Positions 1 through 64,000 of a stretch of 64,000 nucleotides of DNA are shown here, piece by piece. Source of the DNA: Agromyces protaetiae (lineage in GTDB: Bacteria; Actinomycetota; Actinomycetes; Actinomycetales; Microbacteriaceae); NCBI RefSeq assembly GCF_004135405.1, contig NZ_CP035491.1:682001-746000 (forward strand). Direction: 5' to 3'. Under the pieces are notes generated by a model that was given only the letters and a program-made list of their open reading frames with translations, made no database searches and was not told the DNA's origin. Made by a program: the position numbers and the translations under genes. Every line of letters starts with the position of its first letter. The stretch's first letter is position 1.

Positions 1-2
1 AG

Positions 3-212
3 GTCGTGTCGAAGCCGACGTCGGGCGCGTGGTCGTTCCTCGGCAACGTCGTGTGGGTGCTCCTCGCGGGCTGGTGGCTCGCGCTCGAGCATCTGCTCAC
101 GGGGCTCGTGCTCTGCCTCACGATCATCGGCATCCCGCTCGGCATCGCGAACTTCAAGCTCATCCCGGTCTCGCTCGCCCCGCTCGGCAAAGAGATCGTC
201 GACAAGCCTTGA
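3..212 (+). CDS. YccF domain protein, C-terminal part (5' end outside window)
   Basis: About 70 residues matching the second half of YccF inner-membrane proteins: a segment reading GWWLALEHLLTG, then LTIIGIPLGIANFKL and a closing PLGKEIVD. Actinobacterial YccF proteins are usually about 130 residues with two such repeats. The frame is open to the window edge and reads V-V-S-K-P just before the GTG at 6, which fits the linker between the two repeats. I therefore read this as a 5'-truncated gene and not a 68-residue protein started at 6. The family is an integral membrane protein of unknown role. Its stop codon overlaps the next start by one base (TGATG), so the two genes are probably translated together. 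Confidence 0.8.
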   Translation, partial: VVSKPTSGAWSFLGNVVWVLLAGWWLALEHLLTGLVLCLTIIGIPLGIANFKLIPVSLAPLGKEIVDKP

Positions 213-868
213 TGCAGACGATCCAGCTCGGCGGCTTCGCCCAGTCCCCCGGCATGACCGCGCTGTTCGGCGTTGGGCTCGGCGGCCTCCTGCTCATCCC
301 TGCGGTGCTGCTCACCGACATCCGCTGGCTCATCGCGGGGCTCATCGCGATCCCGACGCTGATCGTGGCGATCGCCGTCCTGCTCGCCGCGGTCTACCCC
401 AGGGTGGACGCCGACTTCGCGACCGGCACGGTGCGCATCCGCTCCAAGACGGTGCCGATCGCCTCGATCACGCGCGTGACCCGCAGCCTCTCGACCGCCC
501 GCACTCGCGGGGCTCAACTGCATCGCGCGACCACGGGCACGACGGAGGAGCACGGGTACGTCCGCGGCCGCTACCTCGAGTACCGTCTGCAGTCGACGAC
601 CGGCGCGACGGCTCGCGTCCTCGTCACCGGCACGCCCTTCAGCGGCATCACGGCCCAAGGTGCGGCGGTGCTGCACCATCTGATCGGCTCGGCGCCGATC
701 GCCGAGCCGATCGACCCCGACGGGCGGCCGATCCCTCCCGAAGCTCAGGCCGTCCCCGACGGGCGCTTCACGACCGGTCGGCCTCACTTCGTCGGCCGCG
801 CATTCCTGCTCCACGAGCTCGCGACGGCGCATGGGCTCGTCCCGACGGGAGTCACCGGCCCCGCCTAG
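212..868 (+). CDS. hypothetical membrane protein with two N-terminal TM helices
   Basis: 218 residues starting at the ATG that overlaps the YccF stop. Residues about 13-34 and 36-58 are two hydrophobic helices. The rest is a soluble domain containing a PRVDADFATGTVRI beta-strand stretch that resembles bacterial-PH-type folds behind paired helices, but I do not recognise a named family. The C-terminus overlaps the annotated ATG of the MATE gene by 38 nt, and its TAG stop lies inside a TAGGCT hexamer that may be the promoter of that gene. The frame has consistently GC-rich third positions, so it is a real gene. Function unknown. Confidence 0.75.
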   Translation: MQTIQLGGFAQSPGMTALFGVGLGGLLLIPAVLLTDIRWLIAGLIAIPTLIVAIAVLLAAVYPRVDADFATGTVRIRSKTVPIASITRVTRSLSTARTRGAQLHRATTGTTEEHGYVRGRYLEYRLQSTTGATARVLVTGTPFSGITAQGAAVLHHLIGSAPIAEPIDPDGRPIPPEAQAVPDGRFTTGRPHFVGRAFLLHELATAHGLVPTGVTGPA

Positions 869-2246
869 GCTCGGAGTCATCGACATCAGAGCCACGCCCT
901 CCGACTCCGCCGCCGACCGGCGCGCGGTCGATCGCGACATCCTGCGGCTCGCCGTGCCCGCGCTCGGCGCGCTCATCGCCGAGCCGCTCTTCCTGCTCGC
1001 CGACACGGCGATGGTGGGGCACCTGGGCGCGGTGCCGCTCGCGGGGCTCGGGCTCGCGGCGGCGATCCTGCAGACGATCATCGGGCTCATGGTGTTCCTC
1101 GCCTACGCGACGACCCCGGCCGTCGCGCGTCGGCTCGGCGCGGGCGACGAGCGGGGCGCGGTCGCGGCGGGCATCGACGGACTCTGGCTCGCACTCGGCA
1201 TCGGCATCGTGCTCGCGGTCGCGGGGTGGTTCGCGAGCCCCTGGCTCGTCGGGGCGTTCGGAGCGACCGAGGATGTCTCGGCCGAGGCATCCACCTATCT
1301 GTCGATCTCGATGGCGGGGCTGCCCGCGATGCTGCTCGTGTTCGCGGCCACCGGGCTCCTCCGCGGCCTGCAAGACACGCGCACGCCGCTGTGGGTCGCC
1401 GGCATCGGGTTCGGCGTCAACATCGTGCTCAATTGCGTGTTCATCTACGTCGCGGGCTGGGGCCTCGCGGGGTCGGCGACGGGCACCGTCATCGCACAGT
1501 GGGGCATGGTCGCCGTGTACCTCGCAGTCGTCTGGCGGCACGCCGCGCGCGCAGGCGCGAGCCCGTGGCCGCACCACGCCGGCGTGCTGCGCGGGGCTGC
1601 ATCGGGCGGGTGGCTGTTCCTCCGCACGGCGAGCCTGCGGGTCGCGCTCCTCGTCGCGACGTGGTCGGCGACGGCGCTCGGGCCCGACGAGCTCGCGGCC
1701 TACCAGATCGTCATCTCGCTCTACTTCACGCTCGGCTTCGCACTCGACGCGCTCGCGATCGCGGCGCAGGCGCTCGTCGGTCGCGGGCTCGGAGCGGAGG
1801 ATGTCTCGCACGTGCGCGCCGTGCTCAAGCGGTGCCTGCAGTGGGGGCTCATCGCGGGTGCGGTCGCGGGCGTCGTCGTCATCGCGCTCGCGTGGGTGCT
1901 CCCCGCGCTCTTCACGTCGTCTGAAACCGTGCGGGCGATGCTGCCGCCCTCGCTCGTCGTGCTCGGGCTCTCCGCCCCGCTCGGCGGCGTCGTGTTCGTG
2001 CTCGACGGCGTGCTCATCGGGGCGGGCGACGCCCGCTACCTCGCGTGGACCGGCCTCGTGAACCTCGCGGTCTACATCCCGCTCGCGCTCGGCGTCGTGC
2101 AGTGGGCGAACGGGGCGGGGCACGAGGCATCCGTCGCCCTCGCCCTCATGACGGCCGCGTTCGTCATCGGCTATCTCGCCGCCCGCTGCGTGACCCTCGC
2201 GCTCCGCGCGCGCGGGGCGAAGTGGATGGTGACGGGGGCGCCGTGA
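831..2246 (+). CDS. MATE-family (DinF-like) multidrug efflux transporter
   Basis: 471 residues from the ATG at 831, with the twelve hydrophobic segments of MATE exporters. The first helices read LAVPALGALIAEPLFLLADTAMVGHLG, the N-terminal MATE signature, and a second pseudo-repeat starts near residue 260. It probably exchanges cations for drugs or metabolites across the cell membrane. The start is uncertain. ATG 831 overlaps the previous gene by 38 nt. In the same frame, a TAGGCT hexamer at 866-871 followed by seven bases ends at an ATC (879), exactly the geometry of leaderless starts elsewhere in the window. No ATG, GTG or TTG lies between 834 and the first helix. Confidence 0.88.
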   Translation: MGSSRRESPAPPRLGVIDIRATPSDSAADRRAVDRDILRLAVPALGALIAEPLFLLADTAMVGHLGAVPLAGLGLAAAILQTIIGLMVFLAYATTPAVARRLGAGDERGAVAAGIDGLWLALGIGIVLAVAGWFASPWLVGAFGATEDVSAEASTYLSISMAGLPAMLLVFAATGLLRGLQDTRTPLWVAGIGFGVNIVLNCVFIYVAGWGLAGSATGTVIAQWGMVAVYLAVVWRHAARAGASPWPHHAGVLRGAASGGWLFLRTASLRVALLVATWSATALGPDELAAYQIVISLYFTLGFALDALAIAAQALVGRGLGAEDVSHVRAVLKRCLQWGLIAGAVAGVVVIALAWVLPALFTSSETVRAMLPPSLVVLGLSAPLGGVVFVLDGVLIGAGDARYLAWTGLVNLAVYIPLALGVVQWANGAGHEASVALALMTAAFVIGYLAARCVTLALRARGAKWMVTGAP

Positions 2247-2264
2247 TGCACCCGGCTTCAACTG

Positions 2265-2336
2265 AGCGGATGACGAGATTCGAACTCGCGACCCTCACCT
2301 TGGCAAGGTGATGCGCTACCACTGCGCCACATCCGC
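2265..2336 (-). tRNA. tRNA-Gly (GCC anticodon)
   Basis: 72-nt cloverleaf on the minus strand. The acceptor arm GCGGATG pairs with CATCCGC, the D arm contains GCGCAGTGGTAGCGC, the anticodon stem TCACC/GGTGA closes the loop TTGCCAA with anticodon GCC, and the T arm reads GCGAGTTCGAATCTCGT. The discriminator base is T, and CCA is not encoded. It reads glycine codons GGC and GGT. Confidence 0.95.
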
Positions 2337-2398
2337 ATGCGCCGTGCGAATCGGCGCGAGTACGAGGGTACCGCACTCGGGCGAGGGCCCGTGACCAC

Positions 2399-3463
2399 CT
2401 ACGCGCGCACGCGCGCCGTCGTGTCGCCGATGTGCAGCGTGCTCGTGAACGCGACCGACTCGGGCTCCTCGCCCGCGAGCATGCGCACGACGGCGTCGCC
2501 CGCGGCACGGCCCTTGTCGACCGACGGCTGGTCGAGCGTCGTGAGATCGTGCTGCAGGCCGTCGACCGTGATGCCGTCGAACCCGAGCACGCTGAGGTCT
2601 GCCGGCACGGCGATGCCGAGCTCTTCAGCGGCGCGGATGACGCCCGCGGCGAGCAGGTCGCTCTGCGCGATGATCGCCGTAGGGCGGTCGGCGGAGTCGA
2701 CGTCGAGCAGCACGTGTGCGGCCGCGCGGCCCTCTTCGACCGAGCTCGCTCGGCCCGCTACGGCGCGCGCGTCGGGGAACACCGCCCGCGCGCCCGCGAG
2801 CCGCTCGATCGGCGTGGTGCTCGTCGCCTGTGCCTCGAGCTCGGCGGTCACCCGACCGCGGGTGCGCGCCGCGTCGAGCGGCAGCGTCACGATGCCGACC
2901 TTCGTGTGGCCGAGCTCGCGCAGGTACTCGGCGCCGCGACGGGTGGCGGCGGTGTTATCGATCGTGATCTCGGGGATGCCGTCGCCCGGTGCGCCCTCGA
3001 TCGCGACGGTCGGGATGCCCCGGCGGCGGAGCGCGGCGACGGAGTCGGCGAGCCGCGGGCTGCAGCCGATGAGCACGACGGCGTCGACGGGCGCGCTCTC
3101 GACCGAGACGGGGGCGTCGGCCTCGCCCGTGTCGGTGAGGAGCAGGAGGCCCGCGCGGAGGGGCGCGATGCCCTCGGCGATGCCGTCGAGCATCCGGATC
3201 TTCACGGGGTCGAGGAAGGCCGCGCGCACGCGCTCCTCGATGACGACGCCGACGATGCCCGAGCGGCCCTGCCGGAGCGACCGGGCGCGGGGGTCGGGTC
3301 CGGCGTAGCCGAGCTCGGTCGCGGCCGCGAGCACACGCTCTTTCGTGGCATCCGACACCGGGCCGGAGCCGCTGAACGCGAGCGACGCGGTCGACGCCGA
3401 GACGCCGGCTTTCGCGGCGACGTCGGCGAGGGTGGGATGCCTCGGCGCGGACTCGGTGGACAT
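2399..3463 (-). CDS. LacI/GalR-family transcriptional regulator
   Basis: 354 residues from the ATG at 3463, chosen because the typical LacI start (PTLADVAAKAGVSASTASLAFSG) begins 10 residues later and the frame upstream only crosses repeats. Residues about 11-60 are the helix-turn-helix and hinge; the rest is a periplasmic-binding-protein-like effector domain with SVLGFDGITV near the C-terminus. The effector is unknown, though LacI proteins usually bind a sugar. A perfect 14-bp palindrome TCGAATCGATTCGA lies 66 bp upstream of the start, and two more copies lie upstream of the MFS gene at 7080. This suggests autoregulation and control of that transporter. Confidence 0.93.
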   Translation of the reverse strand: MSTESAPRHPTLADVAAKAGVSASTASLAFSGSGPVSDATKERVLAAATELGYAGPDPRARSLRQGRSGIVGVVIEERVRAAFLDPVKIRMLDGIAEGIAPLRAGLLLLTDTGEADAPVSVESAPVDAVVLIGCSPRLADSVAALRRRGIPTVAIEGAPGDGIPEITIDNTAATRRGAEYLRELGHTKVGIVTLPLDAARTRGRVTAELEAQATSTTPIERLAGARAVFPDARAVAGRASSVEEGRAAAHVLLDVDSADRPTAIIAQSDLLAAGVIRAAEELGIAVPADLSVLGFDGITVDGLQHDLTTLDQPSVDKGRAAGDAVVRMLAGEEPESVAFTSTLHIGDTTARVRA

Positions 3464-3528
3464 GCTGGTCGCTCCTCGGGGCGGCGGCCGTCGGCGATCG
3501 CCGACACGCCGATCATAGGCCATCGTTC

Positions 3529-3542
3529 TCGAATCGATTCGA
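3529..3542. promoter_or_regulatory. LacI-type operator, 14-bp perfect palindrome
   Basis: TCGAATCGATTCGA has the central CG and length typical of LacI/GalR sites. It lies just upstream of the LacI gene on its 5' side and is identical to the two sites at 6982-7010. Confidence 0.8.
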
Positions 3543-3549
3543 TAACCCT

Positions 3550-3618
3550 CCCCAACTCGGGGTTTCCCCAACTCGGGGTTCCTCCCCAACTCGGCGTTTC
3601 CTCCCCAACTCGGGGTTT
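3550..3618. repeat. four tandem copies of CCCCAACTCGGGGTTT
   Basis: Copies start at 3550, 3566, 3584 and 3603. The third reads CGGCG instead of CGGGG. Each unit is a small inverted repeat, CCCC-aactc-GGGG. Spacing is 16, 18 and 19 bp. The array fills the gap between the LacI gene and the nested palindrome at 3613-3692. No function is recognised. Confidence 0.85.
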
Positions 3619-3692
3619 GTCGGACATCAGCCTGTTTGTCGGACGTGGGCGCGCTCCCACGTCCGACAAAGCCGCACATGTCCGACAAACCC
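3613..3692. repeat. nested inverted repeat built from four TTTGTCGGAC boxes
   Basis: Outer arms GGGTTTGTCGGACAT (3613-3627) and ATGTCCGACAAACCC (3678-3692) are perfect 15-bp complements. Inner arms TTTGTCGGACGTGGG (3635-3649) and CCCACGTCCGACAAA (3656-3670) are another perfect 15-bp pair around a 6-nt loop. All four boxes share TTTGTCGGAC. The whole can fold as a cruciform or two-step hairpin. It sits between divergent genes, so it is not a simple terminator. It resembles the layout of REP/BIME-type intergenic elements or a multi-site operator. Confidence 0.85.
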
Positions 3693-3725
3693 GTGGGGCC
3701 GGACGCAGTGGGAGGCGGGCGCATC

Positions 3726-3731
3726 TAGGCT
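3726..3731 (+). promoter_or_regulatory. -10 hexamer TAGGCT, leaderless start of the SDR gene
   Basis: TAGGCT is followed by 7 nt and then ATG 3739. Confidence 0.6.
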
Positions 3732-3738
3732 GTCCGGC

Positions 3739-4509
3739 ATGGCCAGAACCGCACTCATCACCGGCGCGAGCTCAGGACTCGGCGTCGAGTTCGCCCGCCA
3801 GCTCGCTGCGAAGGGCGCCGACCTCGTGCTCGTCGCGCGCGACGCGGAGTCGCTCGAGCGCGTCGCCGACGAGGTGCGGGCGAAGACCGGACGCACGGTC
3901 GAGGTCCTGGCGGCCGACCTCGTCGATCCTGCAGACCTCGCCCGCGTCACCGCACGCGTCGCCGATGCCGAGCACCCGATCGACCTCCTCGTCAACAACG
4001 CGGGCTTCGGCCTTCCGCTCGACTTCGCGGCCAACGACATCGAGGACGAGGCGCGCCATCTGGCCCTCCACGTCGAGGTGCCCATGCGGCTCTCGCACGC
4101 GGCGCTCCAGGGCATGCTCGCGCGCGGGAGCGGCAAGATCGTCAACGTCGCGTCGGTCGCGGGGTTCATCCCCCGCTCCACGTACGGCGCGTGCAAAGGA
4201 TGGCTCATCTCGTTCAGCCGGTGGGCGAACGGCCGCTACCGCGGCGAAGGCGTGACGACGACGGCCGTCTGCCCGGGCTTCACGCACACCGACTTCCACG
4301 CGCGCATGGGACTGCCGAAGGGCCAGGAGGGCATCAAGCCGTTCATGTGGCTCGATGCGCGCACGGTCGTCTCGCAGGGCCTTCGTGATGCAGCGCGCGG
4401 CAAGGCGGTGTCGGTCCCGTCGCTGCGGTACAAGACCCTCGTCGGCCTGTCGCGGCTCGCGCCGCCGTCGCTCGCGGCGCGCGTCGGCGAGCAGGGGCGC
4501 TCGCGCTGA
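3739..4509 (+). CDS. short-chain dehydrogenase/reductase (classical SDR)
   Basis: 256 residues. The NAD(P)-binding TGASSGLG is at residues 8-15, NNAG near 92, the catalytic serine in NVASVAGF and the YGACK active-site Tyr/Lys follow. It is closest in style to DltE/short-chain oxidoreductases acting on small carbonyls or fatty-acyl compounds; the substrate cannot be told. No Shine-Dalgarno is seen; translation probably starts at the mRNA 5' end. It is convergent with kbl and shares no operon. Confidence 0.88.
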   Translation: MARTALITGASSGLGVEFARQLAAKGADLVLVARDAESLERVADEVRAKTGRTVEVLAADLVDPADLARVTARVADAEHPIDLLVNNAGFGLPLDFAANDIEDEARHLALHVEVPMRLSHAALQGMLARGSGKIVNVASVAGFIPRSTYGACKGWLISFSRWANGRYRGEGVTTTAVCPGFTHTDFHARMGLPKGQEGIKPFMWLDARTVVSQGLRDAARGKAVSVPSLRYKTLVGLSRLAPPSLAARVGEQGRSR

Positions 4510-4537
4510 GAGCGGCAATGACAGGGGGCCGGATGCC

Positions 4538-5713
<1,176 letters not shown>

Positions 5714-5715
5714 GC

Positions 5716-6759
5716 TCAGACCTCCGTCCAGTCGAGGATGACCTTGCCGACGCCCGCCGCGCGGGCGGTGTCGAACGCCTGGCTCCAGTCACGGGCAGGG
5801 TAGCGCTCGGAGATGACGGATGCCACGCGCCCCCGCAGCTCCTCGCTCGTCTGGAGCATCGCGCTCATCGAGTTCCAGGTCTCGAACATCTCGCGGCCGT
5901 AGACGCCCTTGAGGGTCAGCATGTGGGTGACGACCTTGCCCCAGTCGATCGCGTACGGCTCGCTCGGCAGCCCGAGCATCGCGATGCGACCGCCGTGGTT
6001 CATGTTCTCGATCATCTCGGGGAGGGCCTTCGCCGATCCGCTCATCTCGAAGCCGACGTCGAAGCCCTCGCGCATGCCGAGCCGACGCTGCGATTCGACG
6101 ATGCGTTCGGCCGAGACATCCACGACGTCGTCGGCGCCCATGGCGCGGGCCAGCTCGAGGCGTGCGGGCGAGACATCCGTCGCGACGACGAAGCGCGCGC
6201 CCACATGGCGGGCGACCGCGATCGACATGAGGCCGATGGGGCCGCAGCCCGTGACGAGCACGTCTTCGCCGACGACCGAGTACGCGAGGGCCGTGTGGAC
6301 GGCGTTGCCGAACGGGTCGAAGACGGCGCCGACCTCGGGGTCGACGGGTGAGTGGTGCACCCACACGTTCGCGCCGGGGATGACGATGTACTCGGCGAAG
6401 GCGCCGTCGCGGTGGAGGCCGACGCCCTGGGTGCGGATGCACATCTGGCGGCGGCCGGCACGGCAGTTGCGGCACATGCCGCACACGACGTGGCCTTCGC
6501 CAGACACGTGGTCGCCGACGGCGACGTCGTGCACGAGCGGGCCGACCTCGACGACTTCGCCGTAGAACTCGTGCCCGGGGATGAGGGGGGTCGCGATCTC
6601 GGCGGCGGCCCAGTCGTCCCACGCCTCGATGTGGAGGTCGGTGCCGCAGATGCCGGTGCGAAGCACCCGGATCTTGACATCGGCGGGGCGCGTCACGGGC
6701 TCTGGGCGGTCGGTGAACTCGAACCCCGCGCCAGGCGCGGCCTTGAAGAGTGCCTTCAC
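5716..6759 (-). CDS. tdh: L-threonine 3-dehydrogenase
   Basis: 347 residues from the GTG at 6759, chosen because [10 protein letters not shown] aligns with the usual Tdh N-terminus and a GAGG lies just upstream; an ATG at 6846 would add 29 unlikely residues. A zinc-dependent medium-chain dehydrogenase: catalytic zinc motifs CGTDLH and GHEFYGEV, four structural-zinc cysteines in [15 protein letters not shown], and Rossmann GCGPIGLM. It oxidises threonine to 2-amino-3-oxobutyrate with NAD, passing it to Kbl. Confidence 0.94.
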
Positions 6760-6981
6760 TGGTACCTCAGGTGTTTGGGGCACGAGCCACTGGGTGCGGC
6801 GGCTCATGCAGGTGTTTCCGGTGGATGTGCCGGACGACTCGGCCATCGTAGCGGCGAACGGGGGCCCTTCGCCGAATCCCGAATAGCATTCGGTAATGAG
6901 GATACCTTCTCGGCCTGGCCGACCGGTGCACCCCCGACCGGGCCGCAGGGTGGCAGAGTCGTCCGCGACCTGCTATCGTCA

Positions 6982-7010
6982 TCGAATCGATTCGAGTCGA
7001 ATCGATTCGA
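6982..7010. promoter_or_regulatory. two tandem LacI operators upstream of the MFS gene
   Basis: TCGAATCGATTCGA occurs at 6982-6995 and again at 6997-7010, separated by one G. Centres are 15 bp apart, so two dimers could bind on roughly opposite faces of the helix. They lie 70 bp before the MFS start and about 220 bp before tdh. The 6760-7079 gap otherwise shows no gene; it should hold the divergent promoters of tdh and the MFS gene. Confidence 0.8.
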
Positions 7011-7079
7011 CACCGACGAGGATGCCGCGACCGGCCGCATCGGCTCCTCCACCCCGAACCCCGTCACCGAGGAGCGACC

Positions 7080-8365
7080 ATGGCCCACGAGGCATCCGTC
7101 GATAGCGTTGACGTCGTGACCGACGACGCGACCGCGACACCCGGGCCTGCGCGCAGCCCCCGCGCGCTGCGCGCGTGGCGCAACGCCGTCTTCGCCGTGT
7201 TCTTCCTCTCGGGCTCAGCATGGCGAGCTGGGTCGCCCGCATCCCCGCCGTGCGCGACTTCAACGAGCTCACGACGCAGGGCGTCGGCCTCGTGATCCTC
7301 GCGGGCTCGATCGCGTCGGTGGTCGGCCTTGTCGTGGCGCCGCTCGTCATCGGCCGCTTCGGCCCGCGCACGGGCATGGCCGCGACCCTCATCGTCGTCG
7401 CCGTCGGACTCGTCTCGATCGGCATCGGCTCGTCGGTCGTGCCGTCGATCCCGCTCGTCGTCCTCGGCCTCGCGCTCTTCGGGTTCGGCAACGGCGCCGT
7501 CGACGTCATCATGAACGTCGACGCGGCCGAGGTCGAACGCGAGCTCGGCCGCACGGTCATGCCCCTCATGCACGCCTTCTTCAGCTTCGGCACCGTCGCC
7601 GGCGCGGGCCTCGCGGCCGGGGCGTCCGCCCTCGCAATCGACGTCGCGCCGCACCTCGCGGTCGTCGCCGTCGTCATCGTCGTCGCCGTGCTCGTCGCCG
7701 TGCGCTTCGTGCCGGTGCGCGACGCCTACGGCGTGACGGATGCCTCGGCCGACGCCGCACCCCGCACGACCTTCTGGACGCGCGTGCGCAAGAACCTCGC
7801 CGTGTGGGCCGACCTGCGGCTCCTGCTCATCGGCCTCGTCATGCTCGGCATGGCCTTCGCCGAGGGCAGCGCGAACGACTGGATCGCCCTCGCCGTCGTC
7901 GACGGCCACCACATGGACGCGACGACCGCCGCGGCGATCTTCACGGTCTTCACCATCGCCATGACCGCCGCACGCGTCATCGGCGGACCCGTGCTCGACC
8001 GGTTCGGCCGGGTGCCCGTCATCCGCACGCTCGCCGTCATCGGCGCTCTCGGCCTCGGCCTGTTCATCTTCGGCACCGAGCCGTGGATGCTCGTCGTCGG
8101 CACGATCCTCTGGGGCGTCGGCTGCTCGCTCGGGTTCCCCGTCGGCATGTCGGCCGCCGCCGACGTGCCCGACCGCGCCGAGTCGGCCGCGCGCGTGTCG
8201 GCGGTTGCCATGATCGGCTACACGGCGTTCCTCGTCGGCCCGCCGCTGCTGGGCTTCCTCGGGCAGCACTTCGGGATTCTGAACGCGCTGCTCGTGCTGC
8301 TGGGGCTGCTCGTGCTGGCCGGGCTCGCCGCGCCGTCGGTGCGGGAGCGCGCTCCCCGCGACTGA
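7080..8365 (+). pseudogene. MFS transporter, reading frame broken by one missing base
   Basis: The ATG at 7080 (GAGGAG just upstream) reads 44 residues to WRNAVFAVFFLSG and then loses frame. The next frame resumes with LSMASWVARIPAVRDFN and continues as a normal 12-helix MFS protein to 8365. The junction is TCGGGCTCAGC at 7210-7220. Adding one G to the GGG run (or a C) restores a continuous 428-residue protein. The full-length homologous body argues for a recent lesion or a sequence error. The family (YbjJ/fucose-permease-like) exports or imports small molecules. Two LacI operators upstream suggest control by the regulator at 2399-3463. Confidence 0.85.
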
Positions 8366-8368
8366 GGC

Positions 8369-8929
8369 TCAGCGCCGCACGCGGTACGCGAGGAAGACGA
8401 CGCCGTTGTCGAAGCGGCGCTCGTCGACGAGTTCGAGGTCGAGCCGCACGTCGTCGGGGAAGAGCGGCAGACCGCCGCCCACGATGACGGGCCACACGTA
8501 GACCTCGACGTCGTCGACGATCCCGGCGCGGAAGGCCGCCGCAGCGAGCGTGGGCCCGCCGACCTCGACGTCGCGATCGGATGCCTCCACGAACGCCCGC
8601 ACGGCGTCGGCGTCGAACGTCCGCTCGAGGCGCGTCCGCACTGTGCTCACCTCCTCGGGCGCGAGCGTCGACGAGTACACGACCTTGTCGGCGTCGAGCC
8701 AGTACCGCTGGAACTCGGCCATCGCGGGCGAGTCCGAGACATCCAGGTCGTCCCACACGCTCATGACCTCGTAGAGCCGACGGCCGAAGAGGTAGGTGCC
8801 GATGCCGTCGAGCCGGTCGCTGATGAACTGGTGCAGCGCCTCGTCGGGCATCCCCCAGTCGATCGAGCCGTCGCGGTCGGCGAAGTACCCGTCGAGGGTG
8901 ATCGACCCCGAGACGATGAGGCGGCCCAT
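8369..8929 (-). CDS. dihydrofolate reductase-fold (RibD C-terminal-like) protein
   Basis: 186 residues: SGSITLDGYFADRDGSIDWG at the N-terminus, GRRLYEVM near residue 50 and VGGPTLAAAAF near 125. This is the RibD C-terminal/DHFR-like family of NADPH reductases with unassigned substrates, and not the folate enzyme itself. Its ATG overlaps the TGA of the preceding membrane gene if that gene is frame-corrected. It is convergent with the MFS gene, with stops 3 nt apart. Confidence 0.88.
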   Translation of the reverse strand: MGRLIVSGSITLDGYFADRDGSIDWGMPDEALHQFISDRLDGIGTYLFGRRLYEVMSVWDDLDVSDSPAMAEFQRYWLDADKVVYSSTLAPEEVSTVRTRLERTFDADAVRAFVEASDRDVEVGGPTLAAAAFRAGIVDDVEVYVWPVIVGGGLPLFPDDVRLDLELVDERRFDNGVVFLAYRVRR

Positions 8930-9272
8930 CAGTCGGCCCCGGCAACTGTTCGCACGTGCCGCCGGGCGCGCAGCCGCTCCCCGAGCCGCTGCTCGGGCCG
9001 TCGGGCGTGAGCAGGCCGATCGCGATGTAGGCGGCCGCGCCGACGACGATCGCGGCGCCGAAGACGAGGACCGCGACGCCCCAGGAGGTGCGTCGCACGG
9101 CGGCGACGAGGCCCGCGAGCGCGACGACGATGCCAGCCGCGAGCGGGTAGAACGGCCCGAAGATCGACCCGTAGAGGCCGAGCGGCACGCCGACGGCCGC
9201 CGCGAGAGCGGCGCCGACCGCCGTGAGGACTGGTCCGTTCACGCGGGCGCGCGGGGAATCGACCGTGGTCAT
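8929..9272 (-). CDS. small membrane protein, probable one-base frameshift near its end
   Basis: From ATG 9272 the frame encodes three hydrophobic helices (about residues 13-35, 37-58, 66-87) and then runs without stop across the whole DHFR-like gene in the wrong frame, to 8064. Such a same-strand overlap is not credible. Inserting one G into the GGGG run at about 8981-8986 gives a short basic tail ending VRTVAGAD and a TGA that overlaps the next ATG (TGATG), typical of coupled genes. The corrected protein is 114 residues. Function unknown. The exact lesion position is inference. Confidence 0.55.
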
Positions 9273-9326
9273 GGCCGAATCATCCCGCCCCGCTCACCGC
9301 GCGGCAAGGCCCGTGACAGCCGACGC

Positions 9327-10184
9327 TCACCGCGTCGCGGCGGTCGCCAGCAGCTCTTCCGACTTCTCCCAGAGCCCCGCCGCGAGGGCGGCGTCGGTCG
9401 CGAGCGGGTTGAGGCGCGTGCCCGCCCGACGCTTCACGTAGAACTCGCCCGACTCCCAGTCGACGCCGGGCCGCCCCTCGGCGAGCCAGACGAGCTGGTC
9501 GGCGCCGTCGGCGGGCGTGCCCGCGCGGAAGAGTCGCATTGCGAGCTTGCTGCCGGTGAGGAACTTGAACAGCGGGCTCGTCGTCTCGGACCCGAACGCC
9601 GTGCCCGCGATGATGCCCGGGTAGAAGGCCGCCGACGACAGGCCCTGGGCACGGTAGCGACGGTCGAGCTCCTTCGTGAAGAGCACGTTCTCGAGCTTGA
9701 CGGCGTTGTACGCCTTGATGGGCTCGAGCCCGGCGCGGTCGAAGTCGAGGTCGTCGAGGTCGAGCGTCTTGACGTTGCCTCCGTGCAGGGTCGTGGTCTG
9801 AATGACGGATGCCTCGGACGCGACGAGCTTGTCCATCAGCAGGGTCGTGAGCAGGAAGCCCGCGAGGTGGTTGACCTGGAAGGTCTGCTCGAAGCCGTCG
9901 ACGGTCTTGGCAGGATCGCCGAAAGGTCGGCCGGCGTTGTTGGCGAGGACGTCGATGCGCGGGTAGGCGGCGTCGAGGTCGCGTGCGAGCCTGCGCACAT
10001 CGTCGAGCCGCGTGAAGTCGGCGAGGAAGTGGTCGGTGCCGATCTCGCGGGCGACGGCCGCGGTCTTCTCGGGCGAGCGCCCGACGACCACGACGTGGTG
10101 CCCGCGCTTCGCGAGCTCGCGTGCGGCGGCCGCGCCGATGCCGTCGCTCGCGCCGGTGATGACGATGACCTTCTGCGATCCCAT
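9327..10184 (-). CDS. SDR-family oxidoreductase, retinol dehydrogenase-like
   Basis: 285 residues. TGASDGIG at 10-17, NNAG near 88, active-site YNAVK near 163. The usual catalytic serine position reads QTTTLHG, so threonine may replace it. The long C-terminus is like RDH/WWOX-type SDRs that reduce lipophilic carbonyls. It is divergent from a TetR gene with a 45-bp symmetrical operator between them, so expression is probably repressed until a ligand is present. Confidence 0.87.
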   Translation of the reverse strand: MGSQKVIVITGASDGIGAAAARELAKRGHHVVVVGRSPEKTAAVAREIGTDHFLADFTRLDDVRRLARDLDAAYPRIDVLANNAGRPFGDPAKTVDGFEQTFQVNHLAGFLLTTLLMDKLVASEASVIQTTTLHGGNVKTLDLDDLDFDRAGLEPIKAYNAVKLENVLFTKELDRRYRAQGLSSAAFYPGIIAGTAFGSETTSPLFKFLTGSKLAMRLFRAGTPADGADQLVWLAEGRPGVDWESGEFYVKRRAGTRLNPLATDAALAAGLWEKSEELLATAATR

Positions 10185-10207
10185 GGCGTCTCCTCATGAC
10201 ATCCGGA

Positions 10208-10252
10208 ACTCTGGTTCGTAACTGACACTCAGTGTCACTTACAGACCAGAGT
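10208..10252. promoter_or_regulatory. 45-bp two-tier palindromic operator between SDR and TetR genes
   Basis: The core TGACACT-c-AGTGTCA (10223-10237) is flanked symmetrically by ACTCTGGT (10208-10215) and ACCAGAGT (10245-10252), both perfect and centred on 10230. Four of the seven positions between core and flank also match. It overlaps the -10 of the TetR gene, fitting autorepression. Confidence 0.85.
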
Positions 10253-10257
10253 ATCAT
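10252..10257 (+). promoter_or_regulatory. -10 hexamer TATCAT, leaderless start of TetR gene
   Basis: TATCAT, 6 nt, ATG 10264. Its first base is the last base of the palindrome. Confidence 0.6.
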
Positions 10258-10263
10258 CTGGGT

Positions 10264-10881
10264 ATGGTCGAACCAGCAGCCGTCGCACCGGTCGCCGCGG
10301 GCGGCGCTCGCGAACTCACGCGCCGCGCCGTACGTGCGCAGGTCTCGCAGCTCGCCGTCGCACTCGTCTTCGAGCAAGGATTCGACGCGACGACGGTCGA
10401 CGACATCTGCGCCGTCGCGGGCATTTCGCGCAGCACGTTCTTCCGCTACTTCCCGACGAAAGAGGCCGCGCTTTTCGGCGACATGGCCGACGCCGGCACC
10501 GAACTCCTCGCCGCACTGCAGGCGCGGCCCGAAGACGAAGCGCCGTGGGTCGCGCTCCGCCGCGCGTCCGACCCGCTCATCGATCGCTACCTCGGCGACC
10601 CCGCGCAGGCGCTGCGCTTCGCGAAGCTCATCACGGGCACGCCCACCCTGGCCGCGTGGCACCGCGAGAAGAACGCCCACGAGTACGAACTCCTCCGCCC
10701 CGAACTCGCCCGACGCCTCGGGATCGACGCGGCCGATGCATCCGACCCGCGCGTGAGCGCGCTCCTCGCGGCCGCGCTCGGCTGCGTCGACGCCGCCGTC
10801 GCAGCCTGGGTCGAAGTCGGCGAGGAGGCGCGCCTCGGCGACCTGCTCGACCGGGCGATGGGCGCCATCGCATCCGCGTGA
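10264..10881 (+). CDS. TetR-family transcriptional repressor
   Basis: 205 residues. The HTH runs from about 20 to 66, with FEQGFDATTVDDICAVAGISRSTFFRYF, the TetR signature. The C-terminal ligand domain is unclassified. The immediate divergent neighbour (SDR) and the shared palindrome make it the likely regulator of that enzyme and of itself. Confidence 0.9.
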   Translation: MVEPAAVAPVAAGGARELTRRAVRAQVSQLAVALVFEQGFDATTVDDICAVAGISRSTFFRYFPTKEAALFGDMADAGTELLAALQARPEDEAPWVALRRASDPLIDRYLGDPAQALRFAKLITGTPTLAAWHREKNAHEYELLRPELARRLGIDAADASDPRVSALLAAALGCVDAAVAAWVEVGEEARLGDLLDRAMGAIASA

Positions 10882-10906
10882 GCGCGGGCGCTGCGGCGCG
10901 GATGCC

Positions 10907-11311
10907 TCAGTCGGCCGACGCCGCGTCGGGGTCGGCCCAGAACGGCTCGAAGTGGTTGCCGTCGGGGTCGTCGAAGCCGCGCTGGTACATGAAGCCGTAG
11001 TCGTCGGCCGGGTCGAGCTTCGCCCCGGCGGCCTCCGCGCGGGCGACGAGCTCGTCGACGGCCTCGCGGCTCGGCAGGTCGAACGCGAGCGAGGTGAGCG
11101 CGACCTTCGCCGGATCGCCGAGCGTCTTGTCGCTCCGGATCATCCCCTTGAAGAACTCGCGCTCGGCGATCATGAGGTACTGGCCGTCGTCGATGACGAA
11201 GCCGGTGCCGTGTTCGCTTGTGAAACGCTCGTCGACGTTCCAGCCGATCGCCGTGAAGAACCGCGTCGAGCGTTCGACATCGGCCACCGGCACAGTCACG
11301 TAGATGCCCAC
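10907..11311 (-). CDS. VOC-superfamily (glyoxalase/bleomycin resistance-like) protein
   Basis: 134 residues from the GTG at 11311, preceded by GAGGA; VGIYVTVPVADVERSTRFF is the usual VOC start. A GTG at 11377 overlapping the previous stop (GTGA) would add 22 residues. GFDDPDGNHFEPFW near the C-terminus is the family's metal-ligand strand. The substrate is unknown. It follows the NTF2-like gene and is probably cotranscribed with it. Confidence 0.85.
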   Translation of the reverse strand: MGIYVTVPVADVERSTRFFTAIGWNVDERFTSEHGTGFVIDDGQYLMIAEREFFKGMIRSDKTLGDPAKVALTSLAFDLPSREAVDELVARAEAAGAKLDPADDYGFMYQRGFDDPDGNHFEPFWADPDAASAD

Positions 11312-11373
11312 GGGGTCAAGGTAGTCCTCGATCGGGCTCGGCGACAGGGGTTCTTGCCGGCGCCCGCACTCAT

Positions 11374-11868
11374 TCACACCTCGAGCGCCCGCGTCTCGGT
11401 CCAGTCGATGTGGAGCCGGCGCTCGGCGAAGCGCCAGGCGCCGTCGACGCGGGTGAAGGCGTCGCGGTAGCGGATCGCCATGACGATGAGCTGCCGGCCG
11501 CCGTCGGTGTCGCCTTCGAGCACGTGGTGCGCGAGGCAGTAGCTCTCGCCCGAGGCATCCGCGCCGGCCGCGCCGTCGAACGTGACGATCGACTGCCCGT
11601 TGAAGTGCGTCGTGATCGCGTACTGCTCGAGCACGCCGAAGCCCTCGACGTGCTCGGCCCGCGTCGTGAGCACTTGCACGGGCTCGTCGGACGCCGGTGT
11701 GAAGACGAAGGTGCGGGCGCCGTCGGCGTAGAGGTCGGCCTGCTGCTCGGGCTGCCGGGTGTCGGCGAAGTGGGCGTAGGCATCGACGAGCGCGCGGATC
11801 GCGAGGCGGTCGGCGACCTCGTCGGCGGCGGGGGTCGTGGGGGTCGTTGCTGTCGTTGCGGAGAACAT
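11374..11868 (-). CDS. NTF2-like / SnoaL-like protein
   Basis: 164 residues. LAIRALVDAYAHFADTRQPEQQADLYAD is the N-terminal helix pair of SnoaL/NTF2-like folds, and the C-terminus has the usual beta sheet with WRFAERRLHIDW. These proteins are small isomerases, hydratases or ligand-binding proteins. It is divergent from a TetR gene with a GAAACACTGTTTC palindrome next to its start, so it is a likely target of that regulator. Confidence 0.83.
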   Translation of the reverse strand: MFSATTATTPTTPAADEVADRLAIRALVDAYAHFADTRQPEQQADLYADGARTFVFTPASDEPVQVLTTRAEHVEGFGVLEQYAITTHFNGQSIVTFDGAAGADASGESYCLAHHVLEGDTDGGRQLIVMAIRYRDAFTRVDGAWRFAERRLHIDWTETRALEV

Positions 11869-11877
11869 GGATTTAGT

Positions 11878-11890
11878 GAAACACTGTTTC
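11878..11890. promoter_or_regulatory. 13-bp palindrome GAAACACTGTTTC
   Basis: Perfect 6-bp arms around one base, in the 61-bp gap between divergent NTF2-like and TetR genes. GTTTCATTAG further right (from about 11908) may be a half-site. Confidence 0.65.
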
Positions 11891-11917
11891 GGTAATAGTG
11901 CAACCTCGTTTCATTAG

Positions 11918-11923
11918 TAGGAT
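11918..11923 (+). promoter_or_regulatory. -10 hexamer TAGGAT, leaderless start of TetR gene
   Basis: TAGGAT, 6 nt, ATG 11930. Confidence 0.6.
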
Positions 11924-11929
11924 GTCTGC

Positions 11930-12580
11930 ATGAGCGGCGAATTCCAACGGGCGCGCTCCCGCGAGGCCAAGCAGCAGCGGGAGCAGGCCATCCTCGACGC
12001 GGCCGAACGCCTCGCCGCCCGCGAGGGCACACGCCTGACCACGCTCACGGGCATCGCCGACGAGATCGGCATGCACAAGTCGGCGCTCCTGCGGTACTTC
12101 GAGACCCGCGAGCAGATCTTCCTGCGGCTCACCGTCGCGGGGTGGCAGGAGTGGTCGGCGGTCGTCGTCGCGCAATTGGATGGCTCGGAGCATCCATCGC
12201 CCGAAGTCGTCGCGACGACGCTCGTGGCGACCCTCGTCGCCCGACCGCTCTTCTGCGACCTGCTCGCCGAGGCGCCGCTCAACCTCGAGCGGAACGTCTC
12301 GGTCGAGGGCTTCCGCGACTTCAAGCTGCCCGTGCTCGCCGAGGTCGAGCGGATCACGCAGGCGATCGGGCGGGCGACAGGCCTCGACCACGCCGACGCC
12401 GACACCGTGCTGTCGGCCGCCGTGACCCTCACCGCGGGCGTCTGGCAGATGGCGAACCCGACCGCCGAGGTCGCGGCGCTCTACCGCAGCGACCCGCGCC
12501 TCGCGCACGCCGTGATCGACGTCGAGTCCCACGTGACCCGCATGGTCGCGGCGATGATCCGAGGGCTCCCTCTCGGTTAA
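11930..12580 (+). CDS. TetR-family transcriptional repressor
   Basis: 216 residues. The HTH at about 18-64 contains GIADEIGMHKSALLRYFETREQIF. The C-terminal half with LVARPLFCDLLAEAP is of the type seen in many actinobacterial TetR proteins next to NTF2-like or oxidoreductase genes. It probably controls the divergent NTF2-like/VOC pair. nucS begins 9 nt downstream but has its own -10 hexamer inside the end of this gene. Confidence 0.9.
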   Translation: MSGEFQRARSREAKQQREQAILDAAERLAAREGTRLTTLTGIADEIGMHKSALLRYFETREQIFLRLTVAGWQEWSAVVVAQLDGSEHPSPEVVATTLVATLVARPLFCDLLAEAPLNLERNVSVEGFRDFKLPVLAEVERITQAIGRATGLDHADADTVLSAAVTLTAGVWQMANPTAEVAALYRSDPRLAHAVIDVESHVTRMVAAMIRGLPLG

Positions 12581-12583
12581 CCT
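12578..12583 (+). promoter_or_regulatory. -10 hexamer TAACCT, leaderless start of nucS
   Basis: TAACCT overlaps the TetR stop codon; 6 nt later is GTG 12590. Confidence 0.6.
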
Positions 12584-12589
12584 CGACTG

Positions 12590-13285
12590 GTGAGACTCGT
12601 CATCGCCCGCTGCTCCGTCGACTACGCCGGCCGGCTCTCGGCGCACCTGCCGCTCGCGACGCGGCTGCTCGTCGTGAAGGCCGACGGCAGCGTGCTCGTG
12701 CACTCCGACTCGCTGAGCTACAAGCCGCTCAACTGGATGAGCCCGCCGTGCACGCTCGCGACGGCCGACCCCGACGCCGAGCAGGCCGCGGCAGGCGTCG
12801 TCGAGGTGTGGACGGTCACGCACAAGAAGACCGAAGACCGGCTCGTCGTGTCGATCCACGAGGTGCTGCACGACTCGGCGCACGACCTCGGCGTCGATCC
12901 CGGCCTCCAGAAGGACGGCGTCGAGTCGCACCTCCAGGCGCTCCTCGCCGAGCAGATCGAACTCCTCGGCGACGGCTACCGGCTCGTGCGCCGCGAGTAC
13001 ATGACGGCGATCGGCCCGGTCGACATCCTGGCGACGGATGCCTCGGGGTCGTCGGTCGCGGTCGAGCTCAAGCGGCGCGGCGACATCGACGGCGTCGAGC
13101 AGCTCACCCGCTACCTCGAGCTCATGAACCGCGACCCGCTGCTCGCGCCCGTCACGGGCGTGTTCGCGGCCCAGGAGATCAAGCCGCAGGCCCGCACGCT
13201 CGCCGAAGACCGCGGCATCCGCTGCGTCGTGCTCGATTACGACGCGATGAAGGGCGTCGACAGCGGGCGGCCGACGCTCTTCTGA
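12590..13285 (+). CDS. nucS: mismatch-specific endonuclease NucS/EndoMS
   Basis: 231 residues, GTG start. The N-terminal DNA-binding domain starts [16 protein letters not shown], typical for actinobacterial NucS. The nuclease core has D145 (GPVDIL), E159 and K161 (VAVELKRR) and QLTRY just after. The enzyme cuts both strands at mismatches and replaces MutS/MutL repair in actinobacteria and archaea. The C-terminus ends in PTLF, a possible sliding-clamp contact. Confidence 0.95.
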
Positions 13286-13325
13286 TCGGCGCGCGCCCGA
13301 GACATCCGGAACCGACAGACCGCGC

Positions 13326-14084
13326 TCAGCGCGCCGTCCATCCCCCGTCGATCGCGAGCGTCTGCCCCGTGATGAGCGACGCCGCGGGCGACGCGAGGAA
13401 CGCGACGGCGGGCGCGACCTCGTCGACCCGGCCGATGCGGTGCAGGGCCGCGATGCGTTCGACGGTGTCGGCGTGGAACTCGGCGTCGCCGAGGGCAGCG
13501 GCGGTGCCGTCGGTCTCGATGAAGGTCGGCGCGACGGCATTGACGCGGATGCCGTACTCGCCCCACTCGACCGCCTGGCAGCGCGTGAGATGGATGACGG
13601 CGGCCTTGGCTGTGCAGTACGCCGATTCGCCCGGTAGGGCGACGAGTCCGGCTTGCGAGGCGACGTTGACGATCGCACCACCGCCGTGCGCGCGGAAGTG
13701 CCGCGCGGCGTGTTGCGAGAGGAAGAACGTCGAGCGCGTGTTGAGCGCCCACACGGCGTCGAACTCGGCCTCGGTCAGGTCGATCGCGGCGCCCATGATG
13801 CCGCCGCCCGCGTTGTTGACGAGGATGTCGAGGCCGCCGAGCTCTTCGATGGCGGCGTCGATGCCGGCGCGACTGGCGTCGAGAACGGTGACGTCGGTCG
13901 CGACGGCGACGGCCCGGCGGCCGAGCGCACGGATCTCGTCGACGAGCCCGCCGTCGTGCGAGACATCCCGAAGCCCGACCGCGACATCCGCCCCCTGACG
14001 CGCGAGTTCGAGGGCGACCTCGCGGCCGATGCCGCGCGCGGCTCCCGTCACGAGCGCCGTCTTGCCGGTCAGGTCGTTCGCCAT
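13326..14084 (-). CDS. SDR-family oxidoreductase, FabG-like
   Basis: 252 residues with all classical features: TGAARGIG at 14-21, NNAGGG near 91, catalytic serine in [14 protein letters not shown], the C-terminal [20 protein letters not shown]. Typical of 3-oxoacyl reductases or sugar/alcohol dehydrogenases; the substrate is not evident. It is divergent from the HAD gene, with a 17-bp palindrome 16 bp upstream of its start. Confidence 0.88.
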
Positions 14085-14100
14085 GGTCGTCCTTCCGTAG

Positions 14101-14117
14101 CCTGAGCGACGCTCAGG
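14101..14117. promoter_or_regulatory. 17-bp palindrome CCTGAGCGACGCTCAGG
   Basis: Perfect 8-bp arms around one A, in the 56-bp gap between the divergent SDR and HAD genes. It is probably an operator for a regulator encoded elsewhere. Confidence 0.6.
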
Positions 14118-14128
14118 GAAACCCGTCC

Positions 14129-14134
14129 TAGGAT
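14129..14134 (+). promoter_or_regulatory. -10 hexamer TAGGAT, leaderless start of HAD gene
   Basis: TAGGAT, 6 nt, GTG 14141. Confidence 0.6.
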
Positions 14135-14140
14135 GTCCCG

Positions 14141-14830
14141 GTGACCACGACCCTGCAAACCCGACCTTCCGTGGCGCCCGATCGCACCTGGTCTGCGGTG
14201 CTCTTCGACCTCGACGGCACCATCGTCGACTCGCAGAGCGAGATCACGGCTTCGCTCGCGCACATGTTCTCCGAGATGGGCCTCGACGTGCCCGACGACG
14301 CGACGCTGCGTTCGTACGTCGGCCCGCCCCTGCTCGACTCGCTCCGCATGACGGCGGGCTTCACCGACGCCGAGGCGTGGGAGGCACTCAACGTCTACCG
14401 CGACCACTACGGCGAGCGCCTGCTGACCTCTCCCGTCTTCCCGGGCGTCGCGGGCGTGCTCGAGCGGCTGCACGCCGCGGGCGTTCCCGTCGCCCTCGCG
14501 ACCTCGAAGCCCGAGTCGATGGCGCGTGCCGTGCTCGAGCACGCGGGCCTCGCGAAGTACTTCACGGTCATCGCGGGCGCCGAGGAGAACGACGACCGCA
14601 GCACGAAGGCCGAGGTCGTCGCCGAGGCGCTCCACCGGCTGCAGGCGCAGGGCATCGACACCGCACAGGCCGTCATGGTCGGCGACCGCGGCTACGACAC
14701 GCTCGGCGCGCTCGCCAACGGCGTGCCGACGATCCTCGTCGAGTGGGGCTACGGCTCCCCCGCCGAGGCGGGCGACGCGTTCGCGGTCGTGCACTCGGCC
14801 GATCAGCTGCGAGCGCTGCTGCTCGGCTGA
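14141..14830 (+). CDS. HAD-superfamily phosphatase, Gph/PpaX-like
   Basis: 229 residues. Nucleophile motif [10 protein letters not shown] with D23/D25, ATSKPE (motif II), a lysine in STKAEVV and [12 protein letters not shown] (motif IV). The cap domain between residues about 35 and 95 places it with phosphoglycolate phosphatase/pyrophosphatase-like HAD enzymes. The substrate is not determined. Confidence 0.88.
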
Positions 14831-14841
14831 GCCGACGCGAG

Positions 14842-14853
14842 GCCCCGCGGGGC
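14842..14853. terminator. GCCCCGCGGGGC palindrome between convergent genes
   Basis: Perfect 12-bp palindrome between the HAD stop (14830) and the lipoprotein stop (14855). It could work in both directions. The stem has no real loop, so it may form only as a partial hairpin. Confidence 0.4.
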
Positions 14854-14854
14854 G

Positions 14855-15328
14855 CTATCTCGTCTCGACGACCTTCACCGTGAAGGTCAGCGAGTCGCCC
14901 GACTCGGTGTTGTTCAGCGCGACCTCGGTCTCGCCGATCTTGAGCGGCGTGATGCCGGGGTCGAACTGCGCCGAGCCGTCGTCGCGCCCGGGCGTGAACT
15001 CGGCGACCGACGGGTCGGCGATGTCGGCCTCCCAGGCGGTGAAGGTCGTGTCGTCGCCCTGCAGCACGATGACGTTCGTGATAGGCACTTCGACCGTCGT
15101 GCCGTCGATCTCGTCGAGCTGCACCATGACGGGCGGCAGCACCTCGGGCGTCGAGGTCGACCCGGTCGCGCCGCCCTCGTCGGTCGCGCAAGCGGCGAGC
15201 GCGAACCCGGCCGCGAGCACGAGCGCGGATGTCGCGATCCTGCGTGCGAACCGGGTGCGACCGGATGCCCCGCGGCGCGACGCCTTCGCGACTCCGGCGA
15301 GCTTCGGCACTTCGGCGAACTCCGACAT
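14855..15328 (-). CDS. secreted lipoprotein of unknown function
   Basis: 157 residues from ATG 15328, preceded by AAGGGGG. A basic N-terminus, hydrophobic stretch and lipobox LAAC near residue 46 mark it for lipid attachment. The mature part is a small beta-rich domain (FTAWEADIADPSVAEFTP, LTFTVKVVETR) that resembles bacterial Ig-like or chagasin-like folds. It is not recognised further. Extracytoplasmic, anchored to the outer face of the membrane. Confidence 0.8.
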   Translation of the reverse strand: MSEFAEVPKLAGVAKASRRGASGRTRFARRIATSALVLAAGFALAACATDEGGATGSTSTPEVLPPVMVQLDEIDGTTVEVPITNVIVLQGDDTTFTAWEADIADPSVAEFTPGRDDGSAQFDPGITPLKIGETEVALNNTESGDSLTFTVKVVETR

Positions 15329-15583
15329 CGACCGGCCCCCTTCGACTCGATCGGCGCCGCCCCCACGGCGCCGTGCGCGGCGTCGGCCCTGCTTCGGGAC
15401 ATCCGCCGATCTCAGCGTAGGCGCGGTGCGCGCTGCGCGCCAGAGGGGGCCCGAAAGCCCCGGCTGCCTCACTGAACCCCGCCGCCATTCGATGAATCGT
15501 GCGCATCAGAGGCATCCAGCGCAGTTTTCTTGCGTTTCACGCACGAAAGCGCTGAATCCTCAGGTATTTCACAGAAACCCCTT

Positions 15584-15597
15584 CCCCCGTATGGGGG
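15584..15597. promoter_or_regulatory. CCCCC-GTAT-GGGGG palindrome upstream of the M6 protease
   Basis: 5-bp G/C arms around GTAT, about 90 bp before the protease start. The 15329-15682 gap (354 nt) holds no gene; it must contain the promoters of the lipoprotein and the protease. This palindrome and an imperfect TTGCGTTTCACGCACGAAA repeat near 15532 are the only structure I see. Confidence 0.45.
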
Positions 15598-15682
15598 GCA
15601 CGATGCAGGATTCGGGAACGTCCGTCTACCGGCGGACGACTCGCGGGAGACGACCCCGTCTCCGGCTTCTGAGGGGAGATGC

Positions 15683-18616
15683 ATGTCTGCACCACACGTA
15701 CGTGCACGAAAGCGAGCAGCGGCGACCGTCCCGGTCGTCGCGCTCATTGCGGCGGGTCTCGTGACCGTCAACGTCGCACCGGCGAGCGCGGCCCCCGACC
15801 CGGTGGCTGCACCCGTCATCGGCGACGACGAGTACTACATGAACTACGTCGAACCGCGCGTCGAACAGGCGTTCGTCGACGACGTGGCCGCGGGCGACGA
15901 GGCCGCCGCCGCGAACCGCGGAGCCCAGCAGGTGACCGCGCTCGAGATCGCCGAAGGCGTCGAGCGCAAGTTCGCCCAGGGCAATCCGGTCGCGGCGAAA
16001 GAGCTCGCCCACCTCGAGTCGCAGTCGATCAAGACCGGCAAGAGCCCGAAGCAGCTCAAGCGCGACTGGCACCGAGGCCACAACGGCTGGGGCAAGGGCT
16101 GGGGCAAGCCCCACCACGGCAACCACTGGAAGCCCGACTACAAAGAGGCCGACGAGACCCAGGAGGCGAAGCTCCTGACGATCCTCGTCGAGTTCGACGA
16201 GAACGCGCAGGACGACTTCACGGGCCTCCAGGTGCCCACCGAGTTCGGTGCCACGACGTGCATGCCCGGCGGCGTGCAGAGCGGCCCACTCCACAACGGC
16301 CTGCCGAACCCCGCCGACCTTGCACGCGACGACAACAACTCGATGTGGGTGCCCGACTTCTCGTCGGACTACTACAACAAGCTGCTCTTCAGCGACAAGG
16401 GCGTCACCGAGCGCGTGCGCAAAGACCTCAAGGGTCCCGACGGCAAGCGCGGCATCGACATCTCGGGCTACACGATGAAGAACATGTACGAGGAGATGTC
16501 GCGCGGCGCCTACACGGTGCACGGCGAAGCGACCCCGTGGATCACGGTGCCGCACTCCGAGGCGTACTACGGCGCGACCGTCTGCCACGAGAACGAGGAC
16601 GGCGTCTTCGAGGCCGGCCCCATGCAGGACATGCAGGGCCACCCCGACAACCCGCGCGGCCCGGGCCAGCTCCCGATCGACGCGGTCGCGGCCCTCGCGG
16701 CGGCGCAGCCCGACTTCCCGTGGGCCGACTACGACATCGAGGACCAGGGCGACCGCGACGGCGACGGCGACCTCTACGAGCCCGACGGCGTCATCGACCA
16801 CGTCGTGCTCGTCCACGCGGGCGCCGACAAGTCGGGCGGCGGCGGCGACCAGGGCACGTACGCCATCTGGGCGCACTCCTCGGCCGTCCCCGGCGGCGCG
16901 CCGATCCCCGGCACCGACCTGTTCGTGTCGAACTACATCGTGCAGCCCGAGGACTCGGGCGTCGGCGTGTTCGCGCACGAGTACGGCCACGACCTCGGCC
17001 TGCCCGACCTGTACGACACGTCGAACGCGGGCAACGCCGACGTCGACTTCTGGGACCTCATGAACTCGGGTTCGCACTCGGGTCCGATCTTCCAGTCGAT
17101 GCCGACGCACATGGGCCTCTGGGACAAGTGGGTGCTCGGCTGGGCCGACCCGCTCGTCGTGAACCCCGGCGACCGGCGTCAGGATGTCACGGTCAGCCAG
17201 AACTCCCGGCCGCTCAAGGGCCAGGAGGACGGCGTCAAGATCAACCTGCCCGACAAGGACATCGTCCTCGCGACCCCGCACTCCGGGACGGGCATGTGGT
17301 ACAACGGCACCGAGCAGGACTGGGGAGACATCCGCCTCGCCCGCGACCTCGGCGACGTGCCCGCGAACGCCAAGTTCTGGATGTGGAACGACTACGTCAT
17401 CGAGCTCGACTGGGACTTCGGCTTCGTCGAGGTCTCGACCGACGGCGGCGCGACGTGGACCGACCAGCCGGTGTACAACGAGGACGGCTCGCTCGCGACG
17501 ACTCCCGAGACCTACTCCGACCCGAACGGCAACCTTCGCGGCTCGTTCGGCCGGGAGCACGGCCTGACGGGTTCGACCGAGGGCTGGGCCCACCAGTACA
17601 TCGACCTCTCGTCGTTCGGCGACGCCGAGGACGTCCAGGTGCGCCTGCGGTTCGCGTCCGACGCGGCCTTCCAGGAACGCGGATGGTTCGCCGACGACTT
17701 CGCACTCGTCGACGGCGCCGACCAGACGGTGTGGAGCGATGACGTCGAGTACGCCGAAGGCGAGACCGGCGGCTGGACCAACGACGTCTCGTCGTGGGCG
17801 GGCACGACCGGCCCCGGCTGGCGCGTCGACCCCGGCTACGCGATCCTCGCGCAGTACTACCTGGTCGAGTGGCGCAACTACGACGGGTTCGACGAGGGCC
17901 TGAAGTACGGCTACGACACGGTCTACCAAGACGAAGCGGGCGCGTGGAAGGTCGACAAGATCGCCTACAACGCTCCCGGCGCGCTGGTCTGGTACCGCGA
18001 CACGACGTACGGCAACGCCAACATGGTGCGCAACAACCTGACGGCCCTGCCGAGCGCGGGCGCCAAGGGCGGTCTGCTCATCGTCGACAGCCACTTCGAC
18101 CCGCTGCGCCGTACGGGCAAGGCGGCGGCTGCCGACACGTCGGCGCTGAAGAACCTCCCGTCGCGCGCCCAGTCGTCGAACGCGGCCTTCGGCCTCGAGA
18201 AGACGGCGGACTTCAAGGAGTGCTTCACGGTCGGCACGGTGTACGACAAGGAGTACTGCACGCAGTTCAAGGGTCAGAAGCCGGTGGCCAAGTTCACCGA
18301 CGACCAGGGCTGGGTACCGGGCTTCGAGTACCGTCCCGACCTGCTCCCGACGACGGGCAGCGACCTGTACTACCGCTACGTCGACGGGTCGGTCGTCGTG
18401 CCGTCGGTCGGCAACGCGCCGTACACGACGCGCATCGTCGACAAGGACGGCAGGCCGGTCCGCGACCTGTTCGGCACCGACATCGGCATCACCGTCCTCG
18501 GCACGGGCAACCCTGCTGACGCCGGCGTCGGCTACGGCACCTCCGTCGAGGTGAAGAAGACCGGCAAGAACAACACGTCTGCCGTCATCCGCATCACTCC
18601 GCCGAAGGCGGGCTGA
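15683..18616 (+). CDS. secreted M6-family metalloprotease (immune inhibitor A-like)
   Basis: 977 residues from ATG 15683 (GAGGGGAGA upstream). The signal peptide is about residues 1-36 (ends ASAAP). A propeptide-like region with a glycine/histidine-rich stretch follows. The zinc motif HEYGHDLGLPD has H432, E433 and H436. The downstream part has jelly-roll-like beta segments (FVEVSTDGGATWTD, VQVRLRFASDAAFQERGWFADDF) as in immune inhibitor A. It is an extracellular protein-degrading enzyme. A strong terminator hairpin follows, so it is monocistronic. Confidence 0.93.
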   Translation: MSAPHVRARKRAAATVPVVALIAAGLVTVNVAPASAAPDPVAAPVIGDDEYYMNYVEPRVEQAFVDDVAAGDEAAAANRGAQQVTALEIAEGVERKFAQGNPVAAKELAHLESQSIKTGKSPKQLKRDWHRGHNGWGKGWGKPHHGNHWKPDYKEADETQEAKLLTILVEFDENAQDDFTGLQVPTEFGATTCMPGGVQSGPLHNGLPNPADLARDDNNSMWVPDFSSDYYNKLLFSDKGVTERVRKDLKGPDGKRGIDISGYTMKNMYEEMSRGAYTVHGEATPWITVPHSEAYYGATVCHENEDGVFEAGPMQDMQGHPDNPRGPGQLPIDAVAALAAAQPDFPWADYDIEDQGDRDGDGDLYEPDGVIDHVVLVHAGADKSGGGGDQGTYAIWAHSSAVPGGAPIPGTDLFVSNYIVQPEDSGVGVFAHEYGHDLGLPDLYDTSNAGNADVDFWDLMNSGSHSGPIFQSMPTHMGLWDKWVLGWADPLVVNPGDRRQDVTVSQNSRPLKGQEDGVKINLPDKDIVLATPHSGTGMWYNGTEQDWGDIRLARDLGDVPANAKFWMWNDYVIELDWDFGFVEVSTDGGATWTDQPVYNEDGSLATTPETYSDPNGNLRGSFGREHGLTGSTEGWAHQYIDLSSFGDAEDVQVRLRFASDAAFQERGWFADDFALVDGADQTVWSDDVEYAEGETGGWTNDVSSWAGTTGPGWRVDPGYAILAQYYLVEWRNYDGFDEGLKYGYDTVYQDEAGAWKVDKIAYNAPGALVWYRDTTYGNANMVRNNLTALPSAGAKGGLLIVDSHFDPLRRTGKAAAADTSALKNLPSRAQSSNAAFGLEKTADFKECFTVGTVYDKEYCTQFKGQKPVAKFTDDQGWVPGFEYRPDLLPTTGSDLYYRYVDGSVVVPSVGNAPYTTRIVDKDGRPVRDLFGTDIGITVLGTGNPADAGVGYGTSVEVKKTGKNNTSAVIRITPPKAG

Positions 18617-18645
18617 TCGGAGGCATCCGGCTCACGTGAATCGGC

Positions 18646-18675
18646 GGAGCGCCGGCCCTTCGGGGTCGGCGCTCC
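18646..18675 (+). terminator. hairpin terminator after the M6 protease
   Basis: GGAGCGCCGGCC / GGTCGGCGCTCC pair over 11 of 12 positions around the loop CTTCGG. There is no T-tract, as is usual in actinobacteria. Confidence 0.7.
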
Positions 18676-18748
18676 GTCGCGTTCGAGGCGGGTTCGGGGC
18701 ATCCGGATGTCTCTGAGCGCGCGCGTCTTCGAAAGCCGCGCCTCCCGG

Positions 18749-19333
18749 TCAGTCGAGCCCGGCGACCCGGCGCGCCTCGCGCGTGAAGCCCTCGCGAACG
18801 GATGCCCCGTCGAGCGCATTGCCGACGAACATCGCATCGCGCAGCAGCACAAGGGCCGCTGCTGCGGCGGCGGGGTCTGCGACGTGGGCCGCTGCGAGGT
18901 CGCGCTCGAGCTCGCTGCGGAACCAGGCACGGTGCGCGGCGACGATCCGTCGCACGTCGCTATCGGGATCGGCGTACTCGGCGGCAGCGTTGATGAACGG
19001 GCAGCCGCGCGTGTGACGGCGCTCGGCGTCGTCGGCGATGCCCTCGATGATCGCCGCGAGGAGCGCCCGCGGGTCGCCGTCGAGTTGCTCGTGGGCCGCG
19101 GCGAACGCCTGACGGATGCCCGCGTCTTCGAGGCCGAGGTAAGCGGCGACGAGTGCCTCTTTGCCCGCGAAGTGCCGGTACATCGTGGCGCGCGTGACGT
19201 TCGCCTCGGAGAGCACGCGGTCGACGCCGACGCCGTGGATGCCCTCGCGGTAGAAGAGGTCGGCCGCCGTCTGCAGCAGCCGCTCGCGCGGCTCGGAGCG
19301 GCGGGCGCCGTCCGTCTCGATCACAGTGCTCAT
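18749..19333 (-). CDS. TetR-family transcriptional repressor
   Basis: 194 residues. The HTH at about 17-63 contains VDRVLSEANVTRATMYRHFAGKEALV. The C-terminal domain carries RGCPFINAAAEYADPDSDV, a form common in TetR proteins of the reactive-compound/efflux group, with a single conserved cysteine that may sense ligand. A 14-bp palindrome 15 bp upstream of the start is its likely operator and also lies before the divergent DUF2804 gene. Confidence 0.9.
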   Translation of the reverse strand: MSTVIETDGARRSEPRERLLQTAADLFYREGIHGVGVDRVLSEANVTRATMYRHFAGKEALVAAYLGLEDAGIRQAFAAAHEQLDGDPRALLAAIIEGIADDAERRHTRGCPFINAAAEYADPDSDVRRIVAAHRAWFRSELERDLAAAHVADPAAAAAALVLLRDAMFVGNALDGASVREGFTREARRVAGLD

Positions 19334-19347
19334 GGCTGATGCAACAC

Positions 19348-19361
19348 AGAACGATCGTTCT
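19348..19361. promoter_or_regulatory. 14-bp perfect palindrome AGAACGATCGTTCT
   Basis: Lies in the 85-bp gap between divergent TetR and DUF2804 genes, 15 bp from the TetR start. AACGATCGTT resembles known operators of TetR-type regulators. Confidence 0.75.
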
Positions 19362-19418
19362 TATTCCTGGGTTCGGGCCTGTCGGGTACGGTGGCGTCAC
19401 CCGAACCCTGGAGGCAGC

Positions 19419-20456
19419 GTGGCCACCGCCCAGCCCGAATCAGCCCATAGCCGCGAGCGCGAGCTCACCGAGCGCGTCTCGCTCACCGGCCCAGACGGGC
19501 TGCTGAACCCCGCCGCAGTGGGGTGGTCGAGACATCCGCTCCACGACACGTCGGGCATCGGCGGCCGAGGCACGCGTGCCCGATTCCGCAACAAGCGATG
19601 GGAGTACTGGGCGTTCACGACGCCCGACGTCATCGCCGCGGTCACGATCGCGGCGCTCGACTACGCGACGATGACGCAAGTGTGGGTGTACGTGCGCGCG
19701 ACGGGCGAGGCGATCGACCGGTCGACGATCACGCCGCTCACGCGCGGGGTCGTGCTGCCCGGGTCGCTCGGCGACGGGCGTGCGAGTGCGAGCGTGCCGG
19801 GCATCGAGGCATCCGTCGAAGAGATCGAAGGCGGCACCCGCATCACGGCGCACACCGACCGCGTGCGCGTCGACGTCGTCGCCGAGCGGCCCGACGGCCA
19901 CGAGGCGCTCGGCGTCGTCGTGCCGTGGAGCGCCCGCCGGTTCCAGTACACCGTCAAGGACGTCGCACGCCCCGCCCACGGCACGATCGTCGTCGACGAC
20001 CAGGCGTTCGACGTGCCCGCGGGCGAGAGCTGGGCGGTGCTCGACCACGGCCGCGGGCGCTGGCCGTACTCGATGCGCTGGCACTGGGGCGCCGCGTCGG
20101 GCGTCGAGCACGGCGTGCGACTCGGATTGCAGCTCGGTGGCCTCTGGACGGCGGGCACGGGCTCGACCGAGAACGCGATCTCGGTCGACGGCCGGCTCAC
20201 GAAGCTCGGGGACGAACTCGACTGGCGCTTCGACCCGGCCGACCACCTCGCCCCGTGGACGATCACGGGCACCGGCGTCGACCTCGTCTTCACGCCCTTC
20301 CACGACCGCGTCGCGAAGACCGCGCTCGGCATCGTCTCGTCGGAGACGCATCAGTGCTTCGGCACGTATCGCGGCGAGGTTCAGGATGTCTCGGGCGCGA
20401 CGATCCCGATCGACGCCCTTCTCGGCTTCGCCGAGGTCGTTCGCCAGCGGTGGTGA
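19419..20456 (+). CDS. DUF2804 domain-containing protein
   Basis: 345 residues from GTG 19419, with GGAGG 8 nt upstream; the frame extends further 5' but without matching family residues. RFRNKRWEYWAFTTPD near residue 45, VPWSARRFQYTVKDVARP near 170 and the C-terminal VSSETHQCFGTY identify DUF2804. The function of the family is unknown; it looks like a soluble, lipocalin-like beta protein. It may be controlled by the divergent TetR gene. Confidence 0.88.
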   Translation: MATAQPESAHSRERELTERVSLTGPDGLLNPAAVGWSRHPLHDTSGIGGRGTRARFRNKRWEYWAFTTPDVIAAVTIAALDYATMTQVWVYVRATGEAIDRSTITPLTRGVVLPGSLGDGRASASVPGIEASVEEIEGGTRITAHTDRVRVDVVAERPDGHEALGVVVPWSARRFQYTVKDVARPAHGTIVVDDQAFDVPAGESWAVLDHGRGRWPYSMRWHWGAASGVEHGVRLGLQLGGLWTAGTGSTENAISVDGRLTKLGDELDWRFDPADHLAPWTITGTGVDLVFTPFHDRVAKTALGIVSSETHQCFGTYRGEVQDVSGATIPIDALLGFAEVVRQRW

Positions 20457-20466
20457 GGGTCGCGCA

Positions 20467-20522
20467 GTGAGGGCGCCAACCGGGGATACGGGTGTGCCGA
20501 TTCCCCGGGTTGGCGTCCTCAC
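20467..20522. terminator. long bidirectional terminator hairpin
   Basis: Arms of about 20 bp, GTGAGGGCGCCAACCGGGGA (20467-20486) and its complement at 20502-20522, with one mismatch and one bulge. It sits between the convergent DUF2804 and MFS genes. Confidence 0.8.
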
Positions 20523-20536
20523 GCGCGTCGGGGCGG

Positions 20537-21988
20537 TCAGACCCGAGCGGGGTCCGCAGGTGCGGCCTCGGCCACGGGCTTCTTCGGGATGAACCACGCG
20601 AGCACGAGCGGCACCGCCGCGAATGCGAGCACCCACCAGAAGGTGCCGCCGAAGGCGGCCAGGGCCGCGGCGGGGGTCGCGGCATCCGCCATTCTCGACT
20701 GCAGGACGACCGCGATGACCGCGACGCCGAACGGCGCGCCGACGCGCTGCACGACGCTGAACGCGGCGGAGCCGCGCGGGGTCTCGTCGGGGCTGAGGCT
20801 TGCGAACGCGAGGGTCATGACGGGCAGGCTCACGGCGCCGAGTCCGATGCCGAGGACGAACTGCGCGGCGAGGAGCAGCACCTCTCCCCCGCTCGTGCCC
20901 GCGAGGGCGAACGGCACGATGCCGAGCATCGTGAGCACGACGCCGCCCGCGACGACGAACCGGCCGTCGATGTTCGCGAGGAACCTGCGCGAGAGCACGA
21001 GGAACAGGATCGTGCCGAGCCCCTGCGGGATGAGCAGGAGGCCCGTCGCAGCGACCGATTCGCCGCGGATCTGCTGGTAGAAGAGCGGCAGCAGGAACAT
21101 GATCGCGTACACCGAGAATCCGCCGACGAACGTGATGACGCTCGAGAGGCCGAAGCTGCGGCGGGCGAAGACGCGCACGTCGACGAGCGGTGCGACGCGC
21201 TTCACGGTGAGGGCGTGGGCGATGAAGCCGACGAGGAGGGCCGCGCCGGCGGCGAGCGGCACCCATGACTCGGGGGCGCCGAACGCGTCGGGGCCGCCCG
21301 CCTGGCTGATGCCGTAGGCGACCGCGGCGACGCCGGGCGTGAGCAGCAGGAAGCCGACGAGATCGAACGTGCGTCCACGCTGGCCCGCGTCGCGCGGCAG
21401 CACCCTGGGCGCGAACGCGAGCGCGGCGATGCAGATCGGCACGTTGACGAAGAACAGCCAGTGCCAGTCGAGCGACTCGATGATCGCGCCGCCGATGACG
21501 GGGCCGAGGATGGGCGCGAGCTGGCCCGGCAGGGCGATCGCGATCATCGCCTGCCCGATCCGCTCGCGGCCTGCGGCGCGGGTCAGGATCGTGATCGTGA
21601 CGGGCAGGATCATGCCCGCCCCGAGGCCCTGCAGCACGCGGAACGCGACGAGCAGCGGCAGCGTGCCCGCGAACCCGCACAGGAGCGACCCGACGAGGAA
21701 CGCGCTGATCGCCGCGATCCAGACCCGACGGGCGCCGATCCGCTCGGCCGCCCAGCCGCTCACGGGGATGACGGCGACGTAGGCGAGGAGGTAGGCGGTC
21801 GACACCCACTGGGTCTGTGCGACGGTCGTGCCGAACGTCGTGTGGAGGTGGTCGAGGGCGATGTTGACGATGGTCGTGTCGAGGAGTGAGGTGATCGCCC
21901 CGAGCACGAGGACGGCGCTGATGAGGTTCAGCCGGCGCGCCGACACCGGTCCGAGATCCGCGGATGTCGCGGGGCTGATCGTGTTCAT
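20537..21988 (-). CDS. MFS drug exporter of the DHA2 (EmrB/QacA-like) type
   Basis: 483 residues from ATG 21988. About 14 hydrophobic helices. LDTTIVNIALDHLHTTFG in helix 1 and GWAAERIGARRVW in the first loop are DHA2 hallmarks; LPVMTLAFASLSPDETPRGSA is also typical. It probably pumps drugs out using the proton gradient. It is divergent from a TetR gene, with two 16-bp operators in the 80-bp gap, a standard exporter/repressor module. Confidence 0.93.
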   Translation of the reverse strand: MNTISPATSADLGPVSARRLNLISAVLVLGAITSLLDTTIVNIALDHLHTTFGTTVAQTQWVSTAYLLAYVAVIPVSGWAAERIGARRVWIAAISAFLVGSLLCGFAGTLPLLVAFRVLQGLGAGMILPVTITILTRAAGRERIGQAMIAIALPGQLAPILGPVIGGAIIESLDWHWLFFVNVPICIAALAFAPRVLPRDAGQRGRTFDLVGFLLLTPGVAAVAYGISQAGGPDAFGAPESWVPLAAGAALLVGFIAHALTVKRVAPLVDVRVFARRSFGLSSVITFVGGFSVYAIMFLLPLFYQQIRGESVAATGLLLIPQGLGTILFLVLSRRFLANIDGRFVVAGGVVLTMLGIVPFALAGTSGGEVLLLAAQFVLGIGLGAVSLPVMTLAFASLSPDETPRGSAAFSVVQRVGAPFGVAVIAVVLQSRMADAATPAAALAAFGGTFWWVLAFAAVPLVLAWFIPKKPVAEAAPADPARV

Positions 21989-21999
21989 GCGAGCCACAC

Positions 22000-22037
22000 T
22001 ACACCGTGCAGTGTAGTTGAGTACACCGAGCGGTGTA
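22000..22037. promoter_or_regulatory. pair of TetR operators TACACCGNGCRGTGTA
   Basis: TACACCGTGCAGTGTA at 22000-22015 and TACACCGAGCGGTGTA at 22022-22037, 22 bp apart centre to centre (two helical turns), between the divergent MFS and TetR genes. Confidence 0.85.
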
Positions 22038-22068
22038 GACTTTCGGAGAACACGCAGGAGAGGCATCC

Positions 22069-22731
22069 GTGACCGTCGCAGACCAGACGCAACAGGCGAA
22101 GCCCGTGCGCGACGGCAACGCGCAGAAGCGCGCCGCGATCCTCGCCGCGGCCCGCGCGCTCTTCGTCCGCGACGGCGTCGAACGCACGAGCATGGATGCG
22201 ATCGCCGCCGAGGCGGGCGTCTCCAAGCGCACCGTGTACGACTACTACGGCGACAAGCGCGGGCTGCTCCTCGGCGTCATCGAAGACGCCGGCGCAACCC
22301 TCGTCGCCGCCCTCGACCGCGCGCTCGACACCCACCTCTCCGACGACGCCGACCTGCCCGACGTGCCGAGCCTCGAGCGCGCCCTCGTCGCCTTCGCCGA
22401 CGACGTCGGCACGACCATGATCGCCACGACCGACTACGCGGCGACCGTGCGACTCGTGACCGAGAACACCGCCTGGCTGCCCGACCTCGACGAGCACCCG
22501 CTCGCGACCGCACCCGAAGAGGCCCTCGCCGAGCGCTTCGCCCACTTCGCCGCGATCGGCCTCGTCGACGCCGACGACCCGCGCCTCGCCGCCGACCACT
22601 TCAACGCGCTCACGACCCTCCTCGCCTTCAACGGCTCCCCTACGGGCCGCACCCCCGAACGCATCCGGCAGGTCATGGCCGACGGCGTGCACGCGTGGAT
22701 CCGCGCCTACGGCGCACGCGACCGCGGGTGA
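22069..22731 (+). CDS. TetR-family repressor of the adjacent exporter
   Basis: 220 residues, GTG start. The HTH at about 19-65 has MDAIAAEAGVSKRTVYDYYGDKRGLL. The ligand domain has a TetR_C-like run DHFNALTTLLAFN as seen in exporter-linked repressors. The two operators in front of it and the divergent DHA2 pump make it the likely repressor of both. Confidence 0.92.
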   Translation: MTVADQTQQAKPVRDGNAQKRAAILAAARALFVRDGVERTSMDAIAAEAGVSKRTVYDYYGDKRGLLLGVIEDAGATLVAALDRALDTHLSDDADLPDVPSLERALVAFADDVGTTMIATTDYAATVRLVTENTAWLPDLDEHPLATAPEEALAERFAHFAAIGLVDADDPRLAADHFNALTTLLAFNGSPTGRTPERIRQVMADGVHAWIRAYGARDRG

Positions 22732-22784
22732 GCCCCGAGCCATCCGCCCCGCCCGCTCTCTAGTCGAGTCATCCTCACCGGCGC

Positions 22785-22790
22785 TACTGT
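22785..22790 (+). promoter_or_regulatory. -10 hexamer TACTGT, leaderless start of second MFS gene
   Basis: TACTGT, 6 nt, GTG 22797. This favours GTG 22797 over the GTG at 22836, which instead has a GGGGGG 5 nt upstream. Confidence 0.55.
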
Positions 22791-22796
22791 CGGAAC

Positions 22797-24527
22797 GTGC
22801 CCGACCGCTCGCGCCGGGCAGACCGGGGGGTCGACGTGAGCAGCACCGCCACCGCATCGACGGATGTCCCGCAGCGCACCTCGTGGCTCCCGATGATCGT
22901 CGTCGTGCTCACCCAGATCCAGGCGTCGTTCTCGATCAACGCGCTCACGGTGTCGATGGCGGGCATCACGACCGACCTCGACACGCCCGCGACCTCGGTC
23001 GGCACCGCGATCACGGCCGGCACGTTCGCGATGGCGGCGTTCATCCTGCTCGGGGCCAAGGTCGGCGCCCGCTTCGGCACGCGCGGCGTGTTCCAGATCG
23101 CCGTCGCGATCCACGCCGTCGCGATGGCGACCGTCGCGGCGGCGGCGACACCCGCCATGCTCTTCGTCGCCCAGGCCGCGGCGGGCACGGTGATCTCGCT
23201 CGTCGCGCCCGCGCTCACCGTGTTCGTCGCCGTCAACTACCGCGGCAGCCAACAGGCGAAGGCGATCGGCCTCCTCGCCGCCGCGATCCCAGGCGCGGGC
23301 GTCCTCGCCCTCCTCATCGCGGGCACGTTCGCGACGACGATCGGGTGGCGGTGGTCGTTCTGGCTCATGGTCGCCCTCGGCGTGCTGAACTTCCTGCTGA
23401 GCTTCCGGCTCAAGAAGGTGCCCGCCCAGCCCGGCCTCTCGATCGACTGGATCGGCGCGCTCATCGCCGCGGTCGGCATCATCCTGATCAGCTTCGGCTT
23501 CTCGGGGCTCGCGACGTGGGGCTTCTGGCTCGCGACCCCCCACGCTCCGTTCGACGTGCTCGGCATCTCGCCCGCGCCGCTCCTCGCCCTCGCGGGCCTC
23601 CTCTTCGTGCAGTTCTTCTTCATGTGGCTGCGGAAGCGCACGCGTGAGGGCAAGCCGCGCATCTTCGACCTGCGGGTGCTCGCGACGGGCTCCGAGCGCG
23701 CCATCACGCTGTGCATGGGCACGATGCTCTTCGTGGGGTCGGCGGCGAACTTCCTCATCCCGCTCTACATGCAGGTCGTGCAGGGCCGCACTGGCCTCGA
23801 GACGAGCTTCGCGATCATCCCGTACACGCTCTCGATCTTCCTCGCGTCGACGTTCATCGCGTTCCTCTACACGCGGTTCACTCCGCGCGTGCTCGCGACC
23901 GCGGGGTTCATCGTCGTCGCGGCGGCGCTCACGCTCCTCGCGTTCACGGTGCGGGGCGAGTGGGGGCAGCTCTCGATCATCGCGGGGCTCATCCTGCTGG
24001 GGCTCGCGCAGGGCTCGATCGTCGCGCTCGTGTTCAACACCCTGCTGTCGGCCGCGCCGCGGCAGCTCGCGGGCGACGTCGGCGCCTGGCGCGGACTCGT
24101 GCACAACACGTTCGCGTCGGTCGGCATCGCGCTCGCCACGACGCTCGCCGTCGGCACCCTCACGGCGCTGCTCCTCGCGGGCGCGGAGGAGCACCCCGAG
24201 ATCAGCGAAGACCTCATCTCGCAGGTGAACTTCGACGACGCGAACTTCCTCACCAACGAGCAGCTCGAGGACGCCCTCGCCGACCGCGCCTCGGGTGCCG
24301 AGCTCGAGGCCGCGATCGAGGTCAACGAGCACGCGCGCCTGCAGTCGCTCCAGCTCTCGCTCCTCGCGCTCGCAGGCGTCGCGCTCCTCGCGATCGTGCC
24401 CGCCACCCGCATGCCGGGCCGCCGCAAGGGCGACCTGCCCGAAAAGCTCGAACCCGACGACGACGACGTCATCGAAGACGACGACTCCGTCGACGAATCG
24501 GATGTCTCGGAAGGGGCCCGCCCATGA
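22797..24527 (+). CDS. MFS transporter with acidic C-terminal tail
   Basis: 576 residues, GTG start. About 14 helices; FSINALTVSMAGITTDLDTP in helix 1 and GAKVGARFGTRGVFQ in the 2-3 loop fit large MFS exporters. A periplasmic insert (EEHPEISEDLISQVNFDDANF) lies before the last helix, and the C-terminus ends in a run of about 20 mostly Asp/Glu residues. Substrate unknown. The stop overlaps the aminopeptidase start by 4 nt (ATGA), so the two are translated together. Confidence 0.88.
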   Translation: MPDRSRRADRGVDVSSTATASTDVPQRTSWLPMIVVVLTQIQASFSINALTVSMAGITTDLDTPATSVGTAITAGTFAMAAFILLGAKVGARFGTRGVFQIAVAIHAVAMATVAAAATPAMLFVAQAAAGTVISLVAPALTVFVAVNYRGSQQAKAIGLLAAAIPGAGVLALLIAGTFATTIGWRWSFWLMVALGVLNFLLSFRLKKVPAQPGLSIDWIGALIAAVGIILISFGFSGLATWGFWLATPHAPFDVLGISPAPLLALAGLLFVQFFFMWLRKRTREGKPRIFDLRVLATGSERAITLCMGTMLFVGSAANFLIPLYMQVVQGRTGLETSFAIIPYTLSIFLASTFIAFLYTRFTPRVLATAGFIVVAAALTLLAFTVRGEWGQLSIIAGLILLGLAQGSIVALVFNTLLSAAPRQLAGDVGAWRGLVHNTFASVGIALATTLAVGTLTALLLAGAEEHPEISEDLISQVNFDDANFLTNEQLEDALADRASGAELEAAIEVNEHARLQSLQLSLLALAGVALLAIVPATRMPGRRKGDLPEKLEPDDDDVIEDDDSVDESDVSEGARP

Positions 24528-26089
24528 CCCGCAGCCCGTACAAGCTCATTCCCGACGGGTTCACGCCGATCCCGTCGCTCGCGGCCTTCGACGCGGTGTC
24601 GATCTTCGTGACGGATGCCTCGACGCCCTCGCCCGCAGCGAAGGTCGACGCCGTCGGCGTGCTCGTCTCCGCCGACGACGACCTCTCCGCAGCACTCGGA
24701 CTCGACGAGTCCGTGCTGAAGCAGCTCGGATTCGAGGCCAAGCCAGGCACGACCCTCGCGCTGCCGCGCGCGTCGGCCGGACTCAGCGTCGCCGTCGGCG
24801 TGGGCGCCGCCGCCGACATCGACACGAAGGTGCTGCGGAGCGCCGCCGCTGCGTTCGTCCGCGCCGTCCCGAAGGCCGCGAGGGTCGCGCTCACCCTGTC
24901 GACCGCCGGCTCCGTCGGCCCGCGAGCTGCAGCTGCCGCGCTCGTCGAGGGCGCACTCCTCGGCCGCTACCGCTACGACGCTCTCAAGGGCGAGCCGCGC
25001 GAGCCCGCCCTCACCCGGCTCGAACTGCGGTTCGGAGAAGCATCGGGGTTCACCGGCGACGGCCCCCTCGAGCAGGCGACCGCCGGGACCACGGAAGGCC
25101 TCGTCACCGCGCGCGCCGCCGCGGTCGCCCGCGACCTCGCGAACACCCCGCCCGGGCACCTCACCGCGAGCGATTTCGCCGACGTCGCCGTCGCGCTGGG
25201 CGAGCGCTTCGGGTTCGACGTCGAAGTGTTCGACAAGGCCGCGCTCATCGACCTCGGCATCGGCGGCCTCCTCGGCGTCAACGCGGCGAGCGCCGAGGAG
25301 CCGCGCATGATCAAGCTCGAGTACACGCCTGCCGGCGAGGCATCCGGCCATCTCGGACTCGTCGGCAAGGGCATCATGTACGACTCGGGCGGCATCAGCC
25401 TGAAGCCGAGCGACCCCATGCACCTGCTCATGAAGATGGACATGGGCGGGGCCGCGGCGATCCTCGGCACGTTCACGGCGCTGTCGTCGTCGGGAGGCAC
25501 GGCCGAGGTCACGGCATGGCTCATGTGCACCGACAACATGCCGTCGGGCTCGGCGTACAAGCTCGGCGACGTGCTGCACGTGCGCGGCGGCAAGACGGTC
25601 GAGGTCAAGAACACCGACGCCGAGGGTCGGCTCGCGATGATGGACGCGCTCGTGCTCGCGACCGAAGCCGGCGTCGACGCGATCATCGACATCGCGACCC
25701 TCACGGGCGCCGCCCTCATGGCGCTCGGGCCCGCGCTCGCGGCCGTCATCGGCAACGACGCAGCGCTCGTCGACCTCATCGAAGCGGCGGGTTCGGAGGT
25801 CGACGAGCGCGTGTGGGAGCTGCCGCTCGAACGGTCGTACCGCAAGCAGCTCGACTCGGATGTCGCGGACCTCTCGAACCTCGGCGGCCCATACGCCGGC
25901 GCGACGACCGCGGCGCTCTTCCTCGCCGAGTTCGTCGGCGAGACGCCGTGGGCGCACCTCGACATCGCGGGCACGATGCAGTCGGACGCCGACGACGCGT
26001 GGAAGTCGAAGGGCGCGACGGGCTGGGGAGCGAGGCTCCTCTTCGAAGTCGCGCGCGATTACGTGCCGCCGTACCGGCCGGGCGAGTGA
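24524..26089 (+). CDS. pepA: leucyl aminopeptidase (M17 family)
   Basis: 521 residues. The C-terminal catalytic domain shows GKGIMYDSGGISLKP, KMDMGGAAAI and the signature NTDAEGRLAMMDAL, which supply the two-zinc ligands Lys, Asp, Asp, Asp and Glu. The N-terminal macro-like domain is about residues 1-190. A cytosolic hexameric enzyme that removes N-terminal residues from peptides. Coupling to an exporter is unusual; it may simply share a promoter. Confidence 0.94.
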   Translation: MTRSPYKLIPDGFTPIPSLAAFDAVSIFVTDASTPSPAAKVDAVGVLVSADDDLSAALGLDESVLKQLGFEAKPGTTLALPRASAGLSVAVGVGAAADIDTKVLRSAAAAFVRAVPKAARVALTLSTAGSVGPRAAAAALVEGALLGRYRYDALKGEPREPALTRLELRFGEASGFTGDGPLEQATAGTTEGLVTARAAAVARDLANTPPGHLTASDFADVAVALGERFGFDVEVFDKAALIDLGIGGLLGVNAASAEEPRMIKLEYTPAGEASGHLGLVGKGIMYDSGGISLKPSDPMHLLMKMDMGGAAAILGTFTALSSSGGTAEVTAWLMCTDNMPSGSAYKLGDVLHVRGGKTVEVKNTDAEGRLAMMDALVLATEAGVDAIIDIATLTGAALMALGPALAAVIGNDAALVDLIEAAGSEVDERVWELPLERSYRKQLDSDVADLSNLGGPYAGATTAALFLAEFVGETPWAHLDIAGTMQSDADDAWKSKGATGWGARLLFEVARDYVPPYRPGE

Positions 26090-26142
26090 CGGTTCTGCAC
26101 AGGCGGTCTGCGCGCTCCCCCGCACGGTGATTCAATCGGTGG

Positions 26143-26400
26143 ATGCCTCGCGCCCGAGTCCACTCCCAGGTGCCGCCCGCCGCCGACTTCGAGAACCTTC
26201 TCATCGCCCACGACATCTCCCTCGGTGCATACCGAACGCCCGACTCCGGCGGCTGCGTCGGCGGAATCACCACGACCGTCACGGTGTCGACCCGCACGTC
26301 GGGCGATCACGAGTTGTGGATCGACGGCTGCCAGGCACCCGACGGCACGTTCGAGGACGAAGCCACCGACCTCTTCAGCGACTACCGCGAAGGGCACTGA
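26143..26400 (+). CDS. small hypothetical protein
   Basis: 85 residues with two cysteines (GGCVGG, DGCQAP) and an acidic C-terminus. Third codon positions are strongly G/C and no convincing alternative frame exists, so I take it as real. No Shine-Dalgarno; TTCAAT lies 6 nt before the ATG and may be a weak leaderless -10. Its stop lies 3 nt from the convergent TetR stop. Family not recognised. Confidence 0.6.
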   Translation: MPRARVHSQVPPAADFENLLIAHDISLGAYRTPDSGGCVGGITTTVTVSTRTSGDHELWIDGCQAPDGTFEDEATDLFSDYREGH

Positions 26401-26403
26401 GCG

Positions 26404-27048
26404 TCAGCGCACGCCGACCGCGAGCCATCCGTCGATCGTGCGCGATGCGGCGCGCTCGAACTCGCCGTCGTCGCCCGCGCGCAGCCCCAGCGCGACGCCC
26501 GCCTCGGTGATGGGGTTCGGCGGGGTGTCGTTCCAGAGGGTCACGGGTTCGTGAGCGCCGGATGCCTCGGCCCACGCCGTCTCGACGGCGACGTGCCCGA
26601 ACACCTGCGCGAGGAGCGCGTGCGCCGCCCTCGCCGCATCGTCGGTCGAGAGGCCCGCCACGACGTAGGCGGCGCCGAGCCGCTCGAGGAGGGCGACGGC
26701 GCGCGGCCCGTCGAGGGGACCGCTCGTCACAAGCACGATCGCACCCGCGTGCTCGCGCAGGCGCGCGCGGAGCGCGAGGGCGGTCTCGAGCAGGTAGGCG
26801 CGGGGATCGACCGCGTAACCGGGATCAGCGGTTTCATTCTCGCCGACGCCCGCGATGAGCTCCTCGACCATCGCGCCGAGCAACGCGCCCTTCGACGCGA
26901 AATAGGTGTACATCGCCGTCGGAGTGAGGCCGAGCGCCGCAGCGACGCCGCGCACCGACACGGCGGCGAAGCCCTTCTGCTCGAGGATCTCGAACGCGGC
27001 GACGACGATGTCGGTCTGGCTGATGCTGCGGCGGGGGCCGGGTTTCAT
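26404..27048 (-). CDS. TetR-family transcriptional regulator
   Basis: 214 residues. The HTH at about 12-55 contains VRGVAAALGLTPTAMYTYFASKGALL. The C-terminal domain (TetR_C_33-like, TSGPLDGPRAVALLERL) binds an unknown ligand. The next gene in the same direction upstream is far away and no palindrome stands out before it, so the target is unclear. Confidence 0.87.
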   Translation of the reverse strand: MKPGPRRSISQTDIVVAAFEILEQKGFAAVSVRGVAAALGLTPTAMYTYFASKGALLGAMVEELIAGVGENETADPGYAVDPRAYLLETALALRARLREHAGAIVLVTSGPLDGPRAVALLERLGAAYVVAGLSTDDAARAAHALLAQVFGHVAVETAWAEASGAHEPVTLWNDTPPNPITEAGVALGLRAGDDGEFERAASRTIDGWLAVGVR

Positions 27049-27108
27049 GCGGGCGGAGGCTCCTCGGTCGGTCCCGACTACGCTACCCGGCGAATTGCGG
27101 CATCCGCC

Positions 27109-27663
27109 TCACCGCACCCAGCGGACCTCTTGCACCTTCCAGAACTCGTCGAACTTCTCCGTGCCGTCGGGCGCGAACCTATTGCGCAGGTAGAAGGCCT
27201 GCGCCCGCGGGTTGTCGTCGAGCACCCACAGGAACGCCGGGCGGTCGCCGATCGACGCGTCGAGGAGCGCCTGGCCGACCCCCGACCCGTGGTGCGCTTC
27301 GAGCACGTAGATCGCGTCGAGCGAGAGCGGTCGCGGGCGGTCGGGGTCGGCGGCCGAGACATCCGAGACTGAGACATCCGCCGCTCGCGGCTCGCTCGTG
27401 CTCGCGAAGCCGACGATCTCGCCGTCGACCTCGGCGACGCGCACGCCCATCATCCTGAACCCCTCGGGCGGCGGATACACGCCCGACGAGATCGCGGCGT
27501 TCGCCGTCCACATGAGGATGCGGTCGCGCATCGGCCAGCCCTCGACGGCGTCGCGCGCGACCCGGCCGGTGTCGACATAGACCTCATGGTGGGAGGCCCA
27601 GTGCACGCGCGCGATCGCGGGCGCGTCGGCGACGACCGCCGGGCGCACGACGAACGCGCTCAC
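27109..27663 (-). CDS. GNAT-family N-acetyltransferase
   Basis: 184 residues from the GTG at 27663; another GTG at 27681 would add 6. FVVRPAVVADAPAIARVHWAS is a typical GNAT start, and LDAIYVLEAHHGSGVGQALLD contains the acetyl-CoA binding Q/R-x-x-G-x-G/A loop as HHGSGVG. It transfers acetyl from acetyl-CoA to an unknown amine. It lies 30 nt downstream of the glutathione peroxidase gene and is likely in the same operon. Confidence 0.87.
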   Translation of the reverse strand: MSAFVVRPAVVADAPAIARVHWASHHEVYVDTGRVARDAVEGWPMRDRILMWTANAAISSGVYPPPEGFRMMGVRVAEVDGEIVGFASTSEPRAADVSVSDVSAADPDRPRPLSLDAIYVLEAHHGSGVGQALLDASIGDRPAFLWVLDDNPRAQAFYLRNRFAPDGTEKFDEFWKVQEVRWVR

Positions 27664-27693
27664 GCGCACGCCGCCCCGCACGACGGCACGGCT

Positions 27694-28188
27694 CTATGCC
27701 GCCGCGTCTTCGAGCGCCGCCTCGATGGCGGCGATGACCTCGGGCGCGTCGGGCTCGGTCTTCGGCCGGAACCGCGTGACGGTGCGGTCGGGCGCGACGA
27801 GGAACTTCTCGAAGTTCCAGGTCACGCGACCGGCCTTGCCCTCGGCGTCGGGCGTCTTCTTGAGCTCGGTGTAGAGCGGGTGCGCCTTGCGGCCGTTGAG
27901 GAGCACGCGGTCGACGACGGGGAACGTCACGCCCCACGTCGTCGAGCAGTATTCGGCGACGGCCTCGTTCGTGCCGAGCTCCTGCAGGAACTGGTTCGAC
28001 GGGAACCCGATGACGGTGAAGCCGCGGTCGCCGTACTCCTTCTGCAGCGCCTCGAGCTTCTCGTACTGCGGCGCGAGGCCGCAACGGGAGGCGACGTTGA
28101 CGATGAGCACCGTCTGCCCGGCGAAGTCGCCGAGGGAAGTCGTGCTGCCGTCCATCTTCGTGAAGGGAATATCGTCGATGATGCTCAC
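27694..28188 (-). CDS. glutathione peroxidase family (thioredoxin-dependent peroxidase)
   Basis: 164 residues. Peroxidatic Cys36 in NVASRCGLAPQYEKLE, GFPSNQF near 61 and WNFEKFLV near 124 give the Cys-Gln-Trp active site. Bacterial members usually take electrons from thioredoxin. The GTG start overlaps the stop of the LuxR-type regulator (GTGA), so synthesis is coupled to that regulator. Confidence 0.93.
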   Translation of the reverse strand: MSIIDDIPFTKMDGSTTSLGDFAGQTVLIVNVASRCGLAPQYEKLEALQKEYGDRGFTVIGFPSNQFLQELGTNEAVAEYCSTTWGVTFPVVDRVLLNGRKAHPLYTELKKTPDAEGKAGRVTWNFEKFLVAPDRTVTRFRPKTEPDAPEVIAAIEAALEDAAA

Positions 28189-31100
28189 TCAGCCACCGTA
28201 ACCCCGCGCGCACGCACGGCGGCCTCGGTGCGCGAAGATGCCCCGAGTTTTCTCAGGATCGCCGACACGTGCACGCTCGCGGTCTTGCCGCTGATGAACA
28301 GCCGCTCGCCGATCTGCTTGTTGCTGAGCCCTTCGGCGATGAGGTCGAGCACCTGCCGTTCGCGCGCGGTGAGGTCGTCGAGGTCGGATGCCTCGGGCGC
28401 GACGTCGTTCGTCGACGGTTCGGCGGATGCCTCGTCGTCGCCCGATTCCCGCGTCGCGAGCGCGAGCCCCGCGGCCTGCGCGAGCCGGTCGACGTGTCGC
28501 CGCACGAGTCCGACCCCGCGCTCGTCGGCGAGGTCGGCGGCAGCCTGCAACTCCATACGCGCCGCCTGCCGGTCGCCCGCCTCGAGGAGCGCCTCGGCGA
28601 GACGGAACCGCGCGTAGGGGGCGAGGTAGACGAACGCCTGGGACGCTTCCGCCGCGGCGACCGCGGTCCGCCACGCTTCGACCGCTTCACGCGGCCCGTG
28701 CGCGAGCTCGGCCCGCACGAACGCCGACCACAGCGTATGCGTCGGCCACACTGCGATCTCGTCGAGCCGCGAGAGCACGTCGCCCTCGAACCCGGCGAGC
28801 GCCGAGACATCCAACCCCGCCGCTGCCGCGCGCGCCGGGTCGCGACCCGCCTCGCCGAGCACTCGCGCAGCCGGCCAGAGGTGCAGCGCGACGTAGCCGA
28901 CGTGCTGTGCGGCCGGTCCGTCGAGCGCGATCGACGCTTCGCGCCAGGCCCCGGCGAGATCGCCGCCCTCGAGCAGGATCTCGGCGGCGAGCCGCCCGAG
29001 GCCGAACCGCGTCTGCACTTCGACGTCGGCGACCTTCGCCATCATCGGGTAGACGGCCCGCAGCCCGGCGACGGCGGCCTCGACGTCGCCGCTCCAGAGC
29101 GCCGCGACGAGCCGTGCCCGCTGCAGGTAGGCCTTGAACGGCGGCGGCGGGTCGAGGCTCAGCCCGCGTTCGACGAGCGCTTGGGCGCGATCCCACTCGC
29201 CGAGCGCGATGAGCGGCTCGGCGGCGTTCGCGGCGAGGAGGACACCCGAGCTGCGCTCGACGCCCTGTTCGCGCGCGATCTCGAGCCCGGCCTCGGCGAG
29301 CCGGACGGCCTGCTCGTGGTCGCCGATGAGGCTGCGGGTGTCGCTCACGTTGACCCAGTACCGCAGGAGCGCGGTGCCGTCGGTGCCCGCGAGGTCGTGC
29401 GCCTCTTCGAGCCCTTCGAGGCCTTCGGCGACCTCTCCGCGCGAGATGCGGCTGATCGAGGCGATGTTGCGCGCGACCGACGCCGACCGGAGCGCGCCGA
29501 TCTCGACGGCGAGGTCGTACGACTCGTCGCCGATCTCGACGGCGGCGTCGATCTCGCCCGCGATCATGAGCCGGCCGGCGAGCGCGGTCATGATCGCGGC
29601 GTGCAGGTCGCGCACCTCGGGCACGGTCTGGTCGAACGCGGCGATGCGGGCGAGCGCGTCGCGGAGGAGTTCGACCGTCCCGGGTTTGCCGAGGCTGCCG
29701 AGCACGATCGCCTGGTCGCGCAGGAGCCGCGGCACGTGCACCGATCCGTCGGGAGCTTCGGCGATCGCGGCCTTGATGAGGGCGAGCGCCCGCTCGCTCT
29801 CGCCCGCGTTGCGGAGGTAGGAGGCTGTACGACCCATGAACTCGATGCGGTCCACGCCGGCGAGCGCCTCGGCGTCGGGCACGACGTCCCAGAGGGCGAT
29901 CGCCCGCTCGCCGAGCTGCGCCGCGGTCGCGTATGCCGCGGCGCCGCGTGCTTCGCGCATCGCCTGGATCGTCGCGGGGAACGCCCGCACGGCGTCGTTC
30001 GCGCCGAGCCAGTGGAAGGAGATCTCGGCGGCGAGCCGCCGCGATCCCGCGGCCGCCCGCCGCTCGTACGCCTCGGCGTAGGCGGCGTGGAAGCGCGCCC
30101 GCTCGCCCGGCAGGAGGTCGGCGAGGATCGCCTCGCGCACGAGCGCGTGCCGGAATGCGTACTGGTCGCCGTCGACCGTGAGCACTCCCCGACGACGGCT
30201 TCGCGCGCGGCGCGATCGAGGTCGTCCGGGGAGCCCGCGAACACCGACTCGAGCAGGGCGTGCGACACCCGCACGCCTCCCGTCGAGACGAGCCGGAGAA
30301 GGGCCTGCGCTTCGTCGCTCAACCGTTCGTACCGCACGAGCAGGAGGTCGCGCAGCGTGTCGGGCAGTGCCGACTCGTCGTCGCACTCGTCGATGCCGAC
30401 GAGCTCTTCGACGAAGAACGGCACGCCCTCGCTGCGCCGGAAGACGTTGTCGACGACCGCGTCGGCCGGCGACTCGCCGGCCGCACCGGTCGCCGCGGCG
30501 CCCGCCGCGTTCGCCTGCAGGAGCTTCGCGAGCTTCTTGACCTGCGGGCGCGTCAGTCGCGACAGTTCGCGCCGGTCGACCCAGCGGTCGCGCTCCATCT
30601 CGGAGAGGAACCCCCGCACGGGATGCCCCCGGCCGACGTCTTCGGAGCGGTAGGTCAAGACGATGAGCACGCGGCTCGACGTGAGCGCGCGCATGAGGAA
30701 GCGCAGCAGCGCGAGCGTCGCCGCGTCGATCCAGTGGAGGTCTTCGATGACGAGGACGGTCGGCCGGTCGCGCGACACGGTCTCGAGGAGCACGGCGATC
30801 GCCTCGTGCAGTCGGCCGGCGGCCTCGGGGCCGCCGTTCGCACTCGCGCCGCGCTCGGCGTCGGATGCCGCGAGCTCGGGCAGAAGCGCGATGAGCGCGG
30901 GCCGCCCGGGGCCGACGGCGTCGAGCACGGTTTCGGCCCCGAGGTCGGCGACGAGCGTGCGGAGCGCGGCCTTGACGGGCGCATACGGCGAGGCCACGTC
31001 GCCGAGGTCGACGGACTGCCCCGCGAGCACGCGCACGTCGGGCCCGAGCCGACCGACGAACTCGGCGAGCAGCCGGGTCTTGCCGATGCCCGCCTCGCCG

Positions 31101-31210
31101 CCGAGCAGCCCCGTGCGCGGGGCGCCCTCGCGCGCTTGGTCGAGCAAGCCCTCGAGCCACGCGAGGTCTGCCTGCCGACCCACCATCTCTGAGCTCGACG
31201 AGGTCGTCAC
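28185..31210 (-). pseudogene. large AAA/LuxR-type regulator, frame broken by one missing base
   Basis: From GTG 31210 the frame gives an AAA domain: Walker A GGEAGIGKTRLL near residue 40, Walker B VLVIEDLHWID near 145. At 30187-30190 (CCCC on the plus strand) the frame is lost after AAREAVVG. The next frame resumes with VLTVDGDQYAFRHALVREAIL and runs through a TPR-like region to a C-terminal LuxR HTH (LTARERQVLDLIAEGLSNKQ). One more G restores AVVGGVLTVDGD and a protein of about 1,008 residues, normal for the LAL/MalT-like family. The rest is intact, so a sequence error or a very recent mutation is likely. Confidence 0.87.
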
Positions 31211-31296
31211 GGTTTCATGCTGCCACCATCCGGTGACACTGCGGCCCGAGACATCCGCCCCTTGCGAAGCTGTCGGAACGCCGACGGCGAGTTCGG

Positions 31297-31500
31297 TCAC
31301 CGGAGCGCGAGCTTCGGCAGACCGTGCGCGCGGCGGTGCGAGCGTCCGAACGGACGGCGCCCGCTCTTCGCCGCCGGAGCGTCGGCGTCGTCGAGTTCCG
31401 CCCGCTCGGCGGCGTCGCGTCGGAGAGCGAGTTCGCGCTCGGCACGGAGGACGTCGTGGTCGTGCTGGTGCGTTGCGACGAACGCGGCTGCGTACTGCAT
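31297..31500 (-). CDS. small hypothetical protein, 67 residues
   Basis: ATG 31500 is preceded by AGGAGG with 6 nt spacing, the best ribosome binding site in the window. The protein begins MQYAAAFVATHQHDHDVLRAERELALRRDA and is largely charged helix with a basic end. Small proteins of this kind (helical, histidine/arginine-rich) are common in this family of bacteria, but I know no function. Confidence 0.65.
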   Translation of the reverse strand: MQYAAAFVATHQHDHDVLRAERELALRRDAAERAELDDADAPAAKSGRRPFGRSHRRAHGLPKLALR

Positions 31501-31632
31501 TGCTTCCTCCTGGGATCCGTCCGGCTGATGCCGGCAGATTCAGAATCGTCTCTAAGGCCCCTTCGCCTCATCGAGTGATCGCCCTATTTCCGGGCGACGG
31601 ATGCCTCAGCTGCGCGCGAGCGCCTAAGGCGT

Positions 31633-31707
31633 CTCGGGCCTCCGGTGAGCAGGGCCCGAGCATGGAACGGCCCCGGCATCCTGATGTCGAGTCGGGACGC
31701 GGGGCCG
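31633..31707. terminator. two adjacent hairpins
   Basis: CTCGGGCC/GGCCCGAG (31633-31640 and 31653-31660) and CGGCCCCG/CGGGGCCG (31668-31675 and 31700-31707). They follow the 36-residue gene on the minus strand and probably end its transcript. Confidence 0.5.
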
Positions 31708-31726
31708 AGGGCGCGTGGCGGATGTC

Positions 31727-31837
31727 TCACGCGAGGCGGGTCGGCACGCGGCGGTAGCCGTCGCGGCGAAGCTGGATGACGGTGCCTGCGACGGACGCTG
31801 CGGCGAGCGCGGCGAGGAGCACGGTGAGGATGAGCAT
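31727..31837 (-). CDS. 36-residue single-helix membrane protein
   Basis: ATG 31837 is preceded by GGAAGGAGG with a 7-nt spacer. The product is one hydrophobic helix (LILTVLLAALAAASVAGTVI) and a basic tail ending DGYRRVPTRLA, with 36 codons and a TGA stop. The strong ribosome binding site, G/C third positions and isolated terminator support a real gene. Membrane-inserted small protein, role unknown. Confidence 0.65.
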   Translation of the reverse strand: MLILTVLLAALAAASVAGTVIQLRRDGYRRVPTRLA

Positions 31838-31891
31838 GGCCGAACCTCCTTCCTGGCGTCGTTGCATCACGGTCGGTGCATGCGGGATCGA

Positions 31892-32590
31892 TCACAGTCT
31901 GGGCGGGTAGGCCGTGGCGGTCTTCAGCGCTCGCACCGAATCGGGCACGGGCGTTCCCGCAGGGGTCAGCACTGAGGCGACGGGGTCGCCCCAGCTCTGC
32001 GCGAGCGGCACGATGCCCGCCCACGTCGAGTGGTCCTCGCCGTCGTCCTCGGCTTCGCCCGCTCCGGCGGCGCGCATCTTCATGACGACGTCGTCGAGGG
32101 CGAGGCGCAGCACGCGCGTCGCGGCGAGCTCTTTGCGCGTGTTCTCGCGCACCTCGGCCTTCCGACCGGGAAGCAGTTTCTCGGAGAGGAGGTCGAGGGC
32201 GGATGCCTCGTCCGCGACCTCTTCGAGGACGCCGTAGATCATGGCGCTGCGGTAGTTCATCGAGTGGTCGTAGAGGGAGCGGGCGACGACGATCGCGTCG
32301 AGCGAGGTGACGGCGAACGCGACGGGCGTGCGCTCGGCCGCCGCGCGGAGCGCGAACCCTCCGCCCGTCGACCCGTGGAGGAGCACGGCGTCGCCGACGC
32401 GGGCGAACGCCATGGGCACGACGATCGGCGCGCCGTGGTGGGTCGCGGCGAGGTGCCCGACGAGCTGCTCGTCGAGGAGCCGGTGGAGTTCGGCGCGGTC
32501 GAAGGTCTGCCGCTCGGAGAGGCGGCGGATGCGCCGGTCGGTCTCGATGGGGGCGGTGGGCGCTGCGGGGGCGGTGTCGATCGTGGTCAC
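31892..32590 (-). CDS. PNPOx-fold flavin-binding protein (NimA-like)
   Basis: 232 residues. ELHRLLDEQLVGHLAATHHGAPIVVPMAF is the N-terminal strand-helix of the FMN-binding split barrel, and LLHGSTGGGFALRAA follows. It belongs to the pyridoxamine 5'-phosphate oxidase-like/NimA group and not to PdxH itself. It is divergent from a MocR-type regulator, an arrangement often seen for PNPOx-like genes, so it is the likely target of that regulator. Confidence 0.88.
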   Translation of the reverse strand: MTTIDTAPAAPTAPIETDRRIRRLSERQTFDRAELHRLLDEQLVGHLAATHHGAPIVVPMAFARVGDAVLLHGSTGGGFALRAAAERTPVAFAVTSLDAIVVARSLYDHSMNYRSAMIYGVLEEVADEASALDLLSEKLLPGRKAEVRENTRKELAATRVLRLALDDVVMKMRAAGAGEAEDDGEDHSTWAGIVPLAQSWGDPVASVLTPAGTPVPDSVRALKTATAYPPRL

Positions 32591-32675
32591 GTTCTCAGAC
32601 TGGCCGCCGCACTGGACTGTCTGATAGACCAGTCGTGAACCATTCGACCAGTCCAGTCAGGGGGTTGCGGAGGGC

Positions 32676-34229
32676 ATGGACGGACCGATCCTCGCCATCG
32701 ACCGGGACGACGCGCGGCCGCTCGGCGCGCAGCTCGTCGAGGGCATCCGCCGAGGCATCCTCTCGGGCGCCCTCGCGCCGGGCGACCCCATGCCGTCGAC
32801 GCGCGCGTTCGCGACCGAGCTCGGCGTCTCGCGCAGCTCGATCGTCGCCGCCTACGAGCAGCTCGTCGGCGAGGGCTACCTCGACGCGCGGCAGGGCGCG
32901 CCGACGCGCGTCGCCGAACTCGAGGCGCGGCTCGCCTCCGAGTTCTCCGCCCGGCCCGGCGGCGCCGCCGACTCCCGTTTCAGGAGACCGGAGTCTGCTC
33001 AGGATGATTCGGGGCATCCGGTCCTGAATAGCCTCCGGTCTCCTGAAACCGAGGTGCCGCGCATCGACCTCACGCCCGGCAAGCCCTCGACGACACGCCT
33101 CGATGAGCGGGCCTGGCGGGCCGCGTGGCGCGCGGTGGGGGCATCCGCGCTCCCGAACGACTCCCCGCCGCCCTTCGGAATCGCCGCGCTCCGCGCGGGC
33201 ATCGCCGACCATCTGCGCCAGGCGCGCGGACTCGTGTGCGCCGCCGACGACATCGTGGTGACCGCGGGCACGGCCGAGGCACTCGCCCTCGTGGCCCTCG
33301 CCCTCGCCGAACTCGCGGGGCGCGCGCCGCGCGTCGCCGTCGAGAACCCCGGCTATGCGGGCGCACGACGCACGCTCGAGCGGCACGGGGCGACGACCGT
33401 TCCGGTGCCGGTCGGGCCCGACGGGCTCGACCTCGGGGCGCTCGCGCGCACCCGGCGCCTCGACGCCGTCATGGTGACCCCGAGCCATCAGTACCCGCTG
33501 GGCGGACGCCTGCCCGCCGCCCACCGGCTCGACCTCCTCGAGCTCGCACGCACGCGCGACCTTCTCGTCCTCGAGGACGACTACGACAGCGAGTTCCGCC
33601 ACACCGGAGCGCCGCTGCCCGCGCTCGCGTCGCTCGACCGGGACGACCGCACGGTGCTCGTCGGGAGCTTCTCGAAGGTGCTGAGCCCGTGGCTGCGGAT
33701 CGGCTACCTCGTGCTCCCGTACCGCCCGGCGCTCCGCGCCGCGGTCGCGGCCGTGCGCGCCGACTCGCCCCCGCCCGTCGCCGGGCCCGTGCAGCAGGCC
33801 GTCGCCGAACTGCTCGCGTCGGGCGCCCTGCGGCGGCACATCGCGGCGGCGCGGCGCGAGTACGCGCACCGGCGCCGGCTCGTCGAGGAGGCGCTCGGCG
33901 GGCTCTCTTCGACCGACTCGACGAGGTCCGGTCTCTTCGGGCTCGACGGGGGTTTGCACGCGGTCCTTCGATTGCCGGACGCCTCGGCCGCGACATCCCT
34001 CGTCGACGCCCTCGCCGAAGCGGGCATCGCGGTCGCGCCGCTCGCCGACTACTCGGCGCCCGTGCGAGACCGGGCGCCCGGCGACCCGCCCGCCGACCCG
34101 CCGGCCGGCATCGTCATCGGCTACGCGGGCGTCTCCGACACGGCCCTCGCCGAAGCCCTCGGCCGGATCCGGGCACTCGTCTCCGCGACGCGCAACGCGG
34201 ACGTAGACGCATCCGACCCTCGTCAATAG
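32676..34229 (+). CDS. MocR/PdxR-family regulator (GntR HTH fused to aminotransferase domain)
   Basis: 517 residues. The winged HTH at about 16-75 has MPSTRAFATELGVSRSSIVAAYEQL. From about 130 to the end is a fold-type-I aminotransferase domain with NPGYAGARRTLE, EDDYDSEFRH and the PLP lysine in GSFSKVLSP. Such proteins sense PLP or related amines. The linker at residues about 101-125 is encoded by a long inverted repeat (32977-33049), apparently an in-frame insert. It probably activates the divergent PNPOx-like gene. Confidence 0.92.
   Translation: MDGPILAIDRDDARPLGAQLVEGIRRGILSGALAPGDPMPSTRAFATELGVSRSSIVAAYEQLVGEGYLDARQGAPTRVAELEARLASEFSARPGGAADSRFRRPESAQDDSGHPVLNSLRSPETEVPRIDLTPGKPSTTRLDERAWRAAWRAVGASALPNDSPPPFGIAALRAGIADHLRQARGLVCAADDIVVTAGTAEALALVALALAELAGRAPRVAVENPGYAGARRTLERHGATTVPVPVGPDGLDLGALARTRRLDAVMVTPSHQYPLGGRLPAAHRLDLLELARTRDLLVLEDDYDSEFRHTGAPLPALASLDRDDRTVLVGSFSKVLSPWLRIGYLVLPYRPALRAAVAAVRADSPPPVAGPVQQAVAELLASGALRRHIAAARREYAHRRRLVEEALGGLSSTDSTRSGLFGLDGGLHAVLRLPDASAATSLVDALAEAGIAVAPLADYSAPVRDRAPGDPPADPPAGIVIGYAGVSDTALAEALGRIRALVSATRNADVDASDPRQ
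32977..33049. repeat. inverted repeat inserted in frame in the MocR linker
   Basis: GTTTCAGGAGACCGGAG (32977-32993) and its perfect 17-bp complement (33033-33049) flank an inner TCAGGA ... TCCTGA pair. The 73-bp element keeps the reading frame and codes a hydrophilic, Ser/Pro/Arg-rich peptide between the two domains. It looks like a palindromic mobile element tolerated in a linker. Confidence 0.8.
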
Positions 34230-34262
34230 GCTGACCGAATCCCCCGGAGACGAGGAGGCGCG

Positions 34263-34766
34263 TTGACCCCGACCCGAACCCGCCGGTCGGCCCTGCCCGC
34301 ACCGGCCGCCCTTCTCATGACGCTCGCGGCGGTGCCGCTGCTGCTGACGGGCTGTTTCCCGAGCGAGGAGAAGCCCGTCGAGACGGTCTACGTGACGGTC
34401 CCGGCGAAGCCGGCGCCGACGACGGTGCAGCCCGTGACACCGACCGTCGCACCCGAGCCGCCGGCGCCGCCCGCCGCCGAGCCGGCCCCGCCGGTTCCGA
34501 ACGATCCGGCACCCGTCTACGAGCCCGGCCCTGCCTACGACAACGGCCCGGTCCCCGGCGCCAACGGCCCCACCGACGTCGACGGCAACGGCGTGCCGAG
34601 CATCTACACGGTCGTCTCCGGCGACAGCTTCTTCGACATCGCGCAGCGGTTCGACCTGCCGCAGCAGCAACTGCTGCGGATGAACCCGCAGATCCACGAC
34701 TTCGGCGAAACCGTGTACATCGGCGACAAGATCAACCTCGACTGGCAGCGGGTCGGGCTCGGCTGA
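34263..34766 (+). CDS. LysM-domain lipoprotein
   Basis: 167 residues, TTG start behind GAGGAGG. Signal peptide with lipobox LLTGC (Cys at about 31), a Pro/Ala/Val-rich linker of about 75 residues, and a C-terminal LysM domain (IYTVVSGDSFFDIAQRFDLPQQQLLRMNP) that binds peptidoglycan. It is anchored in the membrane and reaches the cell wall. First gene of a three-gene operon; the stop overlaps the next start. Confidence 0.85.
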   Translation: MTPTRTRRSALPAPAALLMTLAAVPLLLTGCFPSEEKPVETVYVTVPAKPAPTTVQPVTPTVAPEPPAPPAAEPAPPVPNDPAPVYEPGPAYDNGPVPGANGPTDVDGNGVPSIYTVVSGDSFFDIAQRFDLPQQQLLRMNPQIHDFGETVYIGDKINLDWQRVGLG

Positions 34767-35173
34767 TGCCCGAGATCGTGCTCGAGCCGTGGAGTCCGTG
34801 GCCGCTCGTCTTCCCGGCCCTCGCCGTGATCGTCGGCGCGGTGCTCGCGATCGCGGGGCGCGGGCGCCGCGGTGCGCGCGAGATCGGGTACGTGCTCGTC
34901 GTGGGCGGCGCGCTCACCGCGTTCGGCCTGCTCGGCTTCTTGAGCGGCACGTGGGACCAGGGGCAGCGCACCGACGCCCTCGTCGAGCTCGGGTACGAGC
35001 ACCCGACGTTCTCCGAGGGCGAGGGCATCGTCGGCGGGTCGCCCGGCGCCATCCACTTCGAGGCCGAACGCGACGGCTCGAAGGTCGTCGGACGGCTGGT
35101 GCCGCTCGGCGACTCGCGGTGGCGGGTCGTCGAGGGTGAGCCGGGCGAGGGCGAGCGCGGGGGTGAGGAGTGA
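34766..35173 (+). CDS. small membrane protein, paralogue of the next gene
   Basis: 135 residues: a hydrophobic helix at about 12-31, another at about 40-60, then an extracytoplasmic-looking acidic domain. It shares with the next protein the pattern PWPL-FP-L, G-W..G-RTDAL, L-IEHP/YEHP and ERDG, so the two arose by duplication. Starts inside the LysM gene stop (TGATG) and ends overlapping the next start. Function unknown. Confidence 0.8.
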   Translation: MPEIVLEPWSPWPLVFPALAVIVGAVLAIAGRGRRGAREIGYVLVVGGALTAFGLLGFLSGTWDQGQRTDALVELGYEHPTFSEGEGIVGGSPGAIHFEAERDGSKVVGRLVPLGDSRWRVVEGEPGEGERGGEE

Positions 35174-35556
35174 CCGAGACCGTCGTCATCGCGGCGTGGA
35201 ATCCGTGGCCGCTGATCTTCCCCGTGCTCATCGCCCTCGCGGGCGTCGCGCTCTCGATCGTCGGCACCCGCCGCCGCTCGAAGCCCGTGCGCGAGGGCGG
35301 CTATGTGGCGTTCCTCGTCGGAGCGCTCGCGCTGGCCGCGATGACATGGTCGCTGTCGGGCATGTGGGATAGCGGCGCGCGCACCGACGCGCTCGCTCGG
35401 CTGGGCATCGAGCACCCCGTCTATTCGGGCGACTTCACGCTCTACGACGACGCGCTCGCGCCGATCGCCTTCACGGGCGAGCGCGACGGCGAGCCCGTGC
35501 GCGGCGTGCTCGTGCAGGTCGAGGGCGAGCGGTGGGAAGTGCGCACGCGCGAGTAG
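35170..35556 (+). CDS. small membrane protein, tandem paralogue
   Basis: 128 residues, GTG start overlapping the previous stop (GTGA). Two N-terminal helices and a soluble C-terminal part with the same MWDSGARTDALARLGIEHP core as its neighbour. Probably forms a complex with that paralogue and the LysM lipoprotein; this is inferred only from coupling. Confidence 0.78.
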   Translation: MTETVVIAAWNPWPLIFPVLIALAGVALSIVGTRRRSKPVREGGYVAFLVGALALAAMTWSLSGMWDSGARTDALARLGIEHPVYSGDFTLYDDALAPIAFTGERDGEPVRGVLVQVEGERWEVRTRE

Positions 35557-35569
35557 CGCCCGCGTCGAC

Positions 35570-36952
35570 CTACGCGAACAGCGCCTGCCCCACGAACTCG
35601 CCCTTCTTGACGCCGCCCGGCACGGCGAAGATCGCCGATCCGACGTGCTTCAGGTACTCGTTGAGCCCGTCGGAGGCGAGCGAGCGCTGCACGTCGATGA
35701 ACTGCTGCGGCGAGCGCTGGTAGGCGATGAAGAAGAGGCCGGCGTCGAGGCGCCCGAGTTCGTCATTGCCGTCGACGAAGTTGTACCCGCGGCGGAGCAT
35801 GCGCGTGCCGCCGTTCATCGTGGGGTGCGCGAGCCGCACGTGCGCGTTGACGTCGATGAGGGGCGCGCCCGTCGGGCCTTCGGCCTCGAAGTCGGGCTCG
35901 GTGAATTCGCCGCCGCCCGAGAGCGGCGCGCCCGAGCCTTTCGAGCGACCGACGAGCATCTCTTGCTCGCCGAGCTGCACGCGGTCCCAGTTCTCGATGA
36001 TCATGCGGATGCGCCGCGTCACGAGGTACGAACCGCCCGCGAGCCACGCGGGCTCGTCGGATGCCCCGACCCACACCTGCTCGTCGACGAGGTCGTGCTG
36101 CTCGACCTTGAGGTTCGCGGTGCCGTCCTTGAACCCGAAGAGGTTGCGGGGCGTCGCCTGCGCGGTCGACGTCGACGACGTGCGGCCGAAGCCGAGTTGC
36201 GACCAACGCAACGTCGCGCGCCCGAAGGCGATGCGCGAGAGATTGCGGATGGCGTGGACCGCGACCTGCGGGTCGTCGGCGCACGCCTGGATGGCGAGGT
36301 CGCCGCCTGTGAGCTGCGGCACGAGGGCGTCGCCTTGGAAGCGCGGCAGCGGTTCGAGGAGCGGCGGGCGGCGGGCGGCGAGCCCGAACCGATCGGTGCC
36401 GTCGGCCGTCGTGAAGAGCGTCGGCCCGAACCCGAACGTGATCGTGAGGCCCGACGCGTGCAGGCCGAGCGCCTCGCCCGTGTCGACGGGCGGGGCGTAG
36501 TCGCTGCCGCCGACGGCGCCGCCCTCTTCGACCTCGAGGCCCTGGGTCAGGCGTGCGGCCGCGGCCGTCCAGTCGGCGAGGAGTCCTTTGAGGCCGTCGC
36601 GGTCGAGCATGTCTGACACGTCGAACGCCGCGAAGTGCAGCCGGTCTTGCACGGGCGTCGTGATGCCGGCCTGGTGCGTTCCGTAGAAGTCGTAGACGGA
36701 TGCCTCGGAGCCGCCGCCGCTCGCACCACCGCCCGCGATCGCGGCCGCCGCCGCAGCGCCTCCGGCGCCGCCGACCGCGAGCCCCGCGGCGCCCGCGCCG
36801 AGGAGGCCGAACAGACCGCGACGGCTGACGCCGTGCGCCTGCTCAGCGTGGGTCTGCTCAGCGGGCGCGGCGTCAGCCGTCGGTGCGTTCGTCTGCGGCG
36901 AGACATCCGCCTCGCTGTGCCCGGCCGCGCCGGGCGTGTCGTGCTCTCCCAT
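35570..36952 (-). CDS. efeB: EfeB, Tat-exported Dyp-type haem peroxidase/deferrochelatase
   Basis: 460 residues from ATG 36952 (a GTG at 36964 adds 4). The Tat signal SRRGLFGLLGAGAAG follows a 45-residue Ala-rich leader. The Dyp hallmark GFKDGTANLK and the distal region around RFGLAARRP are present. It works outside the membrane with EfeO and EfeU, oxidising ferrous iron or taking iron from haem. Last gene of efeUOB. Confidence 0.93.
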   Translation of the reverse strand: MGEHDTPGAAGHSEADVSPQTNAPTADAAPAEQTHAEQAHGVSRRGLFGLLGAGAAGLAVGGAGGAAAAAAIAGGGASGGGSEASVYDFYGTHQAGITTPVQDRLHFAAFDVSDMLDRDGLKGLLADWTAAAARLTQGLEVEEGGAVGGSDYAPPVDTGEALGLHASGLTITFGFGPTLFTTADGTDRFGLAARRPPLLEPLPRFQGDALVPQLTGGDLAIQACADDPQVAVHAIRNLSRIAFGRATLRWSQLGFGRTSSTSTAQATPRNLFGFKDGTANLKVEQHDLVDEQVWVGASDEPAWLAGGSYLVTRRIRMIIENWDRVQLGEQEMLVGRSKGSGAPLSGGGEFTEPDFEAEGPTGAPLIDVNAHVRLAHPTMNGGTRMLRRGYNFVDGNDELGRLDAGLFFIAYQRSPQQFIDVQRSLASDGLNEYLKHVGSAIFAVPGGVKKGEFVGQALFA

Positions 36953-37033
36953 GGTCCCGTTCACGCCGTCTGTTCCATCGTCATCGGAATCGTACGGCGT
37001 GAACGGGAACGCAACCTGGGCGAGGCTCGGGGA

Positions 37034-38245
37034 TCAGACCCCGAGGACGGTCGCCGTGAGCTGCGAGAGCGGCTCGGCGAGGGCGTTGACCTGGTCGGAG
37101 AGCGCCTTCTTGTCGGCGTCGGTGAGGGTGCCGTACTCGACGAAGCCGTCTTCGATCGAGCCGTACTTCGCGAGCGCGTCTTCGAGAGCCGTGAACTGCT
37201 TCTCGATCTCGGTCGAGAGGGCCTTGCCCTCATCGCCCTTCGACTCGGCGAGCGCCTTCACGGCGCCGAACGCCACGCCGGCGCCCTGCACGTTGGCCTC
37301 GAAGTCGGTGAGGTCGGTGCCGCTCCACCAGTCTTCCTCACCGGTGATCTTGCCCGACGCGACCTCGTCGAGGAGGCCGATCGCACCGTTCGAGATGTCG
37401 GCGAGCGAGACCGTGAACGACGGGTCGGTCACGAGGTCGTGGAGCTCGGTGACATCCGCGACGAGACCGTCGGCGAACTCCTGGCGCTGCTCGGGCGTCG
37501 AGGGAGCCCAGTCGGCGAGGGCGTCCTGGCCGTCGGAGTTGAGGTCGCCCGGCTGCGGCGCCCAGAGGTCCTTCTCGATGCGGTGGAAGCCGGTCCAGTC
37601 GAGGCCCTCGGCGACGGCGTCGACCTCGCGGTAGTCGATCTTCGGGTCGAGGTCGCCGAACGCCTCGGCGGTGGGCTCGATGCGCTCGTACGAGACGCGC
37701 GTCTTCGCGAAGAGCGAGCGGGCGGTCTCGTCGTCGCCCGAGGCGTAGGCCGCCGCGAACTCCTCGACCTGCGGGAGCAGCTCGGAGACCTGCGAGCGCA
37801 CGTATGCGAGGTACTCGGTGACGGCCTGGTCGCTGAGCTCCTGCTCGTCGGCGGACGCGGCGGATGCCTCGCCCGTGACCGTGAACTCGGCGAGGCCGAC
37901 GGGGGCGCCGACCTGCTGGAACTTGCACGCCGTGTAGTACGTGCCGGGCTCGAGGTGCGTGACGAAGTCGACCTTCTGGCCGGGCGTCACATTCTCTTTC
38001 TCGCCGACGATGCGGAGCTGGTCGTCGGCCAGGATCTCGAACTCGTTGACGTCGGTGCCGTTGTTCTCGAGCGCGAACGAGACGGCGCCCGCGGTCGCGG
38101 TGGCGACGGCGACGGCGCAGCCGTCATCGGTGATGTCGACGCCGATGGCGGCCTGGGCGACGTCGGCCTTGGCGACGCAGCCGCTCAAGGCGAGGGCGAG
38201 GACGCCGGCGGTGCCGACGGTCGCGAGGACGCGACGAGTGGTCAT
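37034..38245 (-). CDS. efeO: EfeO, iron-binding lipoprotein (cupredoxin plus M75 domain)
   Basis: 403 residues from ATG 38245. Lipobox LALSGC with Cys23. A cupredoxin-like domain at about 35-125 and an imelysin/M75 domain at about 140-400 with the metal motif GFHRIEKDLW. It collects iron outside the cell and delivers it to EfeU. Its start overlaps the efeU stop (ATGA). Confidence 0.94.
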   Translation of the reverse strand: MTTRRVLATVGTAGVLALALSGCVAKADVAQAAIGVDITDDGCAVAVATATAGAVSFALENNGTDVNEFEILADDQLRIVGEKENVTPGQKVDFVTHLEPGTYYTACKFQQVGAPVGLAEFTVTGEASAASADEQELSDQAVTEYLAYVRSQVSELLPQVEEFAAAYASGDDETARSLFAKTRVSYERIEPTAEAFGDLDPKIDYREVDAVAEGLDWTGFHRIEKDLWAPQPGDLNSDGQDALADWAPSTPEQRQEFADGLVADVTELHDLVTDPSFTVSLADISNGAIGLLDEVASGKITGEEDWWSGTDLTDFEANVQGAGVAFGAVKALAESKGDEGKALSTEIEKQFTALEDALAKYGSIEDGFVEYGTLTDADKKALSDQVNALAEPLSQLTATVLGV

Positions 38246-39144
38246 GGGGTGCTCCTGATCTGGGTGGATGATTCGACGGATGCTGCGGGGTCTGCGGGCC
38301 CGACGGGCGCCTGGGGCGCGACGGCTCGGGCGTGGGCGCGACTGCGACGCTGCAGCATGCCGAGATAGAGGGAGAGGACGATGACGACGTAGAGCACCCA
38401 GCCGATGACCTGAGCCCACGTCGGTTCGGGCGTGAAGTTGAAGATGCCGCCGAGGACGACGTCGAGCACGCCGCCCGGCTGCACGACGCTCGTGAGGCTG
38501 TACGCCGGAGCACCCCAGCCGGGAATGACGGATGCCTCCTGCAGATCGCCGATCCCGTAGGCGAGCACGCCCGCCGCGACGAAGACGAGGAACACGCCCG
38601 TCCACGTGAAGAACAGCGACAGGTTGAAGCGCACGAGGCCCTTCGAGATGCCGTACGAGATGGCGATCGCCGTGAGGATGCCGAGCACGGCGCCGATCGT
38701 CGCGAGCACGGGCTCGTCGCCTCCGGCGACGTTCGCCCACACGAAGAGCGCCGTCTCGACGCCCTCGCGGCCGACCGAGAGCGCCCCGAGCAGCACGATC
38801 GCGAACCACGAGCGGTCCACCGCGGCATCCACCTGGCTGCGCAGCTCTTTCGAGAGGGTCGCGCCGTGCGAACCCATCCAGAAGATCATCCACGTGACCA
38901 TCGCGACGGCGACGATCGAGAGCGTGCCGCCGAGGATCTCCTGCGCCTGGAAGGTCAGCGCGTACGGACCCCACGTGAGGATCGCCCCGACGCCGAGCGA
39001 GACGGCGACGGCGATGCCGATGCCGATCCAGAGCCGAGCCAGGAGGTCGCGGCGGCCGATCTTGCCGAGGTACGCGACAAGAATGCCGACGATGAGGCCG
39101 GCTTCGAGGCCCTCGCGGAGGCCGATGAGATAGGTGGCGAACAC
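38242..39144 (-). CDS. efeU: EfeU, FTR1-family iron permease
   Basis: 300 residues, GTG start. Seven helices with two iron-passing motifs, REGLEAG (residues 10-16) and REGVETALF (near 126). It moves iron across the membrane after oxidation by EfeB/EfeO. First gene of the operon; an iron box lies 31 bp upstream of the start. Confidence 0.94.
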   Translation of the reverse strand: MFATYLIGLREGLEAGLIVGILVAYLGKIGRRDLLARLWIGIGIAVAVSLGVGAILTWGPYALTFQAQEILGGTLSIVAVAMVTWMIFWMGSHGATLSKELRSQVDAAVDRSWFAIVLLGALSVGREGVETALFVWANVAGGDEPVLATIGAVLGILTAIAISYGISKGLVRFNLSLFFTWTGVFLVFVAAGVLAYGIGDLQEASVIPGWGAPAYSLTSVVQPGGVLDVVLGGIFNFTPEPTWAQVIGWVLYVVIVLSLYLGMLQRRSRAHARAVAPQAPVGPADPAASVESSTQIRSTP

Positions 39145-39174
39145 GGTACTCGCTGTTCGAGAGAAGGGATTGGG

Positions 39175-39193
39175 TGAGCGAAGGCTTACCTTA
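39175..39193 (-). promoter_or_regulatory. DtxR/IdeR iron box upstream of efeUOB
   Basis: On the minus strand TAAGGTAAGCCTTCGCTCA matches the 19-bp consensus TWAGGTWAGSCTWACCTWA at 16 of 19 positions. The left half is perfect. The operon should be repressed when iron is plentiful. Confidence 0.75.
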
Positions 39194-39284
39194 CTCGCGT
39201 GATCGCCCGGAGCGAAATCCCCTCTTCATCGCGGCCCTCCGGCACGTTGCCCACAGGCCCCACCTGCGCCGTCGCCGCGATGGC

Positions 39285-39290
39285 TAGCAT
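39285..39290 (+). promoter_or_regulatory. -10 hexamer TAGCAT, leaderless start at 39297
   Basis: TAGCAT, 6 nt, ATG 39297. Confidence 0.6.
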
Positions 39291-39296
39291 GAGCGG

Positions 39297-39698
39297 ATGC
39301 CCGACACTCCGAAGCACTGGACGGCTCGCACGCTCAGCCGGTTCCTCGCCCTCGCGACCGTCGTCGCAGCACTCCTGATCGGCTTCCTCCCCATCCAGGT
39401 CGAGCGCGGCCCCGACGGCACGGTCGCGTGCGAGGCGCTCCTCCTGCCCGTGGACGGCGTTTCCGTCGATCGCCCTGGAGCGGTCGACGACCCCGACCTC
39501 GACGACCTCGACTGGCTGCTTCGGATCACGGCGACGCAGCTCGCCGAGGAGTCGCTCTGCGAACAGGCCCGCCAGGGCCGGCTCGCCTGGCTGGTCCTCG
39601 TCACGGGGCTCGGCGCCGCGGCATCGCTCGCCGCGGGAGCGGCCTATCGCCGAGACGAGTCCAGCGCGGCCTCGTCGACCTCGCAGACGGAGGCCTGA
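39297..39698 (+). CDS. hypothetical membrane protein with acidic external loop
   Basis: 133 residues. One helix at about 15-32 and another at about 97-115, separated by an outside loop with two cysteines (VACEALLL, ESLCEQA) and a run VDDPDLDDLDWL. The two helices and lone cysteine pair suggest a disulfide in the loop. One base separates its stop from the next start, so it forms a transcription unit with that gene. Not recognised. Confidence 0.72.
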   Translation: MPDTPKHWTARTLSRFLALATVVAALLIGFLPIQVERGPDGTVACEALLLPVDGVSVDRPGAVDDPDLDDLDWLLRITATQLAEESLCEQARQGRLAWLVLVTGLGAAASLAAGAAYRRDESSAASSTSQTEA

Positions 39699-39699
39699 C

Positions 39700-41118
39700 A
39701 TGGCGGACGCGACTCCTGTCGTCTATGAGGACGTCGCCGGCCGGGTCGGCGAGTTCAAGCGAGCCGCGATCGACGCGTACATGCGAACGCAGCCCTACGC
39801 CTGGTCGATCGACGGCGACCACTACGAGATCAGCTCGAGCAGCACCCACACGAAGGTCACGAGACCCCGTGCCGACGGCAGCGGCGGCGGCGACTGGTCG
39901 AGCGACAACTTCATCGCGGAGTGGTTCACCGGGGGTGCGCAGGACGAGCAATGGGGTGACGCGTTCGACACGATCCGCAAGCGCATCGACGGCGCGCTCG
40001 AAGGCTTCCTCGACCTTCCCGACCCACGCGAACTCGACGCGCACATCGAATCCTGCCGAACGGTCGCCCGCGATCTCTCCGGCTCCGTGGCGAACACGGA
40101 CGGCAAGCAGACGGGCGCCGGTCGGATCCCCGGTCTCATCGGGATCGTCGAGCGCGACCTCGGACACATGGCGGGCGACATGGTCGGGAAGTTCAACGAG
40201 AAGTTCGTCGTCCGGCTCGGGGGCGTCGTATCCGGCTACCACGGCCTCTCGATCATCATCGGCGGCGCGCTGAGCGCCGAGCAGGGTCTCTGGACGACGG
40301 CCCGGAACGATGTCGGCAAGATCTTCGGCACCGCGATGACGACCGCGAAAGGCATCGCGGCCGCCGGAACCTCCCCGAACGTCCCGTTGGCCCTCGACAT
40401 CGCGGGCTGGGCGGTCGACGGGCTCGGGATCTTCTACCCGGGGGCCGGCCCCGTCCTGGAGGCGATCGGCCTCGGCCTCGAAGTGGTCAGCGCCACGGTC
40501 GAGAACGACGACCAGGCCCTCATCGACGGCACGGACTTCGAGTCCATGCTGGGCACGTTCGAGGCGTCGCTCGCGAAGCTCAGTTCGTCGATCAGGGTCG
40601 AGGAGGAGTCGCTGCGGAAGAACCTCGAAGCGAACTTCTCGAATGTCAACGCCGACAGGGAATCGTACGACTTCGCCGCCCCGCCGTCGCTGGTCGAGAC
40701 GAAGCACGAGGGGGCGACGGTGATCGCCTACCGGCCGGATCAGGTCCGGATGATCTCTCGCGACCACCTGCCCGCCATCGCCGAGATCCTGAGGTCGTCT
40801 TCGGCCGCCCTGACCGATATCTCGATGTCGGCGGTCTTCCGGACCCACAACGTCGGCCTCGGCCCGTACGGCCCGAAAGAAGCATTCAACGACCTGCGCT
40901 GGCTCCTGTACGAGCTCGTCAAGAACACGGCATGGGACGTCGAGATGGGCGGCAAGGATCTCGGCTACGTGCTCGATGAGATCGAGGGGCAGGAGGCGCA
41001 GATCGTCAAGGACGTCGAGCAGTTCCTGGCTGAACTCGACGGGGGCAACCCGACCGATCCGTTCGATGCCGGGGGCTATCCGGGCAACTCGACGCGTCCG
41101 CCGCGACCGATCATCTGA
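39700..41118 (+). CDS. large helical protein of unknown function
   Basis: 472 residues, no signal peptide. The N-terminal 130 residues are amphipathic and Trp-containing (YAWSIDGDHYEIS, IAEWFTGGAQDEQWG). Residues about 160-270 form a Gly/Ala-rich hydrophobic region (SIIIGGALSAEQG, VDGLGIFYPGAGPVLEAIGLGLEVV) with the look of membrane-inserting or type VII-exported toxin-like proteins. The C-terminal half is charged helix. No catalytic motif is seen. It is coupled to the small membrane protein before it, which could be a partner or immunity-like protein. This last point is speculation. Confidence 0.7.
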   Translation: MADATPVVYEDVAGRVGEFKRAAIDAYMRTQPYAWSIDGDHYEISSSSTHTKVTRPRADGSGGGDWSSDNFIAEWFTGGAQDEQWGDAFDTIRKRIDGALEGFLDLPDPRELDAHIESCRTVARDLSGSVANTDGKQTGAGRIPGLIGIVERDLGHMAGDMVGKFNEKFVVRLGGVVSGYHGLSIIIGGALSAEQGLWTTARNDVGKIFGTAMTTAKGIAAAGTSPNVPLALDIAGWAVDGLGIFYPGAGPVLEAIGLGLEVVSATVENDDQALIDGTDFESMLGTFEASLAKLSSSIRVEEESLRKNLEANFSNVNADRESYDFAAPPSLVETKHEGATVIAYRPDQVRMISRDHLPAIAEILRSSSAALTDISMSAVFRTHNVGLGPYGPKEAFNDLRWLLYELVKNTAWDVEMGGKDLGYVLDEIEGQEAQIVKDVEQFLAELDGGNPTDPFDAGGYPGNSTRPPRPII

Positions 41119-41168
41119 GTGCGGGCCGCCCCGACGACGGCCCTCGACCGCCTGAGCCGGTGAGCGCG

Positions 41169-41174
41169 TAGCGT
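41169..41174 (+). promoter_or_regulatory. -10 hexamer TAGCGT, leaderless start of ptrB
   Basis: TAGCGT, 6 nt, ATG 41181. Confidence 0.6.
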
Positions 41175-41180
41175 TGGGTC

Positions 41181-43328
41181 ATGCTCACCCCGCCCGTCAC
41201 GAAGAAGCGCCCGGTCACCCGCGAACACCACGGCGACGTGTTCGTCGACGACTACGAGTGGCTGCGTGAGAAGGACGACCCCGAGGTCGTCGCGCATCTG
41301 CACGAGGAGAACGCCTACACGAAGGCCCGTACCGAGCACTTGACGGTCCTCACCGAGCAGGTCTTCGAAGAGATCAAGGCGCGCACGAAAGAGACCGACC
41401 TCTCGGTGCCGACGCGCGAGGGCGACTGGTGGTACTTCTCGCGCACGGTCGAGGGGTCGGAGTACGGCATCCACTGCCGGGTCCCCGCGGCGGGCCCCGA
41501 CGACTGGGAGCCCCCGGTGACGGATGTCTCCGACTCGCCGCTTCCCGGCGAGCAGGTGCTCCTCGACGAGAACCTCGAAGCCGAGGGCCACGAGTTCTTC
41601 TCGCTCGGCAGCTTCGACGTGTCGGGCGACGGCACGACGCTCCTCTACGGCGTCGACGTCGACGGCGACGAGCGCTACAGACTGCGCCTGCGCGCGCTCG
41701 ACGGCTCGGGCCGCGTCTACGACGACGTCATCGAAGACACCGCCGCGGGCGCGACCTTCGACCCCACCGGACGCTACGTCTACTACGCGACGGTCGACGA
41801 AGCCTGGCGCCCCGACACGATCTGGCGGCACGAGGTCGGCACCGAGGCATCCGCCGACGTCCAGGTCTTCACCGACCCCGACGAGCGGTTCTGGCTCGGC
41901 GTCGGCCTCACGCGCAGCCGCAAGTACGTCGTCATCGAAGCGGGCTCGAACATCACGAGCGAGACGTGGCTGCTCGACGCCGACGACCCGATGGGCGAGT
42001 TCACGGTCGTGTGGCCGCGCAAGGACGGCGTCGAATACGACGTCGAGCACGTCGTCGCGGGCGGCAAGGACCGCTTGCTCATCACCCACAACGACGGCGC
42101 CGTGAACTTCGAGCTCGTGTCGGTCGCCGCTTCAGACCCGCAGGGGCCGCGGCGGATGCTCCTCCCCCACTCCGAGGAGATGCGCATCGAGGGCGTCGAC
42201 GCGTTCCGCGACTTCGTCGCGCTCGAGTACCGTCGCGACGGGCTGCCGCGCGTCGCCGTCGCCAAGGTGCCCCCGCAGGGTCTGCCGGCCGACGCGACGC
42301 CCGACGACACCCTGCACGAACTCGTCTTCGACGAGGCGCTCTCGGCCGCGGGGCTCTCGGGGAACCCTTCGTGGGAGCAACCCCTCCTCCGCATCGGGTA
42401 CGGCAGCTTCGTGACGCCGTCGACCGTCATCGACGTCGTCGTCGAGACGGGCGAGCGCATCGTCCGCAAGCAGCAGCCCGTGCTCGGCGACTACGACCCG
42501 ACGGCATACACCCAGCGCAGGGACTGGGCCGAGGCATCCGACGGCGCCCTCGTGCCGATCTCCCTCGTCTACCGCACCGACCTCGTCGAGCCGGGCACGC
42601 CCGCGCCGACCCTGCTCTACGGCTACGGGTCGTACGAGTACTCGATCGACCCGGGCTTCTCGATCGCGCGCCTCTCCCTCCTCGACCGCGGCATCGTCTT
42701 CGCCGTCGCGCACGTGCGCGGCGGCGGCGAGCTCGGCAGGCTCTGGTACGAGCACGGCAAGAAGCTCGAGAAGAAGCACACGTTCAGCGACTTCGTCGCG
42801 GTCGCGAGGCACCTGGTCGACACGGATGTCACTGCGCCCGACCGGCTCGTCGCGCAGGGCGGATCGGCCGGCGGCCTCTTGATGGGAGCGGTCGCGAATC
42901 TCGCGCCGAAGCTCTTCAGCGGCATCCTCGCCGAAGTGCCGTTCGTCGACGCGCTCACGTCGATCCTCGACCCCGACCTGCCGCTCACCGTCATCGAGTG
43001 GGACGAGTGGGGCAACCCCCTCGACGACCCCGAGGTGTACGCCTACATGAAGTCGTACTCACCGTACGAGAACGTGCACGACGGACACCACGGCAGCTCG
43101 TACCCGCCGATCCTCGCCGTGACCTCGCTCAACGACACGCGCGTGCTCTACGTCGAGCCCGCGAAGTGGGTCGCGAAGCTCCGCGAGTGCGGCGCCGACG
43201 CCCTGCTCAAGATCGAGATGGCGGCCGGACACGGCGGCGTGTCGGGCCGCTACGCGTCGTGGCGCGAGCGCGCGTTCGCGTACGCGTGGGTCATCGACCG
43301 GGCCAAGGCGCACCCGACGGGCGAGTAG
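41181..43328 (+). CDS. ptrB: oligopeptidase B-type S9 peptidase
   Basis: 715 residues. The N-terminal beta-propeller (about 70-420) begins after DDYEWLREKDDPEVVAHL. The alpha/beta-hydrolase domain has Ser562 in QGGSAGGLLMG, Asp652 in SLNDTRV and His684 in GHGGVSGRY. Cleaves short peptides after basic residues; cytosolic. The length is normal for the family (about 690-720). Confidence 0.94.
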   Translation: MLTPPVTKKRPVTREHHGDVFVDDYEWLREKDDPEVVAHLHEENAYTKARTEHLTVLTEQVFEEIKARTKETDLSVPTREGDWWYFSRTVEGSEYGIHCRVPAAGPDDWEPPVTDVSDSPLPGEQVLLDENLEAEGHEFFSLGSFDVSGDGTTLLYGVDVDGDERYRLRLRALDGSGRVYDDVIEDTAAGATFDPTGRYVYYATVDEAWRPDTIWRHEVGTEASADVQVFTDPDERFWLGVGLTRSRKYVVIEAGSNITSETWLLDADDPMGEFTVVWPRKDGVEYDVEHVVAGGKDRLLITHNDGAVNFELVSVAASDPQGPRRMLLPHSEEMRIEGVDAFRDFVALEYRRDGLPRVAVAKVPPQGLPADATPDDTLHELVFDEALSAAGLSGNPSWEQPLLRIGYGSFVTPSTVIDVVVETGERIVRKQQPVLGDYDPTAYTQRRDWAEASDGALVPISLVYRTDLVEPGTPAPTLLYGYGSYEYSIDPGFSIARLSLLDRGIVFAVAHVRGGGELGRLWYEHGKKLEKKHTFSDFVAVARHLVDTDVTAPDRLVAQGGSAGGLLMGAVANLAPKLFSGILAEVPFVDALTSILDPDLPLTVIEWDEWGNPLDDPEVYAYMKSYSPYENVHDGHHGSSYPPILAVTSLNDTRVLYVEPAKWVAKLRECGADALLKIEMAAGHGGVSGRYASWRERAFAYAWVIDRAKAHPTGE

Positions 43329-43338
43329 TGGGGCGAGG

Positions 43339-44063
43339 TCAAGCGCCGCGGGGTCGGCCCGCGGCGGGCTCGCCGTCGCGCCAGCCCGACAGGCTCCGGC
43401 GCACCTCCTCGACCGTGGGGATGTCTCCGCCGGGCGGCCGGCGCGGTACGCCGTCGGCGCGCAGCGCGTCGAGGAAGAGATCCCGCTGCCGACGGATGAC
43501 GACCTCGCGCACCGACTCGGGCAGCGCGAAGAGCGCCTGCAGCATGAGCGGCACGAAGATCGCGTCGGTCGCCTGGATGTCACGGCGGAGCGACCCCTCG
43601 GCCCATGCCCGGTCGATGGCGTGCAGCACGTCGGCCTCCCACCGCGGCGGGAGCGGGCGGAGTCGCCGCACGGTCGGGTCGATCGGGCGCAGCCACGGCC
43701 GATCGCGGTAGACGCCGGTCACGCCGTCGATGAAGGCGACGATCGCGTCCCACCCGGTGGGCGCCGCCTCGGCCGTGTCGCAGACCTGATCGAGGGCGTC
43801 CGCGGCCCGCTCGTACAAGCCCATCACGAGCGCGTCGCGATCGGCGAAGTTCCGGTAGAGGGTGCCGACGCCCACGCCCGCGCGGTCGGCGATCCGATGG
43901 ATCGGCGCATCGACGCCGAGTTCGGCGAAGACCTCGCCGGCCGCGTCGAGGATGCGCTCGCGATTCGCGATCGCGTCGGAGCGTTTCGCGCGACGCCGCG
44001 CTGCTTGCCCCCGGACTCTTGCCCCCCAGACGGGGGATGGGGGCCATCTGTGTTCAGTGCCAT
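43339..44063 (-). pseudogene. TetR-family regulator, frame broken by one missing base
   Basis: The ATG at 44063 has AGGAG 6 nt upstream and reads 25 residues to GGKQRGVAR. The HTH itself (RERILDAAGEVFAELGVDAPIHRIADRAGVGVGTLYRNF) is in the next frame and has no start codon of its own. One extra base near the TTT run at 43984-43986 joins them into a 241-residue TetR protein. The only intact start within the HTH frame (43875) would delete half of the DNA-binding domain. It probably controls the divergent giant surface-protein gene through the palindrome at 44075-44092. Confidence 0.75.
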
Positions 44064-44074
44064 TCTTCTCCTAA

Positions 44075-44092
44075 GTGGAATGGTACGTCCAC
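44075..44092. promoter_or_regulatory. inverted repeat GTGGAATGGTACGTCCAC
   Basis: GTGGA and TCCAC arms around 8 nt, in the 44-bp gap between the divergent TetR gene and the giant surface-protein gene. Confidence 0.6.
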
Positions 44093-44107
44093 ATAAGGGG
44101 TTCTGCG

Positions 44108-47100
44108 ATGAAGCGATCCGGCGTGTCCCGCGTGTTCACGAACTCGTCCTCCAAGAAGCGGCGGCGCTTCTCCGTGCTCCTCACCTTCACGGCCGCGGCG
44201 GCGCTCGTCACTCCGCTCGCCGCGACGCCGGCAGCGGCCGAAGAAGGCGACGACATCGTCATCGCGAGCTCCACAGTCCCATACCTCACGGCCGAGCCCG
44301 GCGTGATCAACAACATCATCGTCCTCGACGGCGGCGGCGTGCAGATCGGCAACTCGGCCACCCTTCCGGCCCCGCAGTGCGTGCCGCTCGACGGATCGGG
44401 CAGCAACGACCCGACCTCCGGCACGCTCTGCGTCGGCTCGCCGACGAACGTCGACCCGACCCCGCTGCAGGTCGGCGGCATCGAAGACTTCCTCTCGGCC
44501 GACGAGGCCGGCGCGTTCTCGGCGCTCGGGTGGCTCATGCAGGAGGCCAAGAACGCCGTCGCAGCCCTCTACGACGTCCCCGCCGACGGTCGCCTCTCGC
44601 TCTACGCGGGCGACCAGATCCGGGCCTACATGATCTCCCGCATCCTCGACATCGCCGACAAGGCCGTCTACGGCGTGGAACTCACCGCCAACGAACTGCT
44701 CGCACTCGAGTTCGTCGAGTCCAGGTTCGCCACTACCGACCAGAAACTGGCCCAGTGGGCGCTCGACGAGTACAACTCGTACCAGGCCGCCGAGTGCGGC
44801 TACACGCCTCCGGCGGCCCCCGCGTTCGTCACCGAACCCGTCGGCCTCCCGCAAGACGTCATCGCCTGGTGTGCGCGGCGCCACACGGTGCTCGAGAGCG
44901 CGTTCGTCTTCGCGCCGGCACTGCCCTCGGCCGCGCACTTCCGGGCGTGGGCCATGTACCGCCACTACGCCGAGCTCGGGCTCGATCGGCTCAACTCCCC
45001 CGCGATCCAGGATTCGCTCGGCGACACGAACCGCGCGATGCTCGCGTTGGGCGGCATCGGCGCCGCGGCGGGAGCCGCCGCCGTCGCAGGCGCCTCGATC
45101 GGGGCATCCGTCACCGCCTCCTCCTTCGTCGCCGGAGCGATCGCCTCGTCCGTCCTCACGCCGAGCTTCGCCGCCGGAACGGGAGCGTCGGTCACCTCGT
45201 CCGTCGCGATCTCCACCGTCGGCGCCGCAGCAGCGGCGGGCATCGTCGCGGTCGTCGTCATCGGTGTCGTCATCACGGCCGTGTCGATCTGGCAGCTCGT
45301 GGAGTACGAAGAGATCGGCCAGAGCCTCAGGGAGAGCCTCGAGGACGCGAACGACGCGGCGGACGACCCGTTCGGGCTGGAAGAGCTCTCCGGCGACTTC
45401 GCCGGCCTCCCCATTCGAACCGGCCTCACCGACGCGAACCTCCCGTCGTACCGCACGCCGGCGATGATCGCTCGGGTGAACGAGATCATCACGGGCGCGA
45501 GCACCAAGAAGTTCTCGGGCGTCTACCTGCCCGACGACGACACGTTGTGGGCCGACAACGCGACCACTCCCGACGACTTCCGGTTCTTCGTCACCGACTC
45601 CGCCGGGTCGCGCGTGCAGGACTCGCTTTCGATCCCCGTCGACGGGGTCGCCACGACCGTGCGGTTCAGCAAAGGCTGGATGATCACCGACACGGGCGAC
45701 GGGGAGAAGCCCGGTCTCGAGTTCGGCTACGTCGACCCCGACGGCAACCGGGTGCTCGCCACCCGCGCGCCGGCATCGGTCGGCGGGTTCACGCTCACGA
45801 CGATCACCCCCGACAACGAGTTCTCGAGTCGGGCCGACGACTCCGTGTCCTACCTCGACGCCGATGGCGGACTCGTGACCGCGACGCTCGTCGGGAACTC
45901 GACCTCCGAGCTCGGGGGCCCGGTCCCGACCGCCGTCGGGCCGCTCATCCCGGGACGCACGGTGATCCTCCGGCCGAACCCCGTCGACCTCGAGGGCCAC
46001 TTCGATCTCGACCGCTACGCCACGGGGTACGACTACACGTGGACGATCCAGCGCTTCGACGTCGACGCCTCGCTCTGGTCGAACGTGCAGGACCCGGCGG
46101 TGGGCTACGACACCCGGTTCAAGCCGACCGAAGTGGGGCGGTACCGCGCGAGCGTGCTCATGCACGATACCGATCCGTCCGACGGCGTGGACGACGACGT
46201 GTGGGGGCTCGTCGAGTTCCAGATCGTGCCGCCGGTCGTCGAAGCCCTCGAACTCTCCCTCGCCGACGACGGCATCGACGGCCTGCAGGTCTCGGCGCAG
46301 TTCGGCGCGCAGATCCCTTCCGACGACTTCACCGTCAGCGTGCAGTGGCCCGCGAAGCTCGACGGCACGCCCGGCCCCGTCGCGGAGCTCGACCTGCCGT
46401 GCCTCACGATCGACCCCATGAGCTGCTCGACCGTGCGCACCGAGAACTTCCCCGAGCACCGTGCCGCACTCGCGTACACGCTCCCCGTCGATGCCGACAC
46501 GAGCCGCGGCGTCGACGTGACGGTCACCGACCGGTTCGGCGCGAGCACGACCCGCCACTTCGAGATCGCGAACCCCGCGCGGCCCTCGCTCCTGCCGCCC
46601 GAGATCGCTCCCGCACCGACCCAGTCCGGCACGGTCGCGTACTCGGCCCACGGCATCTCGGTGCAGGTCCCCGTCGCCGTCGGCGGCGATCAGAACTACG
46701 AGGTCGCACGGATCGCCCCGGGTGCGGGCTCCACCGCCGAGTCGACCAACTTCGGCATCGTCGACCCCGCGACGGGACTTCCGGTCACGACCCTCGTGCT
46801 GCTCGACGGCAAGATCACGGTCACCGCCGCGTTCGACGATCCGAGCGGCGAGTGGGTGCTCATCGCACGGGCGATCGGAGACGTCGGCGACATCGGCGCG
46901 ACCACGATTCCGCTCGTGGTGCAGCAGGCGGCCGGCGGCACGCGCGCGTCGTCGACGCTGACCGTCGAGTTCCTGCCGTCGGCAGGCAACCGGTTCCGTG
47001 CGGCGCTCGCACGTGACATCGAACCGCTCTCGACCGTCGAAGCGATGCCCCAGCTCGTGCCGTACCTCATCGGCGGCCAGACCGATTGGGGCGAGTACGC

Positions 47101-47746
47101 GGGCGACCTGTGCGTGAAGATCGAGTTCGTCACCTTCCCGCAGCCGCCCGGCGAACGCTGCGGCGCGCTCGCGACGTTCCTCGATGCCGACGAGCGATTC
47201 GCGGCACTCCCGCTCGCCGAGCTCTACCCCGGTGACGAGATCGATGGGCTGTACCGCGTCTCGACCTGGCTCGCCACCCCGGGTGAGCATGTCGACGAGA
47301 CGGCCACGAGCCTCTCCTTCTACCTCGACGTGGCCGAACCCGAAGAGCCCGAGCCCGAGGAGCCCGAACCCGACCCGACGCCGCCGACGATCTCGGGCTT
47401 CGCGTGGAGCCAGAGCACCCGCACACTGTCGTTCACGGCCGCGCCCGGCCCCGACGGCTCGCCGATCGCAACCTACGCGTGCACGATCGATCGGCGGTCG
47501 ACGCCGTGCCCCGACGCCTCCTCGGGCAAGTGGTCGGGCGCCTCGCTCGCACGCGGCAGCCACGTGTTCGGCCTGACGGTCACGACCGAGGCGGGACTGT
47601 CGACGCACGCCGACTACCGGTTCAACGTGACCTCGAACCCGCAGCCGCCGCAGCCGCCCGCCCCGCCGCAGCCGCCTCGCCCGGCGCAGATCATCGCGGT
47701 CATCGTCATCACGATCATCGGCTGGTTGCGGAAGCTGTTCGGCTGA
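44108..47746 (+). CDS. 1,212-residue surface-anchored protein of unknown function
   Basis: ATG 44108 with AAGGGG 7 nt upstream. Basic signal peptide (about 1-43, ending AAAE). Residues about 100-310 are helical and contain three cysteines. About 312-395 is a Gly/Ala/Ser/Val-rich stretch ending in a real hydrophobic helix (GIVAVVVIGVVITAVSIW), like the inserting region of pore formers. About 450-1,080 is a series of beta domains of Ig or PKD type. Then comes a Glu/Pro repeat, a last Ig-like domain, a Pro-rich linker and a C-terminal helix followed by WLRKLFG. No sortase motif and no catalytic motif is seen. The last helix would anchor it in the membrane with the bulk outside. Confidence 0.8.
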   Translation: MKRSGVSRVFTNSSSKKRRRFSVLLTFTAAAALVTPLAATPAAAEEGDDIVIASSTVPYLTAEPGVINNIIVLDGGGVQIGNSATLPAPQCVPLDGSGSNDPTSGTLCVGSPTNVDPTPLQVGGIEDFLSADEAGAFSALGWLMQEAKNAVAALYDVPADGRLSLYAGDQIRAYMISRILDIADKAVYGVELTANELLALEFVESRFATTDQKLAQWALDEYNSYQAAECGYTPPAAPAFVTEPVGLPQDVIAWCARRHTVLESAFVFAPALPSAAHFRAWAMYRHYAELGLDRLNSPAIQDSLGDTNRAMLALGGIGAAAGAAAVAGASIGASVTASSFVAGAIASSVLTPSFAAGTGASVTSSVAISTVGAAAAAGIVAVVVIGVVITAVSIWQLVEYEEIGQSLRESLEDANDAADDPFGLEELSGDFAGLPIRTGLTDANLPSYRTPAMIARVNEIITGASTKKFSGVYLPDDDTLWADNATTPDDFRFFVTDSAGSRVQDSLSIPVDGVATTVRFSKGWMITDTGDGEKPGLEFGYVDPDGNRVLATRAPASVGGFTLTTITPDNEFSSRADDSVSYLDADGGLVTATLVGNSTSELGGPVPTAVGPLIPGRTVILRPNPVDLEGHFDLDRYATGYDYTWTIQRFDVDASLWSNVQDPAVGYDTRFKPTEVGRYRASVLMHDTDPSDGVDDDVWGLVEFQIVPPVVEALELSLADDGIDGLQVSAQFGAQIPSDDFTVSVQWPAKLDGTPGPVAELDLPCLTIDPMSCSTVRTENFPEHRAALAYTLPVDADTSRGVDVTVTDRFGASTTRHFEIANPARPSLLPPEIAPAPTQSGTVAYSAHGISVQVPVAVGGDQNYEVARIAPGAGSTAESTNFGIVDPATGLPVTTLVLLDGKITVTAAFDDPSGEWVLIARAIGDVGDIGATTIPLVVQQAAGGTRASSTLTVEFLPSAGNRFRAALARDIEPLSTVEAMPQLVPYLIGGQTDWGEYAGDLCVKIEFVTFPQPPGERCGALATFLDADERFAALPLAELYPGDEIDGLYRVSTWLATPGEHVDETATSLSFYLDVAEPEEPEPEEPEPDPTPPTISGFAWSQSTRTLSFTAAPGPDGSPIATYACTIDRRSTPCPDASSGKWSGASLARGSHVFGLTVTTEAGLSTHADYRFNVTSNPQPPQPPAPPQPPRPAQIIAVIVITIIGWLRKLFG

Positions 47747-47790
47747 TCGAGAAGACCCGCGGCCGTCTGCCCGACGAGACGCCGTGTTCC

Positions 47791-47827
47791 AGCCCCGGCC
47801 GGGGCCGCCTCAACCTCGGCCGGGGCT
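47791..47827. terminator. bidirectional terminator hairpin
   Basis: AGCCCCGGCCG and CGGCCGGGGCT are perfect 11-bp complements around 15 nt, between the giant gene and the convergent 47850 gene. Confidence 0.75.
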
Positions 47828-47849
47828 TCTCAGCCCCAGCCGACGACGC

Positions 47850-48512
47850 TCAGCCCCAGCCGCCCCACGCGTCGTCGAGCTCGTCGCGCATCTCGCGCTT
47901 CGCGATGTGCTTGCCGAGTTCGCGTGCGAGGTCGTCGTTCAGCTCGCGCAGACGCTCGTCGCGCGCGAGCTCGTACTCGGCGTCGATCTCGATGACGGGC
48001 CACTCGCGGTCGAGCGCGCGCTCGATGACCGCGCCCACCTCGTCCCACGCGGCGTCGCGCGCCCGGACGGCCAGCACAGTCAGGTAGATGTCGTCGTCAC
48101 GGAGCATCGCGAGCCGGTTGGAGATCTCGGCGTACACCTTCTCGCGGCGCCGCAGGTTGAGCGCGTCGGCGCGGTGGTAGTCGTGCTGGTGCTTCGACCG
48201 GCCGTCGCGATGGGCTGCGGCCTCGCGCTCGTCGGCCGACAGCTCGCTCGTCTCGTCGGACTCGCGGATGAGTTCGTAGAGCACCTCTCGCGCGGCAGCG
48301 CGCGCCCGTGCGGGATCGTAGGGTTCGTCGCCGCGGAGCGCCTGCACGACGAAGCGGTTCTTCAGGGCGAGGCGGGCCGCCGACTCTGCCATGAGCAGGC
48401 CGTCGTGCACCATCTCCTCGAAGGGGGCGGGCTGCACTTCGGGCAGCGCGGAGCGGTCGAACGGCTTGAACCGCTCCTGCTTTCGCTGCCAGGGCCACCG
48501 CACGTCGAACAC
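47850..48512 (-). CDS. hypothetical cytosolic helical protein
   Basis: 220 residues, GTG start. Charged helices throughout, with MVHDGLLMAESAARLALKNRFVVQAL, a DGRSKHQHDYHRADALNLRRREKVY middle and an Arg/Glu-rich end. A lineage-specific protein I have seen only as hypothetical. No membrane segment. The start could lie a few codons downstream, since GGAG is only about 4 nt before the GTG. Confidence 0.7.
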   Translation of the reverse strand: MFDVRWPWQRKQERFKPFDRSALPEVQPAPFEEMVHDGLLMAESAARLALKNRFVVQALRGDEPYDPARARAAAREVLYELIRESDETSELSADEREAAAHRDGRSKHQHDYHRADALNLRRREKVYAEISNRLAMLRDDDIYLTVLAVRARDAAWDEVGAVIERALDREWPVIEIDAEYELARDERLRELNDDLARELGKHIAKREMRDELDDAWGGWG

Positions 48513-48640
48513 CTCCAGCTCCGCCCGCGATCGCGAACGAGCCTACCGAGCGGCGTGCGTTCGCGCGCGGCCGGGAGAGTCGGGCGGATGCCTCGGAGCG
48601 CGGTGGTCGAGGAGCGAAGCGTCTCGAGACCCCGCGACCC

Positions 48641-48901
48641 TCAGGCCGCGCGGCTCGGGCAGTGCAACTGGGTGCGCGGCCCCGACCGATCGATGACGTG
48701 GTCGGGCATGGGCTCGCCGCAGAGCGGGCACGTCGGCACGGGTGCGGGGTGGTCGGCGTCGACGACGGGCTCGTCGTACGGGCCGAGGGGCGGCGGGCCG
48801 ATGTACGGCAGGAGCTTGGCGTTCAGTCGGTCGATGAACCCCGCGTAGCCGCCGCGGCCGGCGGACTTCGCGGTGCGGGTCTTCGCTTCACGTCTCGGCA
48901 T
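48641..48901 (-). CDS. small zinc-ribbon-like protein
   Basis: 86 residues. A basic N-terminus, GGYAGFIDRLNAKLLPYIGPPPLGPY, and a C-terminal CPLCGEPM ... HCP set that could bind zinc. Divergent from the MarR gene with a palindrome directly upstream of its ATG, so it may be a target of that regulator. Function unknown. Confidence 0.75.
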   Translation of the reverse strand: MPRREAKTRTAKSAGRGGYAGFIDRLNAKLLPYIGPPPLGPYDEPVVDADHPAPVPTCPLCGEPMPDHVIDRSGPRTQLHCPSRAA

Positions 48902-48904
48902 ATC

Positions 48905-48918
48905 GTTAGTGTACTAAC
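48905..48918. promoter_or_regulatory. GTTAGT-GT-ACTAAC palindrome
   Basis: Perfect 6-bp arms directly upstream of the zinc-ribbon gene start and 41 bp before the MarR gene, typical in size and A/T content for a MarR operator. Confidence 0.75.
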
Positions 48919-48958
48919 TATTAGCCTGCTTGCATACACATCGGCCAGAATGGACGGC

Positions 48959-49435
48959 ATGAGCACCGAGACATCCGCGTCGCCCGAGACATCCGCAGCG
49001 CCCGTCGACCTGCTCGCGCTCGAGAACCAGGTGTGCTTCGCCCTCGCCGTCGCCGCCCGCGGCGTCATCGGCCTCTACCGGCCGATCCTCGAACCGCTCG
49101 GCCTCACCCACCCGCAGTACCTCGTCATGCTCGCCCTCTGGGAGCGCGATCCGCGCACCGTGCGCGACCTCGGCGACGCGCTCCAACTCGAACCCGCGAC
49201 CCTCTCGCCGCTCCTGAAGCGCCTCGAGGCGCAGGGCCACCTCACCCGCACGCGCAGCGCGCGCGATGAGCGCGCCCTCGACGTCACCCTCACCGACACC
49301 GGCAGGCGCCTGCGCGAGCAGGCCCTCGGCATCCCGCCCCAGGTCGTCGACAAGCTCGGGATGTCACTCGCCCAACTCGGGTCGCTCCGCGACCGGCTCT
49401 CCGAGGTGATCGCCGCCGTGCAGCACGCGGGCTGA
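48959..49435 (+). CDS. MarR-family transcriptional regulator
   Basis: 158 residues from ATG 48959 (an ATG at 48950 is also possible). LALENQVCFALAVAARGVIGLYRPILEPLGLTHPQYLVMLALWE carries the cysteine of the OhrR subgroup in the place of the peroxide-sensing Cys. Winged HTH at about 65-105 with DALQLEPATLSPLLKRLEAQG. OhrR-like sensing of organic peroxide is inferred; no ohr gene is beside it. Confidence 0.87.
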   Translation: MSTETSASPETSAAPVDLLALENQVCFALAVAARGVIGLYRPILEPLGLTHPQYLVMLALWERDPRTVRDLGDALQLEPATLSPLLKRLEAQGHLTRTRSARDERALDVTLTDTGRRLREQALGIPPQVVDKLGMSLAQLGSLRDRLSEVIAAVQHAG

Positions 49436-49463
49436 GCCGCCCGGCGTCGGCCGACCCTCTCCC

Positions 49464-49519
49464 GTGTCGGCACTCGCTGCCGGTGTCCGGCCGCCGACAT
49501 CCGCGACGACTGCCGACAC
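49464..49519. terminator. possible long-loop hairpin between convergent genes
   Basis: GTGTCGGC (49464-49471) and GCCGACAC (49512-49519) pair over 8 bp with a 40-nt loop that itself contains GTCGG/CCGAC elements. Lies between the MarR stop and the dehydrogenase stop. Confidence 0.35.
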
Positions 49520-49529
49520 CCGCCGCGGG

Positions 49530-50447
49530 TCAGGCGTCGGGGTCGTACCCCGCGACGTGCCCCTCGGGCGACGGGAACTTCGCGACGAGGCTCGCGTCCT
49601 TGCCGCCGAGGCCCTCGGCGATGAGCGTGCGGAACTGGTCGAGCGCGATGCGCGCCGCAGGCGTGAGGAGACCGGATGCCTCGGCCGCCGCCACGGCGAA
49701 GGCGAGATCCTTCTCGGCGAGGGCGACCGCGAACGTCGCGTCGTAGTTGCGGTCGGCAGGGCTCGAGTCGACGACGCCGGGCGCCGGATACCAAGTGCGG
49801 AGGGGCCACGACTCCCCCGATGACACCGACGCGACCTCGTAGAACCGCTGCGGGTCGAGCCCGAGCGACGCCGCGAGCTGGGCCCCCTCGGCGACGCCGA
49901 CGAGCGAGACGAAGAGCATGAGATTGTTCGCGAGCTTCGCGGCGATGCCCAGCGTCGGGTCACCGAGGTCGAAGACGTGCCCCGCCATCGGTTCGACGAG
50001 CGGACGCGCACGATCGACGGCGGATGCCTCGCCGCCGAGCATGAACGTCAGCGACCCCGCCTTCGCGCCCGCGATGCCGCCCGAGATGGGCGCGTCGACG
50101 AACGCGAACCCCCGGGCGGATGACTCGTCGTGGCACCACCTCGAGGTCGCGACGTCGACCGTCGACGTGTCGAGCAGGAGCGCGTGCTCGGGTGCGGACT
50201 CCCACACACCGCCCGCGCCTCCGTAGACCTCGCGCACGTGCTCGTTGCGCGGCAGCGACGTGAACACGGCGTCGGCTCCCGCGACCGCGTCGGCGATGCT
50301 CGACGCCGCCCGCACTCCGCTCGCGGCTGCCGCCGCGACCGCCGTCCCGTCGAGGTCGAACCCGCGCACCTCGTGCCCGGCTTCGACGAGGTGTCCTGCC
50401 ATGGGACCGCCCATGTGTCCGAGCCCGATCCACGCGATGACCGCCAT
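49530..50447 (-). CDS. 3-hydroxyisobutyrate dehydrogenase-family oxidoreductase
   Basis: 305 residues from ATG 50447. GLGHMGGPMAGHLVEAGHEVRGFD is the NAD(P)-binding start, DAPISGGIAGAKAGSLTFMLGG the substrate loop, and the catalytic lysine lies in GIAAKLANNLMLF. Oxidises a beta-hydroxyacid; the specific acid is not evident. No valine-degradation gene is nearby. Confidence 0.9.
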   Translation of the reverse strand: MAVIAWIGLGHMGGPMAGHLVEAGHEVRGFDLDGTAVAAAAASGVRAASSIADAVAGADAVFTSLPRNEHVREVYGGAGGVWESAPEHALLLDTSTVDVATSRWCHDESSARGFAFVDAPISGGIAGAKAGSLTFMLGGEASAVDRARPLVEPMAGHVFDLGDPTLGIAAKLANNLMLFVSLVGVAEGAQLAASLGLDPQRFYEVASVSSGESWPLRTWYPAPGVVDSSPADRNYDATFAVALAEKDLAFAVAAAEASGLLTPAARIALDQFRTLIAEGLGGKDASLVAKFPSPEGHVAGYDPDA

Positions 50448-50520
50448 TGCCCCTCCCGACGCCGTCGTCCGTGGTTCCACGCTACGGCGCGCAGGCGCCG
50501 AGCGCACCCGGTGCGCGCCG

Positions 50521-51357
50521 TCAGAGCAGCAGCTGCCCGGCATCCTCGATCGGGCGCCAGCCTGCGGCGATCAGCGTCGGCGGGAATCGATCTGCATCGA
50601 CGAGGTCGGGCATGACGAGCCCGGTGAGCGCCGCGATGTCGGCGATCGGCACCTGGAACGTGCGGAACGGCCCGAGCTCGGGCTCGCCGCCGTCGGACCG
50701 GCCGACATCGGGGTCGGACGCGCCCGCCCGCGCCCCGCGATCGAGCTCGTCGCGATCGAGGACGGGCGACTGGTCGAGCACGAACCCTGCCGCGGCGAGC
50801 GCGTCGCCCCGACGCCAGGCTGCGATCTTCCAGAACCGGAGCGGCACGCGGATGCCCCGATACGGCGGATCGCCCACCGCGAGCACGGGCGCCGTGAACA
50901 CCGACAGCCGAAGATCGGCGGCGTCGGCGAAGGCGAGCACGTGGTCTTCGAGTCCGAGCCAGAGCTCTTTCGACTGGTTGAAGCCCGACGCCTGCGGCGC
51001 CGCGTTCGGGTACCGGAAGCTGTCGGCGTTGGCCCGTGCGGCGACGGCGGGCGCACCCCACACGGGGTCGCGCCGCCGCACGAGGTGCCCGCGGTCGAGG
51101 TCGTTCGCCCGGTACACCTCGGGCCCCGCTTGCCAGTCGGCCGGCACCCGCTCGTCGAGCTCCCAGTCGTCGCCGCGTGCGAGGTCGACGAGCGAGCCGC
51201 CGTCGACGTTCACGCCGGTGACCCGTGCCAGCCGCGCCGCGCTGTCGAGCACCACGGTGAAGTGCACGTAGTCGAGCACGACGCAGCCCGGGGCATCCGC
51301 CGCCCCGACTCGCGGCATCGCCGCTTCGACTCCGAGGAACCGCGCATCGAAACCCAT
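50521..51357 (-). CDS. DNA/RNA non-specific endonuclease (NUC1/Serratia nuclease-like)
   Basis: 278 residues from ATG 51357. The catalytic DRGH is at 88-91 (DLDRGHLVRRRDPVW), and the metal-site Asn is in GFNQSKELWLGLEDHV (N127). LDYVHFTVVLDSAARLARVTGVNVDGG is the usual opening strand. Cuts DNA and RNA using Mg. No signal peptide is visible, unlike most members, so it is either cytosolic or exported by another route. No inhibitor gene is seen beside it. Confidence 0.88.
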   Translation of the reverse strand: MGFDARFLGVEAAMPRVGAADAPGCVVLDYVHFTVVLDSAARLARVTGVNVDGGSLVDLARGDDWELDERVPADWQAGPEVYRANDLDRGHLVRRRDPVWGAPAVAARANADSFRYPNAAPQASGFNQSKELWLGLEDHVLAFADAADLRLSVFTAPVLAVGDPPYRGIRVPLRFWKIAAWRRGDALAAAGFVLDQSPVLDRDELDRGARAGASDPDVGRSDGGEPELGPFRTFQVPIADIAALTGLVMPDLVDADRFPPTLIAAGWRPIEDAGQLLL

Positions 51358-51406
51358 GCGGCGAGTCGACCACACGCTGCCGACATCGCGTGCGTGCCGC
51401 GCCCGC

Positions 51407-54400
51407 CTACCTGAGCTCGCGCATCCGGGCCACGACGCCGCGGCCCTGGTTCGCCCTCCCCTCGGAGCCGACGGCGATCGCGAGCAGTACGCCGCCCGCG
51501 GTCGCGAGCGTGATCCACCACGGCATCGCACCGACCGTGCGGTCGAGTTGGGCGGCGAACACGACGACGTTCTCGAGCGGCAGCACCGCGAGACCGAGGA
51601 TGAACGGCGCCGCGAGCTTGCGGGTGGCACCCACGAGGATCGCGACGAGGGCGAGCCCGATGACCATGATCGGCCGGTAGAGCTGCGGGTCGGTGCCGGT
51701 CGCGAGGATCGACGGCAGGACGGTCAGGGCGATGCCGGGACCGAGGAGCCACCACGATCGAGTGAATCCGAGCGGCCACGAGTCGAGCGAACGGCGTGCG
51801 GATGCCTCGCGCTGCACCCCCATCCCGATGATGCCCGCTGCGAGCACCGCGAGCCCGAGCGGCAGGGAGAACACCTCGACGCGGAGCTCTCGCGCACTCC
51901 ATCCTGCGACGCCCGTGATCCACGCGACACCGTAGACGAACCAGAACGGCGGGAGGATGCCGCGGAGCGGCGCTCCTCGTCGCGCGAGCACCACGCTCGC
52001 GAGGGAGGTGAGGAGGAGGGCGGTCATGAGCCCCCACAGCGTCCAGATCGGGAAGGGGTGGACTCGCACTGCGAAGATCGGACCGGCCACGAGGAACACG
52101 AATGCCGGAGCGAGCGTCCATCCGGAGGCCGCGAGCTTCCGGCCGAAGGCACCGTCGCGCAGACCTCTCTCGCCCCCGCGCCGAAGCAGCGAGCCCGCGA
52201 CCGCCGCGACGGCGGCAGCGAGCACCGAGATCCCGAGCACGGGCAGCATGACCTGCTCGTCGGCGACGCCGGGCGCGAGGTCGACTCCGCTCGCCCAACG
52301 GATCGCCTCGAACGGCAGTGCCGCGCTCGCCCCGATCGCCGCCACGAGCGCCGTCGTGCGCAACCGGGCGATATGACCCGAGTCGGCGAGCCATCGGCCC
52401 CCGAGCCATCCGCCCGCGACGGTCAAGACCGCCGCGGCCGCGAAGAGCGCCCAGACGCGCACCTCGGCGCCTGCGGCCCCCGTCGCGACGAGCACGACCG
52501 ACGGAACGATCGCCGCCGCCAGGCCGCTCGCGACGAGCGGTCCGCCGCTGCCGCGGCGAGCGACGGCGATCACGCCGACGACGACGGCCGCGAGTGCGGG
52601 CGGAAGCGTGTAGGGCTCGAGTACGGCGACGCCGTTCAGGGCGAGGAGGCACCACAGCGCTCCGGTCCACGCGGCTGCCGCCGCCCACCAGCCGTAGCGC
52701 CGACCGGCGAACACGCTCGCCGCGGCACCGCCGAGGCCGAGGATGACGAGCACGGCGGTCGTCGTGCCGAGTCCCGACGCTTCGCGTACGAGCGAGAGGA
52801 GCACGGCTATGACGGCGGTCACGAGCGACGACGACTCGATCGCGACTCGCACGGCCGAACCGGTCTGCTCGCTTCGTCCCCGCCGTACGAGCAGCGCGGT
52901 GAGCGCGGGCGTCGCCGGCACCGCGACGGCGACGATCCCGGCGATGACGGGAAGCGCGATCGGCGACCCCGACTGCGCGAACCACCCGGCCGCGAGACTC
53001 ACGACCACGACAGAAAGCGCCGGAACGAGCAGGGCTGCGGCGCCCGCTCGCACGAGTCGGCTGAGCCCCACTCGGCGGGTGAGCACGAGTGTGAACGCGA
53101 GCAGGAAGATGAGGCCGGTCGAGAGCGCCGTCCAGGCGCTGCGCTCGACGAGCACCGAGCCCACGCCTATCAGGAACGGCACGCTCGTGACGCCGAGCAC
53201 GGCGTACCAGTTGCGGGCGTCGACGCGCGGGGTGAGCGTCGCGGCGAGTGCGAACAACGCACCCGCGCTCGTCACGAGGGTCAGCACGGGGATCAGCTCG
53301 AGTCCGGCGCGGTCGAGCGCGGTCGCGAGCACGACGAGCGCGTACGCGTAGGCGACGGCGTGATGGACGACGCGGACCGGCGATCTGAACGGTCGCGCGA
53401 CGATGAGCAGCACGGCGACCGCTGCAATGCCGACCGGCACGGTCAGGTCGGCGTCGATCCACGACAGCAAGACGGCCTGGCCCACGGCGACCTGCGCGAA
53501 CACGACGAACGGTGCACGCAGTCGTGCACCGGCGCGCGCGACGCGAGAGCCGGGCACGAGCACCAGAAGCGTCGCCGCGGCGGCGCCGACCAGCACGATC
53601 ACCACGCGCCAGACGGGGCCGATCCCCGTCCAGCCGGCGAACGCCGCGGCCGCAGCCGCACCCAGCCAGAGGCCAGTCGTGAGCAGGGATGTCGCGTGCC
53701 CGGCCGGGTCGACGCGGCGAACGGCGAACGCGTGGCCGATGACGGCGGCGGATGCCGCGGCGAGGCCGAGCAGGGCCGCGAGTCCGAGGTCGGCGCCCGA
53801 CTCGCTTGCGAGAAGACGTGCGGCGCCGTACGGACGGAACACCGAGTCGAGCAGTGAGATGCCGCCCGCGAAGAAGGCGATGTTGACGGCGGGCAGCGCC
53901 GAAGCGAGCAGCACGACGAGCACGCCCGTGCGCAGCTGTGCGGCGGCGACCCACTCGGAGCTTCGGACCCAACCGGTCGCCACGAGCACGATGCCCGCGG
54001 CGAGCGGCACGACGGCGACGAGCCACGGCGACTCGGTGAGACTCACCCAGGCGAACGGCACGAGCGCGGCAGCCGCAGCCGCGAGCACGCCCGCGAAAGC
54101 GCTCCAGGTGCGCCTGAGCCAGCGCCGCGCGGTCACGACGGCGAGCACCGCGAGGATCGCGAGGAGCGCCGCCCGACCGAGCACCGCGAGCGCGTTCGAC
54201 GGCGACCACAGGAACGGGAGTTGGAGGAGCACGACACCGACGGCTGCGAACTGGAGCACCCCGAGCGTGACGCGCTCGGCGCGGAGCGCCGAGCCGAAGG
54301 CGAGCCCGAACCATCCGAGGACGTGGATGGCGAGCGCGGCGACGGCGACCACGCCGACGTGCCCCCAGGCCGCGAACCAGCCGCCGCCCGAGTAGCCGAA

Positions 54401-55168
54401 CATGGCGGGCACGAGCGCGAGCCACACGAGCCCGAGCCAGAGCCACGTGCGGATGCGCGCGGCGCGTGCGGCGACGACCATCGTGCCGGCCGCGAGGAGC
54501 GATCCGACGCCGCCGAGCGCCCAGCGCACTCCGTCGGTCGCACCCGCCTCGGTGAACGCCTGCACGTCGAGGGCGAGGAAGACCATGCCGAGCGCGCCGA
54601 GCGCCTCGGCGGAGAACTGCACTCCGCGCCGCTGCAGCAGGAGCGCGCCGCCGAGGAAGCCCGCGGTCACGAGCGCGATCACGAGCGTGCGCATGCCGAA
54701 TCCGACGTCGGGGTTCAAGAACGTGAAGACGATGGCGGCGATCGCGAGCAAGCCCGCGCCCGCGACGGCGAGCACCGACTGCACGCTGATCTGCGAGGCG
54801 GCACCCGGCGCCACCGGCGCCACCGCAACCGCTGCCGCTGCCGCTGCGGGGGCCGGTGCCGGCCGCGACGGTGCCGACGCTGCAGACGGGCCGGTCGAGA
54901 CATCCGCCCGCTCGACGACGCGTCGCGATCCGAGCGCCTCGGCTCGCTCATCTGCGACCAGCACCGGTACCGCAGCCACGAGTCTCGCCCGCTCGAGCAC
55001 CGCGTGCGCGGCCCGCTCGGAGGCAGCGTACAGCCCCGCGCCGACCTCACCTCGGAGGTCGGCGCCGCAGGCGCCGCACACGGGCACCGCGCCGAGCCGC
55101 GCGTTGCAGCGGGGACAGCGTGAGGCATCCAGCAGGTACTCGGCCGCTTGCGCGCTCCAGTCGCTCAT
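51407..55168 (-). CDS. 1,253-residue polytopic membrane protein (SCO7613-type)
   Basis: The N-terminal zinc ribbon CPRCNARLGAVPVCGACGADL (18-39), a soluble helical stretch and an Ala/Pro-rich linker precede about 35-40 hydrophobic helices that fill the rest. The helix content, size and zinc ribbon match the actinobacterial family named after SCO7613 C-terminal domain. Function unknown. It may assemble as a large channel or sensor. A -10 hexamer sits 6 nt before the ATG. Confidence 0.85.
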   Translation of the reverse strand: MSDWSAQAAEYLLDASRCPRCNARLGAVPVCGACGADLRGEVGAGLYAASERAAHAVLERARLVAAVPVLVADERAEALGSRRVVERADVSTGPSAASAPSRPAPAPAAAAAAVAVAPVAPGAASQISVQSVLAVAGAGLLAIAAIVFTFLNPDVGFGMRTLVIALVTAGFLGGALLLQRRGVQFSAEALGALGMVFLALDVQAFTEAGATDGVRWALGGVGSLLAAGTMVVAARAARIRTWLWLGLVWLALVPAMFGYSGGGWFAAWGHVGVVAVAALAIHVLGWFGLAFGSALRAERVTLGVLQFAAVGVVLLQLPFLWSPSNALAVLGRAALLAILAVLAVVTARRWLRRTWSAFAGVLAAAAAALVPFAWVSLTESPWLVAVVPLAAGIVLVATGWVRSSEWVAAAQLRTGVLVVLLASALPAVNIAFFAGGISLLDSVFRPYGAARLLASESGADLGLAALLGLAAASAAVIGHAFAVRRVDPAGHATSLLTTGLWLGAAAAAAFAGWTGIGPVWRVVIVLVGAAAATLLVLVPGSRVARAGARLRAPFVVFAQVAVGQAVLLSWIDADLTVPVGIAAVAVLLIVARPFRSPVRVVHHAVAYAYALVVLATALDRAGLELIPVLTLVTSAGALFALAATLTPRVDARNWYAVLGVTSVPFLIGVGSVLVERSAWTALSTGLIFLLAFTLVLTRRVGLSRLVRAGAAALLVPALSVVVVSLAAGWFAQSGSPIALPVIAGIVAVAVPATPALTALLVRRGRSEQTGSAVRVAIESSSLVTAVIAVLLSLVREASGLGTTTAVLVILGLGGAAASVFAGRRYGWWAAAAAWTGALWCLLALNGVAVLEPYTLPPALAAVVVGVIAVARRGSGGPLVASGLAAAIVPSVVLVATGAAGAEVRVWALFAAAAVLTVAGGWLGGRWLADSGHIARLRTTALVAAIGASAALPFEAIRWASGVDLAPGVADEQVMLPVLGISVLAAAVAAVAGSLLRRGGERGLRDGAFGRKLAASGWTLAPAFVFLVAGPIFAVRVHPFPIWTLWGLMTALLLTSLASVVLARRGAPLRGILPPFWFVYGVAWITGVAGWSARELRVEVFSLPLGLAVLAAGIIGMGVQREASARRSLDSWPLGFTRSWWLLGPGIALTVLPSILATGTDPQLYRPIMVIGLALVAILVGATRKLAAPFILGLAVLPLENVVVFAAQLDRTVGAMPWWITLATAGGVLLAIAVGSEGRANQGRGVVARMRELR

Positions 55169-55174
55169 GGCGCG

Positions 55175-55180
55175 AGCCTA
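55175..55180 (-). promoter_or_regulatory. -10 hexamer TAGGCT, leaderless start at 55168
   Basis: On the minus strand TAGGCT, 6 nt, ATG 55168. Confidence 0.6.
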
Positions 55181-55302
55181 TGAATGCCCGAGACCCTCGG
55201 CGTCAGTCTTCAGAACGACTGTGGAGAAGACCTCAGGATGACCGGATGTGGAGGAGCCGTCCCGGCGTGGCCCCTGAGCACAGGGCGCCCCCGAGACATC
55301 CG

Positions 55303-55950
55303 TCAGATCGTGCGCGGCGCGATCGCGAGGTTCGCCTCTAGCTCCTGCGCGTTCTGCCGCGAGACGTACGCGGGCCGGTCGCGCTCGACGCGCCAGCTCT
55401 CGGAGAGCGGACCGATGTTCACGGAGTCGTACCCGAACTCGTCGTAGAGCGCGGTCACGAACTCGGCCGCCTCGGGGAAGTCGCTCGCCGTCGCGAGGGC
55501 GCGCCGATCGGGCGTTCCCGCAGGTGCGCCCGTCGTGAGGATCTCGTCCGACCGGATGTTGTTGAACGCCTTCGCGACCTTCGCGCCGACGAGATGCTCC
55601 TGCAGCAGGCCCGACACCGTCGCACGGCCCTCGTCGAGGGCTTCGACGTGGCCGTCGCGCTCCCAGTAGTAGTTGTCCGTGTCGATGACGATCTTCCCCG
55701 CGAGCGGTGCGGCGGGCACGCCCTCGATGTCCTTGAAGGGCACGGCGACGATGACGACCTCGCCCGCCTCCGCGGCCTCCTCGGCTGTCGCGGCGCGAGC
55801 CAGCGGGCCGAGCTCTGCGACGAGTTCGGCGAGGGTCTCGGGGCCGCGCGAGTTGGCGATGACGACCTCGTGGCCGCGCTCGACGAGGCCCTTCGCGAGC
55901 GTGCCGCCGATGTGCCCTGCGCCGATGATTCCGAATCGTGTTGTGGTCAT
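55303..55950 (-). CDS. NADP-binding oxidoreductase, F420-dependent NADP reductase-like
   Basis: 215 residues from ATG 55950. FGIIGAGHIGGTLAKGLVERGHEVVIANSRGPETL binds NADP (Ser-Arg after the second strand), followed by VVIVAVPFKDIEGVP. It belongs to the small Npd/F420-reductase-like group acting on F420 or an unknown ligand. Divergent from the epimerase gene. Confidence 0.85.
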   Translation of the reverse strand: MTTTRFGIIGAGHIGGTLAKGLVERGHEVVIANSRGPETLAELVAELGPLARAATAEEAAEAGEVVIVAVPFKDIEGVPAAPLAGKIVIDTDNYYWERDGHVEALDEGRATVSGLLQEHLVGAKVAKAFNNIRSDEILTTGAPAGTPDRRALATASDFPEAAEFVTALYDEFGYDSVNIGPLSESWRVERDRPAYVSRQNAQELEANLAIAPRTI

Positions 55951-56018
55951 ACCAACGGCGAACGCGCGGGGCGGCAATGACATTCCACCCGTTTGCCACT
56001 TCGTGTCACGATGACGTC

Positions 56019-57026
56019 ATGAGCAGCTCTCGCATCCTCTTCATCGGCGGCACCGGCACCATCAGTTCGGCGTGCGTGAAGCGCGCGGTCGCCGTCGGAC
56101 ACGACGTGACCGTGTTGAATCGCGGCGGCACGTCGGCCGAGCGGCCGCTGCCCGAAGGCGTTCGCGAGGTCGTCGCCGACATCCGGGATGCCTCGGCCGC
56201 GCGTGCGGCGATCGACGCCGCCGAACGCGACGGCGGCGCCTTCGACGTCGTCGCCGACTTCGTCGCGTTCACGACCGGGCACATCGAGACCGACTTCGAG
56301 CTCTTCGAGGGCCGTGTCGGCCAGTACGTCTTCATCAGTTCGGCGTCGGCCTACCAGACGCCGCCGTCGCGCCTGCCCGTGACCGAGTCGACGCCGCTCC
56401 GCAACCCGTATTGGCAGTACTCGCGCGAGAAGATCGCGTGCGAAGACCTCCTCGTGGGCGCGTACCGCGACCGCGGCTTCCCCGCCACGATCGTCCGCCC
56501 CTCGCACACCTACGACCGCACCCGCCTGCCGACCCTCGGCGGCTGGACCGACATCGCGCGCATGCGCGCCGGCAAGCCCGTCGTCGTCCACGGCGACGGC
56601 ACGAGCCTCTGGACGGTCACCGACGCGCGCGACTTCGCCGTCGCGTTCGTCGGGCTCCTGCACAACCCCGTCGCGGTCGGCGACGTCTTCCACATCACGA
56701 GCGACCACGCCCCGACGTGGAACCAGATCTACGGATGGCTCGGGGCCGCCGCCGGCGTCGAACCCGAACTGGTGCACGTGGCGAGCGACACCATCGCGGC
56801 CGTCCACCCCGAATGGGGCCCGGGCCTCGTCGGCGACAAGTCGAACTCGATGGTGTTCGACAACTCCAAGGTCAAGGCGCTCGTCCCCGAGTTCACCACG
56901 ACGATGACGTTCGACCGCGCCGCCCGCGAGATCATCGACTGGTACGACGCGCACCCCGAGGCGCAGGTCGTCGACCCCGTCGCCGACGCCGCGTTCGAGC
57001 GGATCCTCGCGCTGCCGCGCGGCTGA
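56019..57026 (+). CDS. NAD-dependent epimerase/dehydratase family protein
   Basis: 335 residues from ATG 56019. Extended SDR: FIGGTGTISSACVKRAV, FISSASAYQTPP and the YSREKIACEDLL lysine region; here the Tyr-x3-Lys is Y-S-R-E-K. GPGLVGDKSNSMVFDNSKVKAL is typical of the actinobacterial NAD-dependent epimerases near carbohydrate esterases. Probably sugar-nucleotide related. TGACGTCA lies directly before the start. Confidence 0.87.
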   Translation: MSSSRILFIGGTGTISSACVKRAVAVGHDVTVLNRGGTSAERPLPEGVREVVADIRDASAARAAIDAAERDGGAFDVVADFVAFTTGHIETDFELFEGRVGQYVFISSASAYQTPPSRLPVTESTPLRNPYWQYSREKIACEDLLVGAYRDRGFPATIVRPSHTYDRTRLPTLGGWTDIARMRAGKPVVVHGDGTSLWTVTDARDFAVAFVGLLHNPVAVGDVFHITSDHAPTWNQIYGWLGAAAGVEPELVHVASDTIAAVHPEWGPGLVGDKSNSMVFDNSKVKALVPEFTTTMTFDRAAREIIDWYDAHPEAQVVDPVADAAFERILALPRG

Positions 57027-57032
57027 GCGCCG

Positions 57033-58013
57033 CTACTCGACCGGCGCCGCGAGTCGCGCCGCGAGCCACTCCGCTTGCCGCTGCCACTGCACGGCCTGCC
57101 CGCCCTCGTGCTCGTTGAAGGCGTACTCGACGACCTCGGCTCCGACGCCCCACCGGTTCGCGGCCGCGTACACCGTCGAGGGCGGACAGATCGGGTCGAG
57201 GAGCGCGACCGAGAAGAGTGCCGGCGCCGTCGCGCGGAGCGCGAAGTTCGCCCCGTCGAAGTACGACAAGGTGCGGAGCACCCGCTCCGAGGCATCCCGA
57301 TGCACCGACAGGTAGCGCACGACCTCGTTGTACGGGTCGCGGTCGGTGAAGCCGACCGCGCGCTCGAAGTGGCAGAGAAACGGCACGTCGGGCATCGCGG
57401 CGACGAGCCCCTCGCTGAGCCCTGCGGCGGCGATCGCGATGCCGCCGCCCTGGCTGATGCCCGTGACGGCAACGCGCGACTCGTCGACGGCGTCGAGCGA
57501 GCGGACGGCGTCGACGGCGAGCGCGGCGTCGGTGAAGACACGCCGGTAGTAGTACTCGGCGGGGTCGTGGATGCCTCGCGTCATGAACCCGGGACTCGAG
57601 GCGCCCGTGCCGTGCGGGTCGGGAGTGTCGCCGCCCGCGCCCCAGCCGCTGCCCTGCCCGCGCGTGTCCATGAGGAACCACGCGTAGCCCGCCACGGCCC
57701 AGCCGAGCCGCTCGTGCGGGAGCCCGCGGCCTCCGCCGTAGCCGAGGTACTCGACGATCGTCGGGAGCGGCGCGGTCGCGCCGGCCGGCACGATGAACCA
57801 GCCCGAGACGCGGTCGCCGCCGAAGCCGCTGAACTTCACGTCGTAGACGTCGACGAGCGTGAGCGGCGAGTCGATCTTCGTGAGCGTCGGCGGGGTCGCG
57901 AGCGCGCGCGATTCGGCGAGGGTCGTGCGCCAGAACTCGTCGAAGTCGGCGGGTTCGGCGATCTCGGGGCGGTACGCCCGCAGCTCCGCGGGCGCCAGGT
58001 CGAAGCGAGGCAT
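57033..58013 (-). CDS. CE7 acetylxylan esterase/cephalosporin-C deacetylase
   Basis: 326 residues from ATG 58013. FDLAPAELRAYRPEIAEPADFDEFW is the CE7 start; the triad is Ser187 (GISQGGG), Asp273 (LLDPICPP) and His302 (NEHEGG). Removes acetyl groups from short xylo-oligosaccharides and antibiotics; cytosolic. Convergent with the epimerase, 6 nt apart. Confidence 0.93.
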   Translation of the reverse strand: MPRFDLAPAELRAYRPEIAEPADFDEFWRTTLAESRALATPPTLTKIDSPLTLVDVYDVKFSGFGGDRVSGWFIVPAGATAPLPTIVEYLGYGGGRGLPHERLGWAVAGYAWFLMDTRGQGSGWGAGGDTPDPHGTGASSPGFMTRGIHDPAEYYYRRVFTDAALAVDAVRSLDAVDESRVAVTGISQGGGIAIAAAGLSEGLVAAMPDVPFLCHFERAVGFTDRDPYNEVVRYLSVHRDASERVLRTLSYFDGANFALRATAPALFSVALLDPICPPSTVYAAANRWGVGAEVVEYAFNEHEGGQAVQWQRQAEWLAARLAAPVE

Positions 58014-58019
58014 TCCGTC

Positions 58020-58025
58020 AGCGTA
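58020..58025 (-). promoter_or_regulatory. -10 hexamer TACGCT, leaderless start of the CE7 esterase
   Basis: On the minus strand TACGCT, 6 nt, ATG 58013. Confidence 0.55.
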
Positions 58026-58110
58026 TTCGAGCGGCGGAGGCCTCGGGGGCGGATGTCTCGGGCGTGCGCTACGCTCACCCGCTCGGCGCGTCCGCCCCCT
58101 CCACCCCTCG

Positions 58111-58216
58111 CCGAAGTCGCTCAAAGTGTCGGCATTCGCCTCCGGAAACGACCATTTGCGCGACTTCGCGGGAAAGCGGAAGGGGAGGAAATGAGAGAGA
58201 AGCGGGAGAAAGGCCG
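58111..58216. other. hairpin-forming and purine-rich intergenic segment
   Basis: CGAAGTCGC (58111-58119) and GCGACTTCG (58159-58167) pair perfectly around 39 nt. Right after comes a 45-bp tract that is nearly all A/G on the plus strand (58168-58213), very unlike the rest of the window. It lies between the CE7 esterase start and the glycosylase stop, both on the minus strand. It may be a terminator with a pyrimidine-rich tail for the glycosylase transcript. Confidence 0.5.
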
Positions 58217-58217
58217 G

Positions 58218-59147
58218 TCAGCGGGCGCGGTGGTCGACGAACTCCATGCGTGGGCCGCGGCGCGGGCGGCCGCGGAGGCCCGCGGCGCCGAGCAACCGGA
58301 TGACCCGGTAGCGGTGACCGGCCCAGGGCGCGAGCGCCTCGAGCATCTCGTCGTCGGTCATGTCGCGGCCCGCGAGGGCGTGGCCGACGTAGTTCGCCAG
58401 GTGGTAGTCGCCGACCGAGACGGCGTCGGCGTCGCCGAGGGCTCGTTGGGCGACCTCGGCCGCCGTCCACGGGCCGACGCCCGGGAAATGGGTGAGCCTC
58501 GCCGCGGCGTCGGCGGGAGACATCCGCGCCGCTTCGTCGATGCGCGACGCGAACCGCGCGGCGTGCGAGATCGTCGCGGAGCGACGCGGGTCGACGCCCG
58601 CACGGTGCCATTCCCACACCGGCACGACCGCCCACACCTCGGGAGTGGGCGAGACGCGCATCGGCCGCGGCGTCGGCCCGGGCGCGACCTCGCCGAACCG
58701 GTTGAGCAGGTGTCGCCACGACGCGTGCGCCTGCAGCGTGATGACCTTCTGCTCGAGGATCGCGGGCACGAGCGCCTCGAACACCGCGGCCGTGCGCGGG
58801 ATGCGGAGGCCGGGATTCCGCCGGTGCGCGTCGCGCAGCACGTCGAGGATCGGGTCGAAGTCGGACGTGTCGTCGCGCTCGCCCACGAGCTCGGGCGCCT
58901 GCGCGACGACGTCGCCGGCCCCCGGCCCCCACCCTTCGGCGCGGACGCGCCCCTCGGGCAGTTGCGTGAGCCGCAGCGTCGCGAGCCCCGACGACGTGCG
59001 CGTCGCCCGCCAGATCGACCCCGAGGCATCCGTCATGAACGACGGGTCGCCCGGACCGCGGCGCAGGCTCCCGACGGTCTGGCGCAGATCGGTCGGATGC
59101 GTCGGCGCCCACTCTGCGGCATGCTCGGCGATCACGGGGTCAAGCAT
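58218..59147 (-). CDS. DNA-3-methyladenine glycosylase (AlkA/HhH-GPD)
   Basis: 309 residues from ATG 59147. The helix-hairpin-helix LTHFPGVGPWTAAEVAQRALG and the catalytic Asp in AVSVGDYHLANYVG are clear, and the helix before them carries LEQKVITLQAHASWRHLL. Removes alkylated purines in base-excision repair. The frame continues upstream without family residues, hence the chosen start. Confidence 0.9.
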   Translation of the reverse strand: MLDPVIAEHAAEWAPTHPTDLRQTVGSLRRGPGDPSFMTDASGSIWRATRTSSGLATLRLTQLPEGRVRAEGWGPGAGDVVAQAPELVGERDDTSDFDPILDVLRDAHRRNPGLRIPRTAAVFEALVPAILEQKVITLQAHASWRHLLNRFGEVAPGPTPRPMRVSPTPEVWAVVPVWEWHRAGVDPRRSATISHAARFASRIDEAARMSPADAAARLTHFPGVGPWTAAEVAQRALGDADAVSVGDYHLANYVGHALAGRDMTDDEMLEALAPWAGHRYRVIRLLGAAGLRGRPRRGPRMEFVDHRAR

Positions 59148-59212
59148 GCACCCCGCTCCTGACAGCGACACCCACGCGAGCGCCGCGCCTTGACGGCCGG
59201 GCACCCCGACCG

Positions 59213-59218
59213 TAGATT
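59213..59218 (+). promoter_or_regulatory. -10 hexamer TAGATT, leaderless start at 59226
   Basis: TAGATT, 7 nt, ATG 59226. Confidence 0.6.
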
Positions 59219-59225
59219 CCGGCGC

Positions 59226-59861
59226 ATGGGGAAACTGCACGTCGACCTGTTCATGACGCTCGACGGCGTCGTCCAAGCGCCCGGCGGGCCCGACGAAGAC
59301 CCCGAGGGCGGGTTTCCGTTCGGCGGCTGGCAGGCGCCCATGTTCGACGACGAGGTCGGCGCGAGCGTCGACGAGGGCATCCAGCGGCTCGACGCGCTCC
59401 TGCTCGGCCGGAAGACCTACGACATCTTCGCCGGGTACTGGCCGACGGCCGAGATCGACGGCGAGATCGCCGAGATCTTCAATCGCGTGCCGAAGTACGT
59501 CGCGTCGCGCTCACCCCTCGAGCTCACGTGGGCGGGAACCGAGCAACTCGGCGACGACGTCGCGGCCGAGGTCGAGCGCATCAAGGGGCTGCACGACGAG
59601 ATCCACGTGATCGGCAGCTCCGACCTCCTGCAGAGCCTCCTCGCGTACGACCTCGTCGACCGGCTCAACCTGTGGGTGTACCCGATCACGCTCGGCATCG
59701 GGAAGCGCGCGTTCGGCGAGGGGGTGATCCCGGCGAAGTTCGCGCTCGACGCGCCGCCCCTCGCAGGATCGAGCGGAGCGCTCGTACTGCACTACTCGCG
59801 CGTGCCCGGAACGCCCGAGACGGGCGACATGACCGACCCCGCGGAACGATCCGCCGAGTGA
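59226..59861 (+). CDS. dihydrofolate reductase-fold (RibD C-terminal-like) protein
   Basis: 211 residues. KLHVDLFMTLDGVVQAPGGPDEDP, LLGRKTYDIFAGYWP and HVIGSSDLLQSLLAYDLVDRLNLWVYP are family landmarks. Same superfamily as the gene at 8369 but a different branch. NADPH-dependent reductase of unknown substrate. Confidence 0.88.
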   Translation: MGKLHVDLFMTLDGVVQAPGGPDEDPEGGFPFGGWQAPMFDDEVGASVDEGIQRLDALLLGRKTYDIFAGYWPTAEIDGEIAEIFNRVPKYVASRSPLELTWAGTEQLGDDVAAEVERIKGLHDEIHVIGSSDLLQSLLAYDLVDRLNLWVYPITLGIGKRAFGEGVIPAKFALDAPPLAGSSGALVLHYSRVPGTPETGDMTDPAERSAE

Positions 59862-59991
59862 GGCATCCGTTCACGCAGATTCATTGCGCTCACATCGAGG
59901 ATGCGCAGGATACCTGCACAGAGAACCGGATCGTGTGCGGAGCGTTGCGCGTACCCTCGGATGAGTTTGCTTCAGAACGAGAGGATGCCTC

Positions 59992-61425
59992 GTGACCGCC
60001 GATTCCACGACGACCGCCGCCGCAGGCGCGGCGCCAGAGGCATCCGCCCGACCGCTCGCCGACCGCATGCACGAGGTGACCTCCGAGAACGAGCGCATCG
60101 TCGACCTCGTGCTCGACTACTCGCGCCGCCGGATCCTCTCGAGCGACACCCCGCTCGACAAGCCCGAGACCGAGGCCGAGCTGCAGCGCCTCGCGGGCCG
60201 CACGATCTCCGAGAAGGGCCTCGGAGCCGACCGTGCCCTGTCGATCTTCGAGCACGTGCTCGCGCCCGCGTGCATCACGACCGACCACCCGCAGTACCTC
60301 TCGTTCATCCCGCTCGCGCCCACGAAGGCCGCGACGGCGTTCGACCTCGTCGTCTCGGCGAGCGCCCTCTACGGCGGCTCGTGGCTCGAGGGCGCGGGCG
60401 CCGTCCACGCCGAGAACGAGGTGCTCACGTGGCTCGCATCCGAGTTCGGGCTGCCGGCCGGCGCGGGCGGCGTGTTCGTGCAGGGCGGCACGCTCGGCAA
60501 CCTGTCTGCGCTCGTCGCCGCGCGTGAGGCGGCTCGCGCGCACCGTCTTGAGAACGGCACCGAACCGCCCGCACGCTGGAAGGTCGTGTGCTCGGTCGAG
60601 GCGCACTCCTCGATCGCGTCCGCCGGTCGCATCATGGACGTCGACGTCGTGCCCGTGCCGTCGGGCCCGTCGGGCGCGCTCGAAGGCAAGGCCGTGCGTG
60701 CCGCACTCGAGGAGCACGGGGCATCCGTCTTCGCCGTCGTCGCGACCGGAGGCTCGACGAACTTCGGCATCGTCGACGACATCGCCTCGATCGCCACACT
60801 CAAAGCCGACTACGACTTCTGGCTGCACATCGACGGCGCCTACGGGCTCGCCGCGATGCTCTCGCCGCTCGGGCGGCCGTACTTCGCAGGCGTCGAAGCC
60901 GCCGACTCGGTCATCGTCGACCCGCACAAGTGGCTCTTCGCGCCGTTCGACGCGTGCGCCCTCATCTACCGCGACCCCGAGCTCGGGCGCCGCGCGCACA
61001 CGCAGCACGCCGAGTACCTCGACACGCTGACCGAGTCGACCGAGTGGAGCCCGTCCGACTATGCGGCCCACCTCACGCGCCGGGCGCGCGGCCTGCCGTT
61101 CTGGTTCTCGCTCGCGACGTACGGCGCCGCCGCCTACCGCGACGCGATCTCGGCGTCGATCACGCTCGCGCATGACATCGCCCGGGAGATCGAACGGCGA
61201 GACGGGTTCACCCTCGTACGGCAGCCGCAGCTGTCGGTCGTCGTGTTCGAGCGCGACGGGTGGGAGAAGGCCGACTACGACCGCTGGTCGTCGCGGCTGC
61301 TCGACGAACAGCGCGCGTTCGTCGTGCCGAGCTCCCACGCGGGCCGCACGAACACGCGCTTCGCGATCGTGAACCCGCGGACGACGTTCGAGCACCTGAC
61401 GGCGATCCTCGACACGATGGCGTGA
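59992..61425 (+). CDS. PLP-dependent group II decarboxylase
   Basis: 477 residues, GTG start behind GAGAGG. HPQYLSFIPLAPTKAATAFDLVV, VFVQGGTLGNLSALVAAREAA and the PLP lysine K313 in VIVDPHKWLFAPFDACALIY match the glutamate/aromatic amino acid decarboxylase family. Decarboxylates an aromatic or acidic amino acid; the substrate is not resolved. Confidence 0.92.
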   Translation: MTADSTTTAAAGAAPEASARPLADRMHEVTSENERIVDLVLDYSRRRILSSDTPLDKPETEAELQRLAGRTISEKGLGADRALSIFEHVLAPACITTDHPQYLSFIPLAPTKAATAFDLVVSASALYGGSWLEGAGAVHAENEVLTWLASEFGLPAGAGGVFVQGGTLGNLSALVAAREAARAHRLENGTEPPARWKVVCSVEAHSSIASAGRIMDVDVVPVPSGPSGALEGKAVRAALEEHGASVFAVVATGGSTNFGIVDDIASIATLKADYDFWLHIDGAYGLAAMLSPLGRPYFAGVEAADSVIVDPHKWLFAPFDACALIYRDPELGRRAHTQHAEYLDTLTESTEWSPSDYAAHLTRRARGLPFWFSLATYGAAAYRDAISASITLAHDIAREIERRDGFTLVRQPQLSVVVFERDGWEKADYDRWSSRLLDEQRAFVVPSSHAGRTNTRFAIVNPRTTFEHLTAILDTMA

Positions 61426-61447
61426 GCGGGGCGCCCGGCTGCTCGCA

Positions 61448-61562
61448 AACTGACGACTGTCGAGTTCACGAACTGACGACTCAAGTTCTGATAAATTGAC
61501 GGGTACATCTGACGCGAATTGACGACTGTGATGCTCGCAGATTGACGACTCGAGAGGAGATC
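61448..61562 (+). repeat. five 23-bp tandem repeats with core TGACGACT
   Basis: Cores start at 61451, 61474, 61497, 61520 and 61543, exactly 23 bp apart. Four read TGACGACT, the third TGACGGGT. Each unit begins RAYTGACG; unit tails vary, but TGCTCGCA precedes both unit 1 and unit 5. The last unit runs into the AGGAG ribosome binding site of the ATPase gene, and TAAATT at 61492-61497 could be its -10. Iteron-like or operator-like array. Confidence 0.9.
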
Positions 61563-61567
61563 AGGCC

Positions 61568-62800
61568 ATGCCGTACATCCGACGGGTCGCTGACGGCGAA
61601 CTGGACGCCGCCCTCGAGCGGGCAGGCGCGGTTCTCATCGAGGGGCCGAAGGCGTGCGGGAAGACCGCGACTGCGAGCCGACGCGCAGCGAGCTCCGTCC
61701 GACTCGACACCGACCCTTCCGTGCCGGGCCAGATCTCCGTCGATCCGGCACTCGTCCTCGAGGGGGCACTCCCCCGTCTCCTCGACGAATGGCAGCTCTA
61801 CCCCGAGCTCTGGAACGCCGTCCGCCGCGCCGTGGATGACTCCGGCGAACGAGGGCAGTACCTCCTCACCGGATCCACCGCCCCGGCCGCAGATGCGATC
61901 CGCCATTCCGGAGCCGGCCGCTTCGCTCGGCTTCGAATGCGCACCATGTCACTGTATGAATCCGGAGATGCCGATGGGCGCGTCTCGCTCGAGGCACTGC
62001 TCGGCGGGGAAGCACCGCGCGCCGGCAACTCGCGGCTCGATCTCGACGGGGTCCTCCGGCGCCTCGCTCGCGGCGGATGGCCCGGGCTCGCAGATCTCGA
62101 CGACGACTCGGCCATCGACAGCGTCCGCGACTACGTGGACACCGTCGCAACCGTCGACGTGGACAACGCCGGCAAGGTTCGCGACCCTCGAAGGGTTCGA
62201 CGCCTCATGGGCGCCCTCGCACGCAACGTCGGCACCGAGGCGTCGATATCCACACTCGCCCGCGACGAAGCCTCACTGTCGCGCGACGCGGTTCGGGAGT
62301 ACCTCGACGCACTCACGCGAATCTTCGTGGTCGAGGACCAACCCGCGTGGTCGGCACACCTCCGTTCCTCGGCGACGCTCCGCCAGGAGCCGAAGCGGCA
62401 TCTCTCCGACCCATCGCTTGCGCTCGCGCTCGTCGGCGGCGACGCACGAGCACTGCGCAAGGATCTGGGTTACGCCGGTCAGCTGTTCGAGTCGCAGGTC
62501 GTGCACGATCTGCGGGTCCTCGCGCAGCCCCTCGGTGGAGCGGTCTCCCACGCACGAGACTCCGCCGGCCGGGAAGTCGATGCGATCATCCAACTCCGGA
62601 ACGGGACGTGGGCGGGGTTCGAGATGAAGCTCGGCGCTTCCACCGAGACCGTCGACGTCGGCGCCGCCTCCCTCCTCGCGTTCGCGAAGAACGTGGACAG
62701 CGACATCCGACCCGTGCTCACCGTGGTCACGGCCACTGGAGCCTCGTATCGTCGTGCTGACGGGGTGAACGTCGTCGCGATCGGATCGCTCGGTCCCTAA
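61568..62800 (+). CDS. AAA ATPase with DUF4143 domain
   Basis: 410 residues. P-loop GPKACGKTATA at about 27-37; Walker B-like ALPRLLDEWQLYPELW near 68-83; sensor-like YLLTGSTAP near 98. The DUF4143 nuclease-like C-terminus has LFESQVVHDLRVLAQ, the EVDAIIQ strand and FEMKLG (Asp/Glu-x-Lys), as in PD-(D/E)XK folds. These predicted ATPases are widespread, often sporadic, with unknown role. The 23-bp repeats run up to its ribosome binding site. The gene has no copy of the window-wide 9-mer. Confidence 0.92.
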   Translation: MPYIRRVADGELDAALERAGAVLIEGPKACGKTATASRRAASSVRLDTDPSVPGQISVDPALVLEGALPRLLDEWQLYPELWNAVRRAVDDSGERGQYLLTGSTAPAADAIRHSGAGRFARLRMRTMSLYESGDADGRVSLEALLGGEAPRAGNSRLDLDGVLRRLARGGWPGLADLDDDSAIDSVRDYVDTVATVDVDNAGKVRDPRRVRRLMGALARNVGTEASISTLARDEASLSRDAVREYLDALTRIFVVEDQPAWSAHLRSSATLRQEPKRHLSDPSLALALVGGDARALRKDLGYAGQLFESQVVHDLRVLAQPLGGAVSHARDSAGREVDAIIQLRNGTWAGFEMKLGASTETVDVGAASLLAFAKNVDSDIRPVLTVVTATGASYRRADGVNVVAIGSLGP

Positions 62801-62853
62801 TCCGAACGCCCGCACACGGAAGACCACGGACGCGCGGGCGCGGAGCGCCGGGT

Positions 62854-62859
62854 TACCCT
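62854..62859 (+). promoter_or_regulatory. -10 hexamer TACCCT, leaderless start at 62867
   Basis: TACCCT, 7 nt, GTG 62867. Confidence 0.6.
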
Positions 62860-62866
62860 GGTCTCC

Positions 62867-63538
62867 GTGCATGAGGAACGGGGCGCAAGGGTCGCCCGGG
62901 GTGCGGCGGTCGCGGGTGTGGCGACGTTCGTCGCGTCGCTCGCGCACACCCTCGGCGGCGGGCTCGCGCCCGGACCGCTCGCGGTGGCGCTCGCGCTCGC
63001 GTTCTCGGTGCCGTTCTCGATTCTCGCCGTGGGCGGCAAGCGGTTCCGCCTGGCACGCGCCGGTTTCGCGGCGGTCGCCGCGCAGCTCGCGCTGCACACG
63101 CTGTATTCGCTCGGCTCGGGTGTTCCCGGCACGGGCGCCGGTTCGGTCGTCATGCAGCAGGCGGATGCCTCGGGGTCGGCCCTCCACGAACACCACGCCG
63201 CCGTCACGTCGTGGGCGTCGACCATGCCGACGATGGGCACGCCGAGCCTGCACGCCGCCGACCACGTCGACCACTTCGGCCCGTGGATGCTCGTCGCCCA
63301 CGCGGTCGCGGCGCTCGCGACGATCGGGGTCATCTGGCTGACCGTGCACGCGGTTTCGGTGCTCGCGGCCGCGGCCCGAGGCATCCGGATCGCCTTCGCC
63401 CTCGTCACCGCGACCCTCGCACCGCATCCGCTCGCCGCGCGCGCGGACGCCTTCGACCGTGCCGCCCCGTCGCTCCGCGACCGGCATCTGCTCTCCTGGC
63501 GGCACCGCGGCCCGCCGCTCGTGCTCGCGGCCGCCTGA
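62867..63538 (+). CDS. membrane protein with histidine-rich loop
   Basis: 223 residues, GTG start. Four hydrophobic stretches (about 10-30, 36-55, 63-80, 138-165). The external loop between helices 3 and 4 carries HEHHAAVTSW, MPTMGTPSLHAADHVDHFGPW, a probable metal-binding region. It precedes a YcnI-family gene, and such membrane proteins are found with copper genes ycnI/copC/copD, so a role in copper handling is likely but inferred. Confidence 0.75.
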   Translation: MHEERGARVARGAAVAGVATFVASLAHTLGGGLAPGPLAVALALAFSVPFSILAVGGKRFRLARAGFAAVAAQLALHTLYSLGSGVPGTGAGSVVMQQADASGSALHEHHAAVTSWASTMPTMGTPSLHAADHVDHFGPWMLVAHAVAALATIGVIWLTVHAVSVLAAAARGIRIAFALVTATLAPHPLAARADAFDRAAPSLRDRHLLSWRHRGPPLVLAAA

Positions 63539-63634
63539 CGGCCGCCCCGCGACATCCACTCACCTTCGAGCGCGCCGACCGCGCGTCGCTTCTCCGACGC
63601 TGCCGCGCGCACACCTGTGCAGAGAGCAGACCCC

Positions 63635-64000
63635 ATGACCACGAACCACCCCGCCACCAAGAACACCCGCACCCGCACGACCGTCGCCGCCTCCGCGGCG
63701 CTCGGCGGCGGCCTCCTCCTCGCCCTCGGCGCGCCGCTCGCGGCGTCGGCGCACGTGACGGGTACCCCGTCGAGCACCGCCGAGGGCTCGTACACCGTGA
63801 TCACGTTCAGCGTCGGCCACGGCTGCGAGGGCAGCCCGACGACGCGGCTCACGTTCACGATGCCCGAGGGCGTCGACCGCGTGACGCCGACCGTGAACCC
63901 GAACTGGACGATCGAGAAGGTCGTCGAAGACCTGCCCGAGCCGAAGAAGGACTCGCACGGCGCGAACCTCGTCGACCGCGACGCGAAGGTCGTCTACACG
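63635..64000 (+). CDS. YcnI-family copper-binding secreted protein (3' end outside window)
   Basis: 122 codons to the window edge. Signal peptide about 1-39 ending ASAHV, which leaves the N-terminal histidine exposed, the copper ligand of YcnI/DUF1775. TAEGSYTVITFSVGHGCEGSPTTRLTFTMPEG is the family beta-sandwich with its GHGCEGS turn. Exported copper chaperone-like protein, usually followed by copC/copD-like genes. Confidence 0.9.
   Translation, partial: MTTNHPATKNTRTRTTVAASAALGGGLLLALGAPLAASAHVTGTPSSTAEGSYTVITFSVGHGCEGSPTTRLTFTMPEGVDRVTPTVNPNWTIEKVVEDLPEPKKDSHGANLVDRDAKVVYT

What the first reader, a model, noticed from the sequence alone, without database searches (positions are those of the whole stretch)
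1..64000. GGATGYCTC occurs about once per kilobase
Read on either strand, GGATGCCTC and GGATGTCTC (complements GAGGCATCC, GAGACATCC) appear about 68 times by eye, for example at 1271, 3435, 7739, 13037, 28386, 41848, 56188 and 63168. At about 72 percent GC roughly one copy would be expected. Copies lie in all reading frames, in both orientations and in gaps. In genes they force rare codons such as GCA in Glu-Ala-Ser. Something selects the DNA word itself: it could be a methylation or restriction-linked site (GGATG is inside it), a recombination or segregation signal, or an iterated motif comparable to cyanobacterial HIP1.
Basis: partly seen in the sequence, partly recalled or inferred. Interest (0 to 1): 0.75.

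Follow-up and report, generated by a model that had tools for sequence, protein, structure and literature searches.

The report
DNA-uptake-like word in Agromyces genomes
A nine-letter DNA word is repeated thousands of times across the chromosome of a soil actinobacterium, its relatives use different spellings of it, and an integrated element and a plasmid-like contig nearly lack it, much like the self-recognition tags that some Gram-negative bacteria use when they take up DNA.

Summary
GGATGYCTC occurs 69 times in the window (1.7 expected) and 2,699 times in the 3.68 Mb chromosome, against 8 for the reversed word. The host is an Agromyces (Microbacteriaceae). All 60 Agromyces genomes searched carry such words, in clade-specific dialects around a core (C)GGATGNC, chiefly GGATGYCTCG or CGGATGNCGCG. 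The core is strongly raised in 64 of 120 Microbacteriaceae genomes, and at most modestly in 139 genomes of other families. Codon usage explains about 24 of 513 coding copies. Copies show no replichore bias, are densest between convergent genes and often form inverted pairs. A 50 kb stretch that is mostly an integrated mobile element has none; an 83.6 kb plasmid-like contig of a sister species has 5 where 33 are expected. This matches uptake sequences (USS, DUS), which my searches did not find described for a Gram-positive. I judge a self-DNA uptake tag, read by a Tad/Flp pilus or ComEA, most likely (about 0.5). A HIP1-like tag or a chromosome-binding protein is not excluded. Type IVa pili are not required: PilM is found in 7 of 60 Agromyces. 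Uptake itself is untested.

The parts
1271..1279 (+). GGATGTCTC copy; with 1284-1292 an inverted (hairpin) pair
   Evidence: pair listed
1284..1292 (-). GGATGCCTC copy
1799..1807 (+). GGATGTCTC copy
2124..2132 (-). GGATGCCTC copy
3435..3443 (+). GGATGCCTC copy
4531..4539 (+). GGATGCCTC copy
6113..6121 (-). GGATGTCTC copy
6170..6178 (-). GGATGTCTC copy
7089..7097 (-). GGATGCCTC copy
7738..7746 (+). GGATGCCTC copy
8579..8587 (+). GGATGCCTC copy
8736..8744 (-). GGATGTCTC copy
9807..9815 (+). GGATGCCTC copy
10900..10908 (+). GGATGCCTC copy
11552..11560 (-). GGATGCCTC copy
13036..13044 (+). GGATGCCTC copy
13299..13307 (-). GGATGTCTC copy
13960..13968 (-). GGATGTCTC copy
15509..15517 (-). GGATGCCTC copy
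17325..17333 (-). GGATGTCTC copy
18620..18628 (-). GGATGCCTC copy
18705..18713 (+). GGATGTCTC copy
19529..19537 (-). GGATGTCTC copy
19806..19814 (-). GGATGCCTC copy
20384..20392 (+). GGATGTCTC copy
22060..22068 (-). GGATGCCTC copy
24500..24508 (+). GGATGTCTC copy
24613..24621 (+). GGATGCCTC copy
25337..25345 (-). GGATGCCTC copy
26141..26149 (+). GGATGCCTC copy
26560..26568 (+). GGATGCCTC copy
27356..27364 (-). GGATGTCTC copy
27371..27379 (-). GGATGTCTC copy
28386..28394 (+). GGATGCCTC copy
28425..28433 (+). GGATGCCTC copy
28804..28812 (-). GGATGTCTC copy
31248..31256 (-). GGATGTCTC copy
31599..31607 (+). GGATGCCTC copy
31720..31728 (+). GGATGTCTC copy
32201..32209 (+). GGATGCCTC copy
32752..32760 (-). 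GGATGCCTC copy
36698..36706 (+). GGATGCCTC copy
36900..36908 (-). GGATGTCTC copy
37862..37870 (+). GGATGCCTC copy
38530..38538 (+). GGATGCCTC copy
41522..41530 (+). GGATGTCTC copy
41844..41852 (-). GGATGCCTC copy
42531..42539 (-). GGATGCCTC copy
43419..43427 (+). GGATGTCTC copy
48586..48594 (+). GGATGCCTC copy
48968..48976 (-). GGATGTCTC copy; 18-bp tandem pair with 48986-48994
   Evidence: pair
48986..48994 (-). GGATGTCTC copy
49674..49682 (+). GGATGCCTC copy
50022..50030 (+). GGATGCCTC copy
51800..51808 (+). GGATGCCTC copy
54897..54905 (-). GGATGTCTC copy
55122..55130 (-). GGATGCCTC copy
55293..55301 (-). GGATGTCTC copy
56186..56194 (+). GGATGCCTC copy
57289..57297 (-). GGATGCCTC copy
57569..57577 (+). 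GGATGCCTC copy
58051..58059 (+). GGATGTCTC copy
58517..58525 (-). GGATGTCTC copy
59023..59031 (-). GGATGCCTC copy
59860..59868 (-). GGATGCCTC copy
59983..59991 (+). GGATGCCTC copy; inverted pair with 60037-60045
   Evidence: pair
60037..60045 (-). GGATGCCTC copy
63163..63171 (+). GGATGCCTC copy
63378..63386 (-). GGATGCCTC copy

Best explanation
The word c-GGATGYCTC-g is the local dialect of a DNA uptake sequence: a self-DNA tag for natural transformation. Inferred mechanism: a surface receptor, probably a minor pilin of the Tad/Flp pilus or the DNA receptor ComEA, binds the word. The pilus and ComEC bring in preferentially fragments that carry it, and homologous recombination writes them into the chromosome. 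Because fragments with the word are over-taken-up, copies that arise by mutation spread and are kept near one per 1.4 kb wherever the protein or RNA tolerates them. DNA that arrives by other routes (conjugative elements, plasmids) lacks them. When receptor specificity drifts in a lineage, the edges of the word change around the constant core (C)GGATGNC, giving dialects. Shown here: abundance, sharp consensus, species dialects that follow phylogeny, lack of replichore polarity, turnover of individual sites, hairpin pairing and intergenic/convergent enrichment, depletion in one integrated element and one plasmid-like contig, presence of ComEC/ComEA and Tad genes. Not shown: that Agromyces is competent, that the word affects uptake, and what binds it.
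For: 2,699 copies in the chromosome against 8 reversed. Sharp consensus: 366 copies in 464 kb; single-base neighbours 0-23 each, except at position 8 (44, 96, 110). Other spellings in sister species: GYGGATGCCG, CGGATGMCG, CGGATGCCGCG, CGGATGNCGCG. Across 60 Agromyces the YCTC and NCGCG counts per Mb anticorrelate, rho -0.60, p 4e-7. On a 30-genome tree, Y and N rows need 2 changes and the three-way label 7, with 0 of 200 shuffles as low. No replichore bias, 348:371. Density 1.47/kb between co-directional, 1.55 between divergent, 2.96 between convergent genes, 0.62 in genes. Inverted + - pairs exceed - + pairs: 15:3 within 60 bp in 601 kb, 25:13 within 80 bp in 969 kb, and in the eight other sets: 4:0, 5:2, 8:1, 8:1, 1:0, 1:1 and two sets with none. 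A 49,971-base interval without a copy (37 expected, P 8e-17) holds a serine recombinase beside tRNA-Pro, a T4SS coupling protein and a type I restriction R subunit. An 83.6 kb plasmid-like contig of G033 has 5 copies against 33 expected, P 2e-9. Sites turn over: 29 of 255 aligned sites keep the word in relatives. ComEC in 118 of 120 family genomes, ComEA in 58 of 60 Agromyces, a TadA-type ATPase in 119 of 120 (81 above the curated cut-off). Tad genes are needed for transformation in the actinobacterium Micrococcus luteus (PMC4322843, passages).
Against: No uptake or competence data exist here. Type IVa pili, which carry the receptor in Neisseria (recalled), are detected in only 7 of 60 Agromyces (PilM), yet all 53 without it carry more than 100 copies per Mb of one of the two dialects. 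Tad and ComEC are near universal in the family, also in genomes where the core is near background, so their presence does not discriminate. Family-wide, PilM genomes are richer in the core (median 579 vs 312 per Mb, p 3e-5; p 0.012 for genomes of 2 Mb or more), but 8 of the 20 richest lack PilM, and within Agromyces there is no association (p 0.41 for the stronger dialect); none of these tests corrects for phylogeny. Depletion in mobile DNA rests on two elements and is also expected for any slowly accumulating host tag. No receptor was identified. Copies are kept in relatives less often than random 9-mers (0.114 vs 0.180): that fits turnover but is no positive evidence for uptake.
Confidence: 0.5

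Rival explanations
1. A HIP1-like iterated word kept by a DNA methyltransferase and a mismatch-repair or similar process inside the cell, not by uptake.
For: HIP1 of cyanobacteria is also hugely over-represented, is replaced by alternate words in some lineages, and goes with a methyltransferase of matching specificity (PMC4390886, abstract). That would also give dialects, no strand bias and absence from recent arrivals.
Against: HIPs are palindromes; this word is not. The possible methylase core GGATG is not itself raised: 3.69/kb here, 4.06/kb in four Leifsonia loci without the long word. Selection is on 9-11 bases. Whether a matching methyltransferase exists in the genome was not tested.
Confidence: 0.2
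2. Binding site of a chromosome-organising, replication or repair protein whose specificity drifts among species.
For: Chromosome-wide spread and depletion in an integrated element and a plasmid-like contig could suit a nucleoid tag. In this genome 17 tandem pairs lie exactly 18 bp apart, which could suit cooperative binding.
Against: No leading/lagging polarity (348:371). The 18-bp pairs were seen once in one other species (G004) and in none of the other seven sets examined. No such protein is known to me with thousands of 9-11 bp sites per genome (recalled).
Confidence: 0.15
3. Chi, KOPS or AIMS-like polar recombination or segregation signal.
For: Short, non-palindromic, over-represented word.
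Against: 348 leading to 371 lagging copies, binomial p 0.41, with origin assumed at base 1 and terminus half-way.
Confidence: 0.03
4. By-product of codon usage, protein composition or base composition.
For: 415 of 513 coding copies use two phases that encode small polar residues.
Against: Within-gene synonymous permutation gives 23.8, sd 4.3, maximum 33 in 30 runs, against 513. Intergenic density is higher than coding. EAS, ETS, DAS and DVS are 1.6 to 2.1 times their expectation from residue frequencies, so the word seems to shape proteins rather than the reverse.
Confidence: 0.02

Closest known systems
USS of Pasteurellaceae (AAGTGCGGT / ACAAGCGGT; PMC1626085, abstract)
   Same: 9 bp non-palindromic word, highly over-represented, two clade-specific spellings.
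   Different: Gram-negative, other word, specificity shown by uptake experiments; here a monoderm actinobacterium and no uptake data.
DUS dialects of Neisseriaceae (PMC3630211, abstract and section 11)
   Same: Thousands of copies, constant core with species dialects that follow phylogeny, inverted pairs associated with terminators; atypical DUS distribution has been used to find integrated conjugative elements (PMC7371117, abstract).
   Different: Read there by the ComP receptor (PMC3868556, title and start of abstract in the listing; that ComP is a minor type IV pilin is recalled).
HIP1 of cyanobacteria (PMC4390886, abstract)
   Same: Very frequent word, alternates in some lineages.
   Different: Palindrome tied to methyltransferases; this word is asymmetric.
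Tad/Flp-dependent transformation of Micrococcus luteus (PMC4322843, passages)
   Same: Actinobacterium with ComEA/ComEC and Tad clusters, the likely machinery here.
   Different: The term 'uptake sequence' does not occur in that paper's main text; M. luteus itself was not examined here.

Membership tests
DNA uptake sequence (USS/DUS) in general | Hundreds to thousands of copies, far above expectation, genome-wide | tested here: met
   2,699 against 8 reversed
DNA uptake sequence (USS/DUS) in general | Sharp consensus with clade-specific dialects | tested here: met
DNA uptake sequence (USS/DUS) in general | No replichore polarity | tested here: met
   348:371, p 0.41; origin and terminus assumed
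DNA uptake sequence (USS/DUS) in general | Intergenic excess and inverted pairs at ends of genes | tested here: met
   convergent gaps 2.96/kb, other gaps about 1.5/kb, coding 0.62/kb; + - pairs over - +; termination itself not tested
DNA uptake sequence (USS/DUS) in general | Scarce in conjugative elements and plasmids | tested here: met
   one 50 kb copy-free interval that is mostly an integrated element; one 83.6 kb plasmid-like contig with 5 of 33 expected; two elements only
DNA uptake sequence (USS/DUS) in general | Competence machinery encoded | tested here: met
   ComEC 118/120 and TadA-type ATPase 119/120 (81 above cut-off) of family genomes, ComEA 58/60 of Agromyces
DNA uptake sequence (USS/DUS) in general | Host takes up DNA, preferentially with the word | not testable with these tools
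   needs an experiment
Neisseria-type DUS read by ComP on a type IVa pilus | Type IVa pilus present in the species that carry the word | tested here: not met
   PilM in 7 of 60 Agromyces, word in all 60
HIP1-like iterated palindrome | Palindromic word | tested here: not met
   GGATGYCTC is asymmetric, as the sequence shows directly
HIP1-like iterated palindrome | Methyltransferase of matching specificity | not tested
   no whole-genome methyltransferase search was made
Chi / KOPS / AIMS | Strand polarity towards the terminus or along the leading strand | tested here: not met
   origin and terminus assumed
GGATG (FokI-type, name recalled) restriction-modification site | Selection on the 5-bp site | tested here: not met
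   GGATG 3.69/kb here, 4.06/kb in four Leifsonia loci without the long word

The most novel reading that the evidence does not exclude
Agromyces and many other Microbacteriaceae practise sequence-specific self-DNA uptake with drifting dialects, the first such system in Gram-positive bacteria, and it works without type IVa pili: a Tad/Flp pilus component or ComEA reads the word.
Probability: 0.4. Interest if true: 0.92.

Novelty: new variant of a known kind. Interest (0 to 1): 0.8.

Why it matters
Uptake sequences are a textbook case of self-recognition in bacterial sex, known to me only from two Gram-negative families (recalled). The listings (10 to 20 rows each, one search had no hit) showed no Gram-positive case; subscription papers and preprints are not in the library, and rows beyond the listings were not seen. 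A further, independent origin in a monoderm phylum, with dialects across dozens of species and mostly without type IVa pili, would let one ask how such words start, spread and change spelling. It would also predict natural competence in Agromyces and in those Microbacterium and Cryobacterium that carry the core. If it is not uptake, it is an unexplained chromosome-wide tag that reshapes codons and even protein sequences, which is as interesting.

Tried and rejected
Type IVa pili as the machine: PilM and PilT were sought in 120 family genomes and PilM in 60 Agromyces; PilM is not found in 53 of 60 Agromyces, all of which carry the word, so it is rejected as a requirement. Tad and ComEC as discriminating markers: near universal, so uninformative. 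Mixture-model dialect logos were confounded by codon-position GC structure in most smaller samples; from it I use only G000 and Cryobacterium, the latter supported. Flank excess over permuted cores showed that the GGATG 5-mer is raised against permuted words in nearly every set, also in Leifsonia (2.48 times, 2.65 in G000), so that measure cannot show the tag. A first tree mixed strand orientations of the loci and is discarded; one search replaces it. In one search rows G000 and G192 are long branches that meet, so their sisterhood is unsure; the tree rests on one 3.7 kb locus of 30 of 60 genomes (the 30 best ComEA matches, hence tilted towards relatives of G000), and 8 of the 30 rows are of mixed dialect. 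Site-by-site conservation: copies are kept less often than random 9-mers and lie in gappier stretches (gap within 3 bases in 89 of 255 against 17.1% of 1,820 random words), so there are no conserved functional positions; four of the 30 relative sets (G017, G010, G023, G024) gave no aligned site. Over-represented words in two low-count genomes (G110, G154) showed no obvious alternative dialect in 40 and 20 kb. The exact-word paper search (20 of 316 listed) gave only papers whose titles are unrelated.

Full report
Observation. GGATGYCTC occurs 69 times in the window, 34 on + and 35 on -, where dinucleotide shuffles give 1.7. The window is bases 682001-746000 of a single 3,683,091-base contig that holds 1371 + 1328 copies; the word read backwards occurs 4 + 4 times. 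In a 464 kb sample 366 copies give the consensus c-GGATGYCTC-g (C just before the word in 76%, G just after it in 86%); any single-base change drops the count to 0-23, except at position 8 (A 44, C 96, G 110). Permuting synonymous codons within 840 called genes leaves 23.8 copies (sd 4.3, maximum 33 in 30 runs) where 513 are seen. The word dictates codons (155 of 259 Glu-Ala-Ser are GAG GCA TCC) and goes with a raised number of the tripeptides that it encodes: EAS 259 against 123 expected from residue frequencies, ETS 96/50, DAS 264/138, DVS 141/90. Gene calls are my own codon-model calls, not annotation.

Whose genome. A prolyl oligopeptidase of the window is 84% identical to that of Agromyces agglutinans, and the first 22 loci listed are all Agromyces. 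The genome is an Agromyces species (Microbacteriaceae); its own name is not given by the tools.

Extent. In 36 congeners the word has 151-1734 copies; in 23 genomes of 19 other families of the order 8-61, with controls of 4-24. The core CGGATGNC runs from 32 to 1425 per Mb in 120 Microbacteriaceae genomes of 85 genera; 64 of 120 exceed 405 per Mb and 22 exceed ten times the backward control. The 139 genomes of other families searched in the order lie between about 70 and 405 per Mb and at most about five times the control (ranges read off the table by eye). Within the family it is patchy. Of 20 genomes of 1.8 Mb or less, 19 lie below 320 per Mb, with ratios to the control of 0.8-5.0 over all 20. 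In named loci of up to 22 kb, CGGATGNC is at least 2.7 times an order-2 Markov expectation in 20 of 22 Agromyces and in all 7 Cryobacterium and 2 Salinibacterium; it ranges from below 1 to above 4 times in Microbacterium, and is not clearly raised in 5 of 6 Leifsonia, 2 Rathayibacter, 1 Clavibacter and 1 Amnibacterium. This measure misses dialects that depart from the core.

Dialects. Samples of sister species show other spellings around the core: G017 GYGGATGCCG, G005 CGGATGMCG, G002 CGGATGCCGCG, G010 CGGATGNCGCG, G026 and G190 CGGATGCCGCG, G033 and G192 CGGATGCCTCG; Cryobacterium ARCGGATGCC. In G014 (62 kb) no clear dialect was seen. Whole-genome counts in 60 Agromyces: GGATGYCTC 151-2699, CGGATGNCGCG 184-2831 with controls of 7-45; the stronger of the two is at least 116 per Mb in each, and per Mb they anticorrelate (rho -0.60, p 4e-7). 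Some genomes have both (for example G015, 1036 and 2196). On a tree of the comEA locus of 30 genomes (15 NCGCG, 7 YCTC, 8 mixed), rows that are clearly one or the other need 2 changes, and the three-way label needs 7 against a shuffled mean of 13.1, 0 of 200 as low. So dialect is largely inherited by clade, as in Neisseriaceae (PMC3630211, abstract and section 11) and Pasteurellaceae (PMC1626085, abstract).

Anatomy on the chromosome. In 969 kb (26% of the genome) there are 719 copies; 348 leading and 371 lagging if the origin is at base 1 and the terminus half-way. Density is 0.62/kb in genes, 1.47 between co-directional, 1.55 between divergent and 2.96 between convergent genes. Spacing is close to exponential except for an excess below 30 bp (32 against 7.2, 601 kb), made mainly of inverted pairs in hairpin order (+ - 15 against - + 3 within 60 bp; 25 against 13 within 80 bp in 969 kb) and of tandem pairs exactly 18 bp apart (17 cases in 969 kb). 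Hairpin order also prevails in the other sets that have such pairs: G002 4:0, G010 5:2, G017 8:1, 22 named Agromyces loci 8:1, G004 1:0; G005 is 1:1, and G033 and Cryobacterium have none. Individual sites are not conserved: of 255 sites aligned to relatives 29 keep the full word (11.4%), fewer than random 9-mers (18.0%), and they lie in gappier stretches.

Mobile DNA. In a 388 kb contiguous stretch the longest copy-free interval is 49,971 bases (2943936-2993907; expected 37, P 8e-17). Its right end holds a serine recombinase (2991551-2993356) that runs into a tRNA-Pro (2993319-2993395), and it contains a T4SS coupling protein, a type I restriction R subunit and an MT-A70 methylase: an integrated mobile element. 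Copies resume 0.5 kb beyond the tRNA. The left edge was not defined; by eye the first genes of the interval look chromosomal. The second contig of G033 (83.6 kb; ParA-like, relaxase-like and transfer-like proteins judged by eye only) has 5 copies where its chromosome's density, from 120 kb, predicts 33 (P 2e-9). A 5.5 kb contig of G190 has none, too short to weigh. An 8.1 kb gap at 3010840-3018931 is an rRNA operon (16S, 23S and 5S), not a mobile element.

Machinery. The genome has comEA (228 aa, SLBB and HHH domains), comEC and holA in a row at 2839-2843 kb; a Tad cluster at 3529-3533 kb with TadA (TIGR03819, above cut-off), a Flp-like pilin by eye, and two TadE-like proteins (NF041390, TIGR03816, above cut-off); and a type IVa pilus operon at 1488-1501 kb with PilB/PilT-type ATPases, PilC-type protein, pilins, PilM and PilO. 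ComEC is found in 118 of 120 family genomes, a TadA-type ATPase in 119 of 120 (81 above the cut-off; the model also rings at low score for related ATPases), PilM in 62 of 120 (61 above the cut-off), PilT above cut-off in 61. PilM-bearing genomes are richer in the core (p 3e-5; 0.012 at 2 Mb or more; not phylogeny-corrected), but only 7 of 60 Agromyces have PilM and all 60 have the word. The type IVa pilus is therefore not required, or its loss is very recent in many lineages at once, which I think unlikely. In Micrococcus luteus both tad clusters are needed for transformation, and tad with comEA/comEC is frequent in actinobacteria (PMC4322843, passages).

Reading. Each feature alone has other explanations; together (asymmetric 9-11 bp word, thousands of copies, clade dialects with a fixed core, no polarity, site turnover, hairpin pairs, excess between convergent genes, scarcity in two mobile elements, competence genes) they match uptake sequences and no other system that I know. 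I put 0.5 on that, 0.2 on a HIP1-like methylation or repair tag, 0.15 on a chromosome-binding protein. The missing piece is experimental. The listings show no test of DNA uptake in Agromyces and no description of such a word there; the library holds only open-licence PMC papers, and only the listed rows were seen.

Noticed in passing
L138, L142 (G110) and L140 (G154): GGATG is strongly avoided in G110 (19 against a mean of 71 for permuted words in 40 kb) and slightly low in G154 (33 against 38 in 20 kb); CGGATGNC is below the control in both whole genomes. A GGATG-specific (FokI-like, recalled) restriction system is a possible cause.
   Followed up: partly
window 48968-48994 and 16 further places in G000: Tandem copies exactly 18 bp apart, 17 in 969 kb, in genes of both orientations and in gaps; one seen in G004, none in the other seven sets.
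   Followed up: partly
G000:C1 2943936-2993907 (L024, L180, L181): Integrated mobile element at tRNA-Pro with serine recombinase, T4SS coupling protein, type I restriction R subunit and MT-A70 methylase.
   Followed up: partly
L134 (G000:C1 1489001-1509000): Type IVa pilus operon in this species, while PilM is found in only 7 of 60 Agromyces: patchy gain or loss.
   Followed up: partly
L084 (Leifsonia sp. Leaf264): CGGATGNC 37 against 9.1 expected with a CGGATGCCGC preference, while the five other Leifsonia loci are not clearly raised: gain, loss or misnaming.
   Followed up: no
window 15761-18616: Immune-inhibitor-A-like M6 metallopeptidase with MAM and VEG domains.
   Followed up: no
G015: Carries both dialects at high count (1036 GGATGYCTC and 2196 CGGATGNCGCG), perhaps a switch in progress or dual specificity.
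   Followed up: no
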